Positions 1-63,254 of a stretch of 63,254 bases of DNA are shown here, in pieces. The stretch spans positions 1 to 63,254 of the forward strand of contig JAFUFC010000084.1 of the NCBI GenBank assembly GCA_017470095.1, in the 5' to 3' direction. The stretch is from Clostridia bacterium (GTDB lineage: Bacteria > Bacillota > Clostridia > Christensenellales > Aristaeellaceae). How positions within the stretch are numbered: position 1 is the first letter of the stretch; the number at the start of each line of letters is the position of its first letter. The notes beneath the pieces are model-generated. The model was not told the DNA's origin, made no database searches, and was given only the letters and a program-made list of their open reading frames with translations. A program made the translations under genes and the position numbers.

Positions 1-3000
1 GGCTGCTCACCACCATTGCCCGGGCCGACTCCACCAAGACCCAGACCCAGGGCCTGCTGGAAATTTACCGCCGGCAGAAGCCCGGCGAGCCGCCCACCGA
101 GGATGGCGCCAAGGCCCTGCTGCGCAGCCTGTTCTTTGATCCCAAGCGCTATGATTTGATGCGCGTGGGCCGGTATAAATTCAATAAAAAGCTGGGTCTG
201 TACAGCCGCATTGCCGGCCACGAGGCCGCGGAAGATGTGGTCAGCCCCATCTCCGGCGAAGTGATGGTCAAGAAGGGCGAAATCATCTCCCGGGATATGG
301 CCAGGAAGATCCAAAACGCCGGCGTGAACGTGGTATTTTTGCAGTGCGAAAACGTGGTGCACAAGGTGATCGGCAACAACTTTGCGGACGCTGCCGGCTT
401 CCTGCCCTTCAACCCCAAGGACGCGGGCATCCTGGAAATGGTGCACCTGCCCACCCTGCTGAGCCTGATGGAAGGCGTGGCGGAGGAGGACCTGTTCCGC
501 GTCGTTTCCGAGCATGTGCATGATCTGGTGCCCAAGCATATCATCATCGATGATATCGTGGCTTCCGTCAGCTACCTGCTGGGCCTGCCCTATGGCGTGG
601 GCACCACCGATGATATCGACCATCTGGGCAACCGCCGCCTGCGTTCTGTGGGCGAACTGCTGCAAAACCAGGTGCGCATCGGCTTAAGCCGTCTGGAGCG
701 CGTGGTGCGCGAGCGCATGGCCATTCAGGACGCCAATGATGTCAAGCCCGGCGAATTGATCAACATCCGCCCGGTATCCGCCGCCATCAAAGAATTTTTC
801 GGTTCTTCCCAGCTGAGCCAGTTCATGGACCAGCCCAACCCCCTGGCCGAGCTGACCCACAAGCGCCGCCTGAGCGCCCTGGGCCCTGGCGGTTTGAACC
901 GGGACCGGGCCGGCATGGAAGTGCGCGACGTGCACTACTCCCATTATGCCCGCATCTGCCCCATTGAAACGCCTGAAGGCCCCAACATCGGTTTGATCGG
1001 CTCCCTGGCCACTTACGCCCGCATCAACGAGTACGGCTTCATCGAAGCGCCTTACCGCTATGTGGATAAGGAAACGGGCAAAGTGACGGACCAGATCGTC
1101 TACATGACCGCCGATGAAGAGGATAATTACAAAGTTGGCCAGGCCAAGGAACCCTTGGATGCCGAAGGCCGGTTTGTGAACCAGCGCGTGGTGGTTCGCT
1201 GGCGGGATGAAACTATCGAAGTGCCCGCCAAGGAAGTCGATTATATCGATGTTTCCCCCAAGCAGGTGGTGTCCGTGGCCACGGCCATGATCCCCTTCCT
1301 GGAAAACGACGACGCCAACCGCGCCCTGATGGGCTCCAACATGCAGCGCCAGGCAGTGCCGCTGCTGGTGCCTGAAGCTCCCATCGTGGGCACCGGCATG
1401 GAATACAAGGCCGCCCATGACTCCGGCGTGGTGCTGCTGTCGAAGCACGCCGGTATCGTGGACAGTGTGGACGCTGACCAGATCGTGATCAAGGATGACC
1501 TGGGCGAAAAGCACTCCTATCGGCTGACCAAGTTTGCCCGGTCGAACCAGGGCACCTGCATCAACCAGCATCCCCGGGTTTCCTGGGGCCAGCGCATTGA
1601 AGTGGGCGATCTGCTGGCGGACGGCCCCTCCACCGAAAACGGTGAAATCGGCCTGGGCCGCAACATGCTCATCGGCTTCATGACCTGGGAAGGCTACAAC
1701 TACGAAGACGCCGTCCTGATCAGCGAACGGCTGGTGAAGGAAGATAAATACACTTCCATCCATATTGAAGAATACGAATCCGAAGCCCGGGAAACCAAGC
1801 TGGGTCCGGAAGAAATCACCCGGGATATTCCCAACGTGGGCGAGGACGCCATTAAGGACCTGGACGAGAACGGCATCATCCGCATTGGCGCGGAAGTGCG
1901 CTCCGGCGACATCTTGGTGGGTAAAGTGACCCCCAAGGGCGAAACTGAGCTGACTGCGGAAGAACGGCTTTTGCGGGCCATCTTCGGCGAAAAGGCCCGG
2001 GAAGTGCGCGATACTTCCCTGAAGGTGCCCCACGGCGAAGGCGGCATCATCGTGGACGTGAAGATTTTCACCCGGGAAAACAAGGATGAACTGTCCCCCG
2101 GCGTCAATGAAATGGTGCGCGTGTACATCGCCCAGAAGCGTAAGATCTCCGTGGGCGACAAGATGTCCGGCCGCCACGGCAACAAGGGCGTTGTGTCCCG
2201 CATTTTGCGGGAAGAGGATATGCCCTTCCTGCCCGACGGCACTCCGCTGGATATCGTTTTGAACCCCCTGGGCGTGCCTTCCCGTATGAACATTGGTCAG
2301 GTGCTGGAAGTGCACTTGGGCATCGCCGCCCGGACCTTGGGCTGGCATATCGCTACCCCCGTGTTTGACGGCGCTACCAAGGAAGACATTGAAGAATGTC
2401 TGGTGAAGGCCGGTTTGCGGCCCGACGGCAAGACCATCCTCTATGATGGCCGTACCGGCGACGCCTTTGAAAACCCCGTCACCGTGGGCATCATGTACTT
2501 CTTAAAGCTGCACCATTTGGTGGACGATAAGATGCATGCCCGCTCCACCGGCCCCTACTCCCTGGTTACTCAGCAGCCTCTGGGCGGCAAGGCCCAGTTT
2601 GGCGGCCAGCGCTTTGGTGAAATGGAAGTGTGGGCCCTGGAAGCCTACGGCGCCGCCAACACGCTGCAGGAGATCCTGACCGTGAAATCCGACGACGTGG
2701 TGGGCCGCGTCAAGACCTACGAAGCCATCGTGAAGGGCCAAAACATCCCCACCCCCGGGGTGCCTGAATCCTTCAAGGTGCTCATTAAGGAATTGCAGGC
2801 CCTGGCGCTGGATATCCGGGTGCTGAATGAAGCGCATCAGGAAATTGAGATCCGCGAACTGGAAGACGATGACGACGATATGAACGATTCGCTGCCTGCC
2901 GGCCGCGAACCCCTGCCCGAGGATGATTTCAACGCCAATACCGACGTTGCGTTGCCGGAAGGCGATGAAATCGACCTGGACGATGATATCAGCCTGGATG

Positions 3001-3071
3001 ACGATTTCGCCGATTTTGAGGTGGACGACGTGCTGGATGATATCAAGCTGGACGACGACGATATCGAATAA
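1..3071 (+). CDS. rpoB: RNA polymerase beta subunit, 5'-truncated by window edge
   Basis: Catalytic beta subunit of RNA polymerase. The frame is open from base 3, so the N-terminus lies outside the window; 1022 residues are visible. The rifampicin region is present with wild-type-looking residues ([23 protein letters not shown]), followed by [14 protein letters not shown] and the MSGRHGNKG and [23 protein letters not shown] landmarks. After the normal beta C-terminus (IEIRELEDD) there is an extra tail of roughly 70 residues made largely of Asp and Glu, which is longer and more acidic than in Bacillus RpoB. rpoC follows after 35 bases and is surely cotranscribed. The assignment is certain; the role of the acidic tail is unknown. 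Confidence 0.98.
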
Positions 3072-3106
3072 CCTGTATCGGCCAAAGCGGAGGGAGAAAA
3101 ACATTC

Positions 3107-6100
3107 ATGTTTGAACAAACGAATATCGATTCCATCCAGATCGGCATGGCGTCCTCGGAGCAAATTCTGGCCTGGTCCTACGGCGAGGTGAGCAAGCCCG
3201 AGACCATCAATTACCGCACCCTGAAGCCGGAGCGGGACGGTTTGTACTGCGAGCGCATCTTTGGGCCGCAGAAGGACTGGGAATGCTCCTGCGGAAAATA
3301 TAAGCGCGTCAAATTCAAGGACAAGGAAAAGGTCTGCGATAAGTGCGGCGTGCAGATTACCCGGGCCAAAGTGCGCCGGGAGCGCATGGGCCATATCCAA
3401 TTGGCCGCGCCCGTCAGCCATATCTGGTATTTTAAGGGCATTCCTTCCCGGATGGGCATGCTGCTGGATGTGAGCCCCCGGGCGCTGGAAAAAGTGCTGT
3501 ATTTCGCTTCCTATATCGTGCTGGATCCCGGTAACGAGGCCGCCACGAAGGTGAGCCGGAATGAGCTGGTGTCTGATTCGAAATACCGCTCCATCATGGC
3601 CATGCCCGAGGAGGAGCGCGGCTCCTTCAAGGCCGGCATTGGCGCCGAAGCGGTGAAGGAAATGCTGCTGGCGCTGGACCTGGACGCCCTGAGCGTTAGC
3701 CTGAAAAAAGAAATTGCCGATCTGATCGAAAAAGAAAGAGATCGGGAAGTGGAAGGCCAAAAGCGCACCCACGCCATCAAGCGGCTGGAAGTGGTGGAGG
3801 CTTTCCGCCTGAGCAAAAACCGCCCTGAATGGATGATCATGGACGTGATCCCCGTCATTCCCCCGGATCTGCGCCCCATGGTGCAATTGGACGGCGGCCG
3901 GTTTGCTACTTCGGACCTGAACGATCTGTACCGCCGCGTGATCAACCGCAACAACCGCCTGAAGCGGATGCTGGAACTGGGCACCCCCGATATCATCGTG
4001 CGCAATGAAAAGCGCATGTTGCAGGAAGCCGTGGACGCTCTGATTGACAACGGCCGCCGCGGCCGCCCCGTCACCGGCCCCGGCAACCGGCCCCTCAAAT
4101 CCCTGAGCGATTTGCTCCGGGGCAAGCAGGGCCGCTTCCGTCAGAACCTGCTGGGCAAGCGCGTGGACTATTCCGGCCGTTCCGTTATTGTGGTCGGCCC
4201 CGAACTGAAATTGTATCAGTGCGGTTTGCCCAAGGATATGGCGCTGGAATTGTTCAAGCCCTTTGTGATGGAAAAGCTGGTTTCCCAGAAACTGGCTCAT
4301 AACGTCAAATCCGCCAAGCGCATGGTGGAAAAGGTGAAGCCCGAGGTGTGGGATATCCTGGAAGGCGTGATCAAGGAACATCCGGTGCTCCTGAACCGTG
4401 CCCCCACGCTGCACCGCCTGGGCATCCAGGCCTTCGAGCCCATCCTGGTGGAAGGCAAGGCCATCCGGCTGCATCCCCTGGCCTGCACCGCCTATAACGC
4501 TGACTTTGACGGCGACCAGATGGCTGTGCACGTGCCCCTGTCGATGGAAGCCCAGGCTGAGGCCCGGTACCTGATGCTGTGCGCCAACAACATCATGAAG
4601 CCCCAGGACGGCATGCCCGTTATCAGCCCCACCCAGGACATGATCATCGGCTGCCACTACCTGACCATCATGCGGGAGGACTCCCAGGGCGCGGGCCGCG
4701 TCTTCGCCTCTCCCGATGAAGCCATGATGGCTTACCAGTGCAAGCAGATCGCCCTGCAGGCGCCTATCAAGGTGCGCATTGAGCGCGCGTTTGAGGGCGT
4801 CACCGAACGCCGGGTGATCGATACCACCCTGGGCCGGCTGATCTTCAACGAAGTGATTCCGCAGGATCTGGGTTTCCAGCCCCGGACCAGCTTGGACGAT
4901 ATGTTCGCCCTGGAAATCGACCATGACGTGGTTAAGAAGGACTTTGGCAAGATCATTGAGCGCTGCTTCCGTGTCCACGGCGAAAGCCAGACCGCGGCCA
5001 TGCTGGACGCTATCAAGAATTTGGGCTACAAGTATTCCACCCGCGGCGCCATCACGGTGTCCGTCGGCGATATCATCGTGCCTGCCGAAAAGCAGACATG
5101 GCTCAAGGAAACTGACGATCTGGTGGCATCCATTAACCGCAAGTACCGCCGCGGCGCTATGAGCGAGGATGAACGCTATCGCATGGTCATCGCCGCCTGG
5201 CAGAACACTACCAACCGGCTGAAGAACCGCGTGATGGAAGTGCTGCCCCCCTACAACCCCATCAGCATGATGGTTGGCTCCGGCGCCCGCGGCAGCGCGG
5301 GCCAGGTATCCCAGTTGGCCGGCATGCGCGGCCTGATGGCTTCTCCTTCCGGTCGTGCCATCGAAGTGCCCATCCGCGCCAACTTCCGCGAAGGCTTGAA
5401 CGTGCTGGAGTTCTTCATGTCTTCCCACGGTAGCCGCAAATCCCTGTCCGATACCGCTTTGCGTACCGCTGACTCTGGTTACCTGACCCGCCGTCTGGTG
5501 GACGTGGCCCAGGAGGTCATCGTCCGGGAGATCGACTGCTTCGAGAGCCGGGGCGAAAAGGTGCGCGGCATCACCGTACAGCCCATCGGCGAAATCGAGG
5601 GCATTGATGACCGCACCCGGGGCCGCTACGCCGCCGAGGATGTGTATCATCCCATCACTGGTGAACTGCTGGTGCACGTCAATGAACTGATCGACTTTGA
5701 CAAGGCCCAGCAGATCAAGAAAGCTGGCATCACCAAGATGAATGTGCGCAGCGTGCTCTCCTGCCACTGCGAACAGGGCGTGTGCGCCCGCTGCTACGGC
5801 ATGAACCTGGCCCATGGCGGCAACGTCGATATCGGCGAAGCCGTGGGCATCATCGCCGCCCAGTCCATCGGTGAGCCCGGCACTCAGCTGACCATGCGTA
5901 CCTTCCACTCCGGCGGCGTTGCTTCCGACCCCGAAGATATCACCCAGGGTCTTCCCCGCGTGGAAGAGCTGTTTGAGGCCCGCAAGCCCAAGCGTGACGC
6001 TACCCTGGCCGAAATCGACGGTAAGGTGACCATCGCCGAGAACAAGAAGAAGCAGGAAATCATCGTTACCAGTGAAACCGACGCCAGCGTGAAAAAGGTT

Positions 6101-6667
6101 TACCAGATTCACTACGGTGCGCGGCTGAAGGTGCACGATGGCGATGTGGTGGCTGCCGGCGACGAATTAATCGAAGGTTCCATCAATCCCCACGATCTGC
6201 TGCGTATCGTAGGCGTCCGCGCCGTGCAGGAATACCTGCTCAAAGAAGTGCTGTCTGCCTACTATTCCTCCGGTATCAAGATCGCTGATAAGCATATCGA
6301 GGTCATCGTGCGTCAGATGCTGCGCAAGGTGCGCGTGGAAGACGCGGGCGATACCGAGCTGCTGCCCGGCGGACTGGTGGATATGTTCGAATTCGACCAG
6401 GCCAACAAAAAGACCATCGAGGAAGGCGGCCGGCCCGCCATCGCCAAGCGCATTCTGCTGGGCATCACGAAGGCTTCTCTGGCCACCGATTCCTTCCTTT
6501 CCGCCGCGTCCTTCCAGGAAACCACCCGTGTGCTCACCGAAGCCGCTATCAAGGGCAAGGTGGACCCGCTGCTGGGCCGGAAAGAAAACGTCATTATCGG
6601 CAAGCTGATTCCCGCCGGTACCGGCCTGAAGCGCTACAAGAATATCGAGCTCCAGGAAACCTACTGA
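3107..6667 (+). CDS. rpoC: RNA polymerase beta' subunit
   Basis: Beta' subunit, 1186 residues, a normal length for Firmicutes. The N-terminal zinc site is visible (CSCGKYKR then CDKCG, residues about 60-80). The catalytic Mg-binding [12 protein letters not shown] lies near residue 465, and the second zinc cluster ([13 protein letters not shown]) near 885, followed by [21 protein letters not shown]. The ATG is preceded by GGAGGG at good spacing. It ends about 30 bases before a strong hairpin terminator, closing the rpoBC transcript. Confidence 0.98.
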
Positions 6668-6699
6668 TGCTTGCGGACAGCTGTCCGTGCTCTACAAAA

Positions 6700-6736
6700 G
6701 AAAGACCATGTCGGGCAAACCCGGCATGGTCTTTTG
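6700..6736 (+). terminator. rpoBC terminator
   Basis: Near-perfect inverted repeat: AAAGACCATG plus TCGGG pairs with CCCGG plus CATGGTCTTT around a CAAA loop, with one G-T wobble, ending in a short T-run. It lies 33 bases after the rpoC stop. Confidence 0.75.
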
Positions 6737-6800
6737 CGTTGGAAAAAGAAGCCCAGGGGCTTTCGCGGCTCCTGGGTACAATTTGGCATGGGCACACAGC

Positions 6801-6824
6801 GGGCGGATGATATCTGCCCCTACA
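6801..6824. repeat. GGGCGGATGATATC dispersed element, copy 1
   Basis: Short palindromic element of the form GGGCGGAT-GAT-ATCTGCCC followed by CTACAC. The same core recurs at 12833-12855 and 37380-37402, always between genes. This copy has one base change in the right arm. The rest of 6825-6955 holds no gene; its only feature is a 12-bp AT-rich hairpin at 6915-6941. Confidence 0.7.
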
Positions 6825-6914
6825 CGGTATGGAAGTGGCATTTGGCTTGTTGATTTTTTGCAGCTTGCTTTACCCAAGCTTCTTTTCATGCGCCAACCCC
6901 AAGCGGTTTCTTTG

Positions 6915-6941
6915 GTTCTTTCTTTGACGCAAAGAAAGAAC
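6915..6941. other. intergenic hairpin (possible weak terminator)
   Basis: GTTCTTTCTTTG and CAAAGAAAGAAC pair perfectly (12 bp) around ACG just past the stop of the minus-strand RseC-like gene. There is no clear T-run on either side, so terminator activity is uncertain. Confidence 0.4.
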
Positions 6942-6955
6942 AGAGTCCTCTCTTC

Positions 6956-7357
6956 TCACTTATTCCCGTCTTCCCGTACGGCCAGGATCTTGGGTTGCCA
7001 GATATCCTGGGTGCGCATCCGCTTGTCGATCAGGCGCAGCACGAACCAGCTCAGCCCCATGCACAGAATGCCTGTCACGGCGGCCAGGGCCTCCTGGGAG
7101 AAAAGGGCCATGCCCAGGGCGATGCCAGCCAGCAGCATGATCAGGGGAATCACGTAGGCCAGCACGGAAGCTTTGAGCACCTGTTTTTCAGGCATGTCCA
7201 CATCCACCCAGCTGCCGATGGGGGCAACGCCGGGGATGGTGACCAGGGATTCATGCACTTCGCCGCAGGCCTTGCAATGGGCGCAGGCTTCGGGCCGTTC
7301 AAAACAAACCTCCAATAAACCGTTGGCGGCGGAAACCACCTTGCCAGTACGCATCAT
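6956..7357 (-). CDS. RseC/MucC-like positive regulator-type membrane protein
   Basis: 133-residue protein. Its N-terminal half is a beta-rich domain with a Cys cluster (CAHCKACG). Two hydrophobic segments (about residues 68-90 and 95-112) are followed by a short charged cytoplasmic tail. This is the layout of the SoxR-reducing/RseC family, which in clostridia often accompanies RnfABCDGE. Here no rnf genes are visible; the neighbours are rpoC and spoIIIAH. The start is the MMRTGKVV methionine because GGAGG sits 8-10 bases before it; the frame extends 29 codons further upstream without a ribosome site. It may insulate or relay a redox signal, but that is family inference. Confidence 0.75.
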   Translation of the reverse strand: MMRTGKVVSAANGLLEVCFERPEACAHCKACGEVHESLVTIPGVAPIGSWVDVDMPEKQVLKASVLAYVIPLIMLLAGIALGMALFSQEALAAVTGILCMGLSWFVLRLIDKRMRTQDIWQPKILAVREDGNK

Positions 7358-7465
7358 AAGCGCGTCCTCCTTTTTTACAGCACGATTGATGCTTGAAACG
7401 ATCTTGTGGGATGCACCGGCGAACAGCGCCGGTTGCTTCGCCATTATAACATAAATCGCACTGAT

Positions 7466-7948
7466 TTAATAGGCGGAAACGCGAATATTTTCGGCAGGAA
7501 TGGCAGCAATTTCCTGGGCCAGCGCAACGATCAGGGCGGCGTCCGCTTCCTGTAGGCTGCGGCCGGACAGCACGGTCACGCTGCTGCCGCGGCATACGCA
7601 CAGGGCGTCCTCATATCCCCGGGCGATGAGGACCGCTTCCAGGGCCAGTTCCGTTTCGCTGTCAGCGGTCATTTGCCGCAATTGCTCCTCTGAAAGCGCA
7701 CGAAGCTCTGGAGTGGTTTGTTCGCTGGCAGCCAGGGCCAGCAGGGCGGCTTGCTCCTGCTGCCGCTCGGTTTCCCGGTGCTGGCGGTAAGCGTCGATGG
7801 GCCGGGCAGTGGGCAGGGCCGTGACGGCAGTGATAGGCGGCAGGGCGGATGCTGTTTCTTCCCGGGCGCCGTCGGCCCGGAAGAGGGTCAAGGTCAGGGC
7901 CGCTGCCACGGTGAGCAGCATCAGCGCGTTCAAAATTCGGTCTTTCAT
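7466..7948 (-). CDS. spoIIIAH: stage III sporulation protein AH
   Basis: 160 residues. An N-terminal membrane anchor (residues about 5-22) is followed by a coiled, Gln/Glu-rich linker and a C-terminal YscJ/FliF-like ring-forming domain. In Bacillus this domain projects into the intermembrane space and binds forespore SpoIIQ to build the feeding-tube channel. It is shorter than the Bacillus protein (about 218), mostly in the linker. Start ATG with GGAGGAG upstream, overlapping the spoIIIAG stop by four bases. It is the last gene of the operon. Confidence 0.88.
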   Translation of the reverse strand: MKDRILNALMLLTVAAALTLTLFRADGAREETASALPPITAVTALPTARPIDAYRQHRETERQQEQAALLALAASEQTTPELRALSEEQLRQMTADSETELALEAVLIARGYEDALCVCRGSSVTVLSGRSLQEADAALIVALAQEIAAIPAENIRVSAY

Positions 7949-8322
7949 GGGCTCTCCTCCATGGGAAATACCTCCACCTGTTGGGCGCTTAGGCCCAGCA
8001 GCGTTTGGGCGGCCCGCTGCAATTGCAGCCGCACAGCGATATCCCCGGCACCCTGGGCCACTATCACCGCGCCCACCGGGGTCTTGCCGCCGCTGCCAGT
8101 GCCAAATGCTGCCGCCTCCTGGGCATAGTATACCGCCACCCGGGTCTGCCCGGCCCCGGCGATGCGGGACAGGGTTTGGCTGATACGGCTTTCTTCTTCG
8201 GTCATAGCGGTGGTCTGGCCGGGGCTTACACTCATCAGCAGCGCTGCCAGGGCGCAGCAAAGCACCGCCAACAGCCAGGGCCCCATTTTTAAGGCCTTGA
8301 TTTTGTCGAGCCACCGGGTCAT
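7945..8322 (-). CDS. spoIIIAG: stage III sporulation protein AG
   Basis: 125 residues. A short cytoplasmic N-terminus, one membrane segment (about residues 13-30) and a C-terminal ring-building domain (RVAVYYAQ... VGAVIVAQGAGD... LGLSAQQVEVFPME) typical of SpoIIIAG, whose 30-subunit ring lines the mother cell-forespore channel. It is much shorter than Bacillus SpoIIIAG (about 229), apparently lacking part of the linker and insert. ATGA overlaps with both neighbours indicate translational coupling. Confidence 0.88.
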   Translation of the reverse strand: MTRWLDKIKALKMGPWLLAVLCCALAALLMSVSPGQTTAMTEEESRISQTLSRIAGAGQTRVAVYYAQEAAAFGTGSGGKTPVGAVIVAQGAGDIAVRLQLQRAAQTLLGLSAQQVEVFPMEESP

Positions 8323-8486
8323 GGCAGCCTCCGCAGCAGCTGAAGAGCTGTTTTGAGCATGCACAGCAGTGTCAGCAGCCCGGCGCCCAGGTCGGCATAT
8401 TGTCGTCCATCGCCCTCCGGCAGGGCCAAATCGGTCACCAGCCGCATCAGGCATAGGCCCGTCAGGGTACGCAGAAATTCACTCAT
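8319..8486 (-). CDS. spoIIIAF: short stage III sporulation protein AF (membrane part only)
   Basis: 55 residues placed exactly where spoIIIAF belongs. The sequence has two hydrophobic stretches (LTGLCLMRLVTDLALP and YADLGAGLLTLLCMLKTAL), like the N-terminal membrane hairpin of SpoIIIAF. Bacillus SpoIIIAF is about 206 residues with a C-terminal ring domain, which is entirely missing here. Both ends have clean ATGA overlaps with spoIIIAE and spoIIIAG, so this is a compact gene rather than an obvious frameshift. Assignment rests on position and the membrane hairpin. Confidence 0.75.
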   Translation of the reverse strand: MSEFLRTLTGLCLMRLVTDLALPEGDGRQYADLGAGLLTLLCMLKTALQLLRRLP

Positions 8487-9622
8487 CGCAGCATCACCGT
8501 CAAATTGCCCACTACCAGCATCTGGGCCACCAGCAACAGGAACATGGCCCCCACGGACAGCTGGATGATGAACAAAAGCATCAATACATCGGCAAAATCC
8601 CGGATACAGGCGCTGACCCGGCTGTCGGACAAAGGCTCCAGCAGGGCGGCGCACGCCCGGTACAGGATCACGGCCGCCAGGGTTTGGATCAGCGGCACAG
8701 CGGCCAGGGACAAAAGCAGCAGCAGGCCCGTTAGGCCCAGGGCATTTTTGATCAGCAGCGACGCGCCCACCAGCGTGTCCATGGTGTCGGCAAACATGCC
8801 GCCCACCACCGGCACCAGGTTATCAATGGCGTATTTGGCGGTGCGCAGAGAAATGCCGTCCGCCGCCGCCGCGCCCAGGGATTGAAGGGTGGTTACGGAC
8901 ATGAACACCGTGAAGGCGATGCCCAGCGTCCATGCCGCGGCGGAACGGAGAAAGGATGCTAAGTGGCCGATGCGCATCTTTTCGGACAGGTGGTTCAATA
9001 TGGCGGTGACCCCGGCGGCCATCGACAGCGGCAGCGTGACCGAATGGACCAGCGCCGTCATGGTGCCGCAGGCGGCCACCACCGCGGGCTGAAAAAAAGC
9101 CGACGCCGCCGTGCCGCCTACCGCCGCCAGCAGCGTCAGCAGCAGGGGAAACAGGGATTGCATCAGGTCGGCCATATGGGAAACGGCCTGCCGGGCCAAG
9201 GCCATGTGTTCCCCCAGGTCTGCCGCCATGCAGCCCGAAAGCAGCAGAAAGCAGGCGGCGCTGACCGCTTCGCCCAGCGCGGCCCGGGCAAAGGCCGAAC
9301 GCATCTTTTGCAGCACGCCGCAGAAGATGGCGGGCACCAGCAGCCGGGTCAATCGCCACAAGCTGCTATGCAGGGTGCTGAGCAGCTGATGTGCCAGGGA
9401 ACGCAGCAGCGTGTCCCCATCGATGGCCGCTTCCCCCCGGGCCAGGCGCAGCAGGAGGTCCTGCAAGCTTTCTCCCTCCGGAAAGGCCCGGTCATAGGCT
9501 GCCTGCCAGTCGGCCAAGGGCAGGGTGGCCAGGGTATCTTCCAGGGCTTGATTCAGCTGTTCCCCCAGGGCGGGCAGGGGCAAAAGGAGCAGCAGCAGCG
9601 CCCAGACGAGCCATTTTTTCAT
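8483..9622 (-). CDS. spoIIIAE: stage III sporulation protein AE
   Basis: 379-residue polytopic membrane protein beginning with a signal-like segment (MKKWLVWALLLLLLPLPALG). A soluble stretch follows, then about seven hydrophobic helices with the conserved VPVVGGMFADTMDTLVG region. SpoIIIAE is an inner-membrane core part of the SpoIIIA-SpoIIQ complex in the mother cell. The true start overlaps the spoIIIAD stop (ATGA); the frame extends 141 codons upstream only as a shadow of spoIIIAD and spoIIIAC. Confidence 0.93.
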   Translation of the reverse strand: MKKWLVWALLLLLLPLPALGEQLNQALEDTLATLPLADWQAAYDRAFPEGESLQDLLLRLARGEAAIDGDTLLRSLAHQLLSTLHSSLWRLTRLLVPAIFCGVLQKMRSAFARAALGEAVSAACFLLLSGCMAADLGEHMALARQAVSHMADLMQSLFPLLLTLLAAVGGTAASAFFQPAVVAACGTMTALVHSVTLPLSMAAGVTAILNHLSEKMRIGHLASFLRSAAAWTLGIAFTVFMSVTTLQSLGAAAADGISLRTAKYAIDNLVPVVGGMFADTMDTLVGASLLIKNALGLTGLLLLLSLAAVPLIQTLAAVILYRACAALLEPLSDSRVSACIRDFADVLMLLFIIQLSVGAMFLLLVAQMLVVGNLTVMLR

Positions 9623-10008
9623 GGCGCCAAGGACAGGGCCAGCTGGCCAATTTCGCTGATCAGGGGCAGGGTTTGCAGCATGAGCAGCATTTTGCCGCAC
9701 AGGGCGGCCCGGGCGGCCAGGCCCTCCTCCCCGGCATCCTTGCAGGTTTGGACGGCGAATTCCGTCACATAGGCCATGCCGATCATTTTGATCAGCAGCT
9801 GCGCCGTGCCCTGGCCCACGCCTGCCTGCCGGGACAGGGCCGCGATAGCTTCCACCGCGGGCCGCAGCTGGGTGAGGGCGAAGAAAAACAGCATTACGCC
9901 TCCGGCCAGGGCCACGGCGGCCCCCGCCTGCCGGTGCAATGCCCGGAGGGTGAAGGCCGATCCTGCCGCCAGCACCGCAAAGAGCGCCACGCGCAGCGCG
10001 TCGTTCAT
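9619..10008 (-). CDS. spoIIIAD: stage III sporulation protein AD
   Basis: 129-residue membrane protein with about four hydrophobic helices, matching SpoIIIAD in length and in the C-terminal region (LIKMIGMAYVTEFAVQTCKDAGEE, where charged residues sit inside the membrane domain). Part of the mother-cell membrane assembly. ATGA-type overlaps join it to spoIIIAC and spoIIIAE. Confidence 0.92.
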   Translation of the reverse strand: MNDALRVALFAVLAAGSAFTLRALHRQAGAAVALAGGVMLFFFALTQLRPAVEAIAALSRQAGVGQGTAQLLIKMIGMAYVTEFAVQTCKDAGEEGLAARAALCGKMLLMLQTLPLISEIGQLALSLAP

Positions 10009-10202
10009 GTGAGATGGAACAGGGCCTGTACCTGACCCAGCACATCCCCGGCCAGGGATAGCACCATCAACAGCACCGTCAGGATGCCCGCCACCGTGGC
10101 CAGAGCGGCAATATCCTCTCGGCCCGCCCGGGTGAGCACTTGGCAGATCACGGTGACCAGCAAGCCGATACCGGCAATTTTCAGCAGCACATCGATTTGC
10201 AT
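10005..10202 (-). CDS. spoIIIAC: stage III sporulation protein AC
   Basis: 65 residues, two transmembrane helices separated by a short loop (TRAGREDIA). This matches the very small SpoIIIAC, which resembles one half of SpoIIIAD. It lies 10 bases after spoIIIAB and overlaps spoIIIAD by four bases. Confidence 0.92.
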   Translation of the reverse strand: MQIDVLLKIAGIGLLVTVICQVLTRAGREDIAALATVAGILTVLLMVLSLAGDVLGQVQALFHLT

Positions 10203-10212
10203 GGCAATTCTC

Positions 10213-10701
10213 CTAACACATGAGGATGAACAGCGCCGCCCCGCCCAGCCAGCCCAGGCGGGCGTACAGGCGGCCGTTGGTTTCCCGTTTTGCTCGGCTG
10301 GCCGCCGCGATGGCCGCCCATTGGCTTTGGGCGGTGTGCAGCGCCCGGAGCTGGGCGGCGGGGCTGGGAGTCCAGAGGGAACGGAGCAGGGTGGCCAATG
10401 TGTCCCGTTCCGAGGGGTCGAGCAAGTCTTCCCAGGGCAGGGCGGCCAGCCATTCTTCCGGGCCCAGAGCCGGACCGGCGCGCAGCATGTCCGCCGCCGT
10501 TTGCAAAAGCGGCAGCTGATGGTTTCCGCCTGTTTCCAGCACCTGCGGCAGGCTGTCCCCCCGGTCGAGGGCGTCCTCCATCCGTAGGAGCGCCGCCGAC
10601 CAGGCCTGGATCAGCCGGTCCTTTTCCGCCGTCCGGCGGGCAAACAAGCCCCCCAGAGCCACGCAGGCCCCGGCGGACATCAGGGCGAATCCTCCTTGCA
10701 T
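10213..10701 (-). CDS. spoIIIAB: stage III sporulation protein AB
   Basis: 162 residues with a hydrophobic helix at each end (residues about 5-20 and 147-161) and a helical bundle between them, the SpoIIIAB pattern. The family's middle domain resembles type II secretion GspF. Its start overlaps the end of spoIIIAA by 22 bases, so the ATPase and its presumed membrane partner are translationally linked. Confidence 0.88.
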   Translation of the reverse strand: MQGGFALMSAGACVALGGLFARRTAEKDRLIQAWSAALLRMEDALDRGDSLPQVLETGGNHQLPLLQTAADMLRAGPALGPEEWLAALPWEDLLDPSERDTLATLLRSLWTPSPAAQLRALHTAQSQWAAIAAASRAKRETNGRLYARLGWLGGAALFILMC

Positions 10702-11525
10702 GTCGCATCCTCCTGGGTCAAAACTTGGGGCGCTTTTTCTGGCGCGGTGAGCAGCACGAACACATCAAACAGCGGCAGCAGCCCATCCATGCCGCGCCAG
10801 CGAACGTCATCCACGCTCCTGCCATGGAGGGTGGCCAGCACCCGCACGCCGCATTGAGCAGCTTCGCCCAGAGCAGCGGCGTCTCCCGGGCCGCCCAGCT
10901 CGTCGGTGGCGATGACTTGGGGGGCCATGGACCGGATTAGCAGCGGCAGGGCCCGGGCTTTATCGAGGCCCGTAACCACGTCGCATTGGGGTCCTACGTC
11001 CAGCAGGGGCTGCCCATCCCGGCAGGCGGCGATTTCGCCTCGCTCATCCGCCACTGCCGTTTGGTATCCATCCAGGCCGTGCAGGCGCGTCAAATCCCGC
11101 AGCAGGGTGGTTTTGCCGCTGCCCGGCGGGCCTATGATCAGGCAGCTTTTGCCCCGCACCGCTTGATAGATGCCAGCGCCTGCGCCCGGGCACTGATGGC
11201 ACAGCCGCACGCACAGGCTGGTGATTTCCCTGAGCCGCCCCTTCTCGTCCATTTCCCCGCACACGCCCAGCCGGTGACCGCCGGGCAGGGGCAGAAAGCC
11301 TCGGCTCAGCGCTTCCTGGTGGGCCGCCAAACTGTGGCCGGACAGGGCTTGGGCCGCCCGGAGAATGTCCGCCGGGGTTAGGATGTGCTGTCCCCTCCAC
11401 AAGCCTTCCGGCAACAAGGCCGTTACCGGCTGACCCGGCCTCAGGCGCACTTCCCGGGCTGGGCGCAGGTCGGTGGTGCGCAGCTCCGCCGCGCCGGGTA
11501 CAATCAACTGCCAGTCCATGTCCAT
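10680..11525 (-). CDS. spoIIIAA: stage III sporulation protein AA, secretion-type ATPase
   Basis: 281-residue P-loop ATPase of the SpoIIIAA family, related to type II/IV secretion ATPases, expected to power the mother-cell side of the feeding tube. Walker A is GPPGSGKTT at residues about 132-140; a Walker B-like VIATDELGGPGD lies near 210; and VLATLHG follows. The N-terminal domain carries the EVRLRPGQPV signature. The ATG at 11525 has no ribosome site; a sigma-E-like -10 ends only five bases upstream (see promoter entry), so the mRNA may be leaderless or start slightly downstream (a second ATG lies at 11519). First gene of the operon. Confidence 0.93.
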   Translation of the reverse strand: MDMDWQLIVPGAAELRTTDLRPAREVRLRPGQPVTALLPEGLWRGQHILTPADILRAAQALSGHSLAAHQEALSRGFLPLPGGHRLGVCGEMDEKGRLREITSLCVRLCHQCPGAGAGIYQAVRGKSCLIIGPPGSGKTTLLRDLTRLHGLDGYQTAVADERGEIAACRDGQPLLDVGPQCDVVTGLDKARALPLLIRSMAPQVIATDELGGPGDAAALGEAAQCGVRVLATLHGRSVDDVRWRGMDGLLPLFDVFVLLTAPEKAPQVLTQEDATCKEDSP

Positions 11526-11530
11526 GGTTC

Positions 11531-11558
11531 AACGTATGTGTGTTTTCACAGGAATATA
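11531..11558 (-). promoter_or_regulatory. putative sigma-E promoter of spoIIIA operon
   Basis: On the minus strand, ATATT (11557-11553), a 14-base spacer and CATACGTT (11538-11531) match the sigma-E pattern ATATT-N14/15-CATACANT with one mismatch in the -10. It lies directly after a terminator and five bases before the spoIIIAA ATG. Transcription would therefore begin at or next to the start codon. Confidence 0.65.
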
Positions 11559-11565
11559 CCAAAAG

Positions 11566-11593
11566 AAAAAAGCCAGCAATCACTGACTTTTTT
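11566..11593 (-). terminator. terminator of the NrdD-tail-like gene
   Basis: Read on the minus strand: AAAAAAGTCAG, loop TGATTG, CTGGCTTTTTT, then more T-rich sequence. An 11-bp stem with one G-T wobble ends in a T-run. It separates the upstream transcript from the spoIIIA promoter. Confidence 0.75.
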
Positions 11594-11609
11594 CGACGGT
11601 TTCTTAATA

Positions 11610-11876
11610 TTACACCGCGTGCTTGACCCGGTCGTGCTCCTCGGCGCGCTTGGCGTTGTTAAACCGGTCCAGGGTGCCCACCAGATAACCGGTGATGCGC
11701 CGGATGCGGTGGAAGGGCGCGTTGCCGAAATCATAGTTCAATTCCACGTATTCGCCGTCGACTTTAATGTCGATGGCCTGGGGCCGGGCGCCGTATTTTT
11801 CCTGGGCACGGGTGATATAAGCCTGAATTTCTTCCTGAGGCAGTTCGCCTCCGGTTACTCGCACTTGACAATCCAT
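11610..11876 (-). CDS. small protein resembling the C-terminal tail of anaerobic ribonucleotide reductase
   Basis: 88 residues. The C-terminal half (ITGYLVGTLDRFNNAKRAEEHDRVKH) resembles the conserved tail of class III NrdD, where GYL...FN.GK..E...RVKH closes the protein. The catalytic glycyl-radical loop and the CxxC zinc ribs are absent, so it cannot be a reductase by itself. Stand-alone proteins of this size with this motif seem common in clostridia, but their role is not known to me. The N-terminal half is a beta-alpha-type segment (DIKVDGEYVELNYDFG). It has its own extended -10 promoter and terminator. Confidence 0.6.
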   Translation of the reverse strand: MDCQVRVTGGELPQEEIQAYITRAQEKYGARPQAIDIKVDGEYVELNYDFGNAPFHRIRRITGYLVGTLDRFNNAKRAEEHDRVKHAV

Positions 11877-11902
11877 GGTGGCACACCATCCTTTCTGACT
11901 GT

Positions 11903-11911
11903 ATTATACCA
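11903..11911 (-). promoter_or_regulatory. extended -10 promoter of the NrdD-tail-like gene
   Basis: Minus strand TGGTATAAT, an extended -10 (TG-N-TATAAT) 27 bases before the ATG at 11876. No good -35 is visible. It lies in the short gap after the DUF1492-like gene. Confidence 0.5.
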
Positions 11912-11937
11912 CTATCCATGGGGGATGAAACAGGAAA

Positions 11938-12375
11938 TCAAAAATTTTTTTGCATAGCTTTCCTTTCATACGCCAATTGCGCCGCCACATGCTCCAGCCC
12001 CTGCTTGTGCAGGCGGTATATCTGGCGCTCGTCGTAATGAAGGTTCATGGCGATGCGGAAAAAGGGGAGCTCTTGGATGTAGTGGGCTTCCATTACGGTG
12101 CGGCATAGATCGTTCGGCACCCGGCGGAGCATATCGCCAATGCGCTTTTGCTGCTTGAGCAGGGCACTGTAATCGGTGAGCACGTCCTGCTCCAGCTCCC
12201 GGATGACCCGGGGATCGGCGCCCGGCATTCGTTTGGCTTTTTCCCGGAGCTGATCCAGCTGGGCCAGCTTCAGGGCGATCTGGGCGTCGATATGCAGGCA
12301 AGCGGAGAGCAAATTCCGGGCGTCGCACCGGCCTTGGGCGGAATGGGCATACTGGAGGATCTCTTCCGGAGTCAT
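11938..12375 (-). CDS. phage-type sigma-region-4-like protein (DUF1492/ArpU-like)
   Basis: 145 residues. A helical N-terminal half (LKLAQLDQLREKAKRM) is followed by a long coiled segment and a C-terminal HTH resembling sigma-70 region 4 (LPFFRIAMNLHYDERQIYRLHKQGLEHV). This is the architecture of DUF1492/ArpU/RinA-type proteins, which usually control late genes or packaging in phages and ICEs. Its start overlaps the HTH gene by four bases. No structural phage genes are nearby, so it may be a domesticated prophage remnant. Confidence 0.65.
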   Translation of the reverse strand: MTPEEILQYAHSAQGRCDARNLLSACLHIDAQIALKLAQLDQLREKAKRMPGADPRVIRELEQDVLTDYSALLKQQKRIGDMLRRVPNDLCRTVMEAHYIQELPFFRIAMNLHYDERQIYRLHKQGLEHVAAQLAYERKAMQKNF

Positions 12376-12593
12376 GCGTCCTCCTTCCGCTCAAAGAGCA
12401 CTTCGATGGGCATATCGCAGCCCAAGGCACTGCGGATGCGCAATGCGTCGGCCAGGCGGATGCTGCCCTCGCCCCGCAGCTTCCGGCGCAGGGTTGGGTA
12501 ACTCATGCCCGTTTTCTGGCTCAGGGTGCGGCAGTCCATGCCCCGCAGATACATTTGAATCATCACTTGGGTGTACACGCTGGCGTTTTTCAT
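12372..12593 (-). CDS. small HTH DNA-binding protein (Cro/CI-like)
   Basis: 73 residues with a helix-turn-helix near residues 18-45 (CRTLSQKTGMSYPTLRRKLRG) of the XRE/Cro type. ATG with AAAGGAGG upstream. It overlaps the following sigma-region-4-like gene (ATGA) and is driven by a strong sigma-A promoter. A 12-bp inverted repeat, GAACATAAGTTC on the minus strand, lies between promoter and start and could be its own operator or a LexA site. Confidence 0.7.
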   Translation of the reverse strand: MKNASVYTQVMIQMYLRGMDCRTLSQKTGMSYPTLRRKLRGEGSIRLADALRIRSALGCDMPIEVLFERKEDA

Positions 12594-12622
12594 GGGATGT
12601 GATCCTCCTTTGATATAAATAA

Positions 12623-12634
12623 GAACTTATGTTC
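12623..12634. promoter_or_regulatory. LexA/DinR-like box GAAC-N4-GTTC
   Basis: GAACTTATGTTC, preceded on the minus strand by C (CGAAC), matches the Gram-positive SOS box core GAAC-N4-GTTC. It sits 15 bases downstream of the -10 of the phage-like HTH gene, a normal repressor position. It might instead be an HTH autoregulation site. Confidence 0.5.
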
Positions 12635-12648
12635 GCGTTTGCGGATTC

Positions 12649-12677
12649 AGTATACCGCCGTTTGCCTAAAAAGTCAA
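12649..12677 (-). promoter_or_regulatory. sigma-A promoter of the HTH/DUF1492-like pair
   Basis: Minus strand TTGACT (12677-12672), 17-base spacer, TATACT (12654-12649). A near-consensus promoter about 55 bases upstream of the HTH start. Confidence 0.8.
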
Positions 12678-12832
12678 CGGGCAGGAGAAGAATGCCAGGT
12701 AATATTTCCCATTCATGATGATTTGTGATCATGATGATCATTTTTTGTCGCTGCGGCGGAGAGGGGGGTGGAAAAAGAAGATTTTTTGAAATGTTTGCGG
12801 ATAAAAATAGCGGAAGCGCATGCGTTTGGTTC

Positions 12833-12855
12833 GGGCGGATGATATCCGCCCCTAC
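12833..12855. repeat. GGGCGGATGATATC dispersed element, copy 2
   Basis: Perfect version: GGGCGGAT, 3-base loop GAT, ATCCGCCC, followed by CTACA. Same core as at 6801 and 37380. Confidence 0.75.
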
Positions 12856-12856
12856 A

Positions 12857-13231
12857 TTGTACGGATGCGCGACAGCGCAGACGTGCAAACCCTATACGAA
12901 GAATAAAAATCTTTGAGCTCGGCCCGAAAAGGCTAAGTCGCAAGGCAATTCTTCGCGCTCGGCCCGAAGGGACGAGAAAGCGGCACACAAGAAATTTACT
13001 TAAGATGCGCGGATGCGCCGCCAGGCGCAGACGTGCGAAGCAACTCGAAAGCGGCACACAAGAAATTTACTTAAGCAGCACGGGCAAGCACCGAAGGGGT
13101 CGCAGGCCGTGCGAAACCCTACACGAAGCCAACATCCTACCCGCTCGGCCCGAAGGGACGAGAAAGGGGCACACAAGAAATTTACTTAAGCAGCACGGGC
13201 AAGCACCGAAGGGGTCGCAGGCCGTGCGAAG
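12857..13231 (+). repeat. composite hairpin repeat array, locus 1
   Basis: Conserved block (GCTCGGCCCGAAGGGACGAG, AAAGCGGCACACAAGAAATT, TACTTAAG in order) occurs at 12957-13004 and 13143-13190, with a half copy at 13046-13075. Each is followed by a variable hairpin ending in TGCGAA: 12859-12886, 13007-13036, 13078-13112 and 13193-13227 (the last two identical). Outer stems are GTACG/CGTGC, GCGCG/CGTGC and GCACG/CGTGC, which keep pairing while changing sequence. The block itself can fold (CTCG..CGAG). Locus 2 is at 23541-23700. Confidence 0.8.
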
Positions 13232-13246
13232 ATACTCTTTTGGGGC

Positions 13247-13275
13247 TTAACAAATTGCGCAACCTATGGTATAAT
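13247..13275 (+). promoter_or_regulatory. sigma-A promoter of murA
   Basis: TTAACA (13247-13252), 17-base spacer, TATAAT (13270-13275), with TGG just before the -10 giving an extended -10. It begins right at the end of the repeat array and about 55 bases upstream of murA. Confidence 0.8.
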
Positions 13276-13328
13276 AATAATGGTAACCTATTTTTGCTTC
13301 GCTTTGCGCACAAGGAGGAACGGGCCGG

Positions 13329-14612
13329 ATGGATGCCTATAAACTGCTCATTACGGGCGGTGCGCCGCTGATTGGGGAAACCTATGTTTCTGGCGGTAAA
13401 AACACATCGGTGGCGGTCATTTCGGCCACGCTGCTCAGCGATGAACCCTGCACCCTCGAAAATTTGCCGGACATTGAGGATGTGCATGTGCTGATCGATA
13501 TCATGCGGGAATTAGGCGCTCGGGTGGACTTTGATCCTGCGGCCAGGCGCATGACGGTGGATCCCCGCTCTTTGAATTCTTATCGGGTGCCGTATCGGCA
13601 GAGCCAGCGGATGCGGGCCAGCTATTATATGCTGGGCGCGCTGCTGGGCCGCTGCGGCCAGGCGGAGGTGGGCTATCCCGGGGGCTGCTCCATCGGGGCG
13701 CGGCCCGTTGACCAGCATCTGAAGGCCTTCCGGGCCATGGGCGCGGAGGTGGAGGAGCGGGGAGCCATTATTTCCGCCAAGGGCGAGTTGACCGGCGCGC
13801 CGGTGTATTTCGACCGCATTACCGTGGGCGGCACCATCAATGCCATGCTGGCCGCCGCTAAAGCGGAGGGCACCACCATCCTCTATAACGCCGCCAAGGA
13901 GCCCCATGTGGTGGACCTGGCCAACTTTCTCAACTCCATGGGCTGCCGGGTTCGCGGCGCTGGGACGGATACTGTGCGCGTCACCGGCAAAAAATACCTG
14001 CATGGCAGCGTGTACACGGTGATCCCTGATCAGATCGAAACGGGCACGCTGATGATCGCTGCCGCGGCCACCAGGGGCGATGTGATCATTCGGGGCTGCA
14101 TTCCGGCGCACATGGAATCGCTGACGGCCAAGCTGCTGGAAATGGGCGTAGCGGTGAGCGATATGGACGACGCCATCCGGGTGCGCACCGTGCGGGGGCA
14201 CCGGGCGGTGAACATCAAAACCCAGGAATACCCCGGCTTCCCCACCGATTTGCAGCAGCCCATGAGCGCATTGCTTACCCGGGCCAACGGGGATTCCGTG
14301 GTGATTGAAACGATTTTTGAATCCCGCTTCAAGCATCTCAACGAAATGCAGCGTATGGGCGCCCATGTGCGTATTCTGGACCAGACCGCCCTGATCGAGG
14401 GCGTGCCGGAATTGTACGGCGCGCCGGTGACGGCTACGGACCTGCGGGCCGGGGCGGCGCTGGTGATTGCTGGGCTGATGGCCAAGGGCACCACCGAAAT
14501 TTACGAGCCCGGGTATATCGAGCGGGGCTATGAGCATATTGAAGAAAAGCTGCGGGCCCTGGGGGCGGATATCCGCCGGGAACCTGTGGAGGCTGCTTCG
14601 TCTCCGCTGTAA
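13329..14612 (+). CDS. murA: UDP-N-acetylglucosamine 1-carboxyvinyltransferase
   Basis: First committed step of peptidoglycan synthesis: transfers enolpyruvate from PEP to UDP-GlcNAc in the cytoplasm. 427 residues, normal length. Key residues are present: Lys24 in SGGKNTSVAV, the catalytic Cys120 in YPGGCSIGARPVDQHL (the fosfomycin target, so sensitive type), and the substrate loop region EYPGFPTDLQQPMSALL. ATG follows AAGGAGG by ten bases. It heads a plus-strand group with a J-domain gene, pgsA and recA. Confidence 0.97.
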   Translation: MDAYKLLITGGAPLIGETYVSGGKNTSVAVISATLLSDEPCTLENLPDIEDVHVLIDIMRELGARVDFDPAARRMTVDPRSLNSYRVPYRQSQRMRASYYMLGALLGRCGQAEVGYPGGCSIGARPVDQHLKAFRAMGAEVEERGAIISAKGELTGAPVYFDRITVGGTINAMLAAAKAEGTTILYNAAKEPHVVDLANFLNSMGCRVRGAGTDTVRVTGKKYLHGSVYTVIPDQIETGTLMIAAAATRGDVIIRGCIPAHMESLTAKLLEMGVAVSDMDDAIRVRTVRGHRAVNIKTQEYPGFPTDLQQPMSALLTRANGDSVVIETIFESRFKHLNEMQRMGAHVRILDQTALIEGVPELYGAPVTATDLRAGAALVIAGLMAKGTTEIYEPGYIERGYEHIEEKLRALGADIRREPVEAASSPL

Positions 14613-14638
14613 AGGGAGATTGGGAAGGAGTATATTCA

Positions 14639-15166
14639 TTGAACGCGTTTGAAGTGCTGGGCCTGTCTGTGGATGCCGACCAGCAGCAGGTGCATCAGGC
14701 GTACCGCACCCGGGTGAAGGCCTGCCATCCCGATCAATTTGTGGACCGGGAGGAGCAGAAAAAAGCCCAGGAGGAATTGATCCGCCTGAATTTGGCCTAT
14801 GAAGAGGCCCTGAAGCTGTCCGCCGGACGGCAGGTGGGCTATCATACGGTGCCGGGGGAGCAAGCCAAGGCCATCGCCAGGAAGCTGCTGGAGCAGGGAC
14901 GGTATGAATCGGCCCTGCTGCAATTGGGCCGGGCCGAAACCAAGGATGACGAATGGTATTACATCCAGGGCCAATTGATGATGGATATGCATCAGTTCGT
15001 ATCCGCCCATCAATCCTTCCGGGAGGCTGTGCGCCTGGCTCCGGACAATAACGAGTACCGCCGGGGCGCGCTGGAAGCGGCGCTGGCGGTGAAAAAACAT
15101 CAAAAGCTGCCCTACCGGGTGATGGACTGGGCGGACGGCATTCTGCATCCGCGGAAAAAGATGTGA
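14639..15166 (+). CDS. J-domain protein with TPR-like C-terminus
   Basis: 175 residues. N-terminal J-domain (NAFEVLGLSVDADQQQVHQA) with an intact HPD motif (CHPDQF, about residues 29-34) that should stimulate a DnaK-type chaperone. The C-terminal part has TPR-like helices (ALLQLGRAETKDDEWYYIQG; QFVSAHQSFREAVRLAPDNN). It lacks the Gly/Phe and zinc regions of DnaJ, so it is a specialised co-chaperone. The start is a TTG with GGGAAGGAG upstream, 26 bases after murA. Confidence 0.8.
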   Translation: MNAFEVLGLSVDADQQQVHQAYRTRVKACHPDQFVDREEQKKAQEELIRLNLAYEEALKLSAGRQVGYHTVPGEQAKAIARKLLEQGRYESALLQLGRAETKDDEWYYIQGQLMMDMHQFVSAHQSFREAVRLAPDNNEYRRGALEAALAVKKHQKLPYRVMDWADGILHPRKKM

Positions 15167-15172
15167 CGGATT

Positions 15173-15203
15173 CCATCAAAGCCTGCTTGGGCGGCTTTGA
15201 TGG
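15173..15203 (+). other. hairpin between J-domain gene and pgsA
   Basis: CCATCAAAGCC pairs perfectly with GGCTTTGATGG (11 bp, 9-base loop). There is no T-run, so it is more likely a processing or attenuation structure than a terminator. Confidence 0.45.
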
Positions 15204-15268
15204 GCGGCGTCTATTGCTTGAAACATCGTAATGACCGGAAAGATCACCTGAGAAAGAGGCATCTGAGC

Positions 15269-15790
15269 ATGAACCTGCCCAATAAACTGACCCTGCTTCG
15301 GGTCATCCTGATCCCGGTGTGCCTGCTTTTGTGGGCGCTGGGGCAGCCGGTATTGGCGGCGGTGGTGTTCGCCCTGGCGGCGGCCACCGATTTTTTGGAT
15401 GGCTATATCGCCCGGAAAAACAATATCATCACCACCTTCGGCAAGTTTGCCGATCCGGTGGCTGATAAAATTCTGGTGTTGACCGCCATGATCTTCCTGT
15501 GCGCCGACGGCGTTCTGCCCGCCTGGGCGGTGTGCATCGTGGCGGCCCGGGAATTGATGGTGGATGGGCTGCGGCTGGTGGCCGTGGGCAAAGGCAATGT
15601 GATTGCCGCCGGCTGGCTGGGCAAAATCAAAACCAACCTGCAATTCGCCTGCATCCTGTGCGGCATGCTGCTGCCCCAGGGCCATGGGGTTGTGGCGGTG
15701 CTGACGGTGCTGATGGCCGCCATGACCGTGTGGAGCGGCGTGAATTATTTCCTGGGCGCAAAGAACGTATTTCAAGAGGACAAGCTGTAA
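15269..15790 (+). CDS. pgsA: CDP-diacylglycerol--glycerol-3-phosphate 3-phosphatidyltransferase
   Basis: Makes phosphatidylglycerol phosphate at the membrane. 173 residues with about four hydrophobic helices. The CDP-alcohol phosphotransferase signature D-x2-D-G-x2-A-R-x8-G-x3-D-x3-D is complete (DFLDGYIARKN...GKFADPVAD). The ATG at 15269 is chosen because the conserved N-terminus MNLPNKLTLLRVILIP begins there with AGAGG upstream; the frame runs 24 codons further 5' without homology. pgsA next to recA is a common clostridial order. Confidence 0.95.
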   Translation: MNLPNKLTLLRVILIPVCLLLWALGQPVLAAVVFALAAATDFLDGYIARKNNIITTFGKFADPVADKILVLTAMIFLCADGVLPAWAVCIVAARELMVDGLRLVAVGKGNVIAAGWLGKIKTNLQFACILCGMLLPQGHGVVAVLTVLMAAMTVWSGVNYFLGAKNVFQEDKL

Positions 15791-15823
15791 CGGCAAACCG
15801 GGTGAAACAACAGCAAGAGGAGA

Positions 15824-16936
15824 ATGAAAACCATGGCGAAGGCAAAAGAAAGCAAAAAAGAAGTGAAGATGGATACCACGCAACAGGAAAAAATGAAAGC
15901 GCTGGAAGCCACCCTGAGCAGTATTGAAAAGGAATTTGGCAAGGGCACCGTGATGAAGTTGGGCGATAAAACCACCATGCAGGTGGAAGCTGTGCCCACC
16001 GGATGCCTGGATTTGGATATGGCCCTGGGCGTGGGCGGCATTCCCCGGGGGCGCATTGTGGAGGTGTTCGGCCCCGAATCCTCCGGTAAAACCACAGTGG
16101 CCCTGCACGTGGTGGCCCAGGTGCAGAAGATGGGCGGCGCGGCGGCCTTTATCGATGCCGAGCACGCTTTGGACCCCGCTTATGCCAAGAACCTGGGCGT
16201 GAATATCGACGAACTGTATGTCAGCCAGCCCAACTGCGGCGAGGATGCCCTGGAAATTGCCGAGGCCCTGCTGCGCTCCGGCGCCATCGATATCGTGGTT
16301 ATCGACTCGGTGGCCGCCTTGGTGCCTCGGGCCGAAATCGACGGTGAAATGGGCGATTCCTTCGTGGGCATCCAGGCCCGATTGATGAGCCAGGCCATGC
16401 GCAAGCTGACCGGCGTGGTGGCCAAGACCAACGCCATCGCCCTGTTCATCAACCAGATCCGTGAAAAAGTGGGCGTTATGTACGGCAACCCCGAAACCAC
16501 CCCCGGCGGTCGGGCCCTGAAATTCTACGCTTCCGTGCGCCTGGACGTGCGCCGGGGCGAGCAGCTGAAAAATGGCAGCGAGGTTATCGGCAACCGCACC
16601 AAGGTGAAAGTGGTCAAAAACAAGGTGGCTCCGCCCTTCCGCTCCTGCGAATTCGACCTGATCTACGGCCAGGGCATCAGCCGGGAAGGCAGCTTGCTGG
16701 ATATGGCCGTGGCCAAGGACATCATTCAAAAGAGCGGCGCCTGGTTCTCCTACAACGACCAGCGCATCGGCCAAGGCCGGGACAACACCCGCGTGTATTT
16801 GAAGGAGCATCCCGAAGTGGCCGACGAGATTGAGGCCCTCATCCGGCAGCAGATGAACGCTGCCGCCGTGCCCGCCGTGGATGAAAACGATATTCCTGAA
16901 ATGGATGTGGACGCGGAAGAAAATGACGAAGCCTGA
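15824..16936 (+). CDS. recA: recombinase RecA
   Basis: Homologous recombination and SOS coprotease. 370 residues. Walker A GPESSGKT at residues 83-90, [21 protein letters not shown], and the DNA-binding loop region [20 protein letters not shown] are all canonical; the C-terminus is acidic. AGAGGAG precedes the first ATG closely (two to three bases), so the second ATG at 15833 (MAKAKES) may be the real start. No LexA-type box is visible just upstream, and it may be read from a pgsA transcript. Its 3' end overlaps the next gene. Confidence 0.97.
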
Positions 16937-17726
16937 AAAGAAAATGGACGATTGCAACCTGTGCCGGATTGAACTGGAGCGTGTGGGCGTGACGGCGGGC
17001 AGCGATGTGCTGCTGTCCGACGTCAGTTTCCACATCCACTGCGGCCAGCTGACCGCCCTGGTGGGGCCCAATGGCGCGGGCAAAACTACCCTGATTCAGG
17101 CCATCCTGGGCCAGCGGCCCCACACGGGGCGCATCCGCCATGTGGACGCCAACGGGCACGATTTTCCCGCTCCTCGCATCGGCTATGTGCCCCAGCAATT
17201 GCCCTTTGACCGGGAAATGCCCCTGACGGTATGCGATTTGATGGGGGCAGCGTATACGAAGCGGCCGGTGTGGCTGGGCGAAAGCAAAGCCGTGCGACAG
17301 AAAGTGCATAAGGCGCTGGAGGAAACCCAGGCAGCTCGGCTGATTGATAAGCGGTTGGGGGCGCTGAGCGGCGGCGAATTGCAGCGGGTGCTGCTGGCCA
17401 TGGCGCTTACCCCGGTGCCAGACCTACTGGTGCTGGATGAGCCGGTCTCCGGCGTGGATCAAAACGGCCTTTCCCTGTTTTTGCAGACCGTGTCCGCCCT
17501 GCGCGACACCCACCATATGGCCATCCTGATGGTAAGCCACGATTGGGATTTGGTGCGGAAATACGCCGATTATGTGGTGCTGGTGCAGCAAAAGGTGCTG
17601 CGTTCCGGCACGCCCCAGGAAGTGTTCTCCTCCCCGGAGTTCGACCGGGTGTTTCCCGGCGCCATCAACCGTGGCTGGGAAAAGGACGCCAGCGCCGGCG
17701 TGCCCTTCATACCGTCCAATTCCTGA
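16923..17726 (+). CDS. znuC: metal (zinc/manganese-type) ABC transporter ATPase
   Basis: 267-residue ABC ATPase: Walker [11 protein letters not shown]-loop YVPQQ, signature LSGGELQRV, Walker [14 protein letters not shown]-loop VSHDW. The YVPQ...[13 protein letters not shown] region and the C-terminal extension resemble ZnuC/MntB-type metal importers, and an ABC-3 family permease follows. It begins inside the recA 3' end (14-base overlap); an alternative start is ATG 16944. No substrate-binding protein or Zur/MntR regulator is present in the window, so the metal is inferred from family only. Confidence 0.82.
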
Positions 17727-17734
17727 AAATAATA

Positions 17735-17802
17735 CCCTGTCAGGGGCTTCGCAGCCCCTAAAATCCTGCGGCAAGGGATTTTATCCCTTGTATTCCTTCC
17801 GG
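17735..17802 (+). repeat. two-hairpin AGGGGCT element, copy 1
   Basis: AGGGGCT-TCGC-AGCCCCT (17742-17759) followed by CAAGGGAT-TTT-ATCCCTTG (17772-17790), joined by a CCTGCGG linker. A related element with the same order is at 21434-21495. It could act as a partial terminator between the ATPase and permease genes. Confidence 0.6.
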
Positions 17803-17860
17803 CAATATTGCAAGTAAAAAACGAACAATTTCCGCCGGGTTGGCAAATAAAATCAAGTAA

Positions 17861-17970
17861 GCTCCTGGGCAAGAAAAAATACAAGAATGGCCAGGAGCGC
17901 ACGTTTTCTCCTGGCAATTTCCTTATTTCCACGGGGTGCCCCAGGCCAGCTTTGCCGGCCGCCCAGGAGC
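17861..17970 (+). promoter_or_regulatory. structured leader with alternative hairpins before the metal permease
   Basis: Four mutually complementary segments occur in order: GCTCCTGG (17861-17868), CCAGGAGC (17891-17898), CTCCTGGC (17908-17915) and GCCCAGGAGC (17961-17970). Segment 1 can pair with 2, 2 with 3, or 3 with 4, the arrangement of an attenuator or riboswitch expression platform. It does not match any riboswitch class I can recognise by eye, and no T-run follows. It lies 70 bases before the permease start. Confidence 0.45.
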
Positions 17971-18038
17971 GACGAAAGCTAACTTTGGATGGGCCCCAAC
18001 AGAACCATTCGTGCCTATACAGAAATGAGGAATCCCTG

Positions 18039-18878
18039 TTGTCCACCATTTATAGCATCATGGATGCGATTCTGCCTTTTGAATGCTTCCGACTGAGCTT
18101 TATGAAAAACGCCCTGCTGGCGCTGCTGCTGCTCACGCCCTTGCTGGCCTTGCTTGGCACCATGGCGGTGAACCGGCGGATGGCGTTTTTTTCTGATGCC
18201 TTGGGCCATTCTGCCCTGGCCGGTGTGGGCCTGGGCTTGCTGCTGGGCGTGCAGAGCGACTTGATTAGCATGATCGTGTTCGGCGTGGTTTGGGCCATCA
18301 TGATTTCCCGCATCAACCGCACCGGCGGCGCGTCGGCGGACACCATCATCAGCGTGTTTTCCTCCACCGGCATTGCCGTGGGCCTGCTGATCCTCAGCCG
18401 CAATGGCAGCTTTGCCAAGTATTCCTCCCTGCTGGCTGGGGATGTGCTGTCCGTGCAGCCCAGCGATCTGCTTTGGCTGCTGATCGCCCTGCCATTGGGC
18501 ATTGCTGCTTGGGCGCTTTTGTACAATCAACTGCTATTGACGGCGGTGAACCCGGCCTTGGCCCAGAGCCGCCGGGTCAATACGAAGTGGATCGAATACG
18601 CTTTTGCGTCCCTGTTGGCTGTGGCTGTGATGCTGAGCATCAAGTGGGTAGGCGTGCTGCTGATCAACGCTTTGCTGATCCTGCCTGCCGCCGCCGCTCG
18701 GAACATCAGCCGCACCGCCCGTCAGCATGCCATTTACAGCGTGCTGATCGGCCTGTTTTCCGGCGTGGCCGGGCTGATTGCCGCCTATTTGCTGGATACC
18801 GGCGTGGGCGCGGCCGTGGTGCTGTGCGCCGCGATTTGCTACGCCGTCACGCTGCCGCTGAGGACCAGAGTGAAGTAA
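18039..18878 (+). CDS. znuB: metal ABC transporter permease (ABC-3 family, ZnuB-like)
   Basis: About 279 residues with eight or so membrane helices. Family hallmarks include MKNALLALLLLTPLLALLGTM, FFSDALGHSALAGVGLG and VGVLLINALLILPAAAARN. It pairs with the ATPase 313 bases upstream to import a divalent metal. Start uncertain: a TTG at 18039 has ATGAGG eight bases before it; ATG 18060 is an alternative. The frame stays open to 17808, but that stretch is the structured leader and shows no membrane-protein character. Confidence 0.83.
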   Translation: MSTIYSIMDAILPFECFRLSFMKNALLALLLLTPLLALLGTMAVNRRMAFFSDALGHSALAGVGLGLLLGVQSDLISMIVFGVVWAIMISRINRTGGASADTIISVFSSTGIAVGLLILSRNGSFAKYSSLLAGDVLSVQPSDLLWLLIALPLGIAAWALLYNQLLLTAVNPALAQSRRVNTKWIEYAFASLLAVAVMLSIKWVGVLLINALLILPAAAARNISRTARQHAIYSVLIGLFSGVAGLIAAYLLDTGVGAAVVLCAAICYAVTLPLRTRVK

Positions 18879-19158
18879 TTTTACACTAAACGTTATTCAA
18901 AACAAGATCGGAAAAATCCGTTGAGGGCCTGCGCGGTTTAAAACCCGCGCCAATGGGCCCGCCCGCAAAGCGGGCTGCTCGGGAACGGTCGGCTTGGTAA
19001 AACCAGCGGCTGCGGGAAGCGGCTGGTTTTTCAAATCAAGCAGTATCCGCAAGCGGCGGGGCCTGGAGTGCAGCTTGCATCCCGGCGGGAGTTTGAGGGC
19101 CGTTCCCTCAACGGGCTTCCTCCCGCCCTTTCCCCTCCGCCGTTTTTTTCGGAAAGAT
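18879..19158. other. intergenic region with several GC-rich hairpins
   Basis: No gene seen. Hairpins: GCGCGG/CCGCGC near 18935, GCCCGC-AAA-GCGGGC at 18961-18975, the terminator-like 18999-19032, and a compound stem GGCGGGAG..TGAGGG/CCCTCA..CTCCCGCC at 19084-19127. A few short in-frame stretches here are not credible as coding. Confidence 0.55.
18999..19032 (+). terminator. terminator of the metal permease transcript
   Basis: AAAACCAGC pairs with GCTGGTTTT around a G-rich loop and runs into TTTTTC. It lies about 120 bases past the permease stop. Confidence 0.55.
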
Positions 19159-19209
19159 ATGCAGAAGGGGACCGCTTTTTTATCTCAAAAAAGCGGTCCC
19201 CTTCTGCAT
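19159..19209. terminator. bidirectional terminator, GGGGACCGC family
   Basis: A 23-bp perfect inverted repeat around ATCTC (ATGCAGAAGGGGACCGC plus TTTTTT, mirrored). A/T runs flank the core, so it can stop transcription from either side. It sits between the convergent permease and glyQS genes. Relatives are at 30633, 36295 and 57103. Confidence 0.85.
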
Positions 19210-19224
19210 TTATTTCATGAAAAA

Positions 19225-20613
19225 TCAGAACTGCTGCATATCTTCGATATATTGCTTCAATTCCGCCACGGGGATGCGCTTTTGCTCCATGGTGTCCCGG
19301 TCGCGGACGGTGACGGTGCCGGTTTCCTCGGTTTCAAAATCGACGGTGATGCACACGGGGGTGCCCACTTCGTCCTGGCGGCGGTAGCGCTTGCCGATAG
19401 AGCCGGTTTCATCGTAATCCACCATGAAGTATTTGCTCAATTCCTCATGGATCTGGGTGGCCAGGCCGCCCAGCTTGTTCTTTTGCAGGGGCAGCACGGC
19501 GGCCTTGAAGGGGGCCAGGGCGGGATGCAGGTGCAGCACAGTGCGCACGTCGCCGCCTTCCAGTTCTTCCTCCTCGTAAGCGTTGCACAGGAAGGCCAGA
19601 GTGACCCGGTCCGCGCCCAGGGAGGGCTCGATCACGTAGGGGATATACCGCTCGTTGGTGACAGGGTCGATATATTCCATGGATTCGCCGGAGGTGTTTT
19701 GATGCTGGGTCAGGTCGTAATCGGTGCGGTCCGCAATGCCCCACAGTTCGCCCCAGCCGAAGGGGAAGAGGTATTCAAAGTCCGTTGTTGCCTTGGAATA
19801 GAAGGCCAATTCTTCCTGGCTGTGGTCCCGCAGGCGCAGGGATTCTTCCTTGATGCCCAGTTTTAACAGCCAATCCCGGCAGTAGGACCGCCAATAATCG
19901 AACCATTCCAGGTCGGTGCCGGGCTTGCAGAAGAATTCCAGCTCCATCTGCTCAAATTCCCGGATGCGGAAGATGAAGTTGCCGGGGGTGATTTCATTGC
20001 GGAAGGATTTGCCCACCTGGGCCACGCCCATAGGCAGCTTGCGCCGGGTGGAGCGAACGATATTCTTAAAATTCACAAAAATGCCCTGGGCCGTTTCGGG
20101 GCGCAGGTAAATTTCGTTGGCGGAATCCTCCGTCACGCCCTGATGGGTTTTGAACATCAGGTTGAACTTGCGGATGCCGGTAAAATCCTTCTTGCCGCAG
20201 GTGGGGCACACGATATCGTGATCGGCGATGAAGCCTTCGTACTGTTCGTTGGTCCAGCCGTCGGCCTGGATTTCTTCGCCGTGGGCCTTGCCCCAATCCT
20301 CGATCAGCTTATCGGCGCGGAAGCGAGCCTTGCAGGCGCGGCAGTCCATCAGCGGGTCGTTGAAGGTGCCCACGTGGCCGGAGGCCACCCACACCATCCG
20401 GTTCATCAGGATGGCGCTGTCCAGCCCCACGTTATACTTGCTTTCCTGGACGAATTTTTTGAGCCAGGCTTTTTTTACGTTGTTTTTGAATTCCACGCCC
20501 AGCGGGCCGTAATCCCAGGAATTGGCCAGGCCCCCGTAAATTTCGCTGCCCGGAAAAATAAAGCCCCGCACCTTGCATAGGGCGACCAGCTTGTCCATTG
20601 TCAACTGAGCCAT
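19225..20613 (-). CDS. glyQS: glycyl-tRNA synthetase, dimeric type
   Basis: Charges tRNA-Gly. 462 residues, the eukaryote/Bacillus-type single-chain enzyme, not the tetrameric alpha2beta2 form. Landmarks: [26 protein letters not shown] near the N-terminus, [45 protein letters not shown], and the C-terminal anticodon domain. The cysteine pairs CRAC (about residue 94) and CPTC (about 142) suggest a zinc ribbon. ATG 20613 is chosen by homology; an upstream in-frame GTG (20628) is possible. It has its own promoter and shows no T-box leader. Confidence 0.95.
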
Positions 20614-20648
20614 ATCAGAACCACACACCTTCCCATTGTATTCGCTTC

Positions 20649-20677
20649 ATTATCGCCGTTTCGGCAGCATTTGTCAA
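20649..20677 (-). promoter_or_regulatory. sigma-A promoter of glyQS
   Basis: Minus strand TTGACA (20677-20672), 17-base spacer, GATAAT (20654-20649), about 36 bases before the glyQS start and immediately after the L,D-transpeptidase stop. Confidence 0.8.
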
Positions 20678-20684
20678 GAGAAAA

Positions 20685-21368
20685 TCATTCAAACAGCATC
20701 ATGCCCAGCTTTCTTTGCAGAGAAACGTCGGCCACGCCGGTGGCGGCCAGGCCCAGGGCCCTTTGCGCCTTGGCCACAGCTTGCTTTGTGGCCGCGCCGT
20801 AGACCCCGTCTGCGCTCCACAAGTCCCCCCGGAGCATCAGCCGCTGCTGCAACTGACGCACGTCCGCCCCCCGGTCGCCTTCCCGGAGGGGGCGCAATCC
20901 CCAAGATAAGGGGCCGTAGGGGCCGCCCTCGATCACCACTTTGGTGCCGTTGGGGATCATCCGGTACAGCTTTTCCGCGTCCTTGACCCGCATGCGGATG
21001 CAGCCGTGGGACGCGTTCTGGCCGATGGAGGAGGGCTTGTTGGTGCCGTGAATGCCGTACTGTCCCCAAGGCACATTCAGCCCCAGGAACCGGGTGCCAA
21101 AGCCGGACAGTTCCGTCTGGAACCGGGAATTCACCCGGAACACGCCGATGGGCGAGGGCGTATCCGCTGCGCCGGAAGCGATGGGGAACACTGCCACCGC
21201 CGTGCCGCTTTCGTACACCGTCAGGCTTTTTCTGTCCAGATCGATCCACACGATGCGTTCCCCCGGCCCGGCGGATACGGGCGCCAACGGCCCGGCACAA
21301 CCCACCGCGCCTGCCAGCAGCACCGCCGCCGCCAGCAGCATCACCCCATCCCAGCTTTTTTGCAGCAA
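20685..21368 (-). CDS. L,D-transpeptidase (YkuD) with C-terminal peptidoglycan-binding domain
   Basis: 227 residues. An N-terminal hydrophobic segment ends in AGAVGC, a possible lipobox; the YkuD catalytic domain follows with HGTNKPSSIGQNASHGCIRM (nucleophile Cys in SHGC); a PG_binding_1 repeat (LREGDRGADVRQLQQRL) lies at the C-terminus. It should form 3-3 cross-links or attach proteins at the wall. The start is a TTG with GGGGAG eight bases upstream; that ribosome site is buried in a 10-bp stem (see hairpin 21375-21404). The frame extends 73 codons further through a repeat element and is not coding there. Confidence 0.85.
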   Translation of the reverse strand: MLQKSWDGVMLLAAAVLLAGAVGCAGPLAPVSAGPGERIVWIDLDRKSLTVYESGTAVAVFPIASGAADTPSPIGVFRVNSRFQTELSGFGTRFLGLNVPWGQYGIHGTNKPSSIGQNASHGCIRMRVKDAEKLYRMIPNGTKVVIEGGPYGPLSWGLRPLREGDRGADVRQLQQRLMLRGDLWSADGVYGAATKQAVAKAQRALGLAATGVADVSLQRKLGMMLFE

Positions 21369-21374
21369 AAAATC

Positions 21375-21404
21375 ATCTCCCCGCCTGAGAATATGCGGGG
21401 AGAT
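21375..21404 (-). promoter_or_regulatory. hairpin masking the ribosome site of the L,D-transpeptidase
   Basis: ATCTCCCCGC and GCGGGGAGAT pair perfectly (10 bp) around a 10-base loop. On the minus strand the 3' arm contains GGGGAG, the Shine-Dalgarno of the TTG start, so folding would block translation. Confidence 0.55.
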
Positions 21405-21433
21405 TGGGTTTGATGCGGGGGAAAAACACATGA

Positions 21434-21495
21434 TCAGGGCCTGCGCAGCCCTTACACCCTTGCGGCAAGGGGCCAGTCCCTTGCGTCCTGCCAGG
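21434..21495 (+). repeat. two-hairpin AGGGGCT element, copy 2
   Basis: AGGGC..GCCCT (21436-21452) followed by CAAGGG-GCCAGT-CCCTTG (21466-21483), with the same CTTGCGG-type linker as the copy at 17735-17802. It lies between two minus-strand cell-wall genes. Confidence 0.55.
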
Positions 21496-21583
21496 CGCGA
21501 TGGTTCATGACACAGGCATGGGTCCAAGGCATTGACGCCCTGGTTCGGGGGGGATGAAGCAGCCCGGTACGCTCCTTCGCTCC

Positions 21584-23368
21584 TCATTTTACCATATGCT
21601 TTTCATCCACATTGCTGTACACCGTGCCGGCTTTCACGCCGTCCTTGTAGTAGGACAGCAGCTCTGACACCGTGACCAGCTGGAAGCCTTTTTCGACCAG
21701 CTCCGGCACGGCTTTTTCCACGGCGGAAGCGGTGGTGGCATACAAATCGTGCATCAAAATGATATTGCCGTTTTTGGCCCCTTTGATGATGGCACGGTAG
21801 GTTTTATTGGTGTTGCGGGTATCCCAATCCAGGGTGTCGATATTCCAGGTGATGATGAACAGGCCCTGATCCTTGCACACGCTGCGCACGTTCTTGTTCA
21901 CCGCGCCATAAGGCGGCCGCAGGGCCTTGATTTCGTAGCCGGAAATGGCCTTTACGGCTTCTGAGGTGCGGCTTAATTGGGATTTGATGGATTTGACCCC
22001 AAGGGTGGTCAGCTTGGGATGGGCCCAGGTGTGGCTGGCAATTTCGTTTCCGTAGGCCACGGTGCGCTTTAACACATCGGCGAAGGAATCCACCTTGTTG
22101 CCGATGACGCAGAAGGTGGCCCGGGCGTTGTACTGGGCCAGCACTTTCGTGATCCGGTCGGTCTGCTCCGAGGGGCCGTCGTCAAAGGTCAGAGCGATCA
22201 TGGGCTTGCTGGGATCGATCACCCGCTTGTACTGGGCAAGGAAATGCTCGTCCAGGCCCAGGCAGTCGGCAAGTTGATAGTAGGTAATGTCCACCTTCCG
22301 GGTGCCCAGGGACGCGGGCAGGTACAGCCCGGCGGGCAGGTACACCTCAATGCCGTTGCGGCCCAGCACGGCGTAATCCGGGGAGGGCTTGCCGTTGTAG
22401 CCGTCGGTGGGGGTGGACATGAGGGCGGAAATGCCGCTTTCCAGGCAGAAATTGACCCAGGAGGCGTTGGCGCTGAACAGCTGGGTGCTGGGAATCAGCG
22501 TGCCGGCTTCGGCGTCGATATTTAAGGTCAGCACCGTTTCGGTGCTGAGGGAGCCCACCTTGTATTCGCCCATCAGCACCACGCTTTGGTACCGGGCGTT
22601 GATTTTCAGGGCCTGGTATTCCACCGTCAGGGTGGCCGGGGTGCCGGTGTGGTGCTGCTTCCAATCTTCCTCAAACAGAGCATGAATATCCTGCACCCAG
22701 CGGTAGATCGCCGCGTCCGCCGGTTCGATGCCCAGGTCAGGGTAGGTGATCACATAGGTGAAATCTCCTTCTTCGTGGCGCATGGTCATGGGGCTGCCCA
22801 CTTCCCGGATGGCGGAATGCAGCTGATTGACAGTCACGCTTTCCCGATCCGCTTCGGAAGAAAAGCCCAGAGCAAAATCGCCGTCGGCTTTGGTGACGGC
22901 AGTCTTGGGCAGGTAGCCGAAAATTTCGCCCACGCGCACCTCATACCAGTCGCCTTTTTCGGCAATCAATTCAAACATGCCGCCGCTCATGGCCTTATAG
23001 AGGATGGTGGAAGACGCGTCGGCGTCCGTCCGCACGTTCAGCACCGTGCCGTCGTTGCTGGTTTTGCCCCAGCCGATGTGGGGATAATTGGCCTTGATAT
23101 CCAGGTAGGCGGCCATCATATAGCCCGTGCGCTTGCCTACCTGCACCTTGCACCAGGTGCCGTCGTTTTCCAAAATCTGCACTTGCGTGCCTTGCTTGTA
23201 GGTGTTGAGCACCTTGCCGGTGGCGGAGGGCGTTTTTCGCAGGTGCAAGCTGGCGGTATTCACCGTGCCGGTATAGCTGATTTGGGTTCCAACGGCGGCC
23301 AGCGCCGAAGGAATGAGGGCGGTTAGCAGCGCCGCCGCCAGAAAAAATGCCATGATTCGTTTCATCAT
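21584..23368 (-). CDS. secreted polysaccharide deacetylase with two SH3-type domains
   Basis: 594 residues, exported by an N-terminal signal peptide (MKRIMAFFLAAALLTALIPSALAA). Two bacterial SH3 domains (residues about 30-90 and 98-160) probably bind the wall. A middle RsiV/PdaC-like beta domain follows. The C-terminal NodB/CE4 domain carries TFDDGPSEQT, the metal-binding SHTWAH, RPPYGAVN, DTLDWD and LMHD. It likely removes acetyl groups from peptidoglycan or another surface glycan (PgdA/PdaC style). RBS AAGGA before the double ATG. It lies upstream of the L,D-transpeptidase in the same direction. Confidence 0.9.
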   Translation of the reverse strand: MMKRIMAFFLAAALLTALIPSALAAVGTQISYTGTVNTASLHLRKTPSATGKVLNTYKQGTQVQILENDGTWCKVQVGKRTGYMMAAYLDIKANYPHIGWGKTSNDGTVLNVRTDADASSTILYKAMSGGMFELIAEKGDWYEVRVGEIFGYLPKTAVTKADGDFALGFSSEADRESVTVNQLHSAIREVGSPMTMRHEEGDFTYVITYPDLGIEPADAAIYRWVQDIHALFEEDWKQHHTGTPATLTVEYQALKINARYQSVVLMGEYKVGSLSTETVLTLNIDAEAGTLIPSTQLFSANASWVNFCLESGISALMSTPTDGYNGKPSPDYAVLGRNGIEVYLPAGLYLPASLGTRKVDITYYQLADCLGLDEHFLAQYKRVIDPSKPMIALTFDDGPSEQTDRITKVLAQYNARATFCVIGNKVDSFADVLKRTVAYGNEIASHTWAHPKLTTLGVKSIKSQLSRTSEAVKAISGYEIKALRPPYGAVNKNVRSVCKDQGLFIITWNIDTLDWDTRNTNKTYRAIIKGAKNGNIILMHDLYATTASAVEKAVPELVEKGFQLVTVSELLSYYKDGVKAGTVYSNVDEKHMVK

Positions 23369-23393
23369 CTATGCTTCCTTATGTACAATCAAA

Positions 23394-23427
23394 ATGGGCC
23401 CATCGTCAGTATACAACCGATGGGCCC
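23394..23427 (-). terminator. terminator between the CHAP-like and deacetylase genes
   Basis: TGGGCCCATCG pairs perfectly with CGATGGGCCCA; on the minus strand it is followed by TTTTGATT. It lies just before the deacetylase start. Confidence 0.6.
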
Positions 23428-23540
23428 ACAGGCGCAAGATGTTTCAAAAATTTTACAAGAGGATTTCTGTTTTGGGAGGATGGGCTGGGCGTTTGCGCCG
23501 GGCATGCACACGCTCCTTGAGGAGCAAACGCACGAAGCCC

Positions 23541-23700
23541 TGCAAGAAATTTGCTTAAGAAACATGGATGCCGCAGGCAGACATGCGAACCCCCCTACAC
23601 GAAGACAAAAATCTTCGCGCTCGGCCCGAAGGGACGAGAAAGCGGCACACAAGAAATTTACTTAAGAAGCATGGATGCCGCAGGCAGGCATGCGAAGCAA
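23541..23700 (+). repeat. composite hairpin repeat array, locus 2
   Basis: One full conserved block (23619-23666) and one partial (23543-23559), each followed by a hairpin: ACATG..CATGC (23563-23586) and GCATG..CATGC (23669-23693). The array stops one base before the stop codon of the minus-strand CHAP-like gene. Same family as 12857-13231 but with AT in place of GC in the outer stem. Confidence 0.75.
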
Positions 23701-23701
23701 C

Positions 23702-24592
23702 TCAGTACCAGGTCTGGCAGAATTCGTGGATATACCAGCCCTTCTTGGTGGGGCGGTTATAATGGTCGATCTCGGCGTTGGTTTGGTATTCCGTGGGCAC
23801 TTCGGACATGTTTTGTTTTTCGGCGGCCCGCAGGTCATAAATCATGGAAAAGCGCTTGATGCGGCTGCCGTAATTGCCCTCTACGGAGAAGAGCTGGTAT
23901 ACGCCGTCGCTGATTTCAATCACGTCGGTGAGCAGGCCCACGTGGACGAAATCATAGTTCTTTTCCCCGAAAATGACCAGGTAGCCCGGCCGGGGAATTT
24001 TGGTCACTCGGTCCATGTTGGTGAAGCCGGTGTCGATTTTGGGTACGGCGGCTTCCCGCACGGAATGGGCTTCCCCGCTGCCCAAAGGCTTCAATTTGCG
24101 GTAGGTGTCGCTGGGCTCCAGGGGCACCCCGGCGCTATCCAGGCAGTAATTGGCAAAGGCCCCGCACCAGCCGCAGGCATAGCGCCACCATTTGGTGTAT
24201 TTGTTGGATTTGGGGCTTTGGGAAAATTTCTGCCCGCCGGCTTCCCGCCACTCCTGAATGCCAATCTGGATGGCATCGCCGATCACATCGGGCATGTCGT
24301 TAACTTCCTCGGGCACCACCGTCACATGCACATTGATCTGCTTGGTGCGCTTTTTGTTGTACAAGGTCAGGTTGGCTTCCCCTTCGGCGTAAGCATAGAT
24401 GGTTTTGCCCACGCCCACGGCCACGTAAGCGTTATCGGTTTCCCAGCCGCCGGTGTAATTGGTGGAAAAGGATTGGAATTTGCCGGCCGTCAGGGTGAGC
24501 GTTTTAGGCAGCTCTGGATCTTTTTTCGCGGCGGCGAAGGCGGTCAAGGGGAGCAGTATCACAATCAAAAGCAGGCATATCAGGCGTTTCAT
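23702..24592 (-). CDS. secreted CHAP/NlpC-like cysteine peptidase
   Basis: 296 residues with a signal peptide (MKRLICLLLIVILLPLTAFA). An N-terminal beta domain (about 30-95) is followed by a cysteine amidase-like domain: WWRYACGWCGAFANYCLDSAGV carries the likely nucleophile, and YDFVHVGLLTDV the His. This fits CHAP-type peptidoglycan amidases or endopeptidases. Its start overlaps the PII gene by four bases, so it is coupled to a four-gene unit with LPG-synthase-TM, DUF1538 and PII proteins. Confidence 0.75.
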   Translation of the reverse strand: MKRLICLLLIVILLPLTAFAAAKKDPELPKTLTLTAGKFQSFSTNYTGGWETDNAYVAVGVGKTIYAYAEGEANLTLYNKKRTKQINVHVTVVPEEVNDMPDVIGDAIQIGIQEWREAGGQKFSQSPKSNKYTKWWRYACGWCGAFANYCLDSAGVPLEPSDTYRKLKPLGSGEAHSVREAAVPKIDTGFTNMDRVTKIPRPGYLVIFGEKNYDFVHVGLLTDVIEISDGVYQLFSVEGNYGSRIKRFSMIYDLRAAEKQNMSEVPTEYQTNAEIDHYNRPTKKGWYIHEFCQTWY

Positions 24593-25332
24593 GGTTCTTC
24601 CTCCGTTGCTTCTTCGGTCATGCGGGTCACGCCCATCACATCGGTCACTGGCACGCTGAACACCAGGCCATGGCCCTCGGTATTCAGCCCCGCGCCCCGG
24701 GTGATGGCCTGCATCACCGGCACTTTCTGCTCATGCCGCACAAGGATCAGCACCATTTCCTTCTCCGGCTGAATGGTGATGCCGAAAAACTGGCTGGCTT
24801 CCTCCGTGCCCGCGCCCCGGGCATGCACCACCGTGCCGCCCCGGGCCCCGGCGGGCAGGGCCGCGTCCATCACCAGGTCGGTAAAGCCCCGGTTGACGAT
24901 GGTCACGATCAGGTCGTGAGCGGGCGTCTCCTGGGGCACGGATGCGGGATTCGTATCTTGCTGCATGGCTTTGCTTTCCTCCCGGGTGGTATCGGGGCCG
25001 CCGGCCCCCAGAAAATACTGCATCGTTTTGCTGCCGCCCACGCTGCCCAGGGGCACTGTGAAGGCAATGCCTTTGCCGGGCAAATCCATTTCCAAGGCGT
25101 GGTTCAGCCGTCGCATGGCGCCGGAAGCCGCGTCGCCCCGCAGGAAGGATACCACCACATCCTTGGCCGTGTCCTTCAGCCCCAGCAGGGCCAGCAGCCC
25201 TTTGTGGGCGGTGCCGGTGCCCAGGGCGATGTGCTGGATCATCACGCCCTCTTTGCTCAGCATCCGGGCCACCGTGTCGCCCTTGCCCCGGTCCACGATG
25301 GTCAGGAGCAGGTTCATGGAAGCGTGCGTCAT
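24589..25332 (-). CDS. tandem P-II-like signalling protein
   Basis: 247 residues with two PII-type modules (about 1-115 and 140-247) joined by a linker. The second has the well-preserved GGTVVHARGAGTEEASQFFGITIQPEKEMVLILV region; the first is more diverged (IQHIALGTGTAHKGLLALLGL). Such PII proteins accompany DUF1538 membrane proteins in clostridia rather than ammonium transporters. They would bind a nucleotide and gate the neighbouring transporter; that is inference. Strong AGGAG RBS, 26 bases after the DUF1538 gene. Confidence 0.82.
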   Translation of the reverse strand: MTHASMNLLLTIVDRGKGDTVARMLSKEGVMIQHIALGTGTAHKGLLALLGLKDTAKDVVVSFLRGDAASGAMRRLNHALEMDLPGKGIAFTVPLGSVGGSKTMQYFLGAGGPDTTREESKAMQQDTNPASVPQETPAHDLIVTIVNRGFTDLVMDAALPAGARGGTVVHARGAGTEEASQFFGITIQPEKEMVLILVRHEQKVPVMQAITRGAGLNTEGHGLVFSVPVTDVMGVTRMTEEATEEEP

Positions 25333-25358
25333 AGGGTACTCCTTGTAAAAAGCATTTT

Positions 25359-26930
25359 TTACAGGTCGATAATTTCGTCGTCGCTGTCCGCCAATCCAGG
25401 CGCGGGCACAGGCTGTTTGCGCTGGTTTTTGGTTTTGAGCTTGTATGCCAGGCCCAGGATCTCGATAGCGATCAGGGGCGTCATGGCCACCATGGCCACG
25501 ATGCCGAAGGCGTCCTCCAAAATATTGCCGCCCATGGCCCCGCAGGCGCCCATAAACAGGGGCAGCATGAAGGCCGCTGTCATGGGGCCGGAGGCCACGC
25601 CGCCGGAGTCAAAGGCGATGGCGGTGAAGATGGGATCGGTGAAAAAAGTGAGGGCCAGGGCGATCAAATATCCCGGGGCCAGGAACCACCAGATGGCGAT
25701 CCCCGTGAGCACCCTTGTCATGGCCAGGCCCACGGAGATGGCTACGCCCGTCGACAAGGTTTTCATCATGACGGCTTTGCTGATGGCGCCGGAGGTGACC
25801 TGCTCCACCTGCTCATTGAGCACGTGCACCGCGGGCTCCGCCTTCACAGCCAGATAGCCCATCAGCATGCCCAGGGGCAAAAGCAGCCATTTAAGCGGCC
25901 CGCCGCCCAATTGCCTGCCCAGGTAATTGCCCATGGGCAAAAAGCCAATGTTTACCCCGGTCAGAAACAGCACCAGGCCCAAGTAGGTGTACAAAAGCCC
26001 CACGCCAATGCGCTTGATTTCCTGCTTGGGCAAATGCAGCGAAACGGCCTGGAAAATGAAAAACAGCGCCATGATAGGGGCCAGGGCGATGAGCACCTCT
26101 TTCAGGTAAGTGGGCAGGCCCTGGCGGTAAGCGTCCATCAAGTCTCGGGTGGTGGCCACGGTGGAGGCCGCCGCTTCCTTTGGCACGTTGGACAGGCGCG
26201 GAAAAAACAGGCTGATGATCATGATGGCCAGGATGGGCCCCACCGAACACAGGGATACCAGGCCGAAGGAATCATCCCGGGCATTGCGGCCGCCCCGCAC
26301 GTTGGCCACGCCCACGCCCAGGGCCAGGATGAAGGGCACTGTCATGGGCCCGGTGGTCACGCCCCCGGCGTCAAAGGCCATGGGCACAAATTCGGGCTTG
26401 ATCAGCGCGCCCAGCAGGAACACCAGGCCGTACAGGCCAATTAAAAGGGAAGACAGCTTCCATTGAAACAGGATGCGCAGCAGCGCCACCACCAGAAACA
26501 GCCCCACGCCCACCGACACCGTCAGGATCAGCGCCAGGTTGGGCACGCCCTGCACCTGGTTGGCCAGCACGGTCAAATCGGGCTCCGCCATGGTGATCAG
26601 CATGCCCAGGGCAAAGGCCACCACGATCAGGAAGCGCAGATTGCGTTTTTGGGTGATGTGGGCGCCCATGTGGGTGCCCATGGGCAGCATGGCCATGTCC
26701 GCCCCCAGGGTAAACAGGCCCATGCCGATGATGAGCAGGCATGTGCCCATCAAAAACAGGCTCATGGTGCTCAGTTCCACCGGCACCAGCACCAGGCTCA
26801 GCGCCAGCACCAGCAGGGAAATGGGCAGCACGGAGGAAAGGGATTCCCGGGTTTTTTCCTTGAGCCGTTTACTGGTCTGCCGCCTTTCCGGAATCAGGCT
26901 GTCCAGCGGATGCGGGGTTTTTCTGCCCAA
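25359..26930 (-). CDS. DUF1538 transporter, internally duplicated
   Basis: About 523 residues with twelve or more hydrophobic helices. Two homologous halves are plain: FDAGGVTTGPMTVPFIL in the first and FDSGGVASGPMTAAFML in the second, plus paired TMAEPDLTVLANQV and VKAEPAVHVLNEQV segments. It is therefore a fusion of what are two subunits elsewhere. Two-component DUF1538 proteins have been reported as monovalent cation/proton antiporters (UmpAB, from memory). TTG 26930 is favoured because GGAGGTGA lies five bases upstream; GTG 26939 is the alternative. It overlaps the end of the YbhN-like gene by about 60 bases. Confidence 0.82.
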   Translation of the reverse strand: MGRKTPHPLDSLIPERRQTSKRLKEKTRESLSSVLPISLLVLALSLVLVPVELSTMSLFLMGTCLLIIGMGLFTLGADMAMLPMGTHMGAHITQKRNLRFLIVVAFALGMLITMAEPDLTVLANQVQGVPNLALILTVSVGVGLFLVVALLRILFQWKLSSLLIGLYGLVFLLGALIKPEFVPMAFDAGGVTTGPMTVPFILALGVGVANVRGGRNARDDSFGLVSLCSVGPILAIMIISLFFPRLSNVPKEAAASTVATTRDLMDAYRQGLPTYLKEVLIALAPIMALFFIFQAVSLHLPKQEIKRIGVGLLYTYLGLVLFLTGVNIGFLPMGNYLGRQLGGGPLKWLLLPLGMLMGYLAVKAEPAVHVLNEQVEQVTSGAISKAVMMKTLSTGVAISVGLAMTRVLTGIAIWWFLAPGYLIALALTFFTDPIFTAIAFDSGGVASGPMTAAFMLPLFMGACGAMGGNILEDAFGIVAMVAMTPLIAIEILGLAYKLKTKNQRKQPVPAPGLADSDDEIIDL

Positions 26931-27996
26931 GGCCGTCACCTCCCTCCATGGGAATGGAGGCGCCGCTGGGGTGGCGCAGGCTCCAGGTGCTGTCGATCAG
27001 GATACCGATGAAGCCAATGATCAGGGTGAAGTAGTAGGTAAAGAAGCGCCACAGCAGCAGCGCGCCCACCAGCTTTTCCGCCGGGAAAACATTCTGGAAG
27101 AAAATGTAGAAGCCGCCTTCCTGGGCCCCGGACGCCCCGGGCAGGGGGGTGAAGGACGCGGCGATATAGAGCAAAAATTGCAGCGTCAGCACGTCCAAAT
27201 AATGCAGCGCGTTCAACCCCAGGGCCCGATACACGCAGTACACGATACTCATCAGCCCCAGCACTTGCAGGCAGGAGAGCAGATAGAGGTAAAACAGCCG
27301 AATGGGATGATGGGTGAGCATATCCACGCTGGCGTGGAAATCGTTCATGGCGGCGTCAGCACGGGAGGTCGTGCGGGCCACATCCTTCACGATGTGCAGC
27401 GCCTTGCCCAGGCGGATGGCGAAGGTCAGTATGCCCCGAACGATGTTCTTGTTGATGGCCAGCATGATCACCGCCGCCACCGACAGGCCGTTGAGCAAAA
27501 AGCCTGTGAACACGATCCACTTGCCCCGGTCAATGCAGGTTTGCACGATGGCCGGGTTGCACACCCACAGCAGCGCGCCCAGAGACAGCAGCGCGGTCTG
27601 GAACGTAAAAAATTTGACCGCCAGGCCGGAGGAGGAAATGCCCGCCGGCACGCCCCGCTTTTTCAGGGCGAACACCTGCATGGGCTGGCCGCCGGTGGCT
27701 GCCGGGGTGACGCTGGAATAGAAAGAGCCAATCAGCGCCACCAGGAAAGAAGTGGGGTATTTGATTTTTACGCCCTGCTGGTGGAAAAAAACGTGCAGGC
27801 CCATGGCCTCAAAGGTCATGAAAACAATCCACGAACCCACCGCCGCCCCGATCCATAAAGGGTTGGCGGAGCGCAGGGTGGTCCAGGCGTCGCCGATATC
27901 GCCGCCCCGGGCGCTCAAATAAAGCACCAGCCCCAGGGTGCACACGATGATCAGCGCATTCAGCACATTGCTTCTTGTGCTTTTGGACATTTTCAT
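26869..27996 (-). CDS. YbhN/lysylphosphatidylglycerol-synthase transmembrane-domain protein
   Basis: About 375 residues, roughly eight helices, with family features SFYSSVTPAATGGQPMQV and TPLPGASGAQEGGF. This is the flippase-like membrane half of MprF without the aminoacyl-transferase domain, so it may move lipids or a lipid-linked precursor. ATG 27996 is chosen (MKMSKSTRSN); AAAAGGAA lies upstream at slightly long spacing. First gene of the DUF1538-PII-CHAP unit. Confidence 0.82.
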   Translation of the reverse strand: MKMSKSTRSNVLNALIIVCTLGLVLYLSARGGDIGDAWTTLRSANPLWIGAAVGSWIVFMTFEAMGLHVFFHQQGVKIKYPTSFLVALIGSFYSSVTPAATGGQPMQVFALKKRGVPAGISSSGLAVKFFTFQTALLSLGALLWVCNPAIVQTCIDRGKWIVFTGFLLNGLSVAAVIMLAINKNIVRGILTFAIRLGKALHIVKDVARTTSRADAAMNDFHASVDMLTHHPIRLFYLYLLSCLQVLGLMSIVYCVYRALGLNALHYLDVLTLQFLLYIAASFTPLPGASGAQEGGFYIFFQNVFPAEKLVGALLLWRFFTYYFTLIIGFIGILIDSTWSLRHPSGASIPMEGGDGLGQKNPASAGQPDSGKAADQ

Positions 27997-28055
27997 GGTC
28001 GACAGCTTGTTCCTTTTCCGGATGTGCGAGCCGTAGTGACAACCCGCCATTTAAC

Positions 28056-28064
28056 AGTATACCA
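28056..28064 (-). promoter_or_regulatory. extended -10 promoter of the YbhN-like/DUF1538/PII unit
   Basis: Minus strand TGGTATACT, an extended -10, 60 bases before the ATG at 27996. No good -35. Confidence 0.5.
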
Positions 28065-28272
28065 TATCTTTTCTTTTGTGGCTACCCTCCCCGCCGGAAA
28101 AAAAGCGCCAAATATCGACGCAGGCAGGCCTTCATCCGGTCCGCTCCGGGGAAACAAAGCGCCGAAAGACGCGCAAATTCTTTGCGTTTTGCGCAATCTT
28201 TCTTTCGATTTTGCGTATTATTTTGGAAAGCATGAAAAGTTCTGACGAATCTTGACGGCTTTTCTGAAGCCC

Positions 28273-28301
28273 TTGACTTTCAATTTCCGGGATACTATAA
28301 T
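28273..28301 (+). promoter_or_regulatory. sigma-A promoter of glmM
   Basis: TTGACT (28273-28278), 17-base spacer, TATAAT (28296-28301), about 70 bases upstream of the start. The rest of 28065-28272 shows no gene. Confidence 0.85.
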
Positions 28302-28372
28302 GGCTGTGAAATTTAGGAAAACAAAGGCTTTTCTGGCATTATGGCGGGAGAGATGAAGGAGGATTTTGTACC

Positions 28373-29725
28373 ATGGGCAAGTATTTCGGCACGGATGGCT
28401 TCCGGGGCGAAGCCAACGTGAATTTGACGGTAGAGCACGCCTTTAAAGTGGGCCGTTACATCGGTTATTATTATGGCCGGGGCCACAAGGCCCGGGTGGT
28501 GATCGGCAAGGATACCCGCCTGAGCAGCTATATGTTTGAATATGCCCTGGCTGCCGGGCTCACCGCCTCCGGGGCCGATGTGTACCTGCTCCATGTGACC
28601 ACCACGCCTTCCGTGGCTTATGTGATTCGCAGCGAGGGCTTTGACTGCGGCATCATGATTTCCGCCAGCCATAATCCCTACTACGATAACGGCATCAAGC
28701 TGATCAACGGCAACGGTGAAAAGATGGCCGACGAGGTGACCGAGCAGATTGAAAAGTATATTGATGGCCTGGCCCCCGAAGTGCCCTATGCCACCCGGGA
28801 TAAGATTGGCCGCACCATCGATTACGCCGCCGGCCGCAACCGCTATATCGGCTATTTGATTTCCCTGGCCACTCATTCCTATAAGGGCGTGAAAATCGGT
28901 TTGGATTGCGCCAACGGCAGCACCTGGATGATTGCCAAATCGGTGTTTGACGCCCTGGGCGCCGAAACCTACGTGATCAACAATAGCCCCGACGGCACCA
29001 ATATCAACAAGAACGCCGGCTCCACCCATATTGAGCATTTGCAGGCATATGTGAAGGAAAAGGGCCTGGATGTGGGCTTTGCCTTTGACGGCGACGCGGA
29101 CCGCTGCCTGGCTGTGGATGAAAAGGGCGGCTTGATTGACGGCGATTTGATCCTGTATATTTACGGCACCTACATGAAGAAGCGGGATAAGCTGACCACC
29201 AACACCATCGTGTCCACCGTCATGAGCAATTTTGGCTTTGGCAAGGCGCTGGAAAAGGCGGGCATCGATTGGCTGCAAACCCAGGTGGGCGACCGCTTTG
29301 TGTACGAATGCATGCGCGCCGGCGGCCATATGCTGGGCGGCGAGCAGAGCGGCCACATCATTTTTAGCAAGTATGCCACCACCGGCGACGGCCTGCTCAC
29401 CGCCATCAAGCTGATGCAGGCCATGCTGGACCAAAAGCAGCCGCTGTCGAAGCTGGCAGAGCCGGTGCAGCTCTATCCCCAGGTGCTCAAGAACGTGCAC
29501 GTGGCGGACAAGGACGAAGCCATCAACCATCCGGACGTGCAGGCCGCCCTGAAGGCCGCCCAAGCGGCGCTGGAGGGCAATGGCCGGGTGCTGCTGCGCA
29601 AGAGCGGCACGGAGCCGGTGGTGCGGGTCATGGTGGAAGCCCAGGATTTGCCCTTGTGCAACCAGTGCGTGGACAGCATCATCGAGGCCATGGATAAGGC
29701 TGGCTTGGTCAAGGAGGGCTATTGA
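28373..29725 (+). CDS. glmM: phosphoglucosamine mutase
   Basis: Interconverts glucosamine 6- and 1-phosphate for UDP-GlcNAc synthesis. 450 residues. The phosphoserine loop ISASHNP (Ser99), Mg site DGDADR (239-244), sugar loop GEQSGH and C-terminal phosphate site RKSGTEPVVRV are intact. The N-terminal GKYFGTDGFRGEAN is typical GlmM. AAGGAGG precedes the ATG. The next gene, a GlmU-tail-like protein, starts one base after the stop, pointing to amino-sugar metabolism. Confidence 0.93.
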   Translation: MGKYFGTDGFRGEANVNLTVEHAFKVGRYIGYYYGRGHKARVVIGKDTRLSSYMFEYALAAGLTASGADVYLLHVTTTPSVAYVIRSEGFDCGIMISASHNPYYDNGIKLINGNGEKMADEVTEQIEKYIDGLAPEVPYATRDKIGRTIDYAAGRNRYIGYLISLATHSYKGVKIGLDCANGSTWMIAKSVFDALGAETYVINNSPDGTNINKNAGSTHIEHLQAYVKEKGLDVGFAFDGDADRCLAVDEKGGLIDGDLILYIYGTYMKKRDKLTTNTIVSTVMSNFGFGKALEKAGIDWLQTQVGDRFVYECMRAGGHMLGGEQSGHIIFSKYATTGDGLLTAIKLMQAMLDQKQPLSKLAEPVQLYPQVLKNVHVADKDEAINHPDVQAALKAAQAALEGNGRVLLRKSGTEPVVRVMVEAQDLPLCNQCVDSIIEAMDKAGLVKEGY

Positions 29726-29726
29726 C

Positions 29727-30392
29727 ATGCTGAAAACCGCCGATATGTATGACCTGAGCCATACCCTGGCTGCGCCGCTGCTGGCAAAAACGGAGTATCC
29801 TTGGGAAGCGCTGGACGGCATCAAGGAGTTTATTCTGTCTTTGGGGCAAACGCTGCCCAAGGAGGAATACGACGAAGTGAGCGAGCATGTGTGGGTGGCC
29901 AAGGACGCTTCCATCGCTCCTACCGCGTACCTGGGCGCTCCCTGCATCATTGGCCACAAAACTGAGGTGCGCCATTGCGCCTTCATCCGGGGCAGCGCCC
30001 TGGTGGGCGACGGCGCTGTGGTGGGCAATTCAGTGGAACTTAAAAACGCCATCCTCTTTGACGGCGTGCAGGTGCCCCACTTTAATTATGTGGGCGATTC
30101 CGTGATGGGCTATAAGAGCCATATGGGCGCAGGCTCCGTGACTTCCAACGTCAAGAGCGATAAGACCTTGGTGGTGGTCAAGAACGGCGATGAGCAGATT
30201 CCTACCGGCCGGAAAAAATTTGGCGCCATGGTGGGCGACCTGGTGGAGGTGGGCTGCAACAGCGTGCTCAATCCCGGCACTGTCATCGGCCCCCGGGCCA
30301 GCGTGTATCCCCTGTCTTCCGTTCGGGGCTTCATTCCAGCCGATCATATTTTCAAGAGCAAATCGGATATCGTGCTGCGGGAGAAAAAATAA
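29727..30392 (+). CDS. GlmU C-terminal-like hexapeptide acyltransferase
   Basis: 221 residues rich in left-handed beta-helix repeats (IGHKTEVRHCAFIRGSALVG; VGNSVELKNAILFDG). The segment FNYVGDSVMGYKSHMGAGSVTSNVKSDK matches the acetyltransferase half of GlmU, followed by GAMVGDLVEVGCNSVLNPGTVIG. The N-terminal uridylyltransferase domain of GlmU is missing, so a partner would be needed for UDP-GlcNAc formation, or it acetylates another sugar phosphate. ATG with AAGGAGG, coupled to glmM. Confidence 0.8.
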   Translation: MLKTADMYDLSHTLAAPLLAKTEYPWEALDGIKEFILSLGQTLPKEEYDEVSEHVWVAKDASIAPTAYLGAPCIIGHKTEVRHCAFIRGSALVGDGAVVGNSVELKNAILFDGVQVPHFNYVGDSVMGYKSHMGAGSVTSNVKSDKTLVVVKNGDEQIPTGRKKFGAMVGDLVEVGCNSVLNPGTVIGPRASVYPLSSVRGFIPADHIFKSKSDIVLREKK

Positions 30393-30403
30393 AACGATCA
30401 TTA

Positions 30404-30571
30404 ATTAGAATCTGTTTCTACGTTCGGAAAGATGCGTTTTCGGCGTTTCAGCTTGCATTTTGGCGTTGTTTTTCCTCGATTGACCCACAGTAAATCATCA
30501 TCAAAGCGCCCTGAACAGCAGCCCGAGCCGCTGGAAACGGTGCATTCCTCATTTTAGAAACACACTCTAAT
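30404..30571. mobile_element. possible 168-bp MITE-like element
   Basis: Terminal inverted repeats of 17 bases, ATTAGAATCTGTTTCTA at the left and TAGAAACACACTCTAAT at the right, pair with two mismatches. The inside has only a 34-codon minus-strand ORF starting ATGAGGAATGCA. It sits between glmM's partner and the iorA-operon terminator. A target duplication is not clear. Confidence 0.4.
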
Positions 30572-30632
30572 GCTATTGCTTTTAAGGAATTGGAAAAAAA
30601 CAAATAAAAAGGCGTCTTTCTCGGAAAGCAAA

Positions 30633-30676
30633 GTGGGGGAACCTACTCTTTGGTCTTCAAAGAGCGGGTTCCCCCA
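30633..30676 (-). terminator. iorA-operon terminator, GGGGACCGC family
   Basis: GTGGGGGAACC..CTCTTTG pairs with CAAAGAG..GGTTCCCCCAC around GTCTT. On the minus strand it is followed by TTTGCTTTCC. It lies eight bases past the GH113-like gene. Confidence 0.8.
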
Positions 30677-30683
30677 CAAATTG

Positions 30684-31640
30684 TTATCGTGCCAGTTTTT
30701 CGGCAAAGCGAAGCAGAATGTTATTGGCGCTTTTTCCGTAGGTGCAGTAGCCATTGTGGTCGGGCCCGGCCTGCTCCGGGTACAGGCGAGAAGCGGGCCA
30801 ATCCCACCACCCGGCGCCCCGCACGAAGGGATGGCGCAGCAGCGCCAGGGTAAACGCTTCATACCAGTCCCGTTGGGCCGCCATATCGGTGCCCTCCCCA
30901 TAGCGCCAGTCGTTGGGGCGGTGCTGGCTGTTTTTGCGGGAGGGGCAGCCGCATTCCATGAACAGGAAAGGCTTGCCTGCCCGTTGGGCCGCGGCCTGAA
31001 TGCGCCCAAAGTTTTCGTTGATCTCCCCGATGGGGTAGTAGCCGGAGGAGGACATCACGTCCACCGCGTCCCACCAGGTGAGAAGATGCTCCTGATATTT
31101 GTCGCAGTTGTAGGTGATGGGGCCAGTGTAAATGGATCGCACTTGCCGGATCACTTCCCGCCATTCCTGCTCCCGGTGGTCGGTGCCTACCATTTCGCAG
31201 CCGATGCAGAATAGATCCGCCCCGTTTTCCTGAGCCATTTCCGCCGTCAGGCACACGTGACGGCTCCAGGCGGCGAACCATTCCGCCCAACTGGGCTCCG
31301 TGGGCACGGGGCTGTCGAAAAAACGGATGTACGCCCGCCAATACCCGTCCCGGCAGTTCACCATGGCTTTCAGGATGACCTTCAGCCCCAGTTGCCGGGC
31401 GTAGGCGCACACGTTCCTCACATCCTCCCGGGACATGACGTCCTCGCCTTCGGAATCCATGTTCGTGGAGTAGGCGTGGTCCTGCCAGGCGCATACTGGC
31501 AAAATGATGGCGTTGCATCCCGTGGTGCGCGCCATTTCGCTCAGGGCCCAGCGCCAGGCCTGGCCCTTTGTAAATCCCCGCTTTTCGCAGAAAGCAAAGG
31601 TGTAAGCGTTGAGAAATTCTTCCTGGAACACCATATCCAT
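30684..31640 (-). CDS. GH113-like glycoside hydrolase (beta-mannanase family)
   Basis: 318 residues, no signal peptide. TIM-barrel features of GH113: GLKVILKAMVNCRDGYWRAYIRF, the acid/base region ADLFCIGCEMVGTDHREQEWREVI, SSSGYYPIGEINENF and FLFMECGCPSR (likely nucleophile Glu), then GAGWWDWPASRLYP. GH113 enzymes are 1,4-beta-mannanases or mannosidases. ATG 31640 may be wrong; ATG 31634 has AGGGA at better spacing. It is the last gene of the iorA operon, an odd partner for amino-acid catabolism but close to the sugar locus that begins at 37.5 kb. Confidence 0.75.
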   Translation of the reverse strand: MDMVFQEEFLNAYTFAFCEKRGFTKGQAWRWALSEMARTTGCNAIILPVCAWQDHAYSTNMDSEGEDVMSREDVRNVCAYARQLGLKVILKAMVNCRDGYWRAYIRFFDSPVPTEPSWAEWFAAWSRHVCLTAEMAQENGADLFCIGCEMVGTDHREQEWREVIRQVRSIYTGPITYNCDKYQEHLLTWWDAVDVMSSSGYYPIGEINENFGRIQAAAQRAGKPFLFMECGCPSRKNSQHRPNDWRYGEGTDMAAQRDWYEAFTLALLRHPFVRGAGWWDWPASRLYPEQAGPDHNGYCTYGKSANNILLRFAEKLAR

Positions 31641-31644
31641 TCCC

Positions 31645-32076
31645 TTATAACTCGCTTAGCTCTTCCTGGTCCACCAGGCGAATTTTGCTGTTGCCCAGGG
31701 CGATGGCAGCGGCCTTTTCATCGGTGACTTTGAAGATCATATAGGCGCTGTTTGCCTTCCCGCCCAGGAAGGCGTACATGTATTCCACGTTCACCTGGGC
31801 GTCGCCCAGCACGGCGAGCACCTGGTTCAGGCCGCCGGGAGTGTCGCTGAGGGTCACGGCCAGCACGGGGCTAACGGAGTGGACGAACCCGGCGTCCCGA
31901 AGAACGGTGGTGGTTTTGAACACATCGTCCACGATGATGCGGGCGATGCCGAAATCGCTGGTTTCGGCCAGGGAGAAGGCCCGCATGTCGATGTCGTTGT
32001 CGGCCAGCACCCCGGTCATGGCGCGCAGGGAGCCGGGCTTATTTTCCAGAAAAACGGAAATTTGTTTCACGCTCAT
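31645..32076 (-). CDS. tandem ACT-domain protein
   Basis: 143 residues with two ACT domains (QISVFLENKPGSLRAMTGVLADNDIDMRAFSL and VLAVTLSDTPGGLNQVLAVLGDAQVNVEYMYA). ACT domains bind amino acids; stand-alone tandem ACT proteins next to paaK-type ligases and iorAB are widespread in anaerobes and are thought to sense aromatic or branched amino acids. 12 bases after the ligase gene. Confidence 0.88.
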   Translation of the reverse strand: MSVKQISVFLENKPGSLRAMTGVLADNDIDMRAFSLAETSDFGIARIIVDDVFKTTTVLRDAGFVHSVSPVLAVTLSDTPGGLNQVLAVLGDAQVNVEYMYAFLGGKANSAYMIFKVTDEKAAAIALGNSKIRLVDQEELSEL

Positions 32077-32088
32077 GGGAACCCCTCC

Positions 32089-33393
32089 TTAAATCTTGCG
32101 CTTGTCGATCACGCGCACGGCTTTGCCTTCGCTGCGGACGATGGACTTGGGGGCCACCAGCGTCACCTTGGCGCCGATGCCCAGCATGGAGCGCAATCCA
32201 TCCATCAGTTCTTTTTGCCGCCGGGTAATTTCGCCCACGTTGTCGGTAAACATTTCGGGGGTCATTTCCACCTGCACATCCAGGGTGTCGCTATGGTTCA
32301 CCCGGTCCACAATGATCTGGTAATTAGCCGGGTAGCCCTGGTTGAGCAGCACGGTTTCGATCTGGCTGGGGAACACGTTCACGCCGCGGATGATGAGCAT
32401 ATCGTCGCTGCGGCCCCGGGGCTTGCTCATTTTCACGTGGGTGCGGCCGCAGGGGCATTTTTCCCGGCTGAGCACGCAAATGTCCCTGGTGCGGTAGCGC
32501 AGCAGCGGGAACGCCTTTTTGGTGATGGAGGTGAAAACCAGTTCGCCTTCCTGGCCGTCGGGCAGCACTTCGCCGGTGTCGGGATCGATGATCTCGGGGA
32601 TGAAGTGATCCTCGTTGATGTGCATGCCGGTTTGGGCGGAGCACTCAAAGGACACGCCGGGGCCGCTGAGCTCGGTGAGGCCGTAAATATCGTAGGCCTT
32701 GATGCCCAGGGTCTTTTCGATGTCGTGCCGCATCTCCTCGCTCCAGGCTTCGGCCCCGAAAATGCCTGCTTTGAGGGGGATTTCGTCCGGGGTCAGGCCC
32801 ATTTCCTTCATGGTTTCGCCAATGTAGGCGGCGTAGGAGGGCGTGCAGCACAGGATGGTGGCGTTCAGGTCCCGGATGAACATGATCTGCCGTTCGGTGT
32901 TGCCGGAGGAAGTAGGAATGGTCAGGCACCCCACTTTGTGGCTGCCGCCGTTAAGCCCCGGGCCGCCGGTGAACAGGCCGTAGCCGTAGGAAACCTGGCA
33001 TACATCCTCGTCTGTGCCGCCGGCGGCCACGATGGCCCGGGCACAGCAATCCTCCCACAGGTCGATATCCGCCTGGGTGTAAAAGGCCACCACCCGCTTG
33101 CCCGTGGTGCCAGAGGTGGATTGGATGCGCACGCAGTCCTTGAGCGGCGCCCCCATCAGGCCGTAGGGATAGGCCTCCCGCAGGTCGCTTTTGCTCAGGA
33201 AGGGCAGCTTGTGCAAATCCTCGGTGCCGTGGATGTCATCGGGGGTCAAGCCCTTTTCCTCCATCTTTTTGCGGTAGTAGGCCACGTTGTCCCACACGTG
33301 CTGAACCTGCTTGACCAGCCGTTCATCCTGCCATTGCTTGATCTGTTCCCGGGACGCGGTTTCGATTTCCGGTTGATAATAACGCTCCGCCAT
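32089..33393 (-). CDS. paaK: phenylacetate-CoA ligase family enzyme
   Basis: 434-residue AMP-forming ligase: SGTTGKRVVAFYT (ATP loop), YDIYGLTELSGPGVSFEC, the YRTRDIC segment, and C-terminal KSIVRSEGKAVRVID with the catalytic Lys. A zinc-like Cys set (CVLSREKCPCGRTH) is present. It links aryl acetates made by IorAB to CoA, or works in reverse for ATP. Position after iorB fits anaerobic fermentation of aromatic amino acids. Confidence 0.92.
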   Translation of the reverse strand: MAERYYQPEIETASREQIKQWQDERLVKQVQHVWDNVAYYRKKMEEKGLTPDDIHGTEDLHKLPFLSKSDLREAYPYGLMGAPLKDCVRIQSTSGTTGKRVVAFYTQADIDLWEDCCARAIVAAGGTDEDVCQVSYGYGLFTGGPGLNGGSHKVGCLTIPTSSGNTERQIMFIRDLNATILCCTPSYAAYIGETMKEMGLTPDEIPLKAGIFGAEAWSEEMRHDIEKTLGIKAYDIYGLTELSGPGVSFECSAQTGMHINEDHFIPEIIDPDTGEVLPDGQEGELVFTSITKKAFPLLRYRTRDICVLSREKCPCGRTHVKMSKPRGRSDDMLIIRGVNVFPSQIETVLLNQGYPANYQIIVDRVNHSDTLDVQVEMTPEMFTDNVGEITRRQKELMDGLRSMLGIGAKVTLVAPKSIVRSEGKAVRVIDKRKI

Positions 33394-33495
33394 AAGGCAT
33401 CCACTCCTCGATCGTTTTTTGGGTTGTTATGCGGGGTCTTTGTGCGCTGCGGTCATGGGTTTTCCGTGGCAGGCATGCCTGCCCGCTTCAGGCGT

Positions 33496-34068
33496 TTACG
33501 CGTTCTTCCCCAGTTCAAACGCCTTTTTGTTCAGCTCCAGGAATTTAGGAGGAACGATGAATTCGAGGCTCTTTTGCCAGGCTTGCTGGGGCAGATCAAA
33601 ATAGTGGGAAAGCCTTCCCATGAGCACGATGTTCACCGCCTTGCTGCTGCCCGCTTCCCGGGCCAGGGACAAACAATCGATGGCGTCCACCTTGGCGCCG
33701 GTGGCCTTCATTTTGTCCACCAGGTTTTCCGGGTAGGGCATTTTGCCGGTCACCACGGGCATGGGGTCAATCTGCTGGGTGGAAGTGACGATTTGCCCGC
33801 CGGGCTTCAAAAAGCCCAGCCACCGGGCCGCTTCCAGCACTTCAAAGGACACGATAAAATCCGCTTCGCCCCGATCGATAACGGGAGAGGACACCCGGTC
33901 GCCGTAGCGCACATAGGTGACCACGCTGCCGCCCCGCTGGCTCATGCCGTGCACCTCGCTGACCTTCACGTCATACCCCTGCTCCATCAGCAAATGGCCC
34001 AACAGCTTGCTGGCCAGCAAGCTGCCCTGGCCGCCCACGCCCACGATCATAATATTTTTCGTTTCCAT
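33496..34068 (-). CDS. iorB: indolepyruvate:ferredoxin oxidoreductase beta subunit
   Basis: 190 residues, the gamma-domain (pyruvate ferredoxin oxidoreductase III-type) subunit: IMIVGVGGQGSLLASKLLG at the start and VHGMSQRGGSVVTYVRYG following. It pairs with IorA to oxidise aryl pyruvates to aryl-acetyl-CoA, reducing ferredoxin. Three bases separate it from iorA. A 102-base gap with no feature I can name precedes paaK. Confidence 0.94.
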   Translation of the reverse strand: METKNIMIVGVGGQGSLLASKLLGHLLMEQGYDVKVSEVHGMSQRGGSVVTYVRYGDRVSSPVIDRGEADFIVSFEVLEAARWLGFLKPGGQIVTSTQQIDPMPVVTGKMPYPENLVDKMKATGAKVDAIDCLSLAREAGSSKAVNIVLMGRLSHYFDLPQQAWQKSLEFIVPPKFLELNKKAFELGKNA

Positions 34069-34071
34069 GGG

Positions 34072-35814
34072 TCAGGCCTCCTTTCCCGTACTTTCAAACG
34101 CGTCGAACCGGCACAGCTGCTGGCACACGCCGCAGCCCACGCACAGGGTGCTGTCGATCCGAGCCTTGCCGTCTTTCATGGAGATGGCCGGGCAGCCGAT
34201 GCGCATGCAGGATTGGCAGCTCTTGCACTTGTCTGTCACGGTCAGGGGCGGCTTGTGCTTGACGTATTTGAGCAAGGCGCAGGGCCGCCGGGAAATGATC
34301 ACAGAGGGCTCCTCCGCGGCCAATTCTTCCTTCACGGCCTGGTCGCACTGCTGAAGATCGTAGGGGTCCACCACCCGCACCCGGGTAAAGCCCATGGCCC
34401 GGCACAGGCTTTCCAGGTCGATCTTGCCCGCCGGGTCGCCCTTGATGTTGTAGCCGGTGGTGGGGTTCTGCTGGTGGCCGGTCATGCCGGTGATGGAGTT
34501 ATCCAGAATGATCACGGTGGAGTTAGACTGGTTGTAGGCGATGTTGGCCAGGCCGGTCATGCCGGAGTGCATGAAGGTGCTGTCGCCGATGACGGCCACG
34601 GTTTTCCCTTCGCTTTCCTTGCCCAGGGCCTTGTTGAAGCCGTGGATGGCGCTGACGGACGCGCCCATGCAGGCCGTCATTTCAATGGCCGCCAGAGGCG
34701 CCACGGCCCCCAGGGTGTAGCAGCCAATGTCGCCCAGCACGGTGCACTTGTTCCGGTTCAGGGTGTAGAACAACCCCCGGTGGGGGCAGCCCGCGCACAT
34801 AACCGGGGGCCGGGGCGGAATGGTTTCATCCAGGCCCGGGCCCGCTTCATGGGCGATGCCCAGCTTGTCCGCCACCAGGTTCTGGCTCAGCTCGCCCTCA
34901 AGGGGAAACAGGGCCTTGCCCGCGGGGTTCAAGCCCAGGTTCCGGCAATGCTCTTCAATGAAGGGGTCCAGTTCCTCCACCACCACCAGCTTGTCCACGG
35001 CGGCGGCGAAGTCGATGATTTTCTTTTCCGGCAAGGGCCAGATCATGCCCAGCTTCAAAATGGGGTAGGTATCCCCGCACACTTCCTTCACGTACTGATA
35101 GCTGGTGGAGGAGGTGATGATGCCCATGCTGTGGTCATCGCCGTTCTCCACGCGGTTGATATCGCTCTCTTCCGCCCAGGCAATCAGCTTTCTGGTGCGC
35201 TCCTCCACCACGGGATGACGGCGGATGGCGTTGCCCGGCATCATGACGTACTTGGCGATGTTTTTTTCATAGCGCTTTTCCGGGGGCGTCACGCGCTCGC
35301 CCGTTTCTACGATGGACTGGGAGTGGGCGATGCGGGTGCACATTTTGAGGAACACCGGGGTGTCAAATTCCTCAGACAGGTCGTAGGCCAGTTTGGCAAA
35401 GGCCAGCGATTCTTTGGAATCCGCCGGCTCCAGCATGGGCACCTTCGCCGCCTTGGCATAGTGGCGGCTGTCCTGCTCGTTTTGGCTGGAGTGCATGCCC
35501 GGGTCGTCGGCCACGGCAATCACCATGCCAGCGTTCACGCCGGTGTAGGAAATGGTGAACAGCGGGTCCGCCGCCACGTTGAGCCCCACGTGCTTCATGC
35601 CGCAGAAGGAACGCTTGCCTGCCAGGCAGGCCCCGAAGGCCGTTTCCACGGCCACCTTTTCATTGGGCGCCCATTCGCAATAAATTTCATCATATTTGGC
35701 CGCTTCCTCGGTGATTTCGGTGGAGGGGGTGCCGGGGTAGCTGGATACCACGGCGCAGCCCGCTTCGTATAAGCCCCGGGCAGCGGCAGCGTTGCCCAGC
35801 ATCAGTTTTTTCAT
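34072..35814 (-). CDS. iorA: indolepyruvate:ferredoxin oxidoreductase alpha subunit
   Basis: 580 residues with an N-terminal pyrimidine domain (VVSSYPGTPSTEITEEAAKY), TPP-binding domain (DIGCYTLGAVAPL...GDSTFMHSGMTGLANIAYNQSNSTVIILDN) and two C-terminal 4Fe-4S motifs (CKSCQSCMRIGCP from about 530; CVGCGVCQQLC from about 558). The oxygen-sensitive enzyme marks an anaerobe. It follows a YerC/TrpR-like regulator gene by 31 bases. Confidence 0.96.
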   Translation of the reverse strand: MKKLMLGNAAAARGLYEAGCAVVSSYPGTPSTEITEEAAKYDEIYCEWAPNEKVAVETAFGACLAGKRSFCGMKHVGLNVAADPLFTISYTGVNAGMVIAVADDPGMHSSQNEQDSRHYAKAAKVPMLEPADSKESLAFAKLAYDLSEEFDTPVFLKMCTRIAHSQSIVETGERVTPPEKRYEKNIAKYVMMPGNAIRRHPVVEERTRKLIAWAEESDINRVENGDDHSMGIITSSTSYQYVKEVCGDTYPILKLGMIWPLPEKKIIDFAAAVDKLVVVEELDPFIEEHCRNLGLNPAGKALFPLEGELSQNLVADKLGIAHEAGPGLDETIPPRPPVMCAGCPHRGLFYTLNRNKCTVLGDIGCYTLGAVAPLAAIEMTACMGASVSAIHGFNKALGKESEGKTVAVIGDSTFMHSGMTGLANIAYNQSNSTVIILDNSITGMTGHQQNPTTGYNIKGDPAGKIDLESLCRAMGFTRVRVVDPYDLQQCDQAVKEELAAEEPSVIISRRPCALLKYVKHKPPLTVTDKCKSCQSCMRIGCPAISMKDGKARIDSTLCVGCGVCQQLCRFDAFESTGKEA

Positions 35815-35845
35815 GGTTTTTCTCCTCTTCTTTCCCGGTCCGTGT

Positions 35846-36160
35846 TTATTCCTCTTCCGTTTTTCCGGCCAGCCCCTGGCGCAGGATCACCTCCCGCATC
35901 ATGCCGCCGTTTTCATTGTCCAATATGTTCCTGCGCACCCGGCTGATGGTGGCGCTGCTGGCCCCGGTCTTTTCCAGAATATCCAGGTATACCCGGTCCT
36001 GCAAAAGATAGGTGGCCACGTCAAAGCGCTGCTCCATGCTGCGCAGCTCGTTGCCGGTGCACAGGTCGTCAAAAAATTTGCAGCATTCATCGACGTCCTT
36101 CAAATTCAGAATGGCTTCATACAACGCCATGCTGCGCTGTTTTTTTCCGCTTCGTGCCAT
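35846..36160 (-). CDS. TrpR-like YerC/YecD family regulator
   Basis: 104 residues, all helical, with LRSMEQRFDVATYLLQDRVYLDILEKTGASSATISRVRRNI, the TrpR-like HTH. ATG 36160 has GGAAGG upstream; the longer frame (15 codons more) lacks support. As first gene of the iorAB-paaK-ACT operon it is a good candidate for an aromatic-amino-acid-responsive repressor of that operon; that is inference from position and family. Confidence 0.85.
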   Translation of the reverse strand: MARSGKKQRSMALYEAILNLKDVDECCKFFDDLCTGNELRSMEQRFDVATYLLQDRVYLDILEKTGASSATISRVRRNILDNENGGMMREVILRQGLAGKTEEE

Positions 36161-36214
36161 GTGTGCCCTTCCTTTCCCCATCATAAATAGCAGAAATTCA
36201 ACCATATTATCATT

Positions 36215-36243
36215 ATTTTAACACATTAAAGCGTGTAAGTAAA
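36215..36243 (-). promoter_or_regulatory. possible sigma-A promoter of the yerC-iorAB operon
   Basis: Minus strand TTTACT (36243-36238), 17-base spacer, TAAAAT (36220-36215), 55 bases before the YerC-like start. The region is AT-rich and other -10 choices exist. Confidence 0.45.
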
Positions 36244-36294
36244 GGGAAATTCCTGCTTTTTTCCTGATTTTCTTCAAAAAGGATGAAAAATATA

Positions 36295-36347
36295 TGTGTG
36301 TGGGGGGAACCGCTCTTTGGAAGCCAAAGAACAGTTCCCCCCACACA
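36295..36347 (-). terminator. terminator, GGGGACCGC family
   Basis: TGTGTGGGGGGAAC..TCTTTGG pairs with CCAAAGA..GTTCCCCCCACACA around AAG. On the minus strand a T-rich run (ATATTTTTC) follows. It closes the secreted hypothetical gene ending at 36422. Confidence 0.8.
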
Positions 36348-36421
36348 CCCTCTCCGGGAAAGCCGCAAGAAAAATGCAGCCGTAATTCTCCCATCAGGCA
36401 TTTTTAGAACGTGTATTTTTT

Positions 36422-37261
36422 TCAGGGCAGCCAGCCGGTCACAGCTTGTTCGCTGAGCAGCAGCAGAGAGCCATCCCGGCCGCTTTGGCTGATGTACCAG
36501 CTTTCCTCCGCCCCATCGGCGTTCAGGCAGCGGATGCGAAGGTTGGGCAGCACATCGGGGATGAAGCAATACATATTCAGGTTGTCCCCGGAGGACAAAC
36601 GATCGGCGGCGTAGAGCGTTTGTGCGGACAGGGGCTTGAACGTGTCCGCGTCCCAGGCGATTTTCTCCAGGACGAAGCCGGTCACCTCTCCCTGGGGCCG
36701 CAGCGTCAGGGGCCATTCCGCTTCCGCGTCCACAACCACGTCGGTAAAGCGCATGCCTGCCGCGCCGCCCTGGAAGAAATCCAGCCGGAAGGACCCAGCT
36801 ATGGCCGGCTGGGCCGGAAGATCGAGCGTGTGCAGCATTTCCCACAGGGCCGCGCCCCACCCATCGGGATCCCCGTTGGGGTAAGACACATTCAAATAAT
36901 AAAAAGCATCCGGCGCGGAAATGCACAGAGTGTTGAGTTGATAGGCTCCGTCATCAACCGGTTGGATGAAGCAAGCGTGGGGCCAGGCGATATCAAAATC
37001 ATCCTCCAAATCGGCAAAAAGGAAGCCATCTTCGCTCCAGTCCGGATAGACCGACGGCATCACCTGGCACCATATGCCCGTCATGCCCATGGCCACCCGG
37101 GGAAGGAACAGCACTACCCCATCTTCGTGTTCTTCCACGGTGAGCAGCGCGTCGTCATACGACAGGGTAAAGTATGGGCTTTCGTAGATCGCCGTTTCCG
37201 CCCGAGCGGGCAGCAGCGGCAAAAGCGCCAGCGTTAACAGCAGGCAAAGCAGTTTTTTCAT
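36422..37261 (-). CDS. secreted protein of unknown function
   Basis: 279 residues with a clear signal peptide (MKKLLCLLLTLALLPLLPARA). The mature part is predicted mixed alpha/beta, with ESPYFTLSYDDALLTVEE near the start and DAEAEWPLTLRPQGEVTG in the middle; I recognise no family. ATG with GGAGGGG upstream. The longer frame begins in the GGGCGGATGATATC repeat and is not coding. It is flanked by terminators on both sides, so it is a single-gene transcript. Confidence 0.7.
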   Translation of the reverse strand: MKKLLCLLLTLALLPLLPARAETAIYESPYFTLSYDDALLTVEEHEDGVVLFLPRVAMGMTGIWCQVMPSVYPDWSEDGFLFADLEDDFDIAWPHACFIQPVDDGAYQLNTLCISAPDAFYYLNVSYPNGDPDGWGAALWEMLHTLDLPAQPAIAGSFRLDFFQGGAAGMRFTDVVVDAEAEWPLTLRPQGEVTGFVLEKIAWDADTFKPLSAQTLYAADRLSSGDNLNMYCFIPDVLPNLRIRCLNADGAEESWYISQSGRDGSLLLLSEQAVTGWLP

Positions 37262-37379
37262 CTTTTTCCCCTCCTTTTTAATAGGATACCATGGCCCCCT
37301 GCCGGACGCAACTGACAAAATATTACAAAAAAGGAAGGCTGCTGCCCAAAGAAAAAACGAACAAAAGCGAAACCTAAGC

Positions 37380-37402
37380 GGGCGGATGATATCCACCCTA
37401 CG
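37380..37402. repeat. GGGCGGATGATATC dispersed element, copy 3
   Basis: GGGCGGAT-GAT-ATCCACCC followed by TACGG. Same core as 6801 and 12833, with one change in the right arm. Confidence 0.7.
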
Positions 37403-37420
37403 GGGTTTAAGGCAAAAAAA

Positions 37421-37449
37421 CGGAGCAGGGACGTTCATTCCCTGCTCCG
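37421..37449 (-). terminator. terminator of the catabolic operon
   Basis: CGGAGCAGGGA and TCCCTGCTCCG pair (11 bp). On the minus strand the stem is followed by TTTTTTTGCC, a textbook terminator, 72 bases and less from the end of the mannose-6-phosphate isomerase-like gene. Confidence 0.9.
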
Positions 37450-37490
37450 GCGGAACATCAACAAAGGTGGGCGGAACATCAACAAAGGTG
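37449..37490. repeat. perfect 21-bp tandem duplication
   Basis: GGCGGAACATCAACAAAGGTG occurs twice in a row (37449-37469, 37470-37490) between the terminator and the stop codon at 37493. Confidence 0.9.
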
Positions 37491-37492
37491 TT

Positions 37493-39283
37493 TTACGCCT
37501 TCTTCAGCAGCGTTTTATGCACGGTGACCGACCCCACGCCCAGGTTTTCGATGGTGTATTTGCCCAAGCTGGCGGGCACGACCACGATATCCAGGCTGTT
37601 CATGATATAGAACTTGGAGGGGTCTTCCTGAGAGACCACCTTCACCTTTTCCCCGTCCACCAGAGAGAGGACGTGGAACAAGCCGTCGGTATCGTCTTCA
37701 ATCTTATCCCAGAAGATCAGGTTGCGCAGGGAGAAGTAGAGCAAATCATGCTCACCCACGATGATTTCCTTCCAGTTGTCGCCCTGGCGCACCAGGCCGC
37801 CGTGGTTGACCAGGTTATCGTTCACCCACTGCTTGGTGCGTTCGCCATGAATGACCTGGCTGCCCATTTTCAGGTGGATGGGGCGGGGAAGGCCGGTTTG
37901 CGGGTCGATGCGCTGATAATCGTAGAGCTTATAGGTGTAGGAGCCCACGGTTAAGCTGCCGATTTCCAGGATGACCTGGTTGCGGCCGGAGGCGTGCACC
38001 GTGCCGGCGGGGATCATCACCTGGGTGCCGGGCTGGGAAGGAACGGCGTTGATGTACTTTTCGTAGTCGATCAGCTCATGGGTCTTTTCAGCTTCCCGGG
38101 CGGCGGCGAAGAATTCCTCGCAGCTGTTTTCTTCGTTGAAGCCCAGGAAGGTTTTGGCGCCCTGGGCGGTGACGCAGACGTAGTAGCTTTCGTCCTGCCG
38201 GCCCAATTCATCATGGTTCTTTACCACGTAGGCTTCGTCGGGATGGCACTGAACGGACATGTTGCCGTTGGCGTGATAGGTGTCATCGTAATTAAAGCGG
38301 ATGGGGAAGTAGCCGCCGAACTGCTGCATGGCCTGGTCGCCCAGCAGCTTTTCGCCCATGGCCTGGATGAAGGTGAAGAAGGGGGCCTCGAATTCATTGT
38401 CGCCCATTTTGGCCACAATGGAAACCTCCATGGGGATCATATCAAAAATCCAGGCGCAGTTGCGCATTTCCTTGGGCAGATGGCGCAGCTTGGTGAAGTA
38501 GAAGCCGCCCCACACGCCTTCCAGATACACCGGGCGGCAGCGGAAGGGCCGCTCGCACAGTTCGTTGAACAGGGTCAGCAAATCGGCAAAGGACACCATC
38601 TGCATTTCGTCCGGCACGTCGGCAGTGATGTAATAATCCATTTTGCCTTCCTTGATCAGGTTCCACCGGACGTCCACGCCGATTTCAAAATCCACATAAT
38701 AATTCCGGCGCATGAGCAAGCTGTAAGGAAGATCGTCCTTAGCGCCCAGGTTGCGGGCGTGGCCGTACTTGAAGTTCAGGGCGGCGGTGCGGGGGGTAAC
38801 ATCCATCCAGACGCGCACGTCATAGGCGCCCTGGAGCACAGGGGTGAGGGAACCCCGGCCATACACCAGCACGGCCTTTTCTTTCTCCAGCGTCTTTTTC
38901 AGCTGCTCCACCTTGCCTGCGTCCTGCAATCCTTCATAACCGCCCTTGTATCGGCGGCCATAAAGCAGCACAGGGTCGGCCTCCCGGTCCTCCGGCAGAT
39001 AGGGCTTGAGCATATCGGTAATTTCGTCCGGGTCCTTGAGCAGGGTATCGGCGTTCACATACTGCACCGCCGTGCTGCCCAGCTGCTGGCGCAGCACATT
39101 CACCAGGGCGTTCACATCCGCCCCGGGGTAGGAATCGATGGCCACGTTCTTGTCGTCCTTGAGCAGGGCGGCAATTTTCTTGGCCACGGGAATGGCGCCC
39201 TTCAGGGGCGTTACGCCCCGGCCGGAAATGACGTTCACTGCTTCGTGATCCACATAGGGAAAGGGATGAAACATAAAACTCAT
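37493..39283 (-). CDS. class I mannose-6-phosphate isomerase-like protein, long form
   Basis: 596 residues, about twice the usual ManA. The C-terminal half is cupin-type PMI: SVQCHPDEAYV (zinc His/Glu), VMIPAGTVHASGRNQVILEIG and an arginine region YQRIDPQTGLPRPIHL. The N-terminal ~230 residues (AIDSYPGADVNALVNVLRQQL; VLVYGRGSLTPVLQGAYDVRVWMD; MDYYITADVP) resemble the nucleotide-kinase-like extension found in long PMI-like proteins, but no P-loop is visible. Likely interconverts mannose 6- and fructose 6-phosphate. Last gene of the minus-strand sugar operon. Confidence 0.8.
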   Translation of the reverse strand: MSFMFHPFPYVDHEAVNVISGRGVTPLKGAIPVAKKIAALLKDDKNVAIDSYPGADVNALVNVLRQQLGSTAVQYVNADTLLKDPDEITDMLKPYLPEDREADPVLLYGRRYKGGYEGLQDAGKVEQLKKTLEKEKAVLVYGRGSLTPVLQGAYDVRVWMDVTPRTAALNFKYGHARNLGAKDDLPYSLLMRRNYYVDFEIGVDVRWNLIKEGKMDYYITADVPDEMQMVSFADLLTLFNELCERPFRCRPVYLEGVWGGFYFTKLRHLPKEMRNCAWIFDMIPMEVSIVAKMGDNEFEAPFFTFIQAMGEKLLGDQAMQQFGGYFPIRFNYDDTYHANGNMSVQCHPDEAYVVKNHDELGRQDESYYVCVTAQGAKTFLGFNEENSCEEFFAAAREAEKTHELIDYEKYINAVPSQPGTQVMIPAGTVHASGRNQVILEIGSLTVGSYTYKLYDYQRIDPQTGLPRPIHLKMGSQVIHGERTKQWVNDNLVNHGGLVRQGDNWKEIIVGEHDLLYFSLRNLIFWDKIEDDTDGLFHVLSLVDGEKVKVVSQEDPSKFYIMNSLDIVVVPASLGKYTIENLGVGSVTVHKTLLKKA

Positions 39284-39335
39284 AGCTTTTTCTCCTTATC
39301 TTTCATGCGCTGATGCAGCGCTGTTTTCCGTATGA

Positions 39336-40214
39336 TCATGCTGGATGGCGACCCAGGGGTCCAAAGTCCAGCGTGATGGTTCGCACGCATTTTTCTTTGC
39401 CCAGCGCCGCGTACCGGCACACACCCCGCAGGGCAGCGTCATCCGGGTGCGCGGTGGTGGTCCAGGGGACGGGCAGTTTCAAATGAAACAGATCGGCGGA
39501 TTTGGCAATCTGGCCGCCCAGGGCGAATTTTTCGCAGCCCAGACGGGTGATCACCTCTGCCAGGATGGCGGAAAGGTGCTCTCCCGCCGTCAGGAAAGCG
39601 GCTTGCGCCCGGGTATCGCCGGAGCGGGCGAGAAAGGCAATGTCTTTGACTGGCAGGGCCTTTCCGAAGTACCGCTGGATGGCCCGGGTGGACACGTAAT
39701 CCTCCGCGATGCCGTCCCGGTAAGGCGTTTTCCACAGGGCCAGGGAGGGGGTCTGGGTTTCATCCACGCATACCTTTCCGTCCTTCACCCAGGCAAAGCC
39801 CAATCCGGTGCCCAGCATGACGCAGCAGGCGTTGTCCGCCCCTGTGAGGGAGCCATCGTAATACTCACCCAGCATGAAGGCGGTGGAATCGTGCAAGAAG
39901 GTGACGGGCACATGCTTTTCCTCAAAAGGCGGCCGCAGGGAATGGCCGTAGAGGGCTTCAAACTTGTGCTTCATCAGGCTCACGCCCCGGTCGAAATCAA
40001 AAGGGCCGGCAATGCAGGCGCTGACCGACTGGATATCTCCCTCCCCGTCTGTTTCTGAAAGGATGGCGCGGAGCGCGTCCAGAAAATCCTGGGCGCTGCC
40101 GTCCGCGTGGGAAGGGGTTTGCCCCACCGTGCTTTCCATCAGGCGGCCCTGTTCGTCCGCCACGCCGTACTTAATGAAGGTGCCGCCAATATCCAATACC
40201 AACAGTTTGCCCAT
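39336..40214 (-). CDS. ROK-family sugar kinase
   Basis: 292 residues: phosphate-1 motif VLDIGGTFIKYGV, acidic DSTAFMLGEYYDG with the catalytic Asp, and MLGTGLGFAWV. The zinc-binding CxCGxxGC motif of many ROK kinases is absent, and no HTH is present, so this is an enzyme and not a repressor. Together with the PMI-like enzyme next to it, a mannokinase or related hexokinase is the simplest reading. It starts two bases before the GH39-like gene's stop end. Confidence 0.85.
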   Translation of the reverse strand: MGKLLVLDIGGTFIKYGVADEQGRLMESTVGQTPSHADGSAQDFLDALRAILSETDGEGDIQSVSACIAGPFDFDRGVSLMKHKFEALYGHSLRPPFEEKHVPVTFLHDSTAFMLGEYYDGSLTGADNACCVMLGTGLGFAWVKDGKVCVDETQTPSLALWKTPYRDGIAEDYVSTRAIQRYFGKALPVKDIAFLARSGDTRAQAAFLTAGEHLSAILAEVITRLGCEKFALGGQIAKSADLFHLKLPVPWTTTAHPDDAALRGVCRYAALGKEKCVRTITLDFGPLGRHPA

Positions 40215-40216
40215 GT

Positions 40217-41650
40217 TTACGCCTCCTCCTGGAAATCCCCGAAGGTGAGCAGCAGCGGCCTGTCCTTAAGGGGCAGGTTTTTCAGCATCACCACCGGGCC
40301 ATACCCGTCGATGCCGTAGAATTCATGGCCCAGCATGGCATCCGGCAGGGCGTAGGTTTCGCCGGTCATCAGGTCGATCAGGCCGATGGTTCGCGTTTCT
40401 CCGGCCAGGAGGAAACTGACGGTGCCGTCAAAGGTTTCCCGCATCAGATCGACGGCCTTCCAGTACGCCAGCGCCTGGGCTCCTTTTCCGTTTTCAAAGC
40501 CCAGTGTGACGATCTGGGAGGAGGCGTCATCCTTCCCGAACACCCGGGGCGAATCAATGGATGTGCGGATGACGGGCAAATCGCAGGGCTTCACATTGCC
40601 GGGAAACAGGGCGGCCAAATGCTGCATGGCTCGGTAGGACATCTTGGGGGAATAGGTGCCGCAAGCCATGCCGTTTTCATCAAAATCGGCGTGGAGCAGG
40701 CCGAAATAGCCAAAGTCCAGGTAGGACGCCTTGTCCCCCACCTTGCCGTTCAGGGCCTCGATCATGTCCAGGGCGCTGAAATGGGAGGTGAAGGCCACTT
40801 CGCTGGACAGGTCCAGCAGCCGGTGGCGCAGGGTGTACTTGGCCTGCTTTTCTTCCGTCCACGCGCCGCCCCGCAGCGCGCCCATTCCCCGGGAATCGGA
40901 CTGGGTGCCCGATTCGCCCTGGATGATTTGCAGCTTGGGGTTGTAGCGGTTGATGAGGGCCCGAAGGGCGCGGATCTCGTTCAGGGCGTTCAGCTCGTCG
41001 GCATTGTAGCGGTGGAAGGAAACGGCGTCCGCCGCATCCGCCACGCCATGATCGAACATGGCCTGGAAGTAGGGCAGGTTCACGCTGCACAGGACTCCGG
41101 CAATGGCCTTCGCCTCTTTATCCGCTCGGTGGATGGCGGCGCAGGTGTCCACCGCGAAGGCGGCGTATTCGATGGGGTTAGCCCCGGTTTTCCAGCACCA
41201 GCGGCCATCCGGCTCATTCCAGATTTCATACCAGGTCACCCGGCCGTGAAAATGGCGCACGGTGGCTTCCACGTATGCTTTCCAGGCGTTTTTTTCTTCC
41301 TCGGTGTGGATGGGCGCGCAGCCTACCGCGCCGAAATATTCCCTTGCGGCGGGGGTGTAGAGCGCGTTGCCGTAGCACAGGTCGATCCAGGGCTCCTGGC
41401 CCCGGGCGATGATATTGTCCACAATCTCGTCCAGCCAGGCAAAGTCGTACACGCCCTTTTCCTTTTCCGTGCGCTGCCAGCCGGACTGGAGGCGCACATA
41501 GTGCACCCCCAGCGCAGCCACAGGGTCATAGGCATTTTGGGGGTCAAACGCTTCCCGGTCCAGTTTTTCAAAGCCTACGCCCAGGCGGGAAAAGCCAATC
41601 TGCCGGGCGTTTTTAAGCTGAACGCGTCCCGTGGGGATCAGCCGTTCCAT
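40217..41650 (-). CDS. GH39-like clan-A glycoside hydrolase
   Basis: 477 residues, no signal peptide. Catalytic pair EIWNEPD (acid/base about Glu146) and QIIQGESG (nucleophile about Glu246) with the usual spacing of about 100 residues; a beta-rich C-terminal domain follows. GH39 covers beta-xylosidases, iduronidases and others; GH5/GH30-like relatives are possible. It would split an imported oligosaccharide inside the cell. Tightly packed between the ROK and isomerase-like genes (2-base gaps). Confidence 0.78.
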   Translation of the reverse strand: MERLIPTGRVQLKNARQIGFSRLGVGFEKLDREAFDPQNAYDPVAALGVHYVRLQSGWQRTEKEKGVYDFAWLDEIVDNIIARGQEPWIDLCYGNALYTPAAREYFGAVGCAPIHTEEEKNAWKAYVEATVRHFHGRVTWYEIWNEPDGRWCWKTGANPIEYAAFAVDTCAAIHRADKEAKAIAGVLCSVNLPYFQAMFDHGVADAADAVSFHRYNADELNALNEIRALRALINRYNPKLQIIQGESGTQSDSRGMGALRGGAWTEEKQAKYTLRHRLLDLSSEVAFTSHFSALDMIEALNGKVGDKASYLDFGYFGLLHADFDENGMACGTYSPKMSYRAMQHLAALFPGNVKPCDLPVIRTSIDSPRVFGKDDASSQIVTLGFENGKGAQALAYWKAVDLMRETFDGTVSFLLAGETRTIGLIDLMTGETYALPDAMLGHEFYGIDGYGPVVMLKNLPLKDRPLLLTFGDFQEEA

Positions 41651-41652
41651 GG

Positions 41653-43086
41653 TTATACCTCCACGAATTCAAAGCCTGCCATCATGGCCAGGTCCCGGAT
41701 CAGGGCGGTCACATCCCCATCCACGATGCCGTAATGCTGGGTCACGCCCTGCCGAAGCAGCTTGGTGAAATATTCGGTGCAGCCCTGGCCTACGGGACGG
41801 AACAGGCTGTGGGAATAGGTGGCCAGGAAGTGGTTGGTGGGCAGGGCTTCAATCTGGCCGGTGACCAGCTGGAAATTGCCCGTCTGCTGAGAGCAGTGCA
41901 GCATGGTTTTGCGCCCTTCAGGGAACACATACCAGGCAAAGGGCGCGCCGGCGTACTTCCACTTGGTCTTGGCAAAGCGCACGTCGGAAGAAATTTTACA
42001 CTTGCCCCGGGGGTCGGTGTAATCATTGGGGCCGGCGTGACCAGCGGCAAAATTCTGGTTGGGCAGGTCGATATGGAAAGGCTCGATGTAATTGACATGA
42101 GCGCCGCCGGTAAGCAGCTTCAGCACGTAGCAGGCCACGCCGCTGCCAATATCGCCCTCGGGCACCACCAAGGTTTTCACGTCCGGGGACGTGGGCCAGA
42201 AGCCGGGCCGCAGGCCGATGTGCTTAAAGAGCACAGTGTCGATATCGTTGAGCACCAGCACATCCAGGTCATACTTCGCGGCCAGCCGCTCCATGGCGAT
42301 GGAGGCCCGGACGGAAGCCAGGAATTTCTTTTCATCCACGTTGGGCAGCACTTCATACTGCCCGGCGATACGCTTCATGGCGGCGGTGGCATCTTCGGTG
42401 CTCACGTTTTCGACCGCTTCCTCGTATTCCGCCACGGACAGGAACCGCATTTCAGGGCCGACCTGGGAGAACAGATCATAGGGATTGACGTAGGTGCTCC
42501 ACATCACTTCGTTCATGCAGGCAAGCAGGCCGAAAGTGCTCTCCTTGAGCAGGGCCCGGGCCCGGGCCGCAACGCCGAAGGTTTTCGCGCGTTCCATCAC
42601 TTCTGCCCAGGTGCCGGCGAACACATCCATCATGGGCCGATGGAAGCGCTTCACATCGCCGCTGGCTTCCAGGGAACCCACCAGCCCGCCGCAGCACAGG
42701 TACTCGGCGAATTCGTCGTCATCGTGGGTGTCCTTCAAATGGATTTCGTCCCGCAGCCGGTGGCAGAACAGCACCGGGCAGGGCGGCATATCCCGCAGGA
42801 AACGGATAAAGGCGAAATCCTCCGCCCAGGACAGGTAAATGGCCAGCACAAAATCCACCTTGGCGGCAGTGAACGCGTCGATGGAGCGCTGCACGTCTTC
42901 CCGCGTCCAGGTGATGCCGGTGAAGGTCACGTCCGCAAGTTTCGACGCGTCTTCCACCATCCAGGCGGCTTCCGCTTCTTTCCGCTCTTTATAGGAGCCT
43001 CGGGCCGTGCCCTCGCCGATGGTGGCAAAGCGCTCCGGGGAAATCAACAGCAAACCCATTTTGATGCGGCGATTCAAATCAACCAT
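41653..43086 (-). CDS. L-fucose/L-arabinose isomerase-like protein
   Basis: 477 residues. Alternating beta-alpha N-terminus (GLLLISPERFATIGEG; VDFVLAIYLSWAEDF) and a C-terminal part with VPEGDIGSGVACYVLKLLTGG and MLHCSQQTGN, as in fucose/arabinose isomerase-fold proteins. Substrate unknown; members of this fold in sugar loci isomerise aldoses to ketoses using a divalent metal. It is located between NamZ-like and GH39-like genes. Confidence 0.75.
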   Translation of the reverse strand: MVDLNRRIKMGLLLISPERFATIGEGTARGSYKERKEAEAAWMVEDASKLADVTFTGITWTREDVQRSIDAFTAAKVDFVLAIYLSWAEDFAFIRFLRDMPPCPVLFCHRLRDEIHLKDTHDDDEFAEYLCCGGLVGSLEASGDVKRFHRPMMDVFAGTWAEVMERAKTFGVAARARALLKESTFGLLACMNEVMWSTYVNPYDLFSQVGPEMRFLSVAEYEEAVENVSTEDATAAMKRIAGQYEVLPNVDEKKFLASVRASIAMERLAAKYDLDVLVLNDIDTVLFKHIGLRPGFWPTSPDVKTLVVPEGDIGSGVACYVLKLLTGGAHVNYIEPFHIDLPNQNFAAGHAGPNDYTDPRGKCKISSDVRFAKTKWKYAGAPFAWYVFPEGRKTMLHCSQQTGNFQLVTGQIEALPTNHFLATYSHSLFRPVGQGCTEYFTKLLRQGVTQHYGIVDGDVTALIRDLAMMAGFEFVEV

Positions 43087-43152
43087 GTTTTCGTCCCTGC
43101 TTTCTTGATGTGATTTTTTTATGCAGTGAAAAACCCTGTCAAAATTCTTTGG

Positions 43153-44307
43153 CTATACATTATACAAGAAATAAGCTGCACTTTCCTGCCGGAAACGGCG
43201 AATTGGCCCGGAAAAATGTTCGATCAGTTCTCGGGCATCCATTTTTCCCAGGCGGAAAAGATCGGTGCCCAGCAGTTTATCTACAAAATAGGAATCAAAC
43301 TCCTCCGAATAGAGGAATTCAAACTGTTCCCCGTACATGCGGCGGATCGTTTCCATCAGCAGCAGGCCGCCCAAGGCGCAGTCGCCATATTCCCGGTCAG
43401 TGATATGCAGCTGCACCCCGTGACACAGTTCCCCCTCATGCTTGGAAAAAGTGGGGCGGAAGGAGGTTTCCCGGAAATGCAGGCCGGGCAAGCCCAGGCG
43501 GTTCATTTCCTTTGCCAGCTTCGTTCCGTCAATAAAGGGCGCCCCGGCGACCTGGAAGGGAATGGTGGTCCCTCGGCCTTCGCTGATGTTGGCCCCCTCA
43601 AAAATGCACATGCCGGTATAGCACAGGGCCGATTCCAAATGGGGGCAGTTGGGCGAGGGCGACACCCAGGGCAGATCAGTATCGTCCAGCAGCATATGCC
43701 GCCGCCATCCGCTCAGGGGCACCACAGTCAAATCCACGTCCAAATGCAGGTAATCCTTCACATACCGAGCGTATTCGCCGATGGTGAGGGCGTACTGGGT
43801 GGGCAGTTCGTAATCCCCCACGAAGGAGCTGAAGCGGGTGTCCAGCACCGTGCCGCTCAGCTTCATGCCCCCCAGGGGATTCACCCGGTCCAGCACGATA
43901 ATGCTCTTCCCGGCCCGGGCGCAGGCTTCCATGGCGTAGGAAAGGGAGTACAGATAGGTGTAGAACCGGGCACCTACATCCTGGATATCAAAAATTAGCA
44001 CGTCAAAAGCAGCAAGCATTTCGTCGGTAAAATGGCTGTTTTTTCCGAAGGCGCTGTACACCGTCACCCCCGTTTGGGGATCCACCGTGTTTTCCACCTT
44101 GGCCCCGGCCTGGGCGTCGCCCCGGATGCCGTGCTCTACCGCGTAGAGGGCGGACAGGCCATATTTTTTGTGGACCAGGTCCACGGTGCTGTTCAAATCA
44201 TGGTCGATGCCGGTGGGATTGGTCATCAAGCCGATCCGCCTGCCCCGCAGCAGGGCATCCGCCTGCTCAATCCGGTCAATACCGCTGAGTACGTGCTGCC
44301 TTTGCAT
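43153..44307 (-). CDS. NamZ-like exo-beta-N-acetylmuramidase (DUF1343, GH171)
   Basis: 384 residues of the DUF1343 family: RRIGLMTNPTGID, EHGIRGDAQAGAKVENTVD, FDIQDVGARFYTYLYSL, LDRVNPLGG and EGANISEGRGTTIPFQ are all characteristic. Characterised members (NamZ) release terminal MurNAc from peptidoglycan chains. No signal peptide is visible, so this one probably acts on imported fragments in the cytoplasm. It follows the solute-binding protein after a 132-base gap containing two hairpins. Confidence 0.85.
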   Translation of the reverse strand: MQRQHVLSGIDRIEQADALLRGRRIGLMTNPTGIDHDLNSTVDLVHKKYGLSALYAVEHGIRGDAQAGAKVENTVDPQTGVTVYSAFGKNSHFTDEMLAAFDVLIFDIQDVGARFYTYLYSLSYAMEACARAGKSIIVLDRVNPLGGMKLSGTVLDTRFSSFVGDYELPTQYALTIGEYARYVKDYLHLDVDLTVVPLSGWRRHMLLDDTDLPWVSPSPNCPHLESALCYTGMCIFEGANISEGRGTTIPFQVAGAPFIDGTKLAKEMNRLGLPGLHFRETSFRPTFSKHEGELCHGVQLHITDREYGDCALGGLLLMETIRRMYGEQFEFLYSEEFDSYFVDKLLGTDLFRLGKMDARELIEHFSGPIRRFRQESAAYFLYNV

Positions 44308-44340
44308 GGTGTATCTTCCTTTCCGTGGAAAATAGGGCTT

Positions 44341-44393
44341 GGGGCATACGATTGCCCCGAAAGAGAGGGCTTGCTCCGAAGAACAAGCCCTCT
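44341..44393 (-). other. two intergenic hairpins after the solute-binding protein gene
   Basis: GGGGCA-TACGAT-TGCCCC (44341-44358) and AGAGGGCTTG..CAAGCCCTCT (44364-44393). They lie between the importer and enzyme parts of the operon and lack a long T-run; they may stabilise the upstream mRNA or partly terminate, giving more binding protein than enzymes. Confidence 0.55.
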
Positions 44394-44439
44394 GGTTTCA
44401 CTCGTTAGGAGCTATGATCAGAAGTTTGGGGTTGCTGTA

Positions 44440-46098
44440 TCAGCCGCCCACGATCTGGGCATAGGCCTCGGCGCCCTGTTCGATCACTTCGTCCAGGCCG
44501 CGGGACTTGAGCTGCTCATAGCGGGTGAAGAAATCGTCCACGCTCACCTGGCCGGCGATGGTCTGGTCACGCAGGGCGCAAACGCCGGTGGAGCCAATGA
44601 TCAGCTCGGTGCGGTATTCAGTGTAGGCTTCGGTTTCCAGCGTGGGGGGCATGGCGTAGTAGCAGCCCTTGTTCACGCCTTCGTTGTTCAAGCCATCCCA
44701 GAAGGACTTATAAGCGGCGTTCAGTTCATCCAGGCTCTTGCCGGCGAACAGGCACTGCATGAAGGCGCTGGTCTGCCACATGCCGCCGAAGGGTTCCATT
44801 TCCATACCGATGGTGCGGTAGTCCACGAAGCCGTTCTGCAGGATGCTGGTCTTGAGGACGGGTTCGCCATCCACCATATCGTAGGTAAAGCCTTCCAGGC
44901 CGTAGTTGTACAGGTTAATGCCTTCTTCGGAGAACTGCCAGTTCCACAGCTTGAGGATGTTTTCCACGTTGCCGCGGGCTTCAGCGCCCCGGGTGATGCA
45001 GTTGATGTTGGTCACGGCGCGGCGTTCCTGCAGATACCGGTCGCCGAAGGGGCCCTGAACGGGCGCGACGCACTGGAACAAAGCATCTTCCACGCCCTGC
45101 TCCCACAGCGCTTCGGTGTGGGTCTGGCTCATCTGGGCCCAGGTGAAGCAGGAAGCGCACTTGTTGGCCGCCATGGTGTTGTACATATCGGCCTGCTTGC
45201 GGGTGGCGAATTCGGGATCGATGATGCCGTCGGCATACAGCTTCTGCACAGCAGTCAGGAAATCCTTATAGCGGGGATGTTCGTACACCATGGTGTAGGT
45301 GCCGTCGTCCAGCACGCAGAACTGAGCGTCGTCAGAGGCCTTGATGCCGAAAGCGTTCAGCAGGATGTGCAGGCAGCGTTCGCCGCTCTCGCCCATTTCC
45401 AGAACCAGGGGAATTTCGTCGGAGGGATCGCCGTTGCCGTTCATGTCGTTGTCACGAACGCCATACCAGAAAGCGTTCCACTCTTCCCAGGTGGAGGGGG
45501 TGTCAAAGTCGATCACGCCCATATCCTTCAGCTTCAGGGCCCAGTCTTTCCGGAAGGTCATGGACTGGGAGCCGGGCACGTTCACGATGGTGGGGATGGC
45601 GTAGATGTGGCCGTCAGCGGAGGCCCAGTAGCTCATCCGGTCGCCCACGGCGGCAACCACGTTGGGGATCAGGTCAAGGTAATCATCCAGGGGGATGATG
45701 GCGTCTTCGTTCACCAGAGCGGAGATGCCGTAGGAGCCGGGCTGGATGATGTCGGGCAGCTTGCTTACGTCGCCGGCGGCGTTGGCCAGCACGGTGCTGA
45801 CGATTTCAGCGTAGCCGTCGCTGGTACGCCAGTCAGCGTCCACGTGCACGCCGGTCATGGCTTCAACGGCGGGGAAATAGTAGCCGCCATCGAAGGTCTT
45901 GGGATACTGGTTGATGTGAATGCCCAGCATGGTCATGGTCATGCCGTCGTCCACATGGAAAGTTTCGCTGGGCTTGATGTCAGCGGCCTTCCACCAGTTG
46001 GGTTCCATGCCGCCCACCGCTTCGGTGGAGGTGGCCAGGGCGGTCGACGCGGTCATGAGCATGGCCAGCGCCAGAACCAGAGCGAGAATCTTTTTCAT
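44440..46098 (-). CDS. extracellular solute-binding protein (YtcQ/LplA-like)
   Basis: 552 residues. Signal peptide MKKILALVLALAMLMTASTALA without a lipobox Cys, so it appears to be released or held other than by lipid. The large family-1-type fold has DVSKLPDIIQPGSYG and the Trp/Tyr-rich IPTIVNVPGSQSMTFRKDWALKL segment common to oligosaccharide-binding YtcQ proteins. Third gene of the importer, after the two permeases. GGAGG precedes the ATG. Confidence 0.9.
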   Translation of the reverse strand: MKKILALVLALAMLMTASTALATSTEAVGGMEPNWWKAADIKPSETFHVDDGMTMTMLGIHINQYPKTFDGGYYFPAVEAMTGVHVDADWRTSDGYAEIVSTVLANAAGDVSKLPDIIQPGSYGISALVNEDAIIPLDDYLDLIPNVVAAVGDRMSYWASADGHIYAIPTIVNVPGSQSMTFRKDWALKLKDMGVIDFDTPSTWEEWNAFWYGVRDNDMNGNGDPSDEIPLVLEMGESGERCLHILLNAFGIKASDDAQFCVLDDGTYTMVYEHPRYKDFLTAVQKLYADGIIDPEFATRKQADMYNTMAANKCASCFTWAQMSQTHTEALWEQGVEDALFQCVAPVQGPFGDRYLQERRAVTNINCITRGAEARGNVENILKLWNWQFSEEGINLYNYGLEGFTYDMVDGEPVLKTSILQNGFVDYRTIGMEMEPFGGMWQTSAFMQCLFAGKSLDELNAAYKSFWDGLNNEGVNKGCYYAMPPTLETEAYTEYRTELIIGSTGVCALRDQTIAGQVSVDDFFTRYEQLKSRGLDEVIEQGAEAYAQIVGG

Positions 46099-46165
46099 GG
46101 GGTGTCCTCCTTGAAAAAATTTTTATTTTCTCAGCGCCTTGCCCGGCGCTGGGGAAACCAATGCG

Positions 46166-47110
46166 TCAGCCCTTCACGGAGCCCAGCATCACGCCGGAAA
46201 CGAAGAAGCGCTGAATGAAGGGATAAATAGCGATCATGGGCACCATCGACACGACCAGCACCGCGTTTTTGACCTGGGTGGTCAGCGCCGCCGTGCCCTT
46301 CATCAGGTCGCTGCTGGCCAGGGTGGCCAGGTTGCTGGTGGAGCTTTCGGCCGCCAGTACGACGCTCTTGAGCTGCAATTGCAGCGTGCGGTTTGCCTGC
46401 GAGGAAATGAGGATCAGGGGGTTCATGTAGTCGTTCCAGTGGCCCACGATCACCCACAGGGCCACGGTGGCCAGCACGGGCTTGGAAAGCGGAATGACCA
46501 ACTGGAACAGGATGCGGAAATCGTTGGCGCCGTCAATGCGGGCCGATTCGATGATGGACATGGGGATGGAGTTAAAGTAGCTGCGGATGATCACCACGTT
46601 GTAGGCGCTGATCAGGCCGTTTAAGATCAGGGCCCACAGGCTGTCGTACAATCCCAGCTTCTGGATGGCCAGGAACATGGGCACAATGCCGCCCTGGAAC
46701 CACATGGTGAACATGATGACGATGGAGTAGAATTTTTTGCCATAGAACTGGGCAAAGGCCAGGGGATAAGCGGCAATGCTCAGGGCCACCAGGCTCAGCA
46801 CGCAGCCGACCCCCGCCACGAACACAGTGTTGGCGATGGAACGCCACAGGTCGCCGTCCTTAAAGATGGTGGTGTAGCCCTGGGGGTTGAAGCCGATGGG
46901 ATAGAAGGTGACGTTGGCGGCCATGACCTGGGTCTCGTTGGAAACGGAGATGGAAATGACGTTCAGCACAGGGTACAGCAGGAAGATCAGCAGCAGGGCC
47001 ATGAAGGCGATATTGCACACGTTAAAGATTTTTTCGCCCCGGGAGCGCTTAATGAAATCCTGCTCATAACGGTGCTTCTTTTTATAAACCGGTTTTTCCA
47101 CAGCAGACAT
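46166..47110 (-). CDS. oligosaccharide ABC permease, LplC type
   Basis: 314 residues, six helices, with the EAA loop ESARIDGANDFRILFQLVIPLSKPVLATVALW. C-terminal IQRFFVSGVMLGSVKG is typical of LplC. It forms the membrane pore with the LplB-type partner. The ATPase is not encoded here and is presumably a shared MsmX-type protein. 16 bases from the partner gene. Confidence 0.92.
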   Translation of the reverse strand: MSAVEKPVYKKKHRYEQDFIKRSRGEKIFNVCNIAFMALLLIFLLYPVLNVISISVSNETQVMAANVTFYPIGFNPQGYTTIFKDGDLWRSIANTVFVAGVGCVLSLVALSIAAYPLAFAQFYGKKFYSIVIMFTMWFQGGIVPMFLAIQKLGLYDSLWALILNGLISAYNVVIIRSYFNSIPMSIIESARIDGANDFRILFQLVIPLSKPVLATVALWVIVGHWNDYMNPLILISSQANRTLQLQLKSVVLAAESSTSNLATLASSDLMKGTAALTTQVKNAVLVVSMVPMIAIYPFIQRFFVSGVMLGSVKG

Positions 47111-47126
47111 ACAACCGCTCCTTTCC

Positions 47127-48113
47127 TTAGAAGATGGAGGTTTCCGACAGCTTCTTGCTGATGGTGTTGGCGATGATCACCAGCACCAGGGAAACCACGG
47201 AATTGAACAGGCCGCCCGCGGTGGACATGCCGTATTTGTGGGAGACCATGCCCAGCTTGTAAACATAGGTGGGCAGCATTTCGGAGACCGAAAGGTTCAG
47301 GGTGTTTTGCAGCAGGTAAATCTTATCGAACACGCAGTTGAGCATCTGGCCGATCTGCATGATCAGCAGCAGGATGAACGTGGGCAAAACGCCGGGGATG
47401 GTCACGTGCAGCACCTGCTTGAACCGCCCTGCGCCGTCAATCTTGGCTGCTTCATAGAGCGTCTGGTCAATGCCGGAAATGGCGGAGATGTAAATCACGG
47501 CGTTCCAGCCCAAGGTCTGCCATACGCCGGATACGATGTTGACGCCGTAGAAGTAATCAGGGTTAGACAGGAAGTTGATCGGCACCTTGCCCATCATGCG
47601 GTACACCTTGGCCAGCGTACCCATCGAAGGGGAGCAGATGTTGTTGATGATGCTCACCAGCACCACCGTGGAAATGAAGTGGGGCATGTAGGACACCGTC
47701 TGCACGAACTTTTTGTAAGGCAGGTTGCGAACTTCATTGAGCAGCAAGGCAAAGATCAGCGGCGCGGGGAAGCAGATCAGCAGGGACAGGCTGTTCAGCG
47801 TCAGGGTGTTGCGGATGTACTGCCACAATTCCTGGGAGCCCAGCAGCCGCTCAAACCACTTGAGCCCCACATATTTGGAGCCCTCAAAGCCCTTGAGCAG
47901 CTTATAGTCGTAAAAAGATGCCCGCAGATAATACATGGGCATGTACTTGAACAGCGCCATGTAAATCAGCACGGGGATGACCATCAGGTAGATGTACCGG
48001 TTCTGCCAGATTTGGTTTCTGACCCGTTTGCGGATAGACGGAGAATTGAACACCGTGTTCCTCCGCGCCTTGGCCGGCCGTTGGGCCGTGATCGAATGAT
48101 TTGTCAAAAACAA
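47127..48113 (-). CDS. oligosaccharide ABC permease, LplB type
   Basis: 328 residues, six helices: IPVLIYMALFKYMPMYYLRASFYDY near the start and EAA loop YEAAKIDGAGRFKQVLHVTIPGVLPTFILLL. C-terminal AGLFNSVVSLVLVIIANTISKKLSETSIF is typical of LplB. The start codon is TTG; 48113 lies very near AGAGG, and TTG 48107 has better spacing. First gene of the nine-gene minus-strand operon. Confidence 0.92.
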   Translation of the reverse strand: MFLTNHSITAQRPAKARRNTVFNSPSIRKRVRNQIWQNRYIYLMVIPVLIYMALFKYMPMYYLRASFYDYKLLKGFEGSKYVGLKWFERLLGSQELWQYIRNTLTLNSLSLLICFPAPLIFALLLNEVRNLPYKKFVQTVSYMPHFISTVVLVSIINNICSPSMGTLAKVYRMMGKVPINFLSNPDYFYGVNIVSGVWQTLGWNAVIYISAISGIDQTLYEAAKIDGAGRFKQVLHVTIPGVLPTFILLLIMQIGQMLNCVFDKIYLLQNTLNLSVSEMLPTYVYKLGMVSHKYGMSTAGGLFNSVVSLVLVIIANTISKKLSETSIF

Positions 48114-48194
48114 CGCCTCTTTCTGAGTTCAATCAAATAGAAGGTTTTTGTAAAAAACAGAAGAAAAGCAACCAAATTGTCCTTGCCTGCTCAT

Positions 48195-48223
48195 ATTCTA
48201 TCACAACATGGCGGGGAGCGCAA
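48195..48223 (-). promoter_or_regulatory. sigma-A promoter of the importer operon
   Basis: Minus strand TTGCGC (48223-48218), 17-base spacer, TAGAAT (48200-48195), about 85 bases upstream of the permease start. The divergent region 48114-48518 is otherwise AT-rich and gene-free. Confidence 0.65.
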
Positions 48224-48418
48224 GCCCTTTCCTTCGTCAAAATAGGAAAATTGGAAAGAATTCCTTCCTATAAATATTACAATTTTACATTTTTTAGCTG
48301 TGAAATATTTTTTGTGATTTTGTGCTTTTTTGCGCATTTGCGCCAGCCGAATTTCCGTCTCTCCGGGCCCGCTTCCAGTCCTCATTGTTCATTTTTTTCA
48401 TTTTGGGCAGATTCCTCC

Positions 48419-48447
48419 TTGCAATCCCGCCGCGGAAGGACTATACT
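48419..48447 (+). promoter_or_regulatory. sigma-A promoter of the DUF5107 gene
   Basis: TTGCAA (48419-48424), 17-base spacer, TATACT (48442-48447), about 72 bases before the start. Confidence 0.75.
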
Positions 48448-48480
48448 GAACGCAGCAGGAATATTTTGGCGCGAAAAAAG

Positions 48481-48494
48481 TTGATCGTGATCAA
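48481..48494. promoter_or_regulatory. operator-like palindrome TTGATC-GT-GATCAA
   Basis: Perfect 6-bp half-sites with a 2-base centre, 34 bases downstream of the -10 and 25 bases before the DUF5107 start. It is the right place for a repressor, perhaps LacI/GntR-type, but no regulator is encoded nearby. Confidence 0.5.
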
Positions 48495-48518
48495 TAAATA
48501 CATAAAGAAGGTGTGCGT

Positions 48519-51500
48519 ATGAAACCCGTCCAGGTCGCTGACGAAATCCGCATGATCCCCTCCTACGATTCGCCGGAAGCGGAAGAAATGCCTATGTTTG
48601 CTGAAAACCGGGTGCACCAGCGATCCAGCGGTAATCCCTACCCCAATCAGGTGGTCATGCGGGTGGACCGTGCCCACCGGCAGGACCGGCCTTTCCGGGT
48701 GATCACCCTGGAAAATGAATACCTGCGCATTGAACTGATGCCGGAGATCGGCGGACGGATTTATTCCGCCTTCGATAAGCGCACCGGCTATGATTTCTTT
48801 TATAAGCAGCACGTGATCAAGCCGGCCCTGATCGGCATGCTGGGCAGCTGGATTTCCGGTGGGTGCGAATTCAATTGGCCTTGTCACCACCGGCCCAGCA
48901 CTTTCATGCCGGTGGATGTGCACGTTGAAAAAGAAACGGGTGGCGCGGTTACCGTTTGGATGAGCGAAAATGAGCCCCTCGACCGGATGAAGGGCATGGT
49001 AGGCATCCGTTTAGCGCCGGGGGAGGCCCGGTTCGATACCCGGATGCGTCTTTTTAACCGCACGCCACAGCGCCATTCCTTCCTTTGGTGGGAAAACGCC
49101 GCCGTGCCGGTGAATGAGCGCTACCGCTTGGTCTTTCCACCAGATGTGCGCTATGTGCAGTTCCATTACCGGAAGAACGTCACCTCCTATCCCGTGGGCA
49201 GCGGCGTTTATAACGGCATCCGCCTGGGGGACGGAACGGACCTTTCCTACCACAGGAACACTCGCCAGCCTACCTCCTATTTCTGCGCCGAAACGGATTA
49301 TGATTTCTTCGGCGGCTATGACGAGGGCAAGCGCTGCGGCGTGATCCACGTGGCCGACCACACCGTGAGCGTGGGCAAAAAAATGTTCACCTGGGCGTAC
49401 AACCAATTGTCCCGCAGTTGGGAAAAAGCCCTGACCGATACAGACGGCCCCTATGCCGAATTGATGGCCAGCAGCTATTCTTTGAACCAGCCGGATTTTG
49501 CCTGGCTAATGCCTTATGAGGGAAAGGAATTTTCCCAGATGTGGTACCCGGTGGGCGATCTGGGCCTGCCTTTGTGCGCCTGCCGGGAAGCGGCGGTGGC
49601 AGCAGAGAATGGCCAAGTGCGCGTGCAGGCCACAGAGCCGCTGCGGGGCACGGCGGTGATCAACGGCGTGGAGCATCCCCTGGCCGCCGGGCCGGAGACG
49701 ATCGTTTCTTTCCCCGCGCCGGAAAGCTTGATCACCTTTGAAATCCGCAATGAAAAGGGCCGCGCCCTGCTGCGCTACGAAAAGCCCAATGATCAAGCCC
49801 TGGCCCCGATGCCCGCCACCATTCCCGATAACCCCACCCTGGACACCCTGCGCACAGCCCAGGAAGCCTACCTGATGGGCGTGCACGCGGAGCAGTACCG
49901 GGACCCGGCCATCCGTCCCAGCGCCTATTGGCAGGAAGCGTTGAAGCGCGACCCGGAATACGTGCCCGCGCTGACCAAGCTGGCCGAGTACGAGCTCACC
50001 CATCTCCGCCCCCGGCAGGCACTCGACTTGGCCCTGCGGGCCTGGAAAAAAGCGACCACCCGGAATTTCCACCCGGAAAGCGGCGAACTGCAATATTTGC
50101 TGGGCCGCATCTTGGAGGCCCTGGGCCGGGATCAGGAAGCCTGGGATTGGTACATGCAAGCCGCCTGGGCACAAGACGCCCGGAGCCGGGCGTTGACCCG
50201 GGCCGCCATGATCGAAGGCCGGCGGAACAATGGGGCAGCCATGGCTGATCTGGCGGGCAAGGCCCTGCGGGAGCACGGAGGCAACGAAACGGCCCAGCTG
50301 CTTCGGGCGATCGCGCTTTTGCGCGAAGAGGAAGCCCGGGGGCAAGCGGCGCTGCGGGATTTGCTGGCCCAGGATCCGCTGCATACCACCGCCCTGGCCC
50401 TGCTGCTGGGACCGTCGGAAAAGTTCTATGCCGCCCTGGGGGCGGACAAATGCCAGGCCGCTGTGGACATTGCCCAGGATCTTTCCGAAGCGGGCGAAGC
50501 GGCCCTGGCCGCCCGGGTGCTGGAGGCACTGCCGGAAAAAACGGCCACAACCGAGTATGTCCGGGCCTATTTGACGGGGGACGAAGGGGCCCTAAGCGGC
50601 GCGTCCGCCCTGCCCTGCGGCATCGCCTATCCCAGCCGCTTCTTGGAATACCAGGCGCTTTCCTGGGCCTGCGAAAAGCATCCCCACGACGCTAACGCCT
50701 GGAACCTTCTGGGCTGCATCCTGTATGCCAATGAAAATTACGGGCAGGCGGCCCATGCCTTTGAGCGGGCCCAGCAGGCGGAGCCCGGCCGGTATATGCC
50801 CTGGCGCAACCTGGCTGTGGCCTGTTACTCTCATTTGAAGCGGCGCAAGGAAGCATTGCCCCTGCTCAATCGCGCCCTTGAAATGCATCCCCACGATGGG
50901 CAGCTGATCTGGGAAAAGGCCCTGGTCATGGCTCGGCTCGGCGTGGCCCCCGGGGAAATTGCCGCCTTCCTGGAGGAGGAGAACAACCCCCGGGAGGATA
51001 TTCTCATCGAGCTGTGCCGGGCCTATAACCGCATGGGCGCGTATGAAAAGGCCCTGGCCCTCCTGGACAGAACCGATTTTACTCCCTGCGAAGGCGGCGA
51101 GCACGCGGTGGCGGAGCAGTACATGTTTGCCCATCACGCCTTGGGCCGCCGGGCCCTGGCGCAGGGAAACGCCCAGGAAGCGCTGGCTCATTTCCGGCAG
51201 GCCCAGCAGTTGCCGGATCACCTGGGCGCGGGGCTGTGGCATGAGGCGCTGCTGGTGCCCCATCAATATTATGAAGCAGTGTGCTTGCAAACGCTGAACC
51301 GCAGGCCGGAAGCGGAAAGCGTGCTGCGGTATATTCTTTCCTTCCGGCAGGATTATTTCACCGATATGCACCTGCCCCAGCTGCCCTGCTATCAGGCATT
51401 AGCGTACCGGGCCTTGGGCATGGAGGCTCCGGCAAAGGAGCTGATCGCCGCTCATTTGCGCCGCCAGCAAGCCGCCGCTCAGGCTGTGGATGCGGGATAC

Positions 51501-51686
51501 TACAAAACCACTCCTTTCTTTATTTCCTACATGGAGGACGCTTCTTCCCAGCGCCGGGCCGCCTGCCTGTGGCAGACCGCCATGGCCTACTTTGCCGCGG
51601 GGGACACAAAGAAAGCCGCGGCATGCGCGGCTGAATCCTTGGAATTGGACCCCAATAACTTGTATGCGGGCTTGCTGATCGAATAA
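48519..51686 (+). CDS. DUF5107 protein with long TPR region
   Basis: 1055 residues. The N-terminal ~370 residues match DUF5107: FRVITLENEYLRIELMPEIGGRI, GYDFFYKQHVIKPALIGMLG, SGGCEFNWPCHHRPSTF, SFLWWENAAVPV. The fold recalls aldose mutarotases. From about 440 on come many TPR-like helical repeats (NAWNLLGCILYANENYGQAAHAFERAQQAEPG; ALAQGNAQEALAHFRQA). No signal peptide. ATG 48519 has GAAGG eight bases upstream. Function is unknown; recurring association with sugar clusters suggests a role in glycan turnover. Confidence 0.85.
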   Translation: MKPVQVADEIRMIPSYDSPEAEEMPMFAENRVHQRSSGNPYPNQVVMRVDRAHRQDRPFRVITLENEYLRIELMPEIGGRIYSAFDKRTGYDFFYKQHVIKPALIGMLGSWISGGCEFNWPCHHRPSTFMPVDVHVEKETGGAVTVWMSENEPLDRMKGMVGIRLAPGEARFDTRMRLFNRTPQRHSFLWWENAAVPVNERYRLVFPPDVRYVQFHYRKNVTSYPVGSGVYNGIRLGDGTDLSYHRNTRQPTSYFCAETDYDFFGGYDEGKRCGVIHVADHTVSVGKKMFTWAYNQLSRSWEKALTDTDGPYAELMASSYSLNQPDFAWLMPYEGKEFSQMWYPVGDLGLPLCACREAAVAAENGQVRVQATEPLRGTAVINGVEHPLAAGPETIVSFPAPESLITFEIRNEKGRALLRYEKPNDQALAPMPATIPDNPTLDTLRTAQEAYLMGVHAEQYRDPAIRPSAYWQEALKRDPEYVPALTKLAEYELTHLRPRQALDLALRAWKKATTRNFHPESGELQYLLGRILEALGRDQEAWDWYMQAAWAQDARSRALTRAAMIEGRRNNGAAMADLAGKALREHGGNETAQLLRAIALLREEEARGQAALRDLLAQDPLHTTALALLLGPSEKFYAALGADKCQAAVDIAQDLSEAGEAALAARVLEALPEKTATTEYVRAYLTGDEGALSGASALPCGIAYPSRFLEYQALSWACEKHPHDANAWNLLGCILYANENYGQAAHAFERAQQAEPGRYMPWRNLAVACYSHLKRRKEALPLLNRALEMHPHDGQLIWEKALVMARLGVAPGEIAAFLEEENNPREDILIELCRAYNRMGAYEKALALLDRTDFTPCEGGEHAVAEQYMFAHHALGRRALAQGNAQEALAHFRQAQQLPDHLGAGLWHEALLVPHQYYEAVCLQTLNRRPEAESVLRYILSFRQDYFTDMHLPQLPCYQALAYRALGMEAPAKELIAAHLRRQQAAAQAVDAGYYKTTPFFISYMEDASSQRRAACLWQTAMAYFAAGDTKKAAACAAESLELDPNNLYAGLLIE

Positions 51687-51689
51687 GGT

Positions 51690-52619
51690 TTACACCCTGG
51701 CGGGAAGATAACGGAGGGCGAGGGTGAAGGTGGCCCGCTCCCCCGGGCGCAGGGCGCGCATGCCCGTTTCCGCCCAAGGCAGAGGCAAATTGGGCGCGTT
51801 GATGGCCCAGGACTGGGGCTCGGGGCACACAAATCCCGCTCCGCCGCCCCCGTTCCACAGCATGATGAAGGGATAGTCGTCCCGCTCACACACGAATTTT
51901 CCCTGGCTTCCGGTTAAAAACACCGGCCCCGGCCCGCATGCTATCAGAGCGGACAGGGGCTGTTTTTCTGGGCACAGCGTGCCTTCCCGTAAAGAGCGCA
52001 GCAGGGGCGAATCGGCAATCATCTCGCCGGTGGGCAGCTTGCGCGCGTCGTCCAGCACCCATTCCCGCAGGGCCGGAAGGGCCAAACGCGCGTCGTTTCC
52101 TTCCGGCACGCGGAAAGCGGCGTGGATGCCGGTGCCCAGGGGGAACGCCTGATCGCCGTCGTTGATAAACGTAACGGTGTGGCGCAGGCCCGCCGGGGTC
52201 AGCGTATATTCCCGGATTACTGTGAACGGGTGGGGGAATTGCAGGTAGGGGTGCTGCCCATCCGCCCGGAACATCCAGGCCCCTTCCCCCATCGCTTCAA
52301 AGGGCGTTTGGCTCAGCATCCCGTGGATGTGGTGATGCCGCTCGGGCTCGTTGATGGGGAAGGTATACCGCCGCCCTTCAAACACATACGTGCCGTCCTC
52401 CATTCGGTTGGGGGGAAATAAAAGCGGCAGGCCGTACACGTTGGGCGCATCGGCCAGCGCGGAAGCATCCTTGGGCGTGCGCAACAGTTCGGCGCCTGTG
52501 GGCACGTGCCGCAGGGAAACGCAGTTGGCCCCCATGCCGGGCACGACCACCGCTTCATAATCCTCCGACCGCAGCCGTGCCGCTTGGATGCCATGCCAAA
52601 TGATTCGCTCCTGGATCAT
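51690..52619 (-). CDS. aldose 1-epimerase-like protein
   Basis: 309 residues with galactose mutarotase features: GANCVSLRHVPTGAELLRTP, YGLPLLFPPNRMEDGTYVFEGRRY, HHIHGML (catalytic His region), GIHAAFRVPEG and C-terminal CPEPQSWAINAPNLP with the usual Glu/Pro motif. It interconverts sugar anomers after hydrolysis. ATG 52619 is chosen by homology; the RBS (GGGGCGG) is weak. It lies inside the plus-strand set but on the opposite strand, convergent with the DUF5107 gene by three bases. Confidence 0.85.
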   Translation of the reverse strand: MIQERIIWHGIQAARLRSEDYEAVVVPGMGANCVSLRHVPTGAELLRTPKDASALADAPNVYGLPLLFPPNRMEDGTYVFEGRRYTFPINEPERHHHIHGMLSQTPFEAMGEGAWMFRADGQHPYLQFPHPFTVIREYTLTPAGLRHTVTFINDGDQAFPLGTGIHAAFRVPEGNDARLALPALREWVLDDARKLPTGEMIADSPLLRSLREGTLCPEKQPLSALIACGPGPVFLTGSQGKFVCERDDYPFIMLWNGGGGAGFVCPEPQSWAINAPNLPLPWAETGMRALRPGERATFTLALRYLPARV

Positions 52620-52723
52620 GCCCGCCGCCCCTTTTGCAAAAAATATGTTTGTATGTGCTTCTGCGCCGGGGTGTGTTTTCCTGCACCTTTTGTTCTCTTT
52701 CGGTGATTTTTTTTTGATGGCTC

Positions 52724-52752
52724 TTGCATTTTGAAGGCGGGAATTGTATACT
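52724..52752 (+). promoter_or_regulatory. sigma-A promoter of the DUF6259-lactonase-AGE genes
   Basis: TTGCAT (52724-52729), 17-base spacer, TATACT (52747-52752), 54 bases before the start; a run of T lies upstream. Confidence 0.75.
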
Positions 52753-52806
52753 ACAAGCAGCGAGAACAATCAAACACATCAATCCTATCAACGGAGGAAA
52801 AGGCTT

Positions 52807-54813
52807 ATGCTGTATATTCTGGAAGGCAAAACATTGCGCTACGCATTGGATGAACGGGCCCGGGTGACCAGCGTTTACAACAAACTGACGGCTCATGAAT
52901 ATGTGTATGAGCCCAGTGAACTGTGGAAGCTGATCTATCAGGAGGGCGAGCGGACGGAAATTCCTGTGTACGCGTCCAACCAGGGAGCGGAATTCCATCA
53001 GGAAGGCCGTCAGCTCACCTTGGTCTACCCCACCCTGCAGGGCGATGGACGCACGCTGGACGCAACGCTGCGCATTATCCTGTCCATCGATGACCGGGGG
53101 CTGACCGCCCGGTCCGAAATCGAAAACCGGGACGAGAGCGCCCAGGTGATGGAGCTCTCCCTCACCGCAGTGTCGGGCGTGCGGTCGCTGGGCGGCGAAC
53201 CGGAAAAAGACGCGATCGCCTGGCCCCTGCAAATGGGCATCAAAGTGCCCAATCCGGCGTACAGCGATTTGTCCGTTTATTCAGGTTTCCGCAAATATGA
53301 GCGGCACGACCAGTTCCACACCGACCTGGACAATCCCTACCCTGGCGGCATGAGCATGCAGTGGTACGATTGGTATAATGAAAACGAAGGGCTGTACGTG
53401 GGTTCCCACGATCTGACCCACCACACCATCTGCATGCATGTGGAACGGGATGTGAAGCGCAATGTGCTCAGCATGGGCGTGAACCGCTATCCCTTGCTGG
53501 AAAAGGGGGAAAGCTGGCAAAGCGCCCCCACCGTTTATTGGCCTCACCGGGGCGATTGGCACCAGGGCGCCAAATTTTACCGGGAATTCATGATTGGCAG
53601 CGGCAATTGGAAAGCGCCTGACCAGCCTGACTGGGCCAAGGATTTCAGCGGCTGGCTGCGGCTGATTTTCAAGCAGCATCACGGGGAATGCAATTGGACC
53701 TTCGACGATATTCCCCGGCTCTACGACGAGGCCGAGGCCGCCGGGATGAAAACCATCTTCCTCTTGGGCTGGGAAAAGGGCGGCTTTGCCCGGCGCTGGC
53801 CCGATTACGTGGTGGATGATCGCATGGGCGGCGAAGCAGGGCTGAAAAAGGGCATTGATTATGTGCATGGGAAGGGCGGCAAGGTGATTATGTTCCTCTC
53901 CTACGCCCTGATCGACCATCAGAGCGACTTCTATTTGAAGGAAGGCGGCGCTCAGTGCACCATCAAGTCCATGTGGGGGGAGGATATCCCCTTCGCTGAA
54001 ACCTATTGCGGCGAGGGCACCTACCGCAAGATCCCCAATCCGCCCATGCCCATGTATTTGAGCTGCCCCGGCTCCGACCTGTGGCAGAAAAAAATGATCG
54101 ATTCGGCTGATACCTGCCTGGATCTGGGGGCGGACGGCGTGCTTTACGATATCGGCGGCCATCTGCCGTTCTTCTGCTACGATAAGACCCACAACCACAA
54201 AAAGCCCAGCCATTCCCACGAGCAGAAGGCTGAGCGATACCAGGGATTGCGGGAGAACGTGAAAAAACGGGGAGGGGAGCGCATCGTTTTGCAGGAGCAT
54301 GTGGTGGATGTGCTCAGCCAGCACATGGATATCTGCCATGGCATCAATAGCTGCAAGCAGCCCCAGGACATGATCGAGCTGTTCCGCTACACCTTCCCGG
54401 AACTGATCATCACCAACCGGGAAAGCGGACAGGACGAGAGCGATTACCGCAACGACGTGAACCGCACGGCGCTGCTGGGGCTGCGCTATGATATGACCAT
54501 TTACCGCTGCTGCGGCTCTTTGTCCGATATCCCCCGGTACGCTTCCTACCTGGCGGAAGTGAACGCCCTGCGCGCCAGCCACGCCGACACCCTGCTTCGG
54601 GGCCGGTTTGTGGATGAGGATGGCTTTGCTTGGGATAACCGCGCCCTGCGGGCCAAGGGTTACATGGGCGACGCGGGCCAGGAAGCCGTGGTGCTGTGGA
54701 ACCCCACGGACGCGCCCCTGACCACTACCGTTACCTTTGATAACGGTGTATCTGTTGCCTGCGCTGTGGCCCCCCAAAGCCTGGCCGTGGCCCGGAATGA
54801 CGGAAATGGCTAA
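52807..54813 (+). CDS. DUF6259-like predicted glycoside hydrolase
   Basis: 668 residues, no signal peptide. N-terminal beta-sandwich (about 1-230) as in GH31/36-type enzymes, a TIM barrel (AEAAGMKTIFLLGWEKGG; GGKVIMFLSYALIDHQSDF; LDLGADGVLYDIGG where Asp is a candidate nucleophile) and a small C-terminal beta domain. This fits the DUF6259 family, seen as an unclassified clan-D-like hydrolase. GGAGG precedes the ATG at 52807. It is followed by the lactonase gene at 21 bases. Confidence 0.7.
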   Translation: MLYILEGKTLRYALDERARVTSVYNKLTAHEYVYEPSELWKLIYQEGERTEIPVYASNQGAEFHQEGRQLTLVYPTLQGDGRTLDATLRIILSIDDRGLTARSEIENRDESAQVMELSLTAVSGVRSLGGEPEKDAIAWPLQMGIKVPNPAYSDLSVYSGFRKYERHDQFHTDLDNPYPGGMSMQWYDWYNENEGLYVGSHDLTHHTICMHVERDVKRNVLSMGVNRYPLLEKGESWQSAPTVYWPHRGDWHQGAKFYREFMIGSGNWKAPDQPDWAKDFSGWLRLIFKQHHGECNWTFDDIPRLYDEAEAAGMKTIFLLGWEKGGFARRWPDYVVDDRMGGEAGLKKGIDYVHGKGGKVIMFLSYALIDHQSDFYLKEGGAQCTIKSMWGEDIPFAETYCGEGTYRKIPNPPMPMYLSCPGSDLWQKKMIDSADTCLDLGADGVLYDIGGHLPFFCYDKTHNHKKPSHSHEQKAERYQGLRENVKKRGGERIVLQEHVVDVLSQHMDICHGINSCKQPQDMIELFRYTFPELIITNRESGQDESDYRNDVNRTALLGLRYDMTIYRCCGSLSDIPRYASYLAEVNALRASHADTLLRGRFVDEDGFAWDNRALRAKGYMGDAGQEAVVLWNPTDAPLTTTVTFDNGVSVACAVAPQSLAVARNDGNG

Positions 54814-54834
54814 CCGCGGGAGGAGAACAGAAGC

Positions 54835-55869
54835 GTGAGCGGGAAGCAATTGTTCGCGGCAGGCTCTTATACCGCCCTGGGCGGCCCAGGCATTCGGGTG
54901 TTCGCCATCGAAAGGGAGCGCCTGGCCGCCCTGTACGATGTGCCCATCGACGACCCTATCTGGCTGCAATTGAGCCCGGACGGCCGCTATCTGTACGCCG
55001 CCTGTGGCGGAGAAGGGCCCAATGAAGGGTTCGTGGCCGCTTTTGCCCCGATGAACGGAGACTATGCCCAGGGCCTGACCTTGCTGGCCCGCCGAGAGGC
55101 CCATGGCGTATGCCCCTGCCATTTGTGTGTGGCGGGCGGCGATCTGATCAGCGCCAATTACGCAGACGGCAGCATTTCGACCTTTCCTTTGGCGGATGGG
55201 GTGCCCGGAGAGATGGGCCAGCTGATCCGCCACCAGGGAAAGGGGCCCCATCCCCGGCGGCAGCAGGGTCCCCACGTGCACCAGGTGATCCCCCTGGGGG
55301 CGGATGCCTTCCAGGCCCAGGATCTGGGCACGGATCGCTTGGTGCGCTATGAAAAGCGTCAGGGCCGGTGGGAGGAGGCCGGGGCTATTCCCCTGCCGAG
55401 CGGAGACGGCCCCCGGCATGTGCTGATCAACGGGCAAATGATGTACCTGGCCACAGAACTGAGCAGCTTTTTACGCATGTTCCGCATGGAGAAAAACGGT
55501 TTGACTCTCCTTCAATCCTGGAAATTACCCGGCGACGCCTATCCGGCTGATAATTACCCCGCGGCCCTGCGGCTGAGCCCTGATGGCGCCTTATTGGCCG
55601 TATCCTGCCGGGGCGCGGACGGCGTTTCCTTTTTCAATGTGGAACCAAACGGAGGGCTGATCCCTGCCGGTTTTGCGCCCAGCGGCGGCTGCTGGCCCCG
55701 GGATATCTGGCTTTTGAATCGGGAAACGTTGCTGTGCGCCCATCAAAAGAGCGGCGACGTGTCCCTGCTGAAATGGAAAAACAATCGGCTGAATACCGTC
55801 GATGCCCTGCGCTTCCCCGCGCCGGTGGCCTTGGCGGCCTTGCCGTGCAAGGAGGATCATCATGGATAA
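54835..55869 (+). CDS. YbhE-type lactonase (6-phosphogluconolactonase-like beta-propeller)
   Basis: 344 residues of repeating blades: AAGSYTALGGPGIRVFAI, IWLQLSPDGRYLYAACGGE, GPHVHQVIPLGADAFQAQDLGTDRLVRYE, ALRLSPDGALLAVSCRGADGVSFFNVE. The HVHQ and DLGTDR motifs are those of the PF10282 lactonase family. It may hydrolyse a sugar lactone from an oxidised sugar, implying an oxidative step not encoded here. GTG start with GGGAGGAG. It overlaps the AGE gene by eight bases. Confidence 0.87.
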   Translation: MSGKQLFAAGSYTALGGPGIRVFAIERERLAALYDVPIDDPIWLQLSPDGRYLYAACGGEGPNEGFVAAFAPMNGDYAQGLTLLARREAHGVCPCHLCVAGGDLISANYADGSISTFPLADGVPGEMGQLIRHQGKGPHPRRQQGPHVHQVIPLGADAFQAQDLGTDRLVRYEKRQGRWEEAGAIPLPSGDGPRHVLINGQMMYLATELSSFLRMFRMEKNGLTLLQSWKLPGDAYPADNYPAALRLSPDGALLAVSCRGADGVSFFNVEPNGGLIPAGFAPSGGCWPRDIWLLNRETLLCAHQKSGDVSLLKWKNNRLNTVDALRFPAPVALAALPCKEDHHG

Positions 55870-57064
55870 AAGCAAATTGGCCGCCCAGCGGCAATGGATA
55901 CAGGCGGAGCTGAACCGCTGTGTGGATTTTTGGCTGCAAAACGGCTGGGATCACAAAAATGGCGGCGTATACACCTGCCTGGACCGGACGGGCCAAATCT
56001 ATTCCACCGATAAAAGCGTGTGGATGCAGGGCCGCTGCGCCTGGACGTATGCCTACCTGTGCCGGGTGTACGGCGCGCGGCAGGAATGGCTGGCGTTTGC
56101 CAAGTCCTGCCTTGATTTTTTGGAAAATCACTGCGTCAACCGGGCAGCGGGCAACCGGCTGTATTTTACTGTCACGGCGGAGGGCCGCCCTCTGCGCCAG
56201 CGCCGGTATGCTTTTTCCGAGAGTTTCTATGTTCTCGCCAACGCCGAATATTACGGCGTTACAGGCGAAAAAACGCATTTGGAGCGGGCCCGAGCGGCCT
56301 TTGAACTGTACTGGCAATTGTTCCGGGGCCAGATGGACGATCCCACCCGCCTGGGGCCCAAAACCATCCCCGAAACCCGCTCCGGTCGCAGCCTGGCCCC
56401 GGCCATGATCGGCCTGAACATGTGCTCCGTGCTCCGCCGGTGCGACCCGGAGCGCACTGGGCTGTACGATGAGCGGGCAAAGCTTTGCGCGGAGGACATT
56501 CTTCGCTTTCATTACAAGCCCGGCCTGGGCTGCACCCTGGAAAATGTGGGGCCGGAAGGGGAATTCTGGGGCGATGTGACGGAAGGCCGCATCGTCAATC
56601 CCGGCCACGACTGCGAATGCAGCTGGTTTTTGATGGAGTATGCCAACCATGTGGGTGATCAGGCCCTGCACCAAAAAGCGGAAGAAATGTTCACCTGCGC
56701 TATCAACGCCGGCTGGGACAGGGAATACGGCGGCTTGCTGTACTTTATTGACGCCAAGGGCCTTCCGCCGGAAAGCTATGAGCACGATATGAAGCTGTGG
56801 TGGCCCCATAACGAAATCCTCATTGCTTCCCTCATGGCCTATCGGGATACCGGGAATGAAGCTTATTACAATTGGTTTGCCAAAACGCTGGATTATTGCC
56901 GGCAGGTGTTTGCCGATCCGGAATATGGCGAATGGTACGGTTACCTGCGTCGGGATGGCCAGCCCACCCTGCCCGCCGCTAAAGGCAGCACCTTTAAGGG
57001 GCCCTTCCACCTGCCCCGTTCCCTGGCCATGGCCGATCAAATGATCGGGGATATGCTGAAATAA
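55862..57064 (+). CDS. AGE-family 2-epimerase (N-acylglucosamine/cellobiose/mannose type)
   Basis: 400 residues of the (alpha/alpha)6-barrel AGE family: GGVYTCLDRTGQIYSTDKSVWMQGRCAWTYA, RRYAFSESFYV, NPGHDCECSWFLMEYA (catalytic His), KLWWPHNEILIASL and FKGPFHLPRSL (second His). Members epimerise GlcNAc/ManNAc, cellobiose or mannobiose, or isomerise mannose to fructose; substrate cannot be read by eye. GGAGG before ATG 55862. Last gene of the plus-strand set. Confidence 0.88.
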   Translation: MDKSKLAAQRQWIQAELNRCVDFWLQNGWDHKNGGVYTCLDRTGQIYSTDKSVWMQGRCAWTYAYLCRVYGARQEWLAFAKSCLDFLENHCVNRAAGNRLYFTVTAEGRPLRQRRYAFSESFYVLANAEYYGVTGEKTHLERARAAFELYWQLFRGQMDDPTRLGPKTIPETRSGRSLAPAMIGLNMCSVLRRCDPERTGLYDERAKLCAEDILRFHYKPGLGCTLENVGPEGEFWGDVTEGRIVNPGHDCECSWFLMEYANHVGDQALHQKAEEMFTCAINAGWDREYGGLLYFIDAKGLPPESYEHDMKLWWPHNEILIASLMAYRDTGNEAYYNWFAKTLDYCRQVFADPEYGEWYGYLRRDGQPTLPAAKGSTFKGPFHLPRSLAMADQMIGDMLK

Positions 57065-57076
57065 GCGCAGAACAAT

Positions 57077-57098
57077 TCCCTCCGCTTTTTCGGAGGGA
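57077..57098 (+). terminator. small hairpin after the AGE gene
   Basis: TCCCTCCG pairs with CGGAGGGA around CTTTTT, immediately before the stronger terminator. Confidence 0.5.
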
Positions 57099-57102
57099 TG
57101 TG

Positions 57103-57146
57103 CAGCGGGGGACCGCTTTTTGGCTTCAAAAAGCGATCCCCCGCTG
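57103..57146. terminator. bidirectional terminator, GGGGACCGC family
   Basis: CAGCGGGGGACCGCTTTTTG pairs with its partner ending GATCCCCCGCTG around GCTT, with one mismatch, then TTTTTATTG. It lies between convergent AGE and sdaAA genes. Confidence 0.85.
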
Positions 57147-57162
57147 TTTTTATTGTTTTTTA

Positions 57163-58008
57163 TCACGCCCGCTTGCACGAGGGGCAGGAAGCGCAGCCGC
57201 CTTCGCCGGTTTCCCGGAGGGAAGGGGGCAGCTGCTCGCCCACGGCCTTCATGGCGTCGATCACCTCGTCCGGCGGCAGGGGCGAAGGAATGCCCGCCAG
57301 GGCCAGGTCGGCGGCCACCAGGGCCCCGGCCACCCCGCTGGCATTGCGGTACACGCAGGGCACTTCCACCAGGCCGTGCACCGGATCGCACACCAGGCCC
57401 ATTACGTTCATCAGCGCGAAGGCGCAGGCATCGGCGCACTGCTTTGCGCTTCCGCCCCGGATGTATACCAGCGCCGCCGCCGCCATGGCCGCCGCGCTGC
57501 CGCATTCCGCCTGGCAGCCGCCCTGGGCCCCGGAAATGCTGGCCCGGGCGGCGATCACCTCGCCCACGGCCCCTGCCACAATCAACCCATCAATCAGCGT
57601 TTCATCGGAAAGGCCGTATTCTTCCTGGGCGGTGAGCAAAGCGGCGGGCAGGATGCCGCAGGCCCCCGCGGTGGGCGCGGCCACGATCTTGCCCATGGCG
57701 GCATTGCATTCCGCGATGGCCAGGGCCCGGGCACTGGCCCGGCCCAGGAAACCGCCGCCCGCGGTGATTCCGGCTTGAACGGCCTGCTGCAATTTGTATG
57801 CCTGGCCACCGGTCATGCCGCTCATGGAATGCATTTTGGGGTCAAAGCCCCGCTGGGCGCTTTGACGCATCACATCCAGCGCTTCCCGCATTTTTTCATC
57901 AATTTCTGCCTGGCTGATTTCATTATACTTCATTTCGTTTTGCCGGGCCGCTTCCGCCAGGCCGATGCCCTCGGCGGCGTCGATCAGGCTGCTCAAAGAG
58001 TATTCCAT
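57163..58008 (-). CDS. sdaAA: L-serine dehydratase, iron-sulfur type, alpha subunit
   Basis: 281 residues. Cysteines for the 4Fe-4S cluster are present (APTAGACG, GAQGGCQAECG, LVCDPV), with GFLGRASARALAIAECNAAMG. It deaminates serine to pyruvate and ammonia. A short C-terminal CASCPSC tail is extra. The enzyme is oxygen-sensitive and two-chain, as in clostridia. 17 bases after sdaAB. Confidence 0.95.
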   Translation of the reverse strand: MEYSLSSLIDAAEGIGLAEAARQNEMKYNEISQAEIDEKMREALDVMRQSAQRGFDPKMHSMSGMTGGQAYKLQQAVQAGITAGGGFLGRASARALAIAECNAAMGKIVAAPTAGACGILPAALLTAQEEYGLSDETLIDGLIVAGAVGEVIAARASISGAQGGCQAECGSAAAMAAAALVYIRGGSAKQCADACAFALMNVMGLVCDPVHGLVEVPCVYRNASGVAGALVAADLALAGIPSPLPPDEVIDAMKAVGEQLPPSLRETGEGGCASCPSCKRA

Positions 58009-58025
58009 GCCCCGTTTCCTCCCGC

Positions 58026-58685
58026 TCAGATTTGTTTGAGAAGCGTCACATCCGTCACGTTGGGCAGGTGCTTCAGGGAATCCAGCAGCTTGTCATCCGG
58101 CATGGCGTCCAGGGCGATGGCCATGATGGCCTGGCCCCCGGCCTCCCGGCGGAACACCCGCATGGTGGCGATGTTGATCCGGGCGTTGGACAAAAGCTGG
58201 GTCACGGTGGCGATGGCGCCGGGGGCGTCGGTGTGGCGGATGACCAGGGTAGTTTTATCCCCGGAGAAGCCCACCTCGATGCCGTCGATGGATTGCACCC
58301 GGATGCGCCCGCCCCCAATCGAGGCGGCCTGCACCACGATGCGCCGGCCCGACTCGCCGGTCACATCGATCACCACGGTGTTGGGATGGGCGTCCCGCAG
58401 GTGGACGGGCTGAAAGGTAATGTGAAGGCCCTCCTCCCCGGCCAGCTTCAGGCTGCGGCGGAGGCGCTCGTCATCCACGCTCATGTCCATCAGGCCCCCG
58501 GCCACGGCTCGGTCAGTACCGTGGCCCTGGTAGGTTTTTTCAAAAGAGCCGTGGAAGGATACAAGGGCCTTGACCGGCTTTTCCCCCAGCAATTGCCGGG
58601 CCACTCGGCCAATGCGGGCCGCCCCGGCGGTGTGGGAGGAGGAGGGACCGATCATCACCGGGCCAATGATATCAAACAAGTTCAT
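58026..58685 (-). CDS. sdaAB: L-serine dehydratase beta subunit
   Basis: 219 residues: FDIIGPVMIGPSSSHTAGAARIGRVAR at the start, then GSFEKTYQGHGTDRAVAGGLM, and a C-terminal ACT domain (LVIRHTDAPGAIATVTQLLSNARINIATMRV) that likely senses serine. Partner of sdaAA. Confidence 0.95.
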   Translation of the reverse strand: MNLFDIIGPVMIGPSSSHTAGAARIGRVARQLLGEKPVKALVSFHGSFEKTYQGHGTDRAVAGGLMDMSVDDERLRRSLKLAGEEGLHITFQPVHLRDAHPNTVVIDVTGESGRRIVVQAASIGGGRIRVQSIDGIEVGFSGDKTTLVIRHTDAPGAIATVTQLLSNARINIATMRVFRREAGGQAIMAIALDAMPDDKLLDSLKHLPNVTDVTLLKQI

Positions 58686-58738
58686 GAGAACATTTCCTTC
58701 CTTGCAGGGAAACGCCTGCGCGTCCCTGGCGTGGGCGG

Positions 58739-59758
58739 TTATTTTTCCAGGTATTTTTCAATCAGCTTGCAGGTGTTTTCAATACCCAGGGCGTGGGTAC
58801 GCTCGTACCCGTGGGAGGCGAACACGCCGGGGCCAATGAGAGCAAAGCGCACGTCGTTGCCAGCCCGCAGGGCGGTGCCGGCATCGGAGCCGTAGCTGGG
58901 GTACACGTCGGCGGCGTAGCGCAGGCCGTTTTCCTTGGCCACGGCAATCAATTCGCTGGTCAGGGTGTAATCGTAGGGGCCGTTGGAATCCTTCACGCAG
59001 ATCGACACCATGGTTTCATCGCACCGCAAATCGTCGCCTACGCAGCCCATATCGACCACCAGCAGATCTTCAATGCCCTCCGGCAGGGCCATTGACGCGC
59101 CGTGGCCCACTTCCTCATATACCGTGAACAGGATGGCCACCCGGCGCTTGAGCACAATTTTCTTTTCCGCCACCATCCGGGCCAGGGCCAGGAAAATGCC
59201 CGCGCTGGCTTTATCGTCCAAATGGCGGCTTTTCAGGTAGCCCGAGGGGGTCAGCACAGTGCGGGGCTCCCAGGAAATAAAGCAGCCCGTTTCGACGCCC
59301 AGGGCCGCCACATCCTGGGCGGAATGCACCTGCTCATCCAGCACGATTTCCAGGTGTTCCTCATCCCGGTCTTCCTTACCCATGTCGGGGAACACATGCT
59401 GGCTGGCTTTGGTGGATTGCACCGTGCCGGAGTAGGCGCGGCCATCCCTGGTGTGAACCAGGCAGTTTTCGATTTCGACGGTAGCGTCCTGCCAGCCGCC
59501 GATATGGGTGTAGCGGATGCGGCCGTTGGCTTTCACGGAGCGCACCATGGCCCCCAGCGTGTCCACGTGGGCGGAGAGCAGGATGCCCCTTCCTTCGCCG
59601 CCCAATTCACACATCACTGCGCCCTTCCGAGTGCGCACGGGAGAAAAGCCCAGGCCTTGGAGGGTGGCCATCACATAATCGGTGGCCTGTCGGGTGAAGC
59701 CGGTGGGCGACGGGATGGCCAGGAGTTTTTGAATGTATTCCATAGCGTAGGTGTGCAT
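58739..59758 (-). CDS. M42-family metallopeptidase
   Basis: 339 residues, cytosolic. Metal ligands in SAHVDTLG, SRHLDDKASAG, YEEVGHGAS (catalytic Glu-Glu pair), DMGCVGDD and the final ASHGYERTH. M42 enzymes are large aminopeptidase or glucanase-like (FrvX/YsdC) particles that trim peptides. It lies between MATE and sdaAB genes in one direction; serine from peptides would feed sdaAAB. Confidence 0.9.
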   Translation of the reverse strand: MHTYAMEYIQKLLAIPSPTGFTRQATDYVMATLQGLGFSPVRTRKGAVMCELGGEGRGILLSAHVDTLGAMVRSVKANGRIRYTHIGGWQDATVEIENCLVHTRDGRAYSGTVQSTKASQHVFPDMGKEDRDEEHLEIVLDEQVHSAQDVAALGVETGCFISWEPRTVLTPSGYLKSRHLDDKASAGIFLALARMVAEKKIVLKRRVAILFTVYEEVGHGASMALPEGIEDLLVVDMGCVGDDLRCDETMVSICVKDSNGPYDYTLTSELIAVAKENGLRYAADVYPSYGSDAGTALRAGNDVRFALIGPGVFASHGYERTHALGIENTCKLIEKYLEK

Positions 59759-59784
59759 GGTGATAACTTCCTTTCCATAGCATG

Positions 59785-61161
59785 TTATATAACTTTTTTA
59801 TCCAGCCATTTGGTGCCCGCGAACCGGACGCAGAAGCACACGCCCCGCATGATCCAGTCCAGGTGCATGGCGATCCACACGCCCAGCAGCCCCAGCCCCA
59901 TGCCGTACACCAGCGCGTAGCTGGCGCCCACGCGCAGCGTCAGCATGCTGATGATGGAAACCGCCATGGTGAATTTGGCGTCCCCGGCGGCCCGCAAGAA
60001 ATTGGGCATGCCGAAGGACAAAGCCCAAGTGGTGATGGAGCCCAGAGCGTACAGCTTCATGATCTGCACGGCCACGGGCACGCCTGCCGCCTCCAGGGAA
60101 AAGAGGTTGATGAACGTTTCCGGGAAAAAAAAGAGCAGCAGGTTCAAGGGCAATTCGCTCAGGTACATCAGTTTGAGCAGCTTCACAGAATACTGCTTGG
60201 CTTCTTTTTTCCTGTCTCCCCCGATCAGCTGGCCCACGATTGTGATGGACGCCAGGCCGATGGCGTTGCCGGGGATATTCACAACGCCGGAAATGCTGCT
60301 GCAGATGCCGTTGGCTGCCCGGATGGCGGTGGGAAAAGTGGTGATGATGCCCATGATCAGCACCTTGCCTACCTGGAACAGGCTGTTTTCCAGCCCGTTG
60401 GGCACGCCCACCCGGAAAATGCGCCGGATCATTTCAAAATCAAACTGGAAGAAATGCTCGCCTTTTGAGGGCTTATCCAGGTGGATGGGCATGCTCTTGT
60501 TGAACATAATGCCCACAATCACCACAGCGGATACAATACGGGACAGCAGGGTCGATATGCCGGCTCCGGCCACGCCCAGGCCGCAGGGGTGGATCAGCAG
60601 GGCGTTGCCGCCAATGTTGATCACGTTCATGGCGATACTGGTCCACATCGAAGCCCTTGAATTGCCCATGGCCCGCATCAGGCCCACGCCGCCGTTGTAT
60701 ACCCCCAGGAAGGGATAGGACAGGCAGGTGATCAGCAGGTAGGTGTAGGATTGGGTCAGGGTGTTCGGGTCGCTGCCGTTGTCCATCAGGCCAATGATCT
60801 GCCGGTGGAATACCGCGATCAAAGTCGTCACCGCAGTGGCCAGGGCGAAGGTGGACAGCATCAGCTGCCTGGCGGCGGCGCAGGCGTTTTTCCTGTCGCC
60901 CCGGCCCAGGTATTGGGCGGCCACCACCGCGCCGCCGGCGCTCATGGCGGAAAATAATTGAATGAACAGCACGTTCAGCGTGTCCACCGTCGATACGGCA
61001 GCCACCGCGCTGCCGCCCACGCCGGATACCATGGCGGTGTCCGCCATGCCCACCATCACGGCCAGAAACTGTTCCGCGATCAGAGGCAGAATCAGCGCCA
61101 CCAAATCCCGGCGGGAAAAGGCGTTTGTCGGGTTTTCTTCATGCAGTTGGAGTCTGCGCAT
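59785..61161 (-). CDS. MATE-family efflux transporter
   Basis: 458 residues, twelve helices in two halves: LALILPLIAEQFLAVMVGMADTAMVSGVGG and GAVVAAQYLGRGDRKNA in the first, VNIPGNAIGLASITIVGQLIGGDRKKEA in the second. It exports drugs or metabolites using an ion gradient. GGAAGGAGG before the ATG. First gene of the M42-sdaAB-sdaAA run, 26 bases before M42. Confidence 0.92.
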   Translation of the reverse strand: MRRLQLHEENPTNAFSRRDLVALILPLIAEQFLAVMVGMADTAMVSGVGGSAVAAVSTVDTLNVLFIQLFSAMSAGGAVVAAQYLGRGDRKNACAAARQLMLSTFALATAVTTLIAVFHRQIIGLMDNGSDPNTLTQSYTYLLITCLSYPFLGVYNGGVGLMRAMGNSRASMWTSIAMNVINIGGNALLIHPCGLGVAGAGISTLLSRIVSAVVIVGIMFNKSMPIHLDKPSKGEHFFQFDFEMIRRIFRVGVPNGLENSLFQVGKVLIMGIITTFPTAIRAANGICSSISGVVNIPGNAIGLASITIVGQLIGGDRKKEAKQYSVKLLKLMYLSELPLNLLLFFFPETFINLFSLEAAGVPVAVQIMKLYALGSITTWALSFGMPNFLRAAGDAKFTMAVSIISMLTLRVGASYALVYGMGLGLLGVWIAMHLDWIMRGVCFCVRFAGTKWLDKKVI

Positions 61162-61194
61162 GGTTGTCCTCCTTCCCCGGTACGGGGGATTTTT

Positions 61195-61223
61195 ATTATA
61201 CGCTGTTTTTCAGGGAAGAACAA
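61195..61223 (-). promoter_or_regulatory. sigma-A promoter of the MATE-M42-sda genes
   Basis: Minus strand TTGTTC (61223-61218), 17-base spacer, TATAAT (61200-61195), 34 bases before the MATE start. Confidence 0.75.
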
Positions 61224-61382
61224 GAGCAGACGGGAAAGAAAAAAGCCCGTTCCGGCCATGCTATGGGCAGCGGGCGATTTTCTTCGGGAAAAGCAGGAAA
61301 TGGGTCGGCCGCGGCGAACAATACAGGATGCGCCGCTGCGGCGCGGACCGGGCCATCTGCCCGGCCGGAAAGGACGCGAAGA

Positions 61383-61877
61383 TTGAAGTATCGCAAATTG
61401 ATTGTGATTTTGGGCTTCCTGGTCATTGCGGTAGCGGTGATGATTTTCATGTTTTCCGCCCAGGATGCCGACGCTTCCTCCCAAACCAGCACCGGCGTGC
61501 TGGTCTGGCTGATGCACATTCTGTATCCGGATTATGATCATATTCCTCCGGTAGAGAGGCGGGCGCTGTTTTACCGGTATCATAACCTGGCGCGAAAGGT
61601 GGCCCATGTGACGGAATTTGCCATGCTGGGCACGTTTTTGTATCTGTTTCTGCACGGCGTCCGGGTCCGCTGGGCCGCCCTGCTTTCTTGGCTGGGCGGC
61701 ACCTTGTACGCCGCCAGCGATGAACTGCACCAAACCGTGGTCAGCGGCCGAGGCGGCATGTGGCAGGATGTGTGCATCGACAGCGGTGGCGTGGTGATCG
61801 GCATCCTGCTGGGCGTGGCGCTGCTTGGCATTTTTCATTGGGCCTTTGGCAAACGTCCGGAAATGGGAAAGCCGTAA
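61383..61877 (+). CDS. VanZ-family membrane protein
   Basis: 164 residues, four hydrophobic segments, with the VanZ motif set: MFSAQDADASSQTS, ARKVAHVTEFAMLG, SDELHQTVVSGRGGMWQDVCIDSGGVVIG. The TTG start has AAAGGA eight bases upstream. VanZ proteins give low-level glycopeptide tolerance in some cases, but most are of unknown role. Confidence 0.85.
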   Translation: MKYRKLIVILGFLVIAVAVMIFMFSAQDADASSQTSTGVLVWLMHILYPDYDHIPPVERRALFYRYHNLARKVAHVTEFAMLGTFLYLFLHGVRVRWAALLSWLGGTLYAASDELHQTVVSGRGGMWQDVCIDSGGVVIGILLGVALLGIFHWAFGKRPEMGKP

Positions 61878-61961
61878 ACCCACGTCCTTTATTTGCGCGG
61901 AAACCAGCTTTGACGATCCGTTTTCGCCCGCTTTCCTGAAAACCGAATTGGTTGCTGTCTT

Positions 61962-62395
61962 TCACATCACTGCTTTCGTGGGGGCCATGGAACCTGCCAG
62001 GAACAGCCGGTAACCCCCGGCGTTTTCGACCATTTCAAATAATGGCTCGGCCTGCGCGCACTTATCCAGCGCGTTCAGCAAAGCGCAGGAGGATACGGAG
62101 GCGCTGGTCAGCACGTCCACGCTGGTGGATTGATTGGCCAGCACCTGTTCGGTCAGGCTGTCAAAGGCCATGCCGCCAATGATGGGCGTGCCGTTATAGG
62201 CGGGCAGGACGATGGCGGTAATTTCGTTGTTGGCGAAGGCCGCCCCATGCTCAGTTCACCGATACCGGCCAGGCCTTCGGCGTCAATCAGGGGAGAAACG
62301 GTGGCGGTATAGGCGCCGTCTTTCACTGTGGTTTCGGTGGAATCACCCGTTCAGTGCCTTTGGCCTTGGCTTCCGCGACGACCAAGCGTTTTTTT
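61962..62395 (-). pseudogene. decayed FMN-binding domain protein
   Basis: On the minus strand, in different frames, remnants line up in order: AEAKAKGTE (about 62355), then TTVKDGAYTATVSPLIDAEG, then GAAFANNEITAIVLPAYNGTP, and last the open piece MAFDSLTEQVLANQSTSVDVLTSASVSSCALLNAL (from 62171). These match the signal-to-FMN-binding region of secreted FMN_bind/fumarate reductase-like proteins, where SGATVSS carries the flavin threonine; here it reads SASVSS. At least two frameshifts (near 62350 and 62250) break it. No promoter seen. Confidence 0.6.
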
Positions 62396-62465
62396 TACTT
62401 TCGCGCCGTGCTGCTTCTTTGGAAAACCATGCCGCAAAAATATTTTATTTTTTTTGAAAAAGCCC

Positions 62466-62494
62466 TTGACAAAAGAGCCCACTTTGTGTAAAAT
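62466..62494 (+). promoter_or_regulatory. sigma-A promoter of the tRNA operon
   Basis: TTGACA (62466-62471), 17-base spacer, TAAAAT (62489-62494), 38 bases before tRNA-Pro. A perfect -35 and near-perfect -10, as expected for stable RNA. Confidence 0.85.
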
Positions 62495-62532
62495 AACTCA
62501 CGTCGCTTGAAGATGCGACTGAAAGAAGCCTT

Positions 62533-62609
62533 CGGGGTGTAGCGCAGTCTGGTAGCGCACGTGCTTTGGGAGCATGGGGCCGGGGGTTCAAATCCCTTCA
62601 CCCCGACCA
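62533..62609 (+). tRNA. tRNA-Pro (UGG)
   Basis: 77 bases with encoded CCA. Acceptor CGGGGTG/CACCCCG, T-loop GGTTCAAAT, anticodon loop TTTGGGA giving TGG. Confidence 0.95.
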
Positions 62610-62637
62610 TCTTTCCCGGGGCGACAAGGGTGCATGT

Positions 62638-62713
62638 GGCCCCGTGGTCAAGCGGCCTAAGACACCGCCCTTTCACGGCGGTAACCCGGGTTCGAGTCCC
62701 GGCGGGGTCACCA
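62638..62713 (+). tRNA. tRNA-Glu (UUC)
   Basis: 76 bases with CCA. Acceptor GGCCCCG/CGGGGTC, anticodon stem CCGCC/GGCGG with loop CTTTCAC (TTC), T-loop GGTTCGAGT. Confidence 0.95.
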
Positions 62714-62757
62714 TTTTCCCTCTTCATCCAGCGATCGGCTTTGGAAGGAGAGCCCAA

Positions 62758-62834
62758 GGGCCTTTAGCTCAGTTGGTCAGAGCGGCCGGCTCATAACCGG
62801 TTGGTCCGGGGTTCAAGTCCCTGAAGGCCCACCA
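62758..62834 (+). tRNA. tRNA with CAU anticodon (elongator Met or lysidine Ile)
   Basis: 77 bases with CCA. Acceptor GGGCCTT/AAGGCCC, loop CTCATAA. The paired first base and the D-arm exclude initiator Met; whether C34 is modified to lysidine (Ile) cannot be read from DNA alone. Confidence 0.9.
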
Positions 62835-62840
62835 TTATAT

Positions 62841-62918
62841 GGCCCGGTAGTTCAGTCGGTTTAGAATGCCAGCCTGTCACGCTGGAGGTCGAGGGTTCGA
62901 GCCCCTTCCGGGTCGCCA
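62841..62918 (+). tRNA. tRNA-Asp (GUC)
   Basis: 78 bases with CCA. Acceptor GGCCCGG/CCGGGTC with discriminator G, anticodon stem CCAGC/GCTGG, loop CTGTCAC. Confidence 0.95.
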
Positions 62919-62941
62919 TTTCTCTGATTCGATTGGGTGAT

Positions 62942-63017
62942 GCTGGTGTAGCTCAATTGGCAGAGCAGCTGATTTGTAATCAGCAGGTTGCGGGTTCAAG
63001 TCCCTTCACCAGCTCCA
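62942..63017 (+). tRNA. tRNA-Thr (UGU)
   Basis: 76 bases with CCA. Acceptor GCTGGTG/CACCAGC, anticodon stem CTGAT/ATCAG, loop TTTGTAA. Confidence 0.95.
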
Positions 63018-63102
63018 TTTTCTCCGGGCCGAGTCCAGAGAGGTGCCGAAGGACGGCATGTTCCTTGAAGCGACCGGGAGCGTATCCTGACAATTCAAAC
63101 AT

Positions 63103-63187
<85 letters not shown>

Positions 63188-63192
63188 AAAAT

Positions 63193-63254
63193 GCGGGAAT
63201 GGCGGAATTGGCAGACGCGCATTATTCAGGTTCATTTGCTAGAACGAGCTTGCA
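63193..63254 (+). tRNA. tRNA-Leu (probably CAG), 3' cut by window edge
   Basis: Begins GCGGGAATGGCGGAATTGG with a leucine-type D-arm (GGCAGACGCGC). The anticodon loop is most simply TTCAGGT (CAG), but the stem CATTA/TCATT has two non-pairs where CATGA/TCATG would be normal. The variable arm and acceptor 3' side lie outside. Confidence 0.75.

Follow-up and report, generated by a model that had tools for sequence, protein, structure and literature searches.

The stretch of DNA analyzed here (the window; 63,254 nt of contig JAFUFC010000084.1, assembly GCA_017470095.1, Clostridia bacterium, Aristaeellaceae) carries a real and conserved oligosaccharide utilization locus in a relative of gut Clostridia, and the constant core of this locus probably handles one hexose through isomerase, kinase and phosphomannose isomerase (PMI)-like steps. 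Of the 22 loci compared (14 clostridial and 8 Bacteroidales-type, with the window counted), 20 have the three core genes, for a sugar isomerase, a ROK kinase and a long PMI-like protein, at a short distance from one another. A cytoplasmic oligosaccharide locus had been proposed in a preliminary description of the sequence and is well supported by synteny in many genomes; this recurrence beyond a single genome also led to the rejection of a chance cluster as an explanation.

Organization of the locus

The minus-strand run (48113–37493) contains eight genes, encoding LplB, LplC, a solute-binding protein, NamZ, the isomerase, a GH39-like protein, the ROK kinase and the long PMI-like protein. Nine genes had been described previously, and while that count was wrong, the kinds of gene and the leading position of the importer were borne out. 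Gaps within the enzyme run are 66, 2, 2, and 52 bases, in line with the 2–66 bases first reported. A divergent plus-strand arm encodes a DUF5107-TPR protein, a DUF6259 protein, a lactonase and an AGE-type epimerase, as described, and encloses a minus-strand gene for an aldose epimerase; the shared divergent region was located at 48114–48512. Family comparisons bore out the importer, NamZ, GH39-like, ROK, long PMI-like, DUF5107-TPR, DUF6259, lactonase and AGE genes, all of which had been named beforehand.

A Pfam scan found neither a transporter ATPase nor a regulator among the scanned locus genes, in agreement with the preliminary description; RpiR-type, Peripla_BP_3 (LacI-like) or GntR-type genes do, however, occur in or adjoining the locus of some relatives, and the absence of a regulator is therefore a local feature. 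Following the eight-gene run, and ahead of the next ORF, is a terminator-like hairpin on the minus strand (37449–37421) with an 11-pair stem, 8 of the pairs being G-C, and then TTTTTTT. As the same scan gave 14 terminator-like sites for the region and 13.7 for shuffled sequence, it is the strength and place of this hairpin, and not the number of such sites, that speak for it. Tentatively, a plus-strand promoter-like site and palindrome were assigned to 48419–48494, 5' of the DUF5107 gene: the promoter-like site covers 48419–48447 (2 such sites found versus 0.7 expected) and the 14-base palindrome TTGATCGTGATCAA covers 48481–48494. The palindrome was rejected as a conserved operator, being matched in 0 of 51 loci.

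The importer genes encode an LplB-type ABC permease (47127–48113, minus strand, start possibly 48053; PF00528, 57.6 bits), an LplC-type ABC permease (46166–47110, minus strand; PF00528, 45.7 bits) and a YtcQ-type solute-binding protein (44440–46098, minus strand), the last of which narrowly missed the cut-off of 27 for PF13416 with 25.6 bits. Each of the three is kept in 10 of 14 clostridial loci, the window included. An N-terminal signal was judged by eye to be present in the solute-binding protein.

The conserved core

By alignment, the isomerase (41653–43086, minus strand) is a member of the AraA superfamily with a predicted aldose-ketose isomerase activity. A profile comparison with L-arabinose isomerases gave a best E-value of 1e-5, and the alignment with AraA is co-linear over 384 columns at about 20% identity, with a low HH probability (13%). 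Residues E310, E335, H350, and H451 align with the four metal ligands of Escherichia coli AraA, which we take to be E306, E333, H350, and H450, and none of these putative ligand positions varies among the 21 sequences compared, the truncated L012 being excluded. No Pfam model matched the window isomerase, and among three family members scanned only L038 gave AraA_central, at 16.1 bits and below the cut-off of 24. The protein is rare: among 396 genomes from the order, 3 have it at more than 700 bits; it was absent from two other genomes of the genus, and the plasmid collection held no relative at E 1e-5.

This protein had been called fucose-isomerase-like, and of that name the sugar isomerase part stands but the fucose part does not, with E. 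coli AraA aligning better than E. coli FucI. A true fucose pathway was rejected on the poor FucI alignment and the lack of FucA- or FucK-type genes among those scanned. Unlike an L-arabinose pathway, the locus has neither AraB nor AraD among its scanned genes. A sulfoquinovose pathway was likewise discarded, as the match to the isomerase SftI is a weak C-terminal similarity (20.3 bits versus a cut-off of 700) and no sulfosugar enzyme was present among the scanned genes.

The second core gene encodes a divergent ROK sugar kinase (39336–40214, minus strand; PF00480, 70.4 bits, cut-off 22.9). The DxGGT and HD motifs (catalytic Asp) are found in 16 of 16 aligned sequences, all of which lack CxCGxxGC, the zinc motif of ROK kinases.

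The long PMI-like protein (37493–39283, minus strand) consists of an N-domain (residues about 1–235) and a PMI-like domain (239–578), the latter matching 1QWR at 50.7 bits and sharing the QxH and HA motifs of class I mannose-6-phosphate isomerases (ManA/PMI). It differs from that class in its extra N-domain, in its score of 24 bits against the ManA model cut-off of 116.2, and in an invariant Lys (TYK, 22 of 22 long PMIs), where 1QWR and the canonical-type PMI encoded elsewhere in the same genome have the Arg of a TYR motif, presumably an active-site residue. The score, the substitution and the second PMI together indicate that this is not an ordinary housekeeping enzyme. Profile searches gave no convincing match for the 235-residue N-domain; the by-eye impression of a degenerate P-loop kinase domain was dropped, being without profile support.

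Isomerase and ROK kinase occur together in 21 of the 22 loci and a full-length long PMI in 20, the exceptions being L007, where the contig ends early, and L003, which has lost the PMI but for a 31-residue stub. The Bacteroidales-type loci have an MFS transporter (7/8) in place of the ABC importer, and also carry GntR (6/8), DUF6259 (4/8), GH39-like genes (2/8) and a Pfam-less family that is mutarotase-like by eye (4/8). Two paralogous loci, L030 and L040, have the importer, DUF6259, long PMI and a kinase (BadF-type in L030, 29% identical to a MurQ-linked one; ROK in L040) without the isomerase. Kinase and PMI may accordingly work as a pair, and the three core enzymes need not share one sugar.

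Accessory hydrolases and a possible cell-wall substrate

NamZ (43153–44307, minus strand), whose gene we take to be the one also called ybbC, is GH171-like, GH171 presumably being the NamZ family number. Both NamZ Pfam domains (PF07075, 259 bits; PF20732, 156 bits; both far above cut-off) and the EHG motif are present in the window protein, for which exo-N-acetylmuramidase activity is predicted. The motif, with a Glu that we take to be catalytic, is found in 10 of 12 aligned sequences and is absent from the second copies of L003 and L011. No signal peptide was visible by eye. The GH39-like glycoside hydrolase (40217–41650, minus strand; PF01229, 32 bits, cut-off 26) retains the two predicted catalytic glutamates, in WNE and QGE motifs, in all 10 clostridial copies aligned, and of two Bacteroidales-type copies L046 has both and L014, by a simple pattern, WNE only.

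NamZ raises the question of whether the locus serves recycling of peptidoglycan or other cell-wall fragments, in which case NamZ would free MurNAc from muropeptide-like oligosaccharides after their import, and the core would handle a neutral sugar attached to them. The window enzyme is the only NamZ found in the genome, and NamZ is present in 10 of 14 clostridial loci, yet in 0 of 8 Bacteroidales-type stretches, which makes it an add-on. MurQ lies in the fetched stretch of two of the eight Bacteroidales-type loci, L014 (298 bits, cut-off 302, adjoining a gene named by eye as kinase-like) and L039, and about 34 kb away on the same contig in G404, but in none of the 14 clostridial stretches, several of which are cut by contig ends. 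In this genome MurQ, NagA, and NagB are on contigs other than that of the locus, and although DUF4838, GH3, and GNAT genes of the relatives resemble those beside its MurQ, the MurQ cluster (L024) is without NamZ. Like the Bacillus subtilis MurNAc recycling cluster, murQRP-amiE-nagZ-ybbC (PMC5061867), the locus places NamZ within a sugar catabolic operon, but MurQ, GH3/NagZ, MurP, and AmiE are missing from its scanned genes. Links to peptidoglycan thus exist and do not settle the substrate. Cell-wall recycling is quite unlikely to be the role of the locus, and MurNAc recycling was rejected as the whole answer, given a MurQ located elsewhere and Bacteroidales-type stretches without NamZ.

The divergent arm and a possible mannose-containing substrate

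The DUF5107-TPR protein (48519–51686, plus strand, start 48513 or 48519; PF17128, 173 bits) has counterparts 65–74% identical in L002, L003, and L011. In the open-licence literature, DUF5107 appears in a single work, on marine stramenopiles by its title. The aldose 1-epimerase (mutarotase; 51690–52619, minus strand, start better at 52619) matches PF01263 with 100.9 bits, and GalM-type genes are present in L002, L003, L005, and L006.

The DUF6259 protein (52807–54813, plus strand, start better at 52807; PF19773, 84.4 bits) is probably a glycoside hydrolase. Its profile weakly reaches the GH129 alpha-N-acetylgalactosaminidase NagBb (E 0.0018, significant over 48 positions only), and D448, E497, and D501 are invariant in 10 of 10 DUF6259 sequences; the alignment score around D448/E497 is, however, below zero, so that the catalytic region is not confidently aligned. 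NagBb and the GH129-like DagB served as comparison systems (PMC8106489; PMC5698469).

The YbhE-type lactonase (54835–55869, plus strand; PF10282, 203 bits) was found elsewhere only in L039 among the 22 loci, tying it weakly to the locus. The final gene encodes an epimerase of the N-acylglucosamine 2-epimerase (AGE) type (55862–57064, plus strand, start better at 55862; PF07221, 178.7 bits), scoring 321.9 bits against an NCBIfam equivalog cut-off of 600. None of the stretches retrieved for the other 21 loci contains a match to it; G401 and G398 do have orthologues, but on contigs separate from that of the core.

That AGE and lactonase are not kept with the core, and that just four of the 14 clostridial stretches, and none of the eight Bacteroidales-type ones, carry window-type DUF5107, might suggest two separate units that are neighbors by chance. 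This is highly improbable, as DUF5107 is divergent and adjoins LplB in L002, L003, and L011, with DUF6259 following on the G397 and G404 contigs, and DUF6259 is also in half of the Bacteroidales-type stretches. The same divergent position being kept in G397 and G404, DUF5107 and DUF6259 belong with the minus-strand arm; the earlier view of both arms as one locus is upheld for these two genes.

The AGE enzyme has a place in a reading close to the preliminary description, in which the substrate is a mixed mannose and amino-sugar glycan, such as N-glycan core fragments: ROK would form mannose 6-phosphate and the long PMI fructose 6-phosphate, AGE would act on ManNAc/GlcNAc, and NamZ with partner hexosaminidases would trim the glycan. 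The PMI-like domain is indeed related to mannose-6-phosphate isomerase, AGE has its nearest relatives among true GlcNAc epimerases (274 bits to 1FP3 versus at most 96.8 to cellobiose epimerases), and DUF4838 (presumably linked to GH163), GH3, and GNAT genes occur in 4, 1, and 7 of the 14 clostridial stretches, respectively. Nevertheless, such a substrate is unlikely: a canonical-type PMI is available elsewhere, the motif Arg is replaced by Lys in the long PMI, the pathway would have no need of the isomerase, and AGE is absent from the other 21 stretches. With NamZ an add-on besides, the mixed substrate first proposed was not demonstrated.

A proposed hexose module shared by distant bacterial groups

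Returning to the single-hexose core, from the gene content, order, conservation and motifs observed, and from the non-housekeeping PMI, we infer the enzyme activities, their cytoplasmic location and the order of steps. The LplB/LplC/solute-binding protein importer would take a short glycan into the cell, where NamZ, the GH39-like enzyme and the GH129-like DUF6259 protein would trim it, and the aldose epimerase would equilibrate the anomers set free. The isomerase may then interconvert aldose and ketose of one released hexose, the ROK kinase may phosphorylate the released sugar, and the Lys-bearing PMI-like enzyme may interconvert sugar phosphates, bringing carbon into the hexose-phosphate pool. 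For mannose or glucose, isomerase plus PMI is redundant, whereas for most rare hexoses the two alone reach no central metabolite. Plain mannose seems a less likely candidate than a galactose-like or another hexose; the libraries searched contained no characterized close relative of the core enzymes.

More tentatively, and as a possibility only, the isomerase, divergent ROK and long PMI may form an undescribed hexose module of Clostridia- and Bacteroidales-type bacteria, with the PMI retuned beyond mannose 6-phosphate by the Arg-to-Lys change and the new N-domain, and with DUF6259 as the matching exo-glycosidase family. L-fucose isomerase, ROK, mannose-6-phosphate isomerase and polysaccharide utilization locus were nowhere combined in the open-licence literature, and neither DUF6259 nor PF19773 occurred among the literature matches listed there. 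Works combining several related terms were, by title, genome descriptions.

The substrate cannot be named for many sugar loci of the gut and rumen. A module found in two distant bacterial groups and built of three atypical enzyme families offers a tractable route to a new sugar pathway, and could reveal what DUF6259 and a new isomerase family do.

Results

All the genes assigned to this locus in the preliminary description were found in the window, and the spacing of 2–66 bases reported for the enzyme run agrees with the gaps from NamZ to the PMI-like gene. The minus strand (48113–37493), however, holds eight genes rather than the nine claimed: LplB, LplC and a solute-binding protein (SBP), forming an ABC importer, then NamZ (a putative exo-N-acetylmuramidase), an isomerase, a GH39-like protein, a ROK kinase and a long PMI-like protein, separated in that order by 16, 67, 132, 66, 2, 2 and 52 bases. 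The divergent arm encodes a DUF5107-TPR protein, DUF6259, a lactonase and an AGE-type epimerase, with a minus-strand aldose epimerase between the first two. A terminator-like hairpin (37449–37421; 11 pairs, eight G-C, then seven T) lies just 3′ of the PMI-like gene, so a downstream 338-residue ORF is probably outside the operon; terminator-like sites show no enrichment in the region (14 found vs 13.7 expected). Just beyond this terminator, 36422–37261 encodes a protein that matches neither Pfam nor NCBIfam and is predicted, from a signal assigned by eye, to be exported. Elsewhere in the window are indolepyruvate ferredoxin oxidoreductase alpha and beta genes, accompanied by a phenylacetate-CoA ligase-like gene and one for a short protein whose ACT-type matches are weak (31645–35814), and six tRNA genes clustered at the contig end (62533–63187).

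Searching genome contigs with the isomerase gave 15 loci, 12 clostridial (under Clostridiales, Clostridia, Eubacteriales, Christensenellaceae or Avichristensenella) and three from Bacteroidales or Alistipes. Whole-genome searches added L026 (>700 bits in 3 of 396 genomes of the order, the window's included; the remaining 19 matching genomes reached ≤49.5 bits), L038 and L039 (3 of 393, including the genome of locus L014; five others ≤61.5 bits) and L044–L046 (4 of 123, including the genome of L039; six others ≤44.9 bits). Genome G374 was left out as a duplicate: its contig is that of L010, the two being equal in length, and a 60-base segment of L025 was found in L010. With the window, this makes 22 loci, 14 clostridial and eight Bacteroidales-type, whose isomerases are 90% to 57% and 48% to 44% identical to the window's, respectively, excluding a truncated copy in L012 (75% in the initial search). 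Outside the window, gene counts cover fetched stretches of at most about 10 kb each side of the isomerase, and clostridial counts are limited by contig ends in L007, L012 and L026.

The isomerase and ROK kinase occur together in 21 of 22 loci, the exception being L007, where the contig ends. The full-length long PMI-like gene is present in 20, missing from L007 (contig end) and from L003, which has a 31-residue stub (14277–14369) and no remainder in the fetched stretch. These three core genes are close together yet seldom form an uninterrupted run: in clostridial loci the GH39-like gene usually sits between isomerase and kinase, a YgjV-type membrane protein gene separates kinase and PMI in seven of 14 (L003 with its stub included), and other genes intervene in L044 and L046. 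NamZ, the GH39-like gene and the LplB/LplC/SBP set each occur in 10 of the 14 clostridial loci. Bacteroidales-type loci have an MFS transporter (7/8; L039 begins at a contig end), GntR-type regulators (6/8; L014 by Pfam, others by similarity), DUF6259 (4/8), a Pfam-unmatched family that appears mutarotase-like by eye (4/8), SusD close to the core (4/8; L016 has another, partial SusD at its far end), GH39-like genes (2/8) and MurQ (2/8: L014 and L039); NamZ was found in none of these eight stretches.

No Pfam model matches the window's isomerase, and its NCBIfam match, SftI, scores 20.3 bits against a cut-off of 700. Run against the PDB, a 15-sequence profile matched L-arabinose isomerases, the best at E 1e-5. 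E. coli AraA aligns co-linearly with the protein across 384 columns (pairwise E 0.0022, HH probability just 13%), and E. coli FucI aligns less well (E 0.071, 0.8%); what was first called "fucose-isomerase-like" is therefore closer in alignment to AraA than to FucI. Positions aligned with the AraA metal ligands E306, E333, H350 and H450 are invariant in 21/21 sequences.

Residues 239–578 of the long PMI-like protein match the B. subtilis PMI structure 1QWR (50.7 bits). Where 1QWR and the canonical-type PMI encoded on contig C89 of this genome have the motif TYR, 22/22 long PMIs have TYK, two of these long PMIs coming from paralogous loci. E. coli ManA aligns over 41 columns alone (E 0.027) and is therefore unusable for this position. 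Residues 1–235 lack a convincing match, the best in the PDB being a glutaredoxin at E 0.053, with no Pfam match over cut-off. The paralogous loci, L030 (G401; 1397–14232) and L040 (G404; 8626–19483), have an importer, a GH42-like protein (26.7 bits in L030, cut-off 21; the L040 homologue is 66% identical), DUF6259, a BadF-type or ROK kinase and a long PMI (72–75% identity); no isomerase was found in either stretch.

Window-type DUF5107 divergently adjoins LplB in L002, L003 and L011 (65–74% identity). On two of these three contigs, additional fetched sequence shows DUF5107 followed by window-type DUF6259, directly in L034 (G404; 54%) and after a second GH39-like gene in L036 (G397; 53%). This conserved placement indicates that both families are part of the locus, as first proposed. 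AGE, by comparison, is not a member: none was found in the other 21 fetched stretches, and its orthologues in G401 (76%) and G398 (68%) are on contigs other than the core's. A lactonase recurs once among relatives' loci, in L039.

Ahead of DUF5107 are a promoter-like site (48419–48447) and a perfect 14-base palindrome (48481–48494; 0.19 chance matches expected at one mismatch), which did not recur in 51 loci. Regulator genes of clostridial relatives are RpiR-type in L002 (Pfam), with look-alikes in L009 and L010 that were identified by eye, and a Peripla_BP_3 protein in L003.

Discussion

DUF5107 matches the solved structure 5CD6 (92.5 bits), whose title, 'TPR-domain containing protein', names no function. 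The DUF6259 profile (10 members) reaches the GH129 alpha-N-acetylgalactosaminidase NagBb (E 0.0018 over 48 positions), so an alpha-glycosidase is likely on sequence grounds, although the match leaves its sugar unfixed; D448, E497 and D501 are invariant in 10/10. PMC8106489 and PMC5698469 describe NagBb and a GH129-like alpha-1,3-(3,6-anhydro)-D-galactosidase that combines a beta-sandwich with a TIM barrel.

Peptidoglycan-related gene neighbourhoods around these loci are associations. The window's NamZ, the sole copy found in the genome, keeps the EHG motif. Second NamZ-like copies in L003 (15472–16659) and L011 (16209–17393), 40–41% identical to it, have IYG instead, and to judge from this motif their activity is probably different or lost. 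The genome's MurQ is on contig C181, in a murein-recycling-like cluster (L024:1687–9290) with GH3, DUF4838, a BadF-type kinase, a gene resembling L009's two-domain GNAT and a beta-lactamase-like protein (named by eye); NagA and NagB are encoded elsewhere. Among clostridial stretches, DUF4838 occurs in 4/14, GH3 in 1/14 and GNAT genes in 7/14, and in G404 MurQ shares a contig with the core, 34 kb away from it. L032 (G398; 1670–12733), which joins an importer, DUF6259, DUF4838, a BadF-type kinase and MurQ, is a candidate MurNAc-oligosaccharide locus.

In the proposed pathway, a glycan would be imported, trimmed in the cytoplasm and mutarotated, and the isomerase, kinase and PMI-like steps would all act on one hexose. 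This keeps the cytoplasmic pathway proposed initially; mannose, suggested with it, is disfavoured as the hexose, because a canonical PMI is encoded elsewhere and the long PMI carries the Lys change. Going by their names, the GH36 (L003), GH42 (L009, with a near-identical gene in L010) and GH129-like families would fit a galactose-like sugar. Bacteroidales-type cores neighbour GH2 and a pectate-lyase-like protein (L044), GH97 (L039) or a GH42 match that falls below the cut-off (L038; 18.8 bits against 21), which suggests that the core has been recruited to different glycans having one monosaccharide in common.
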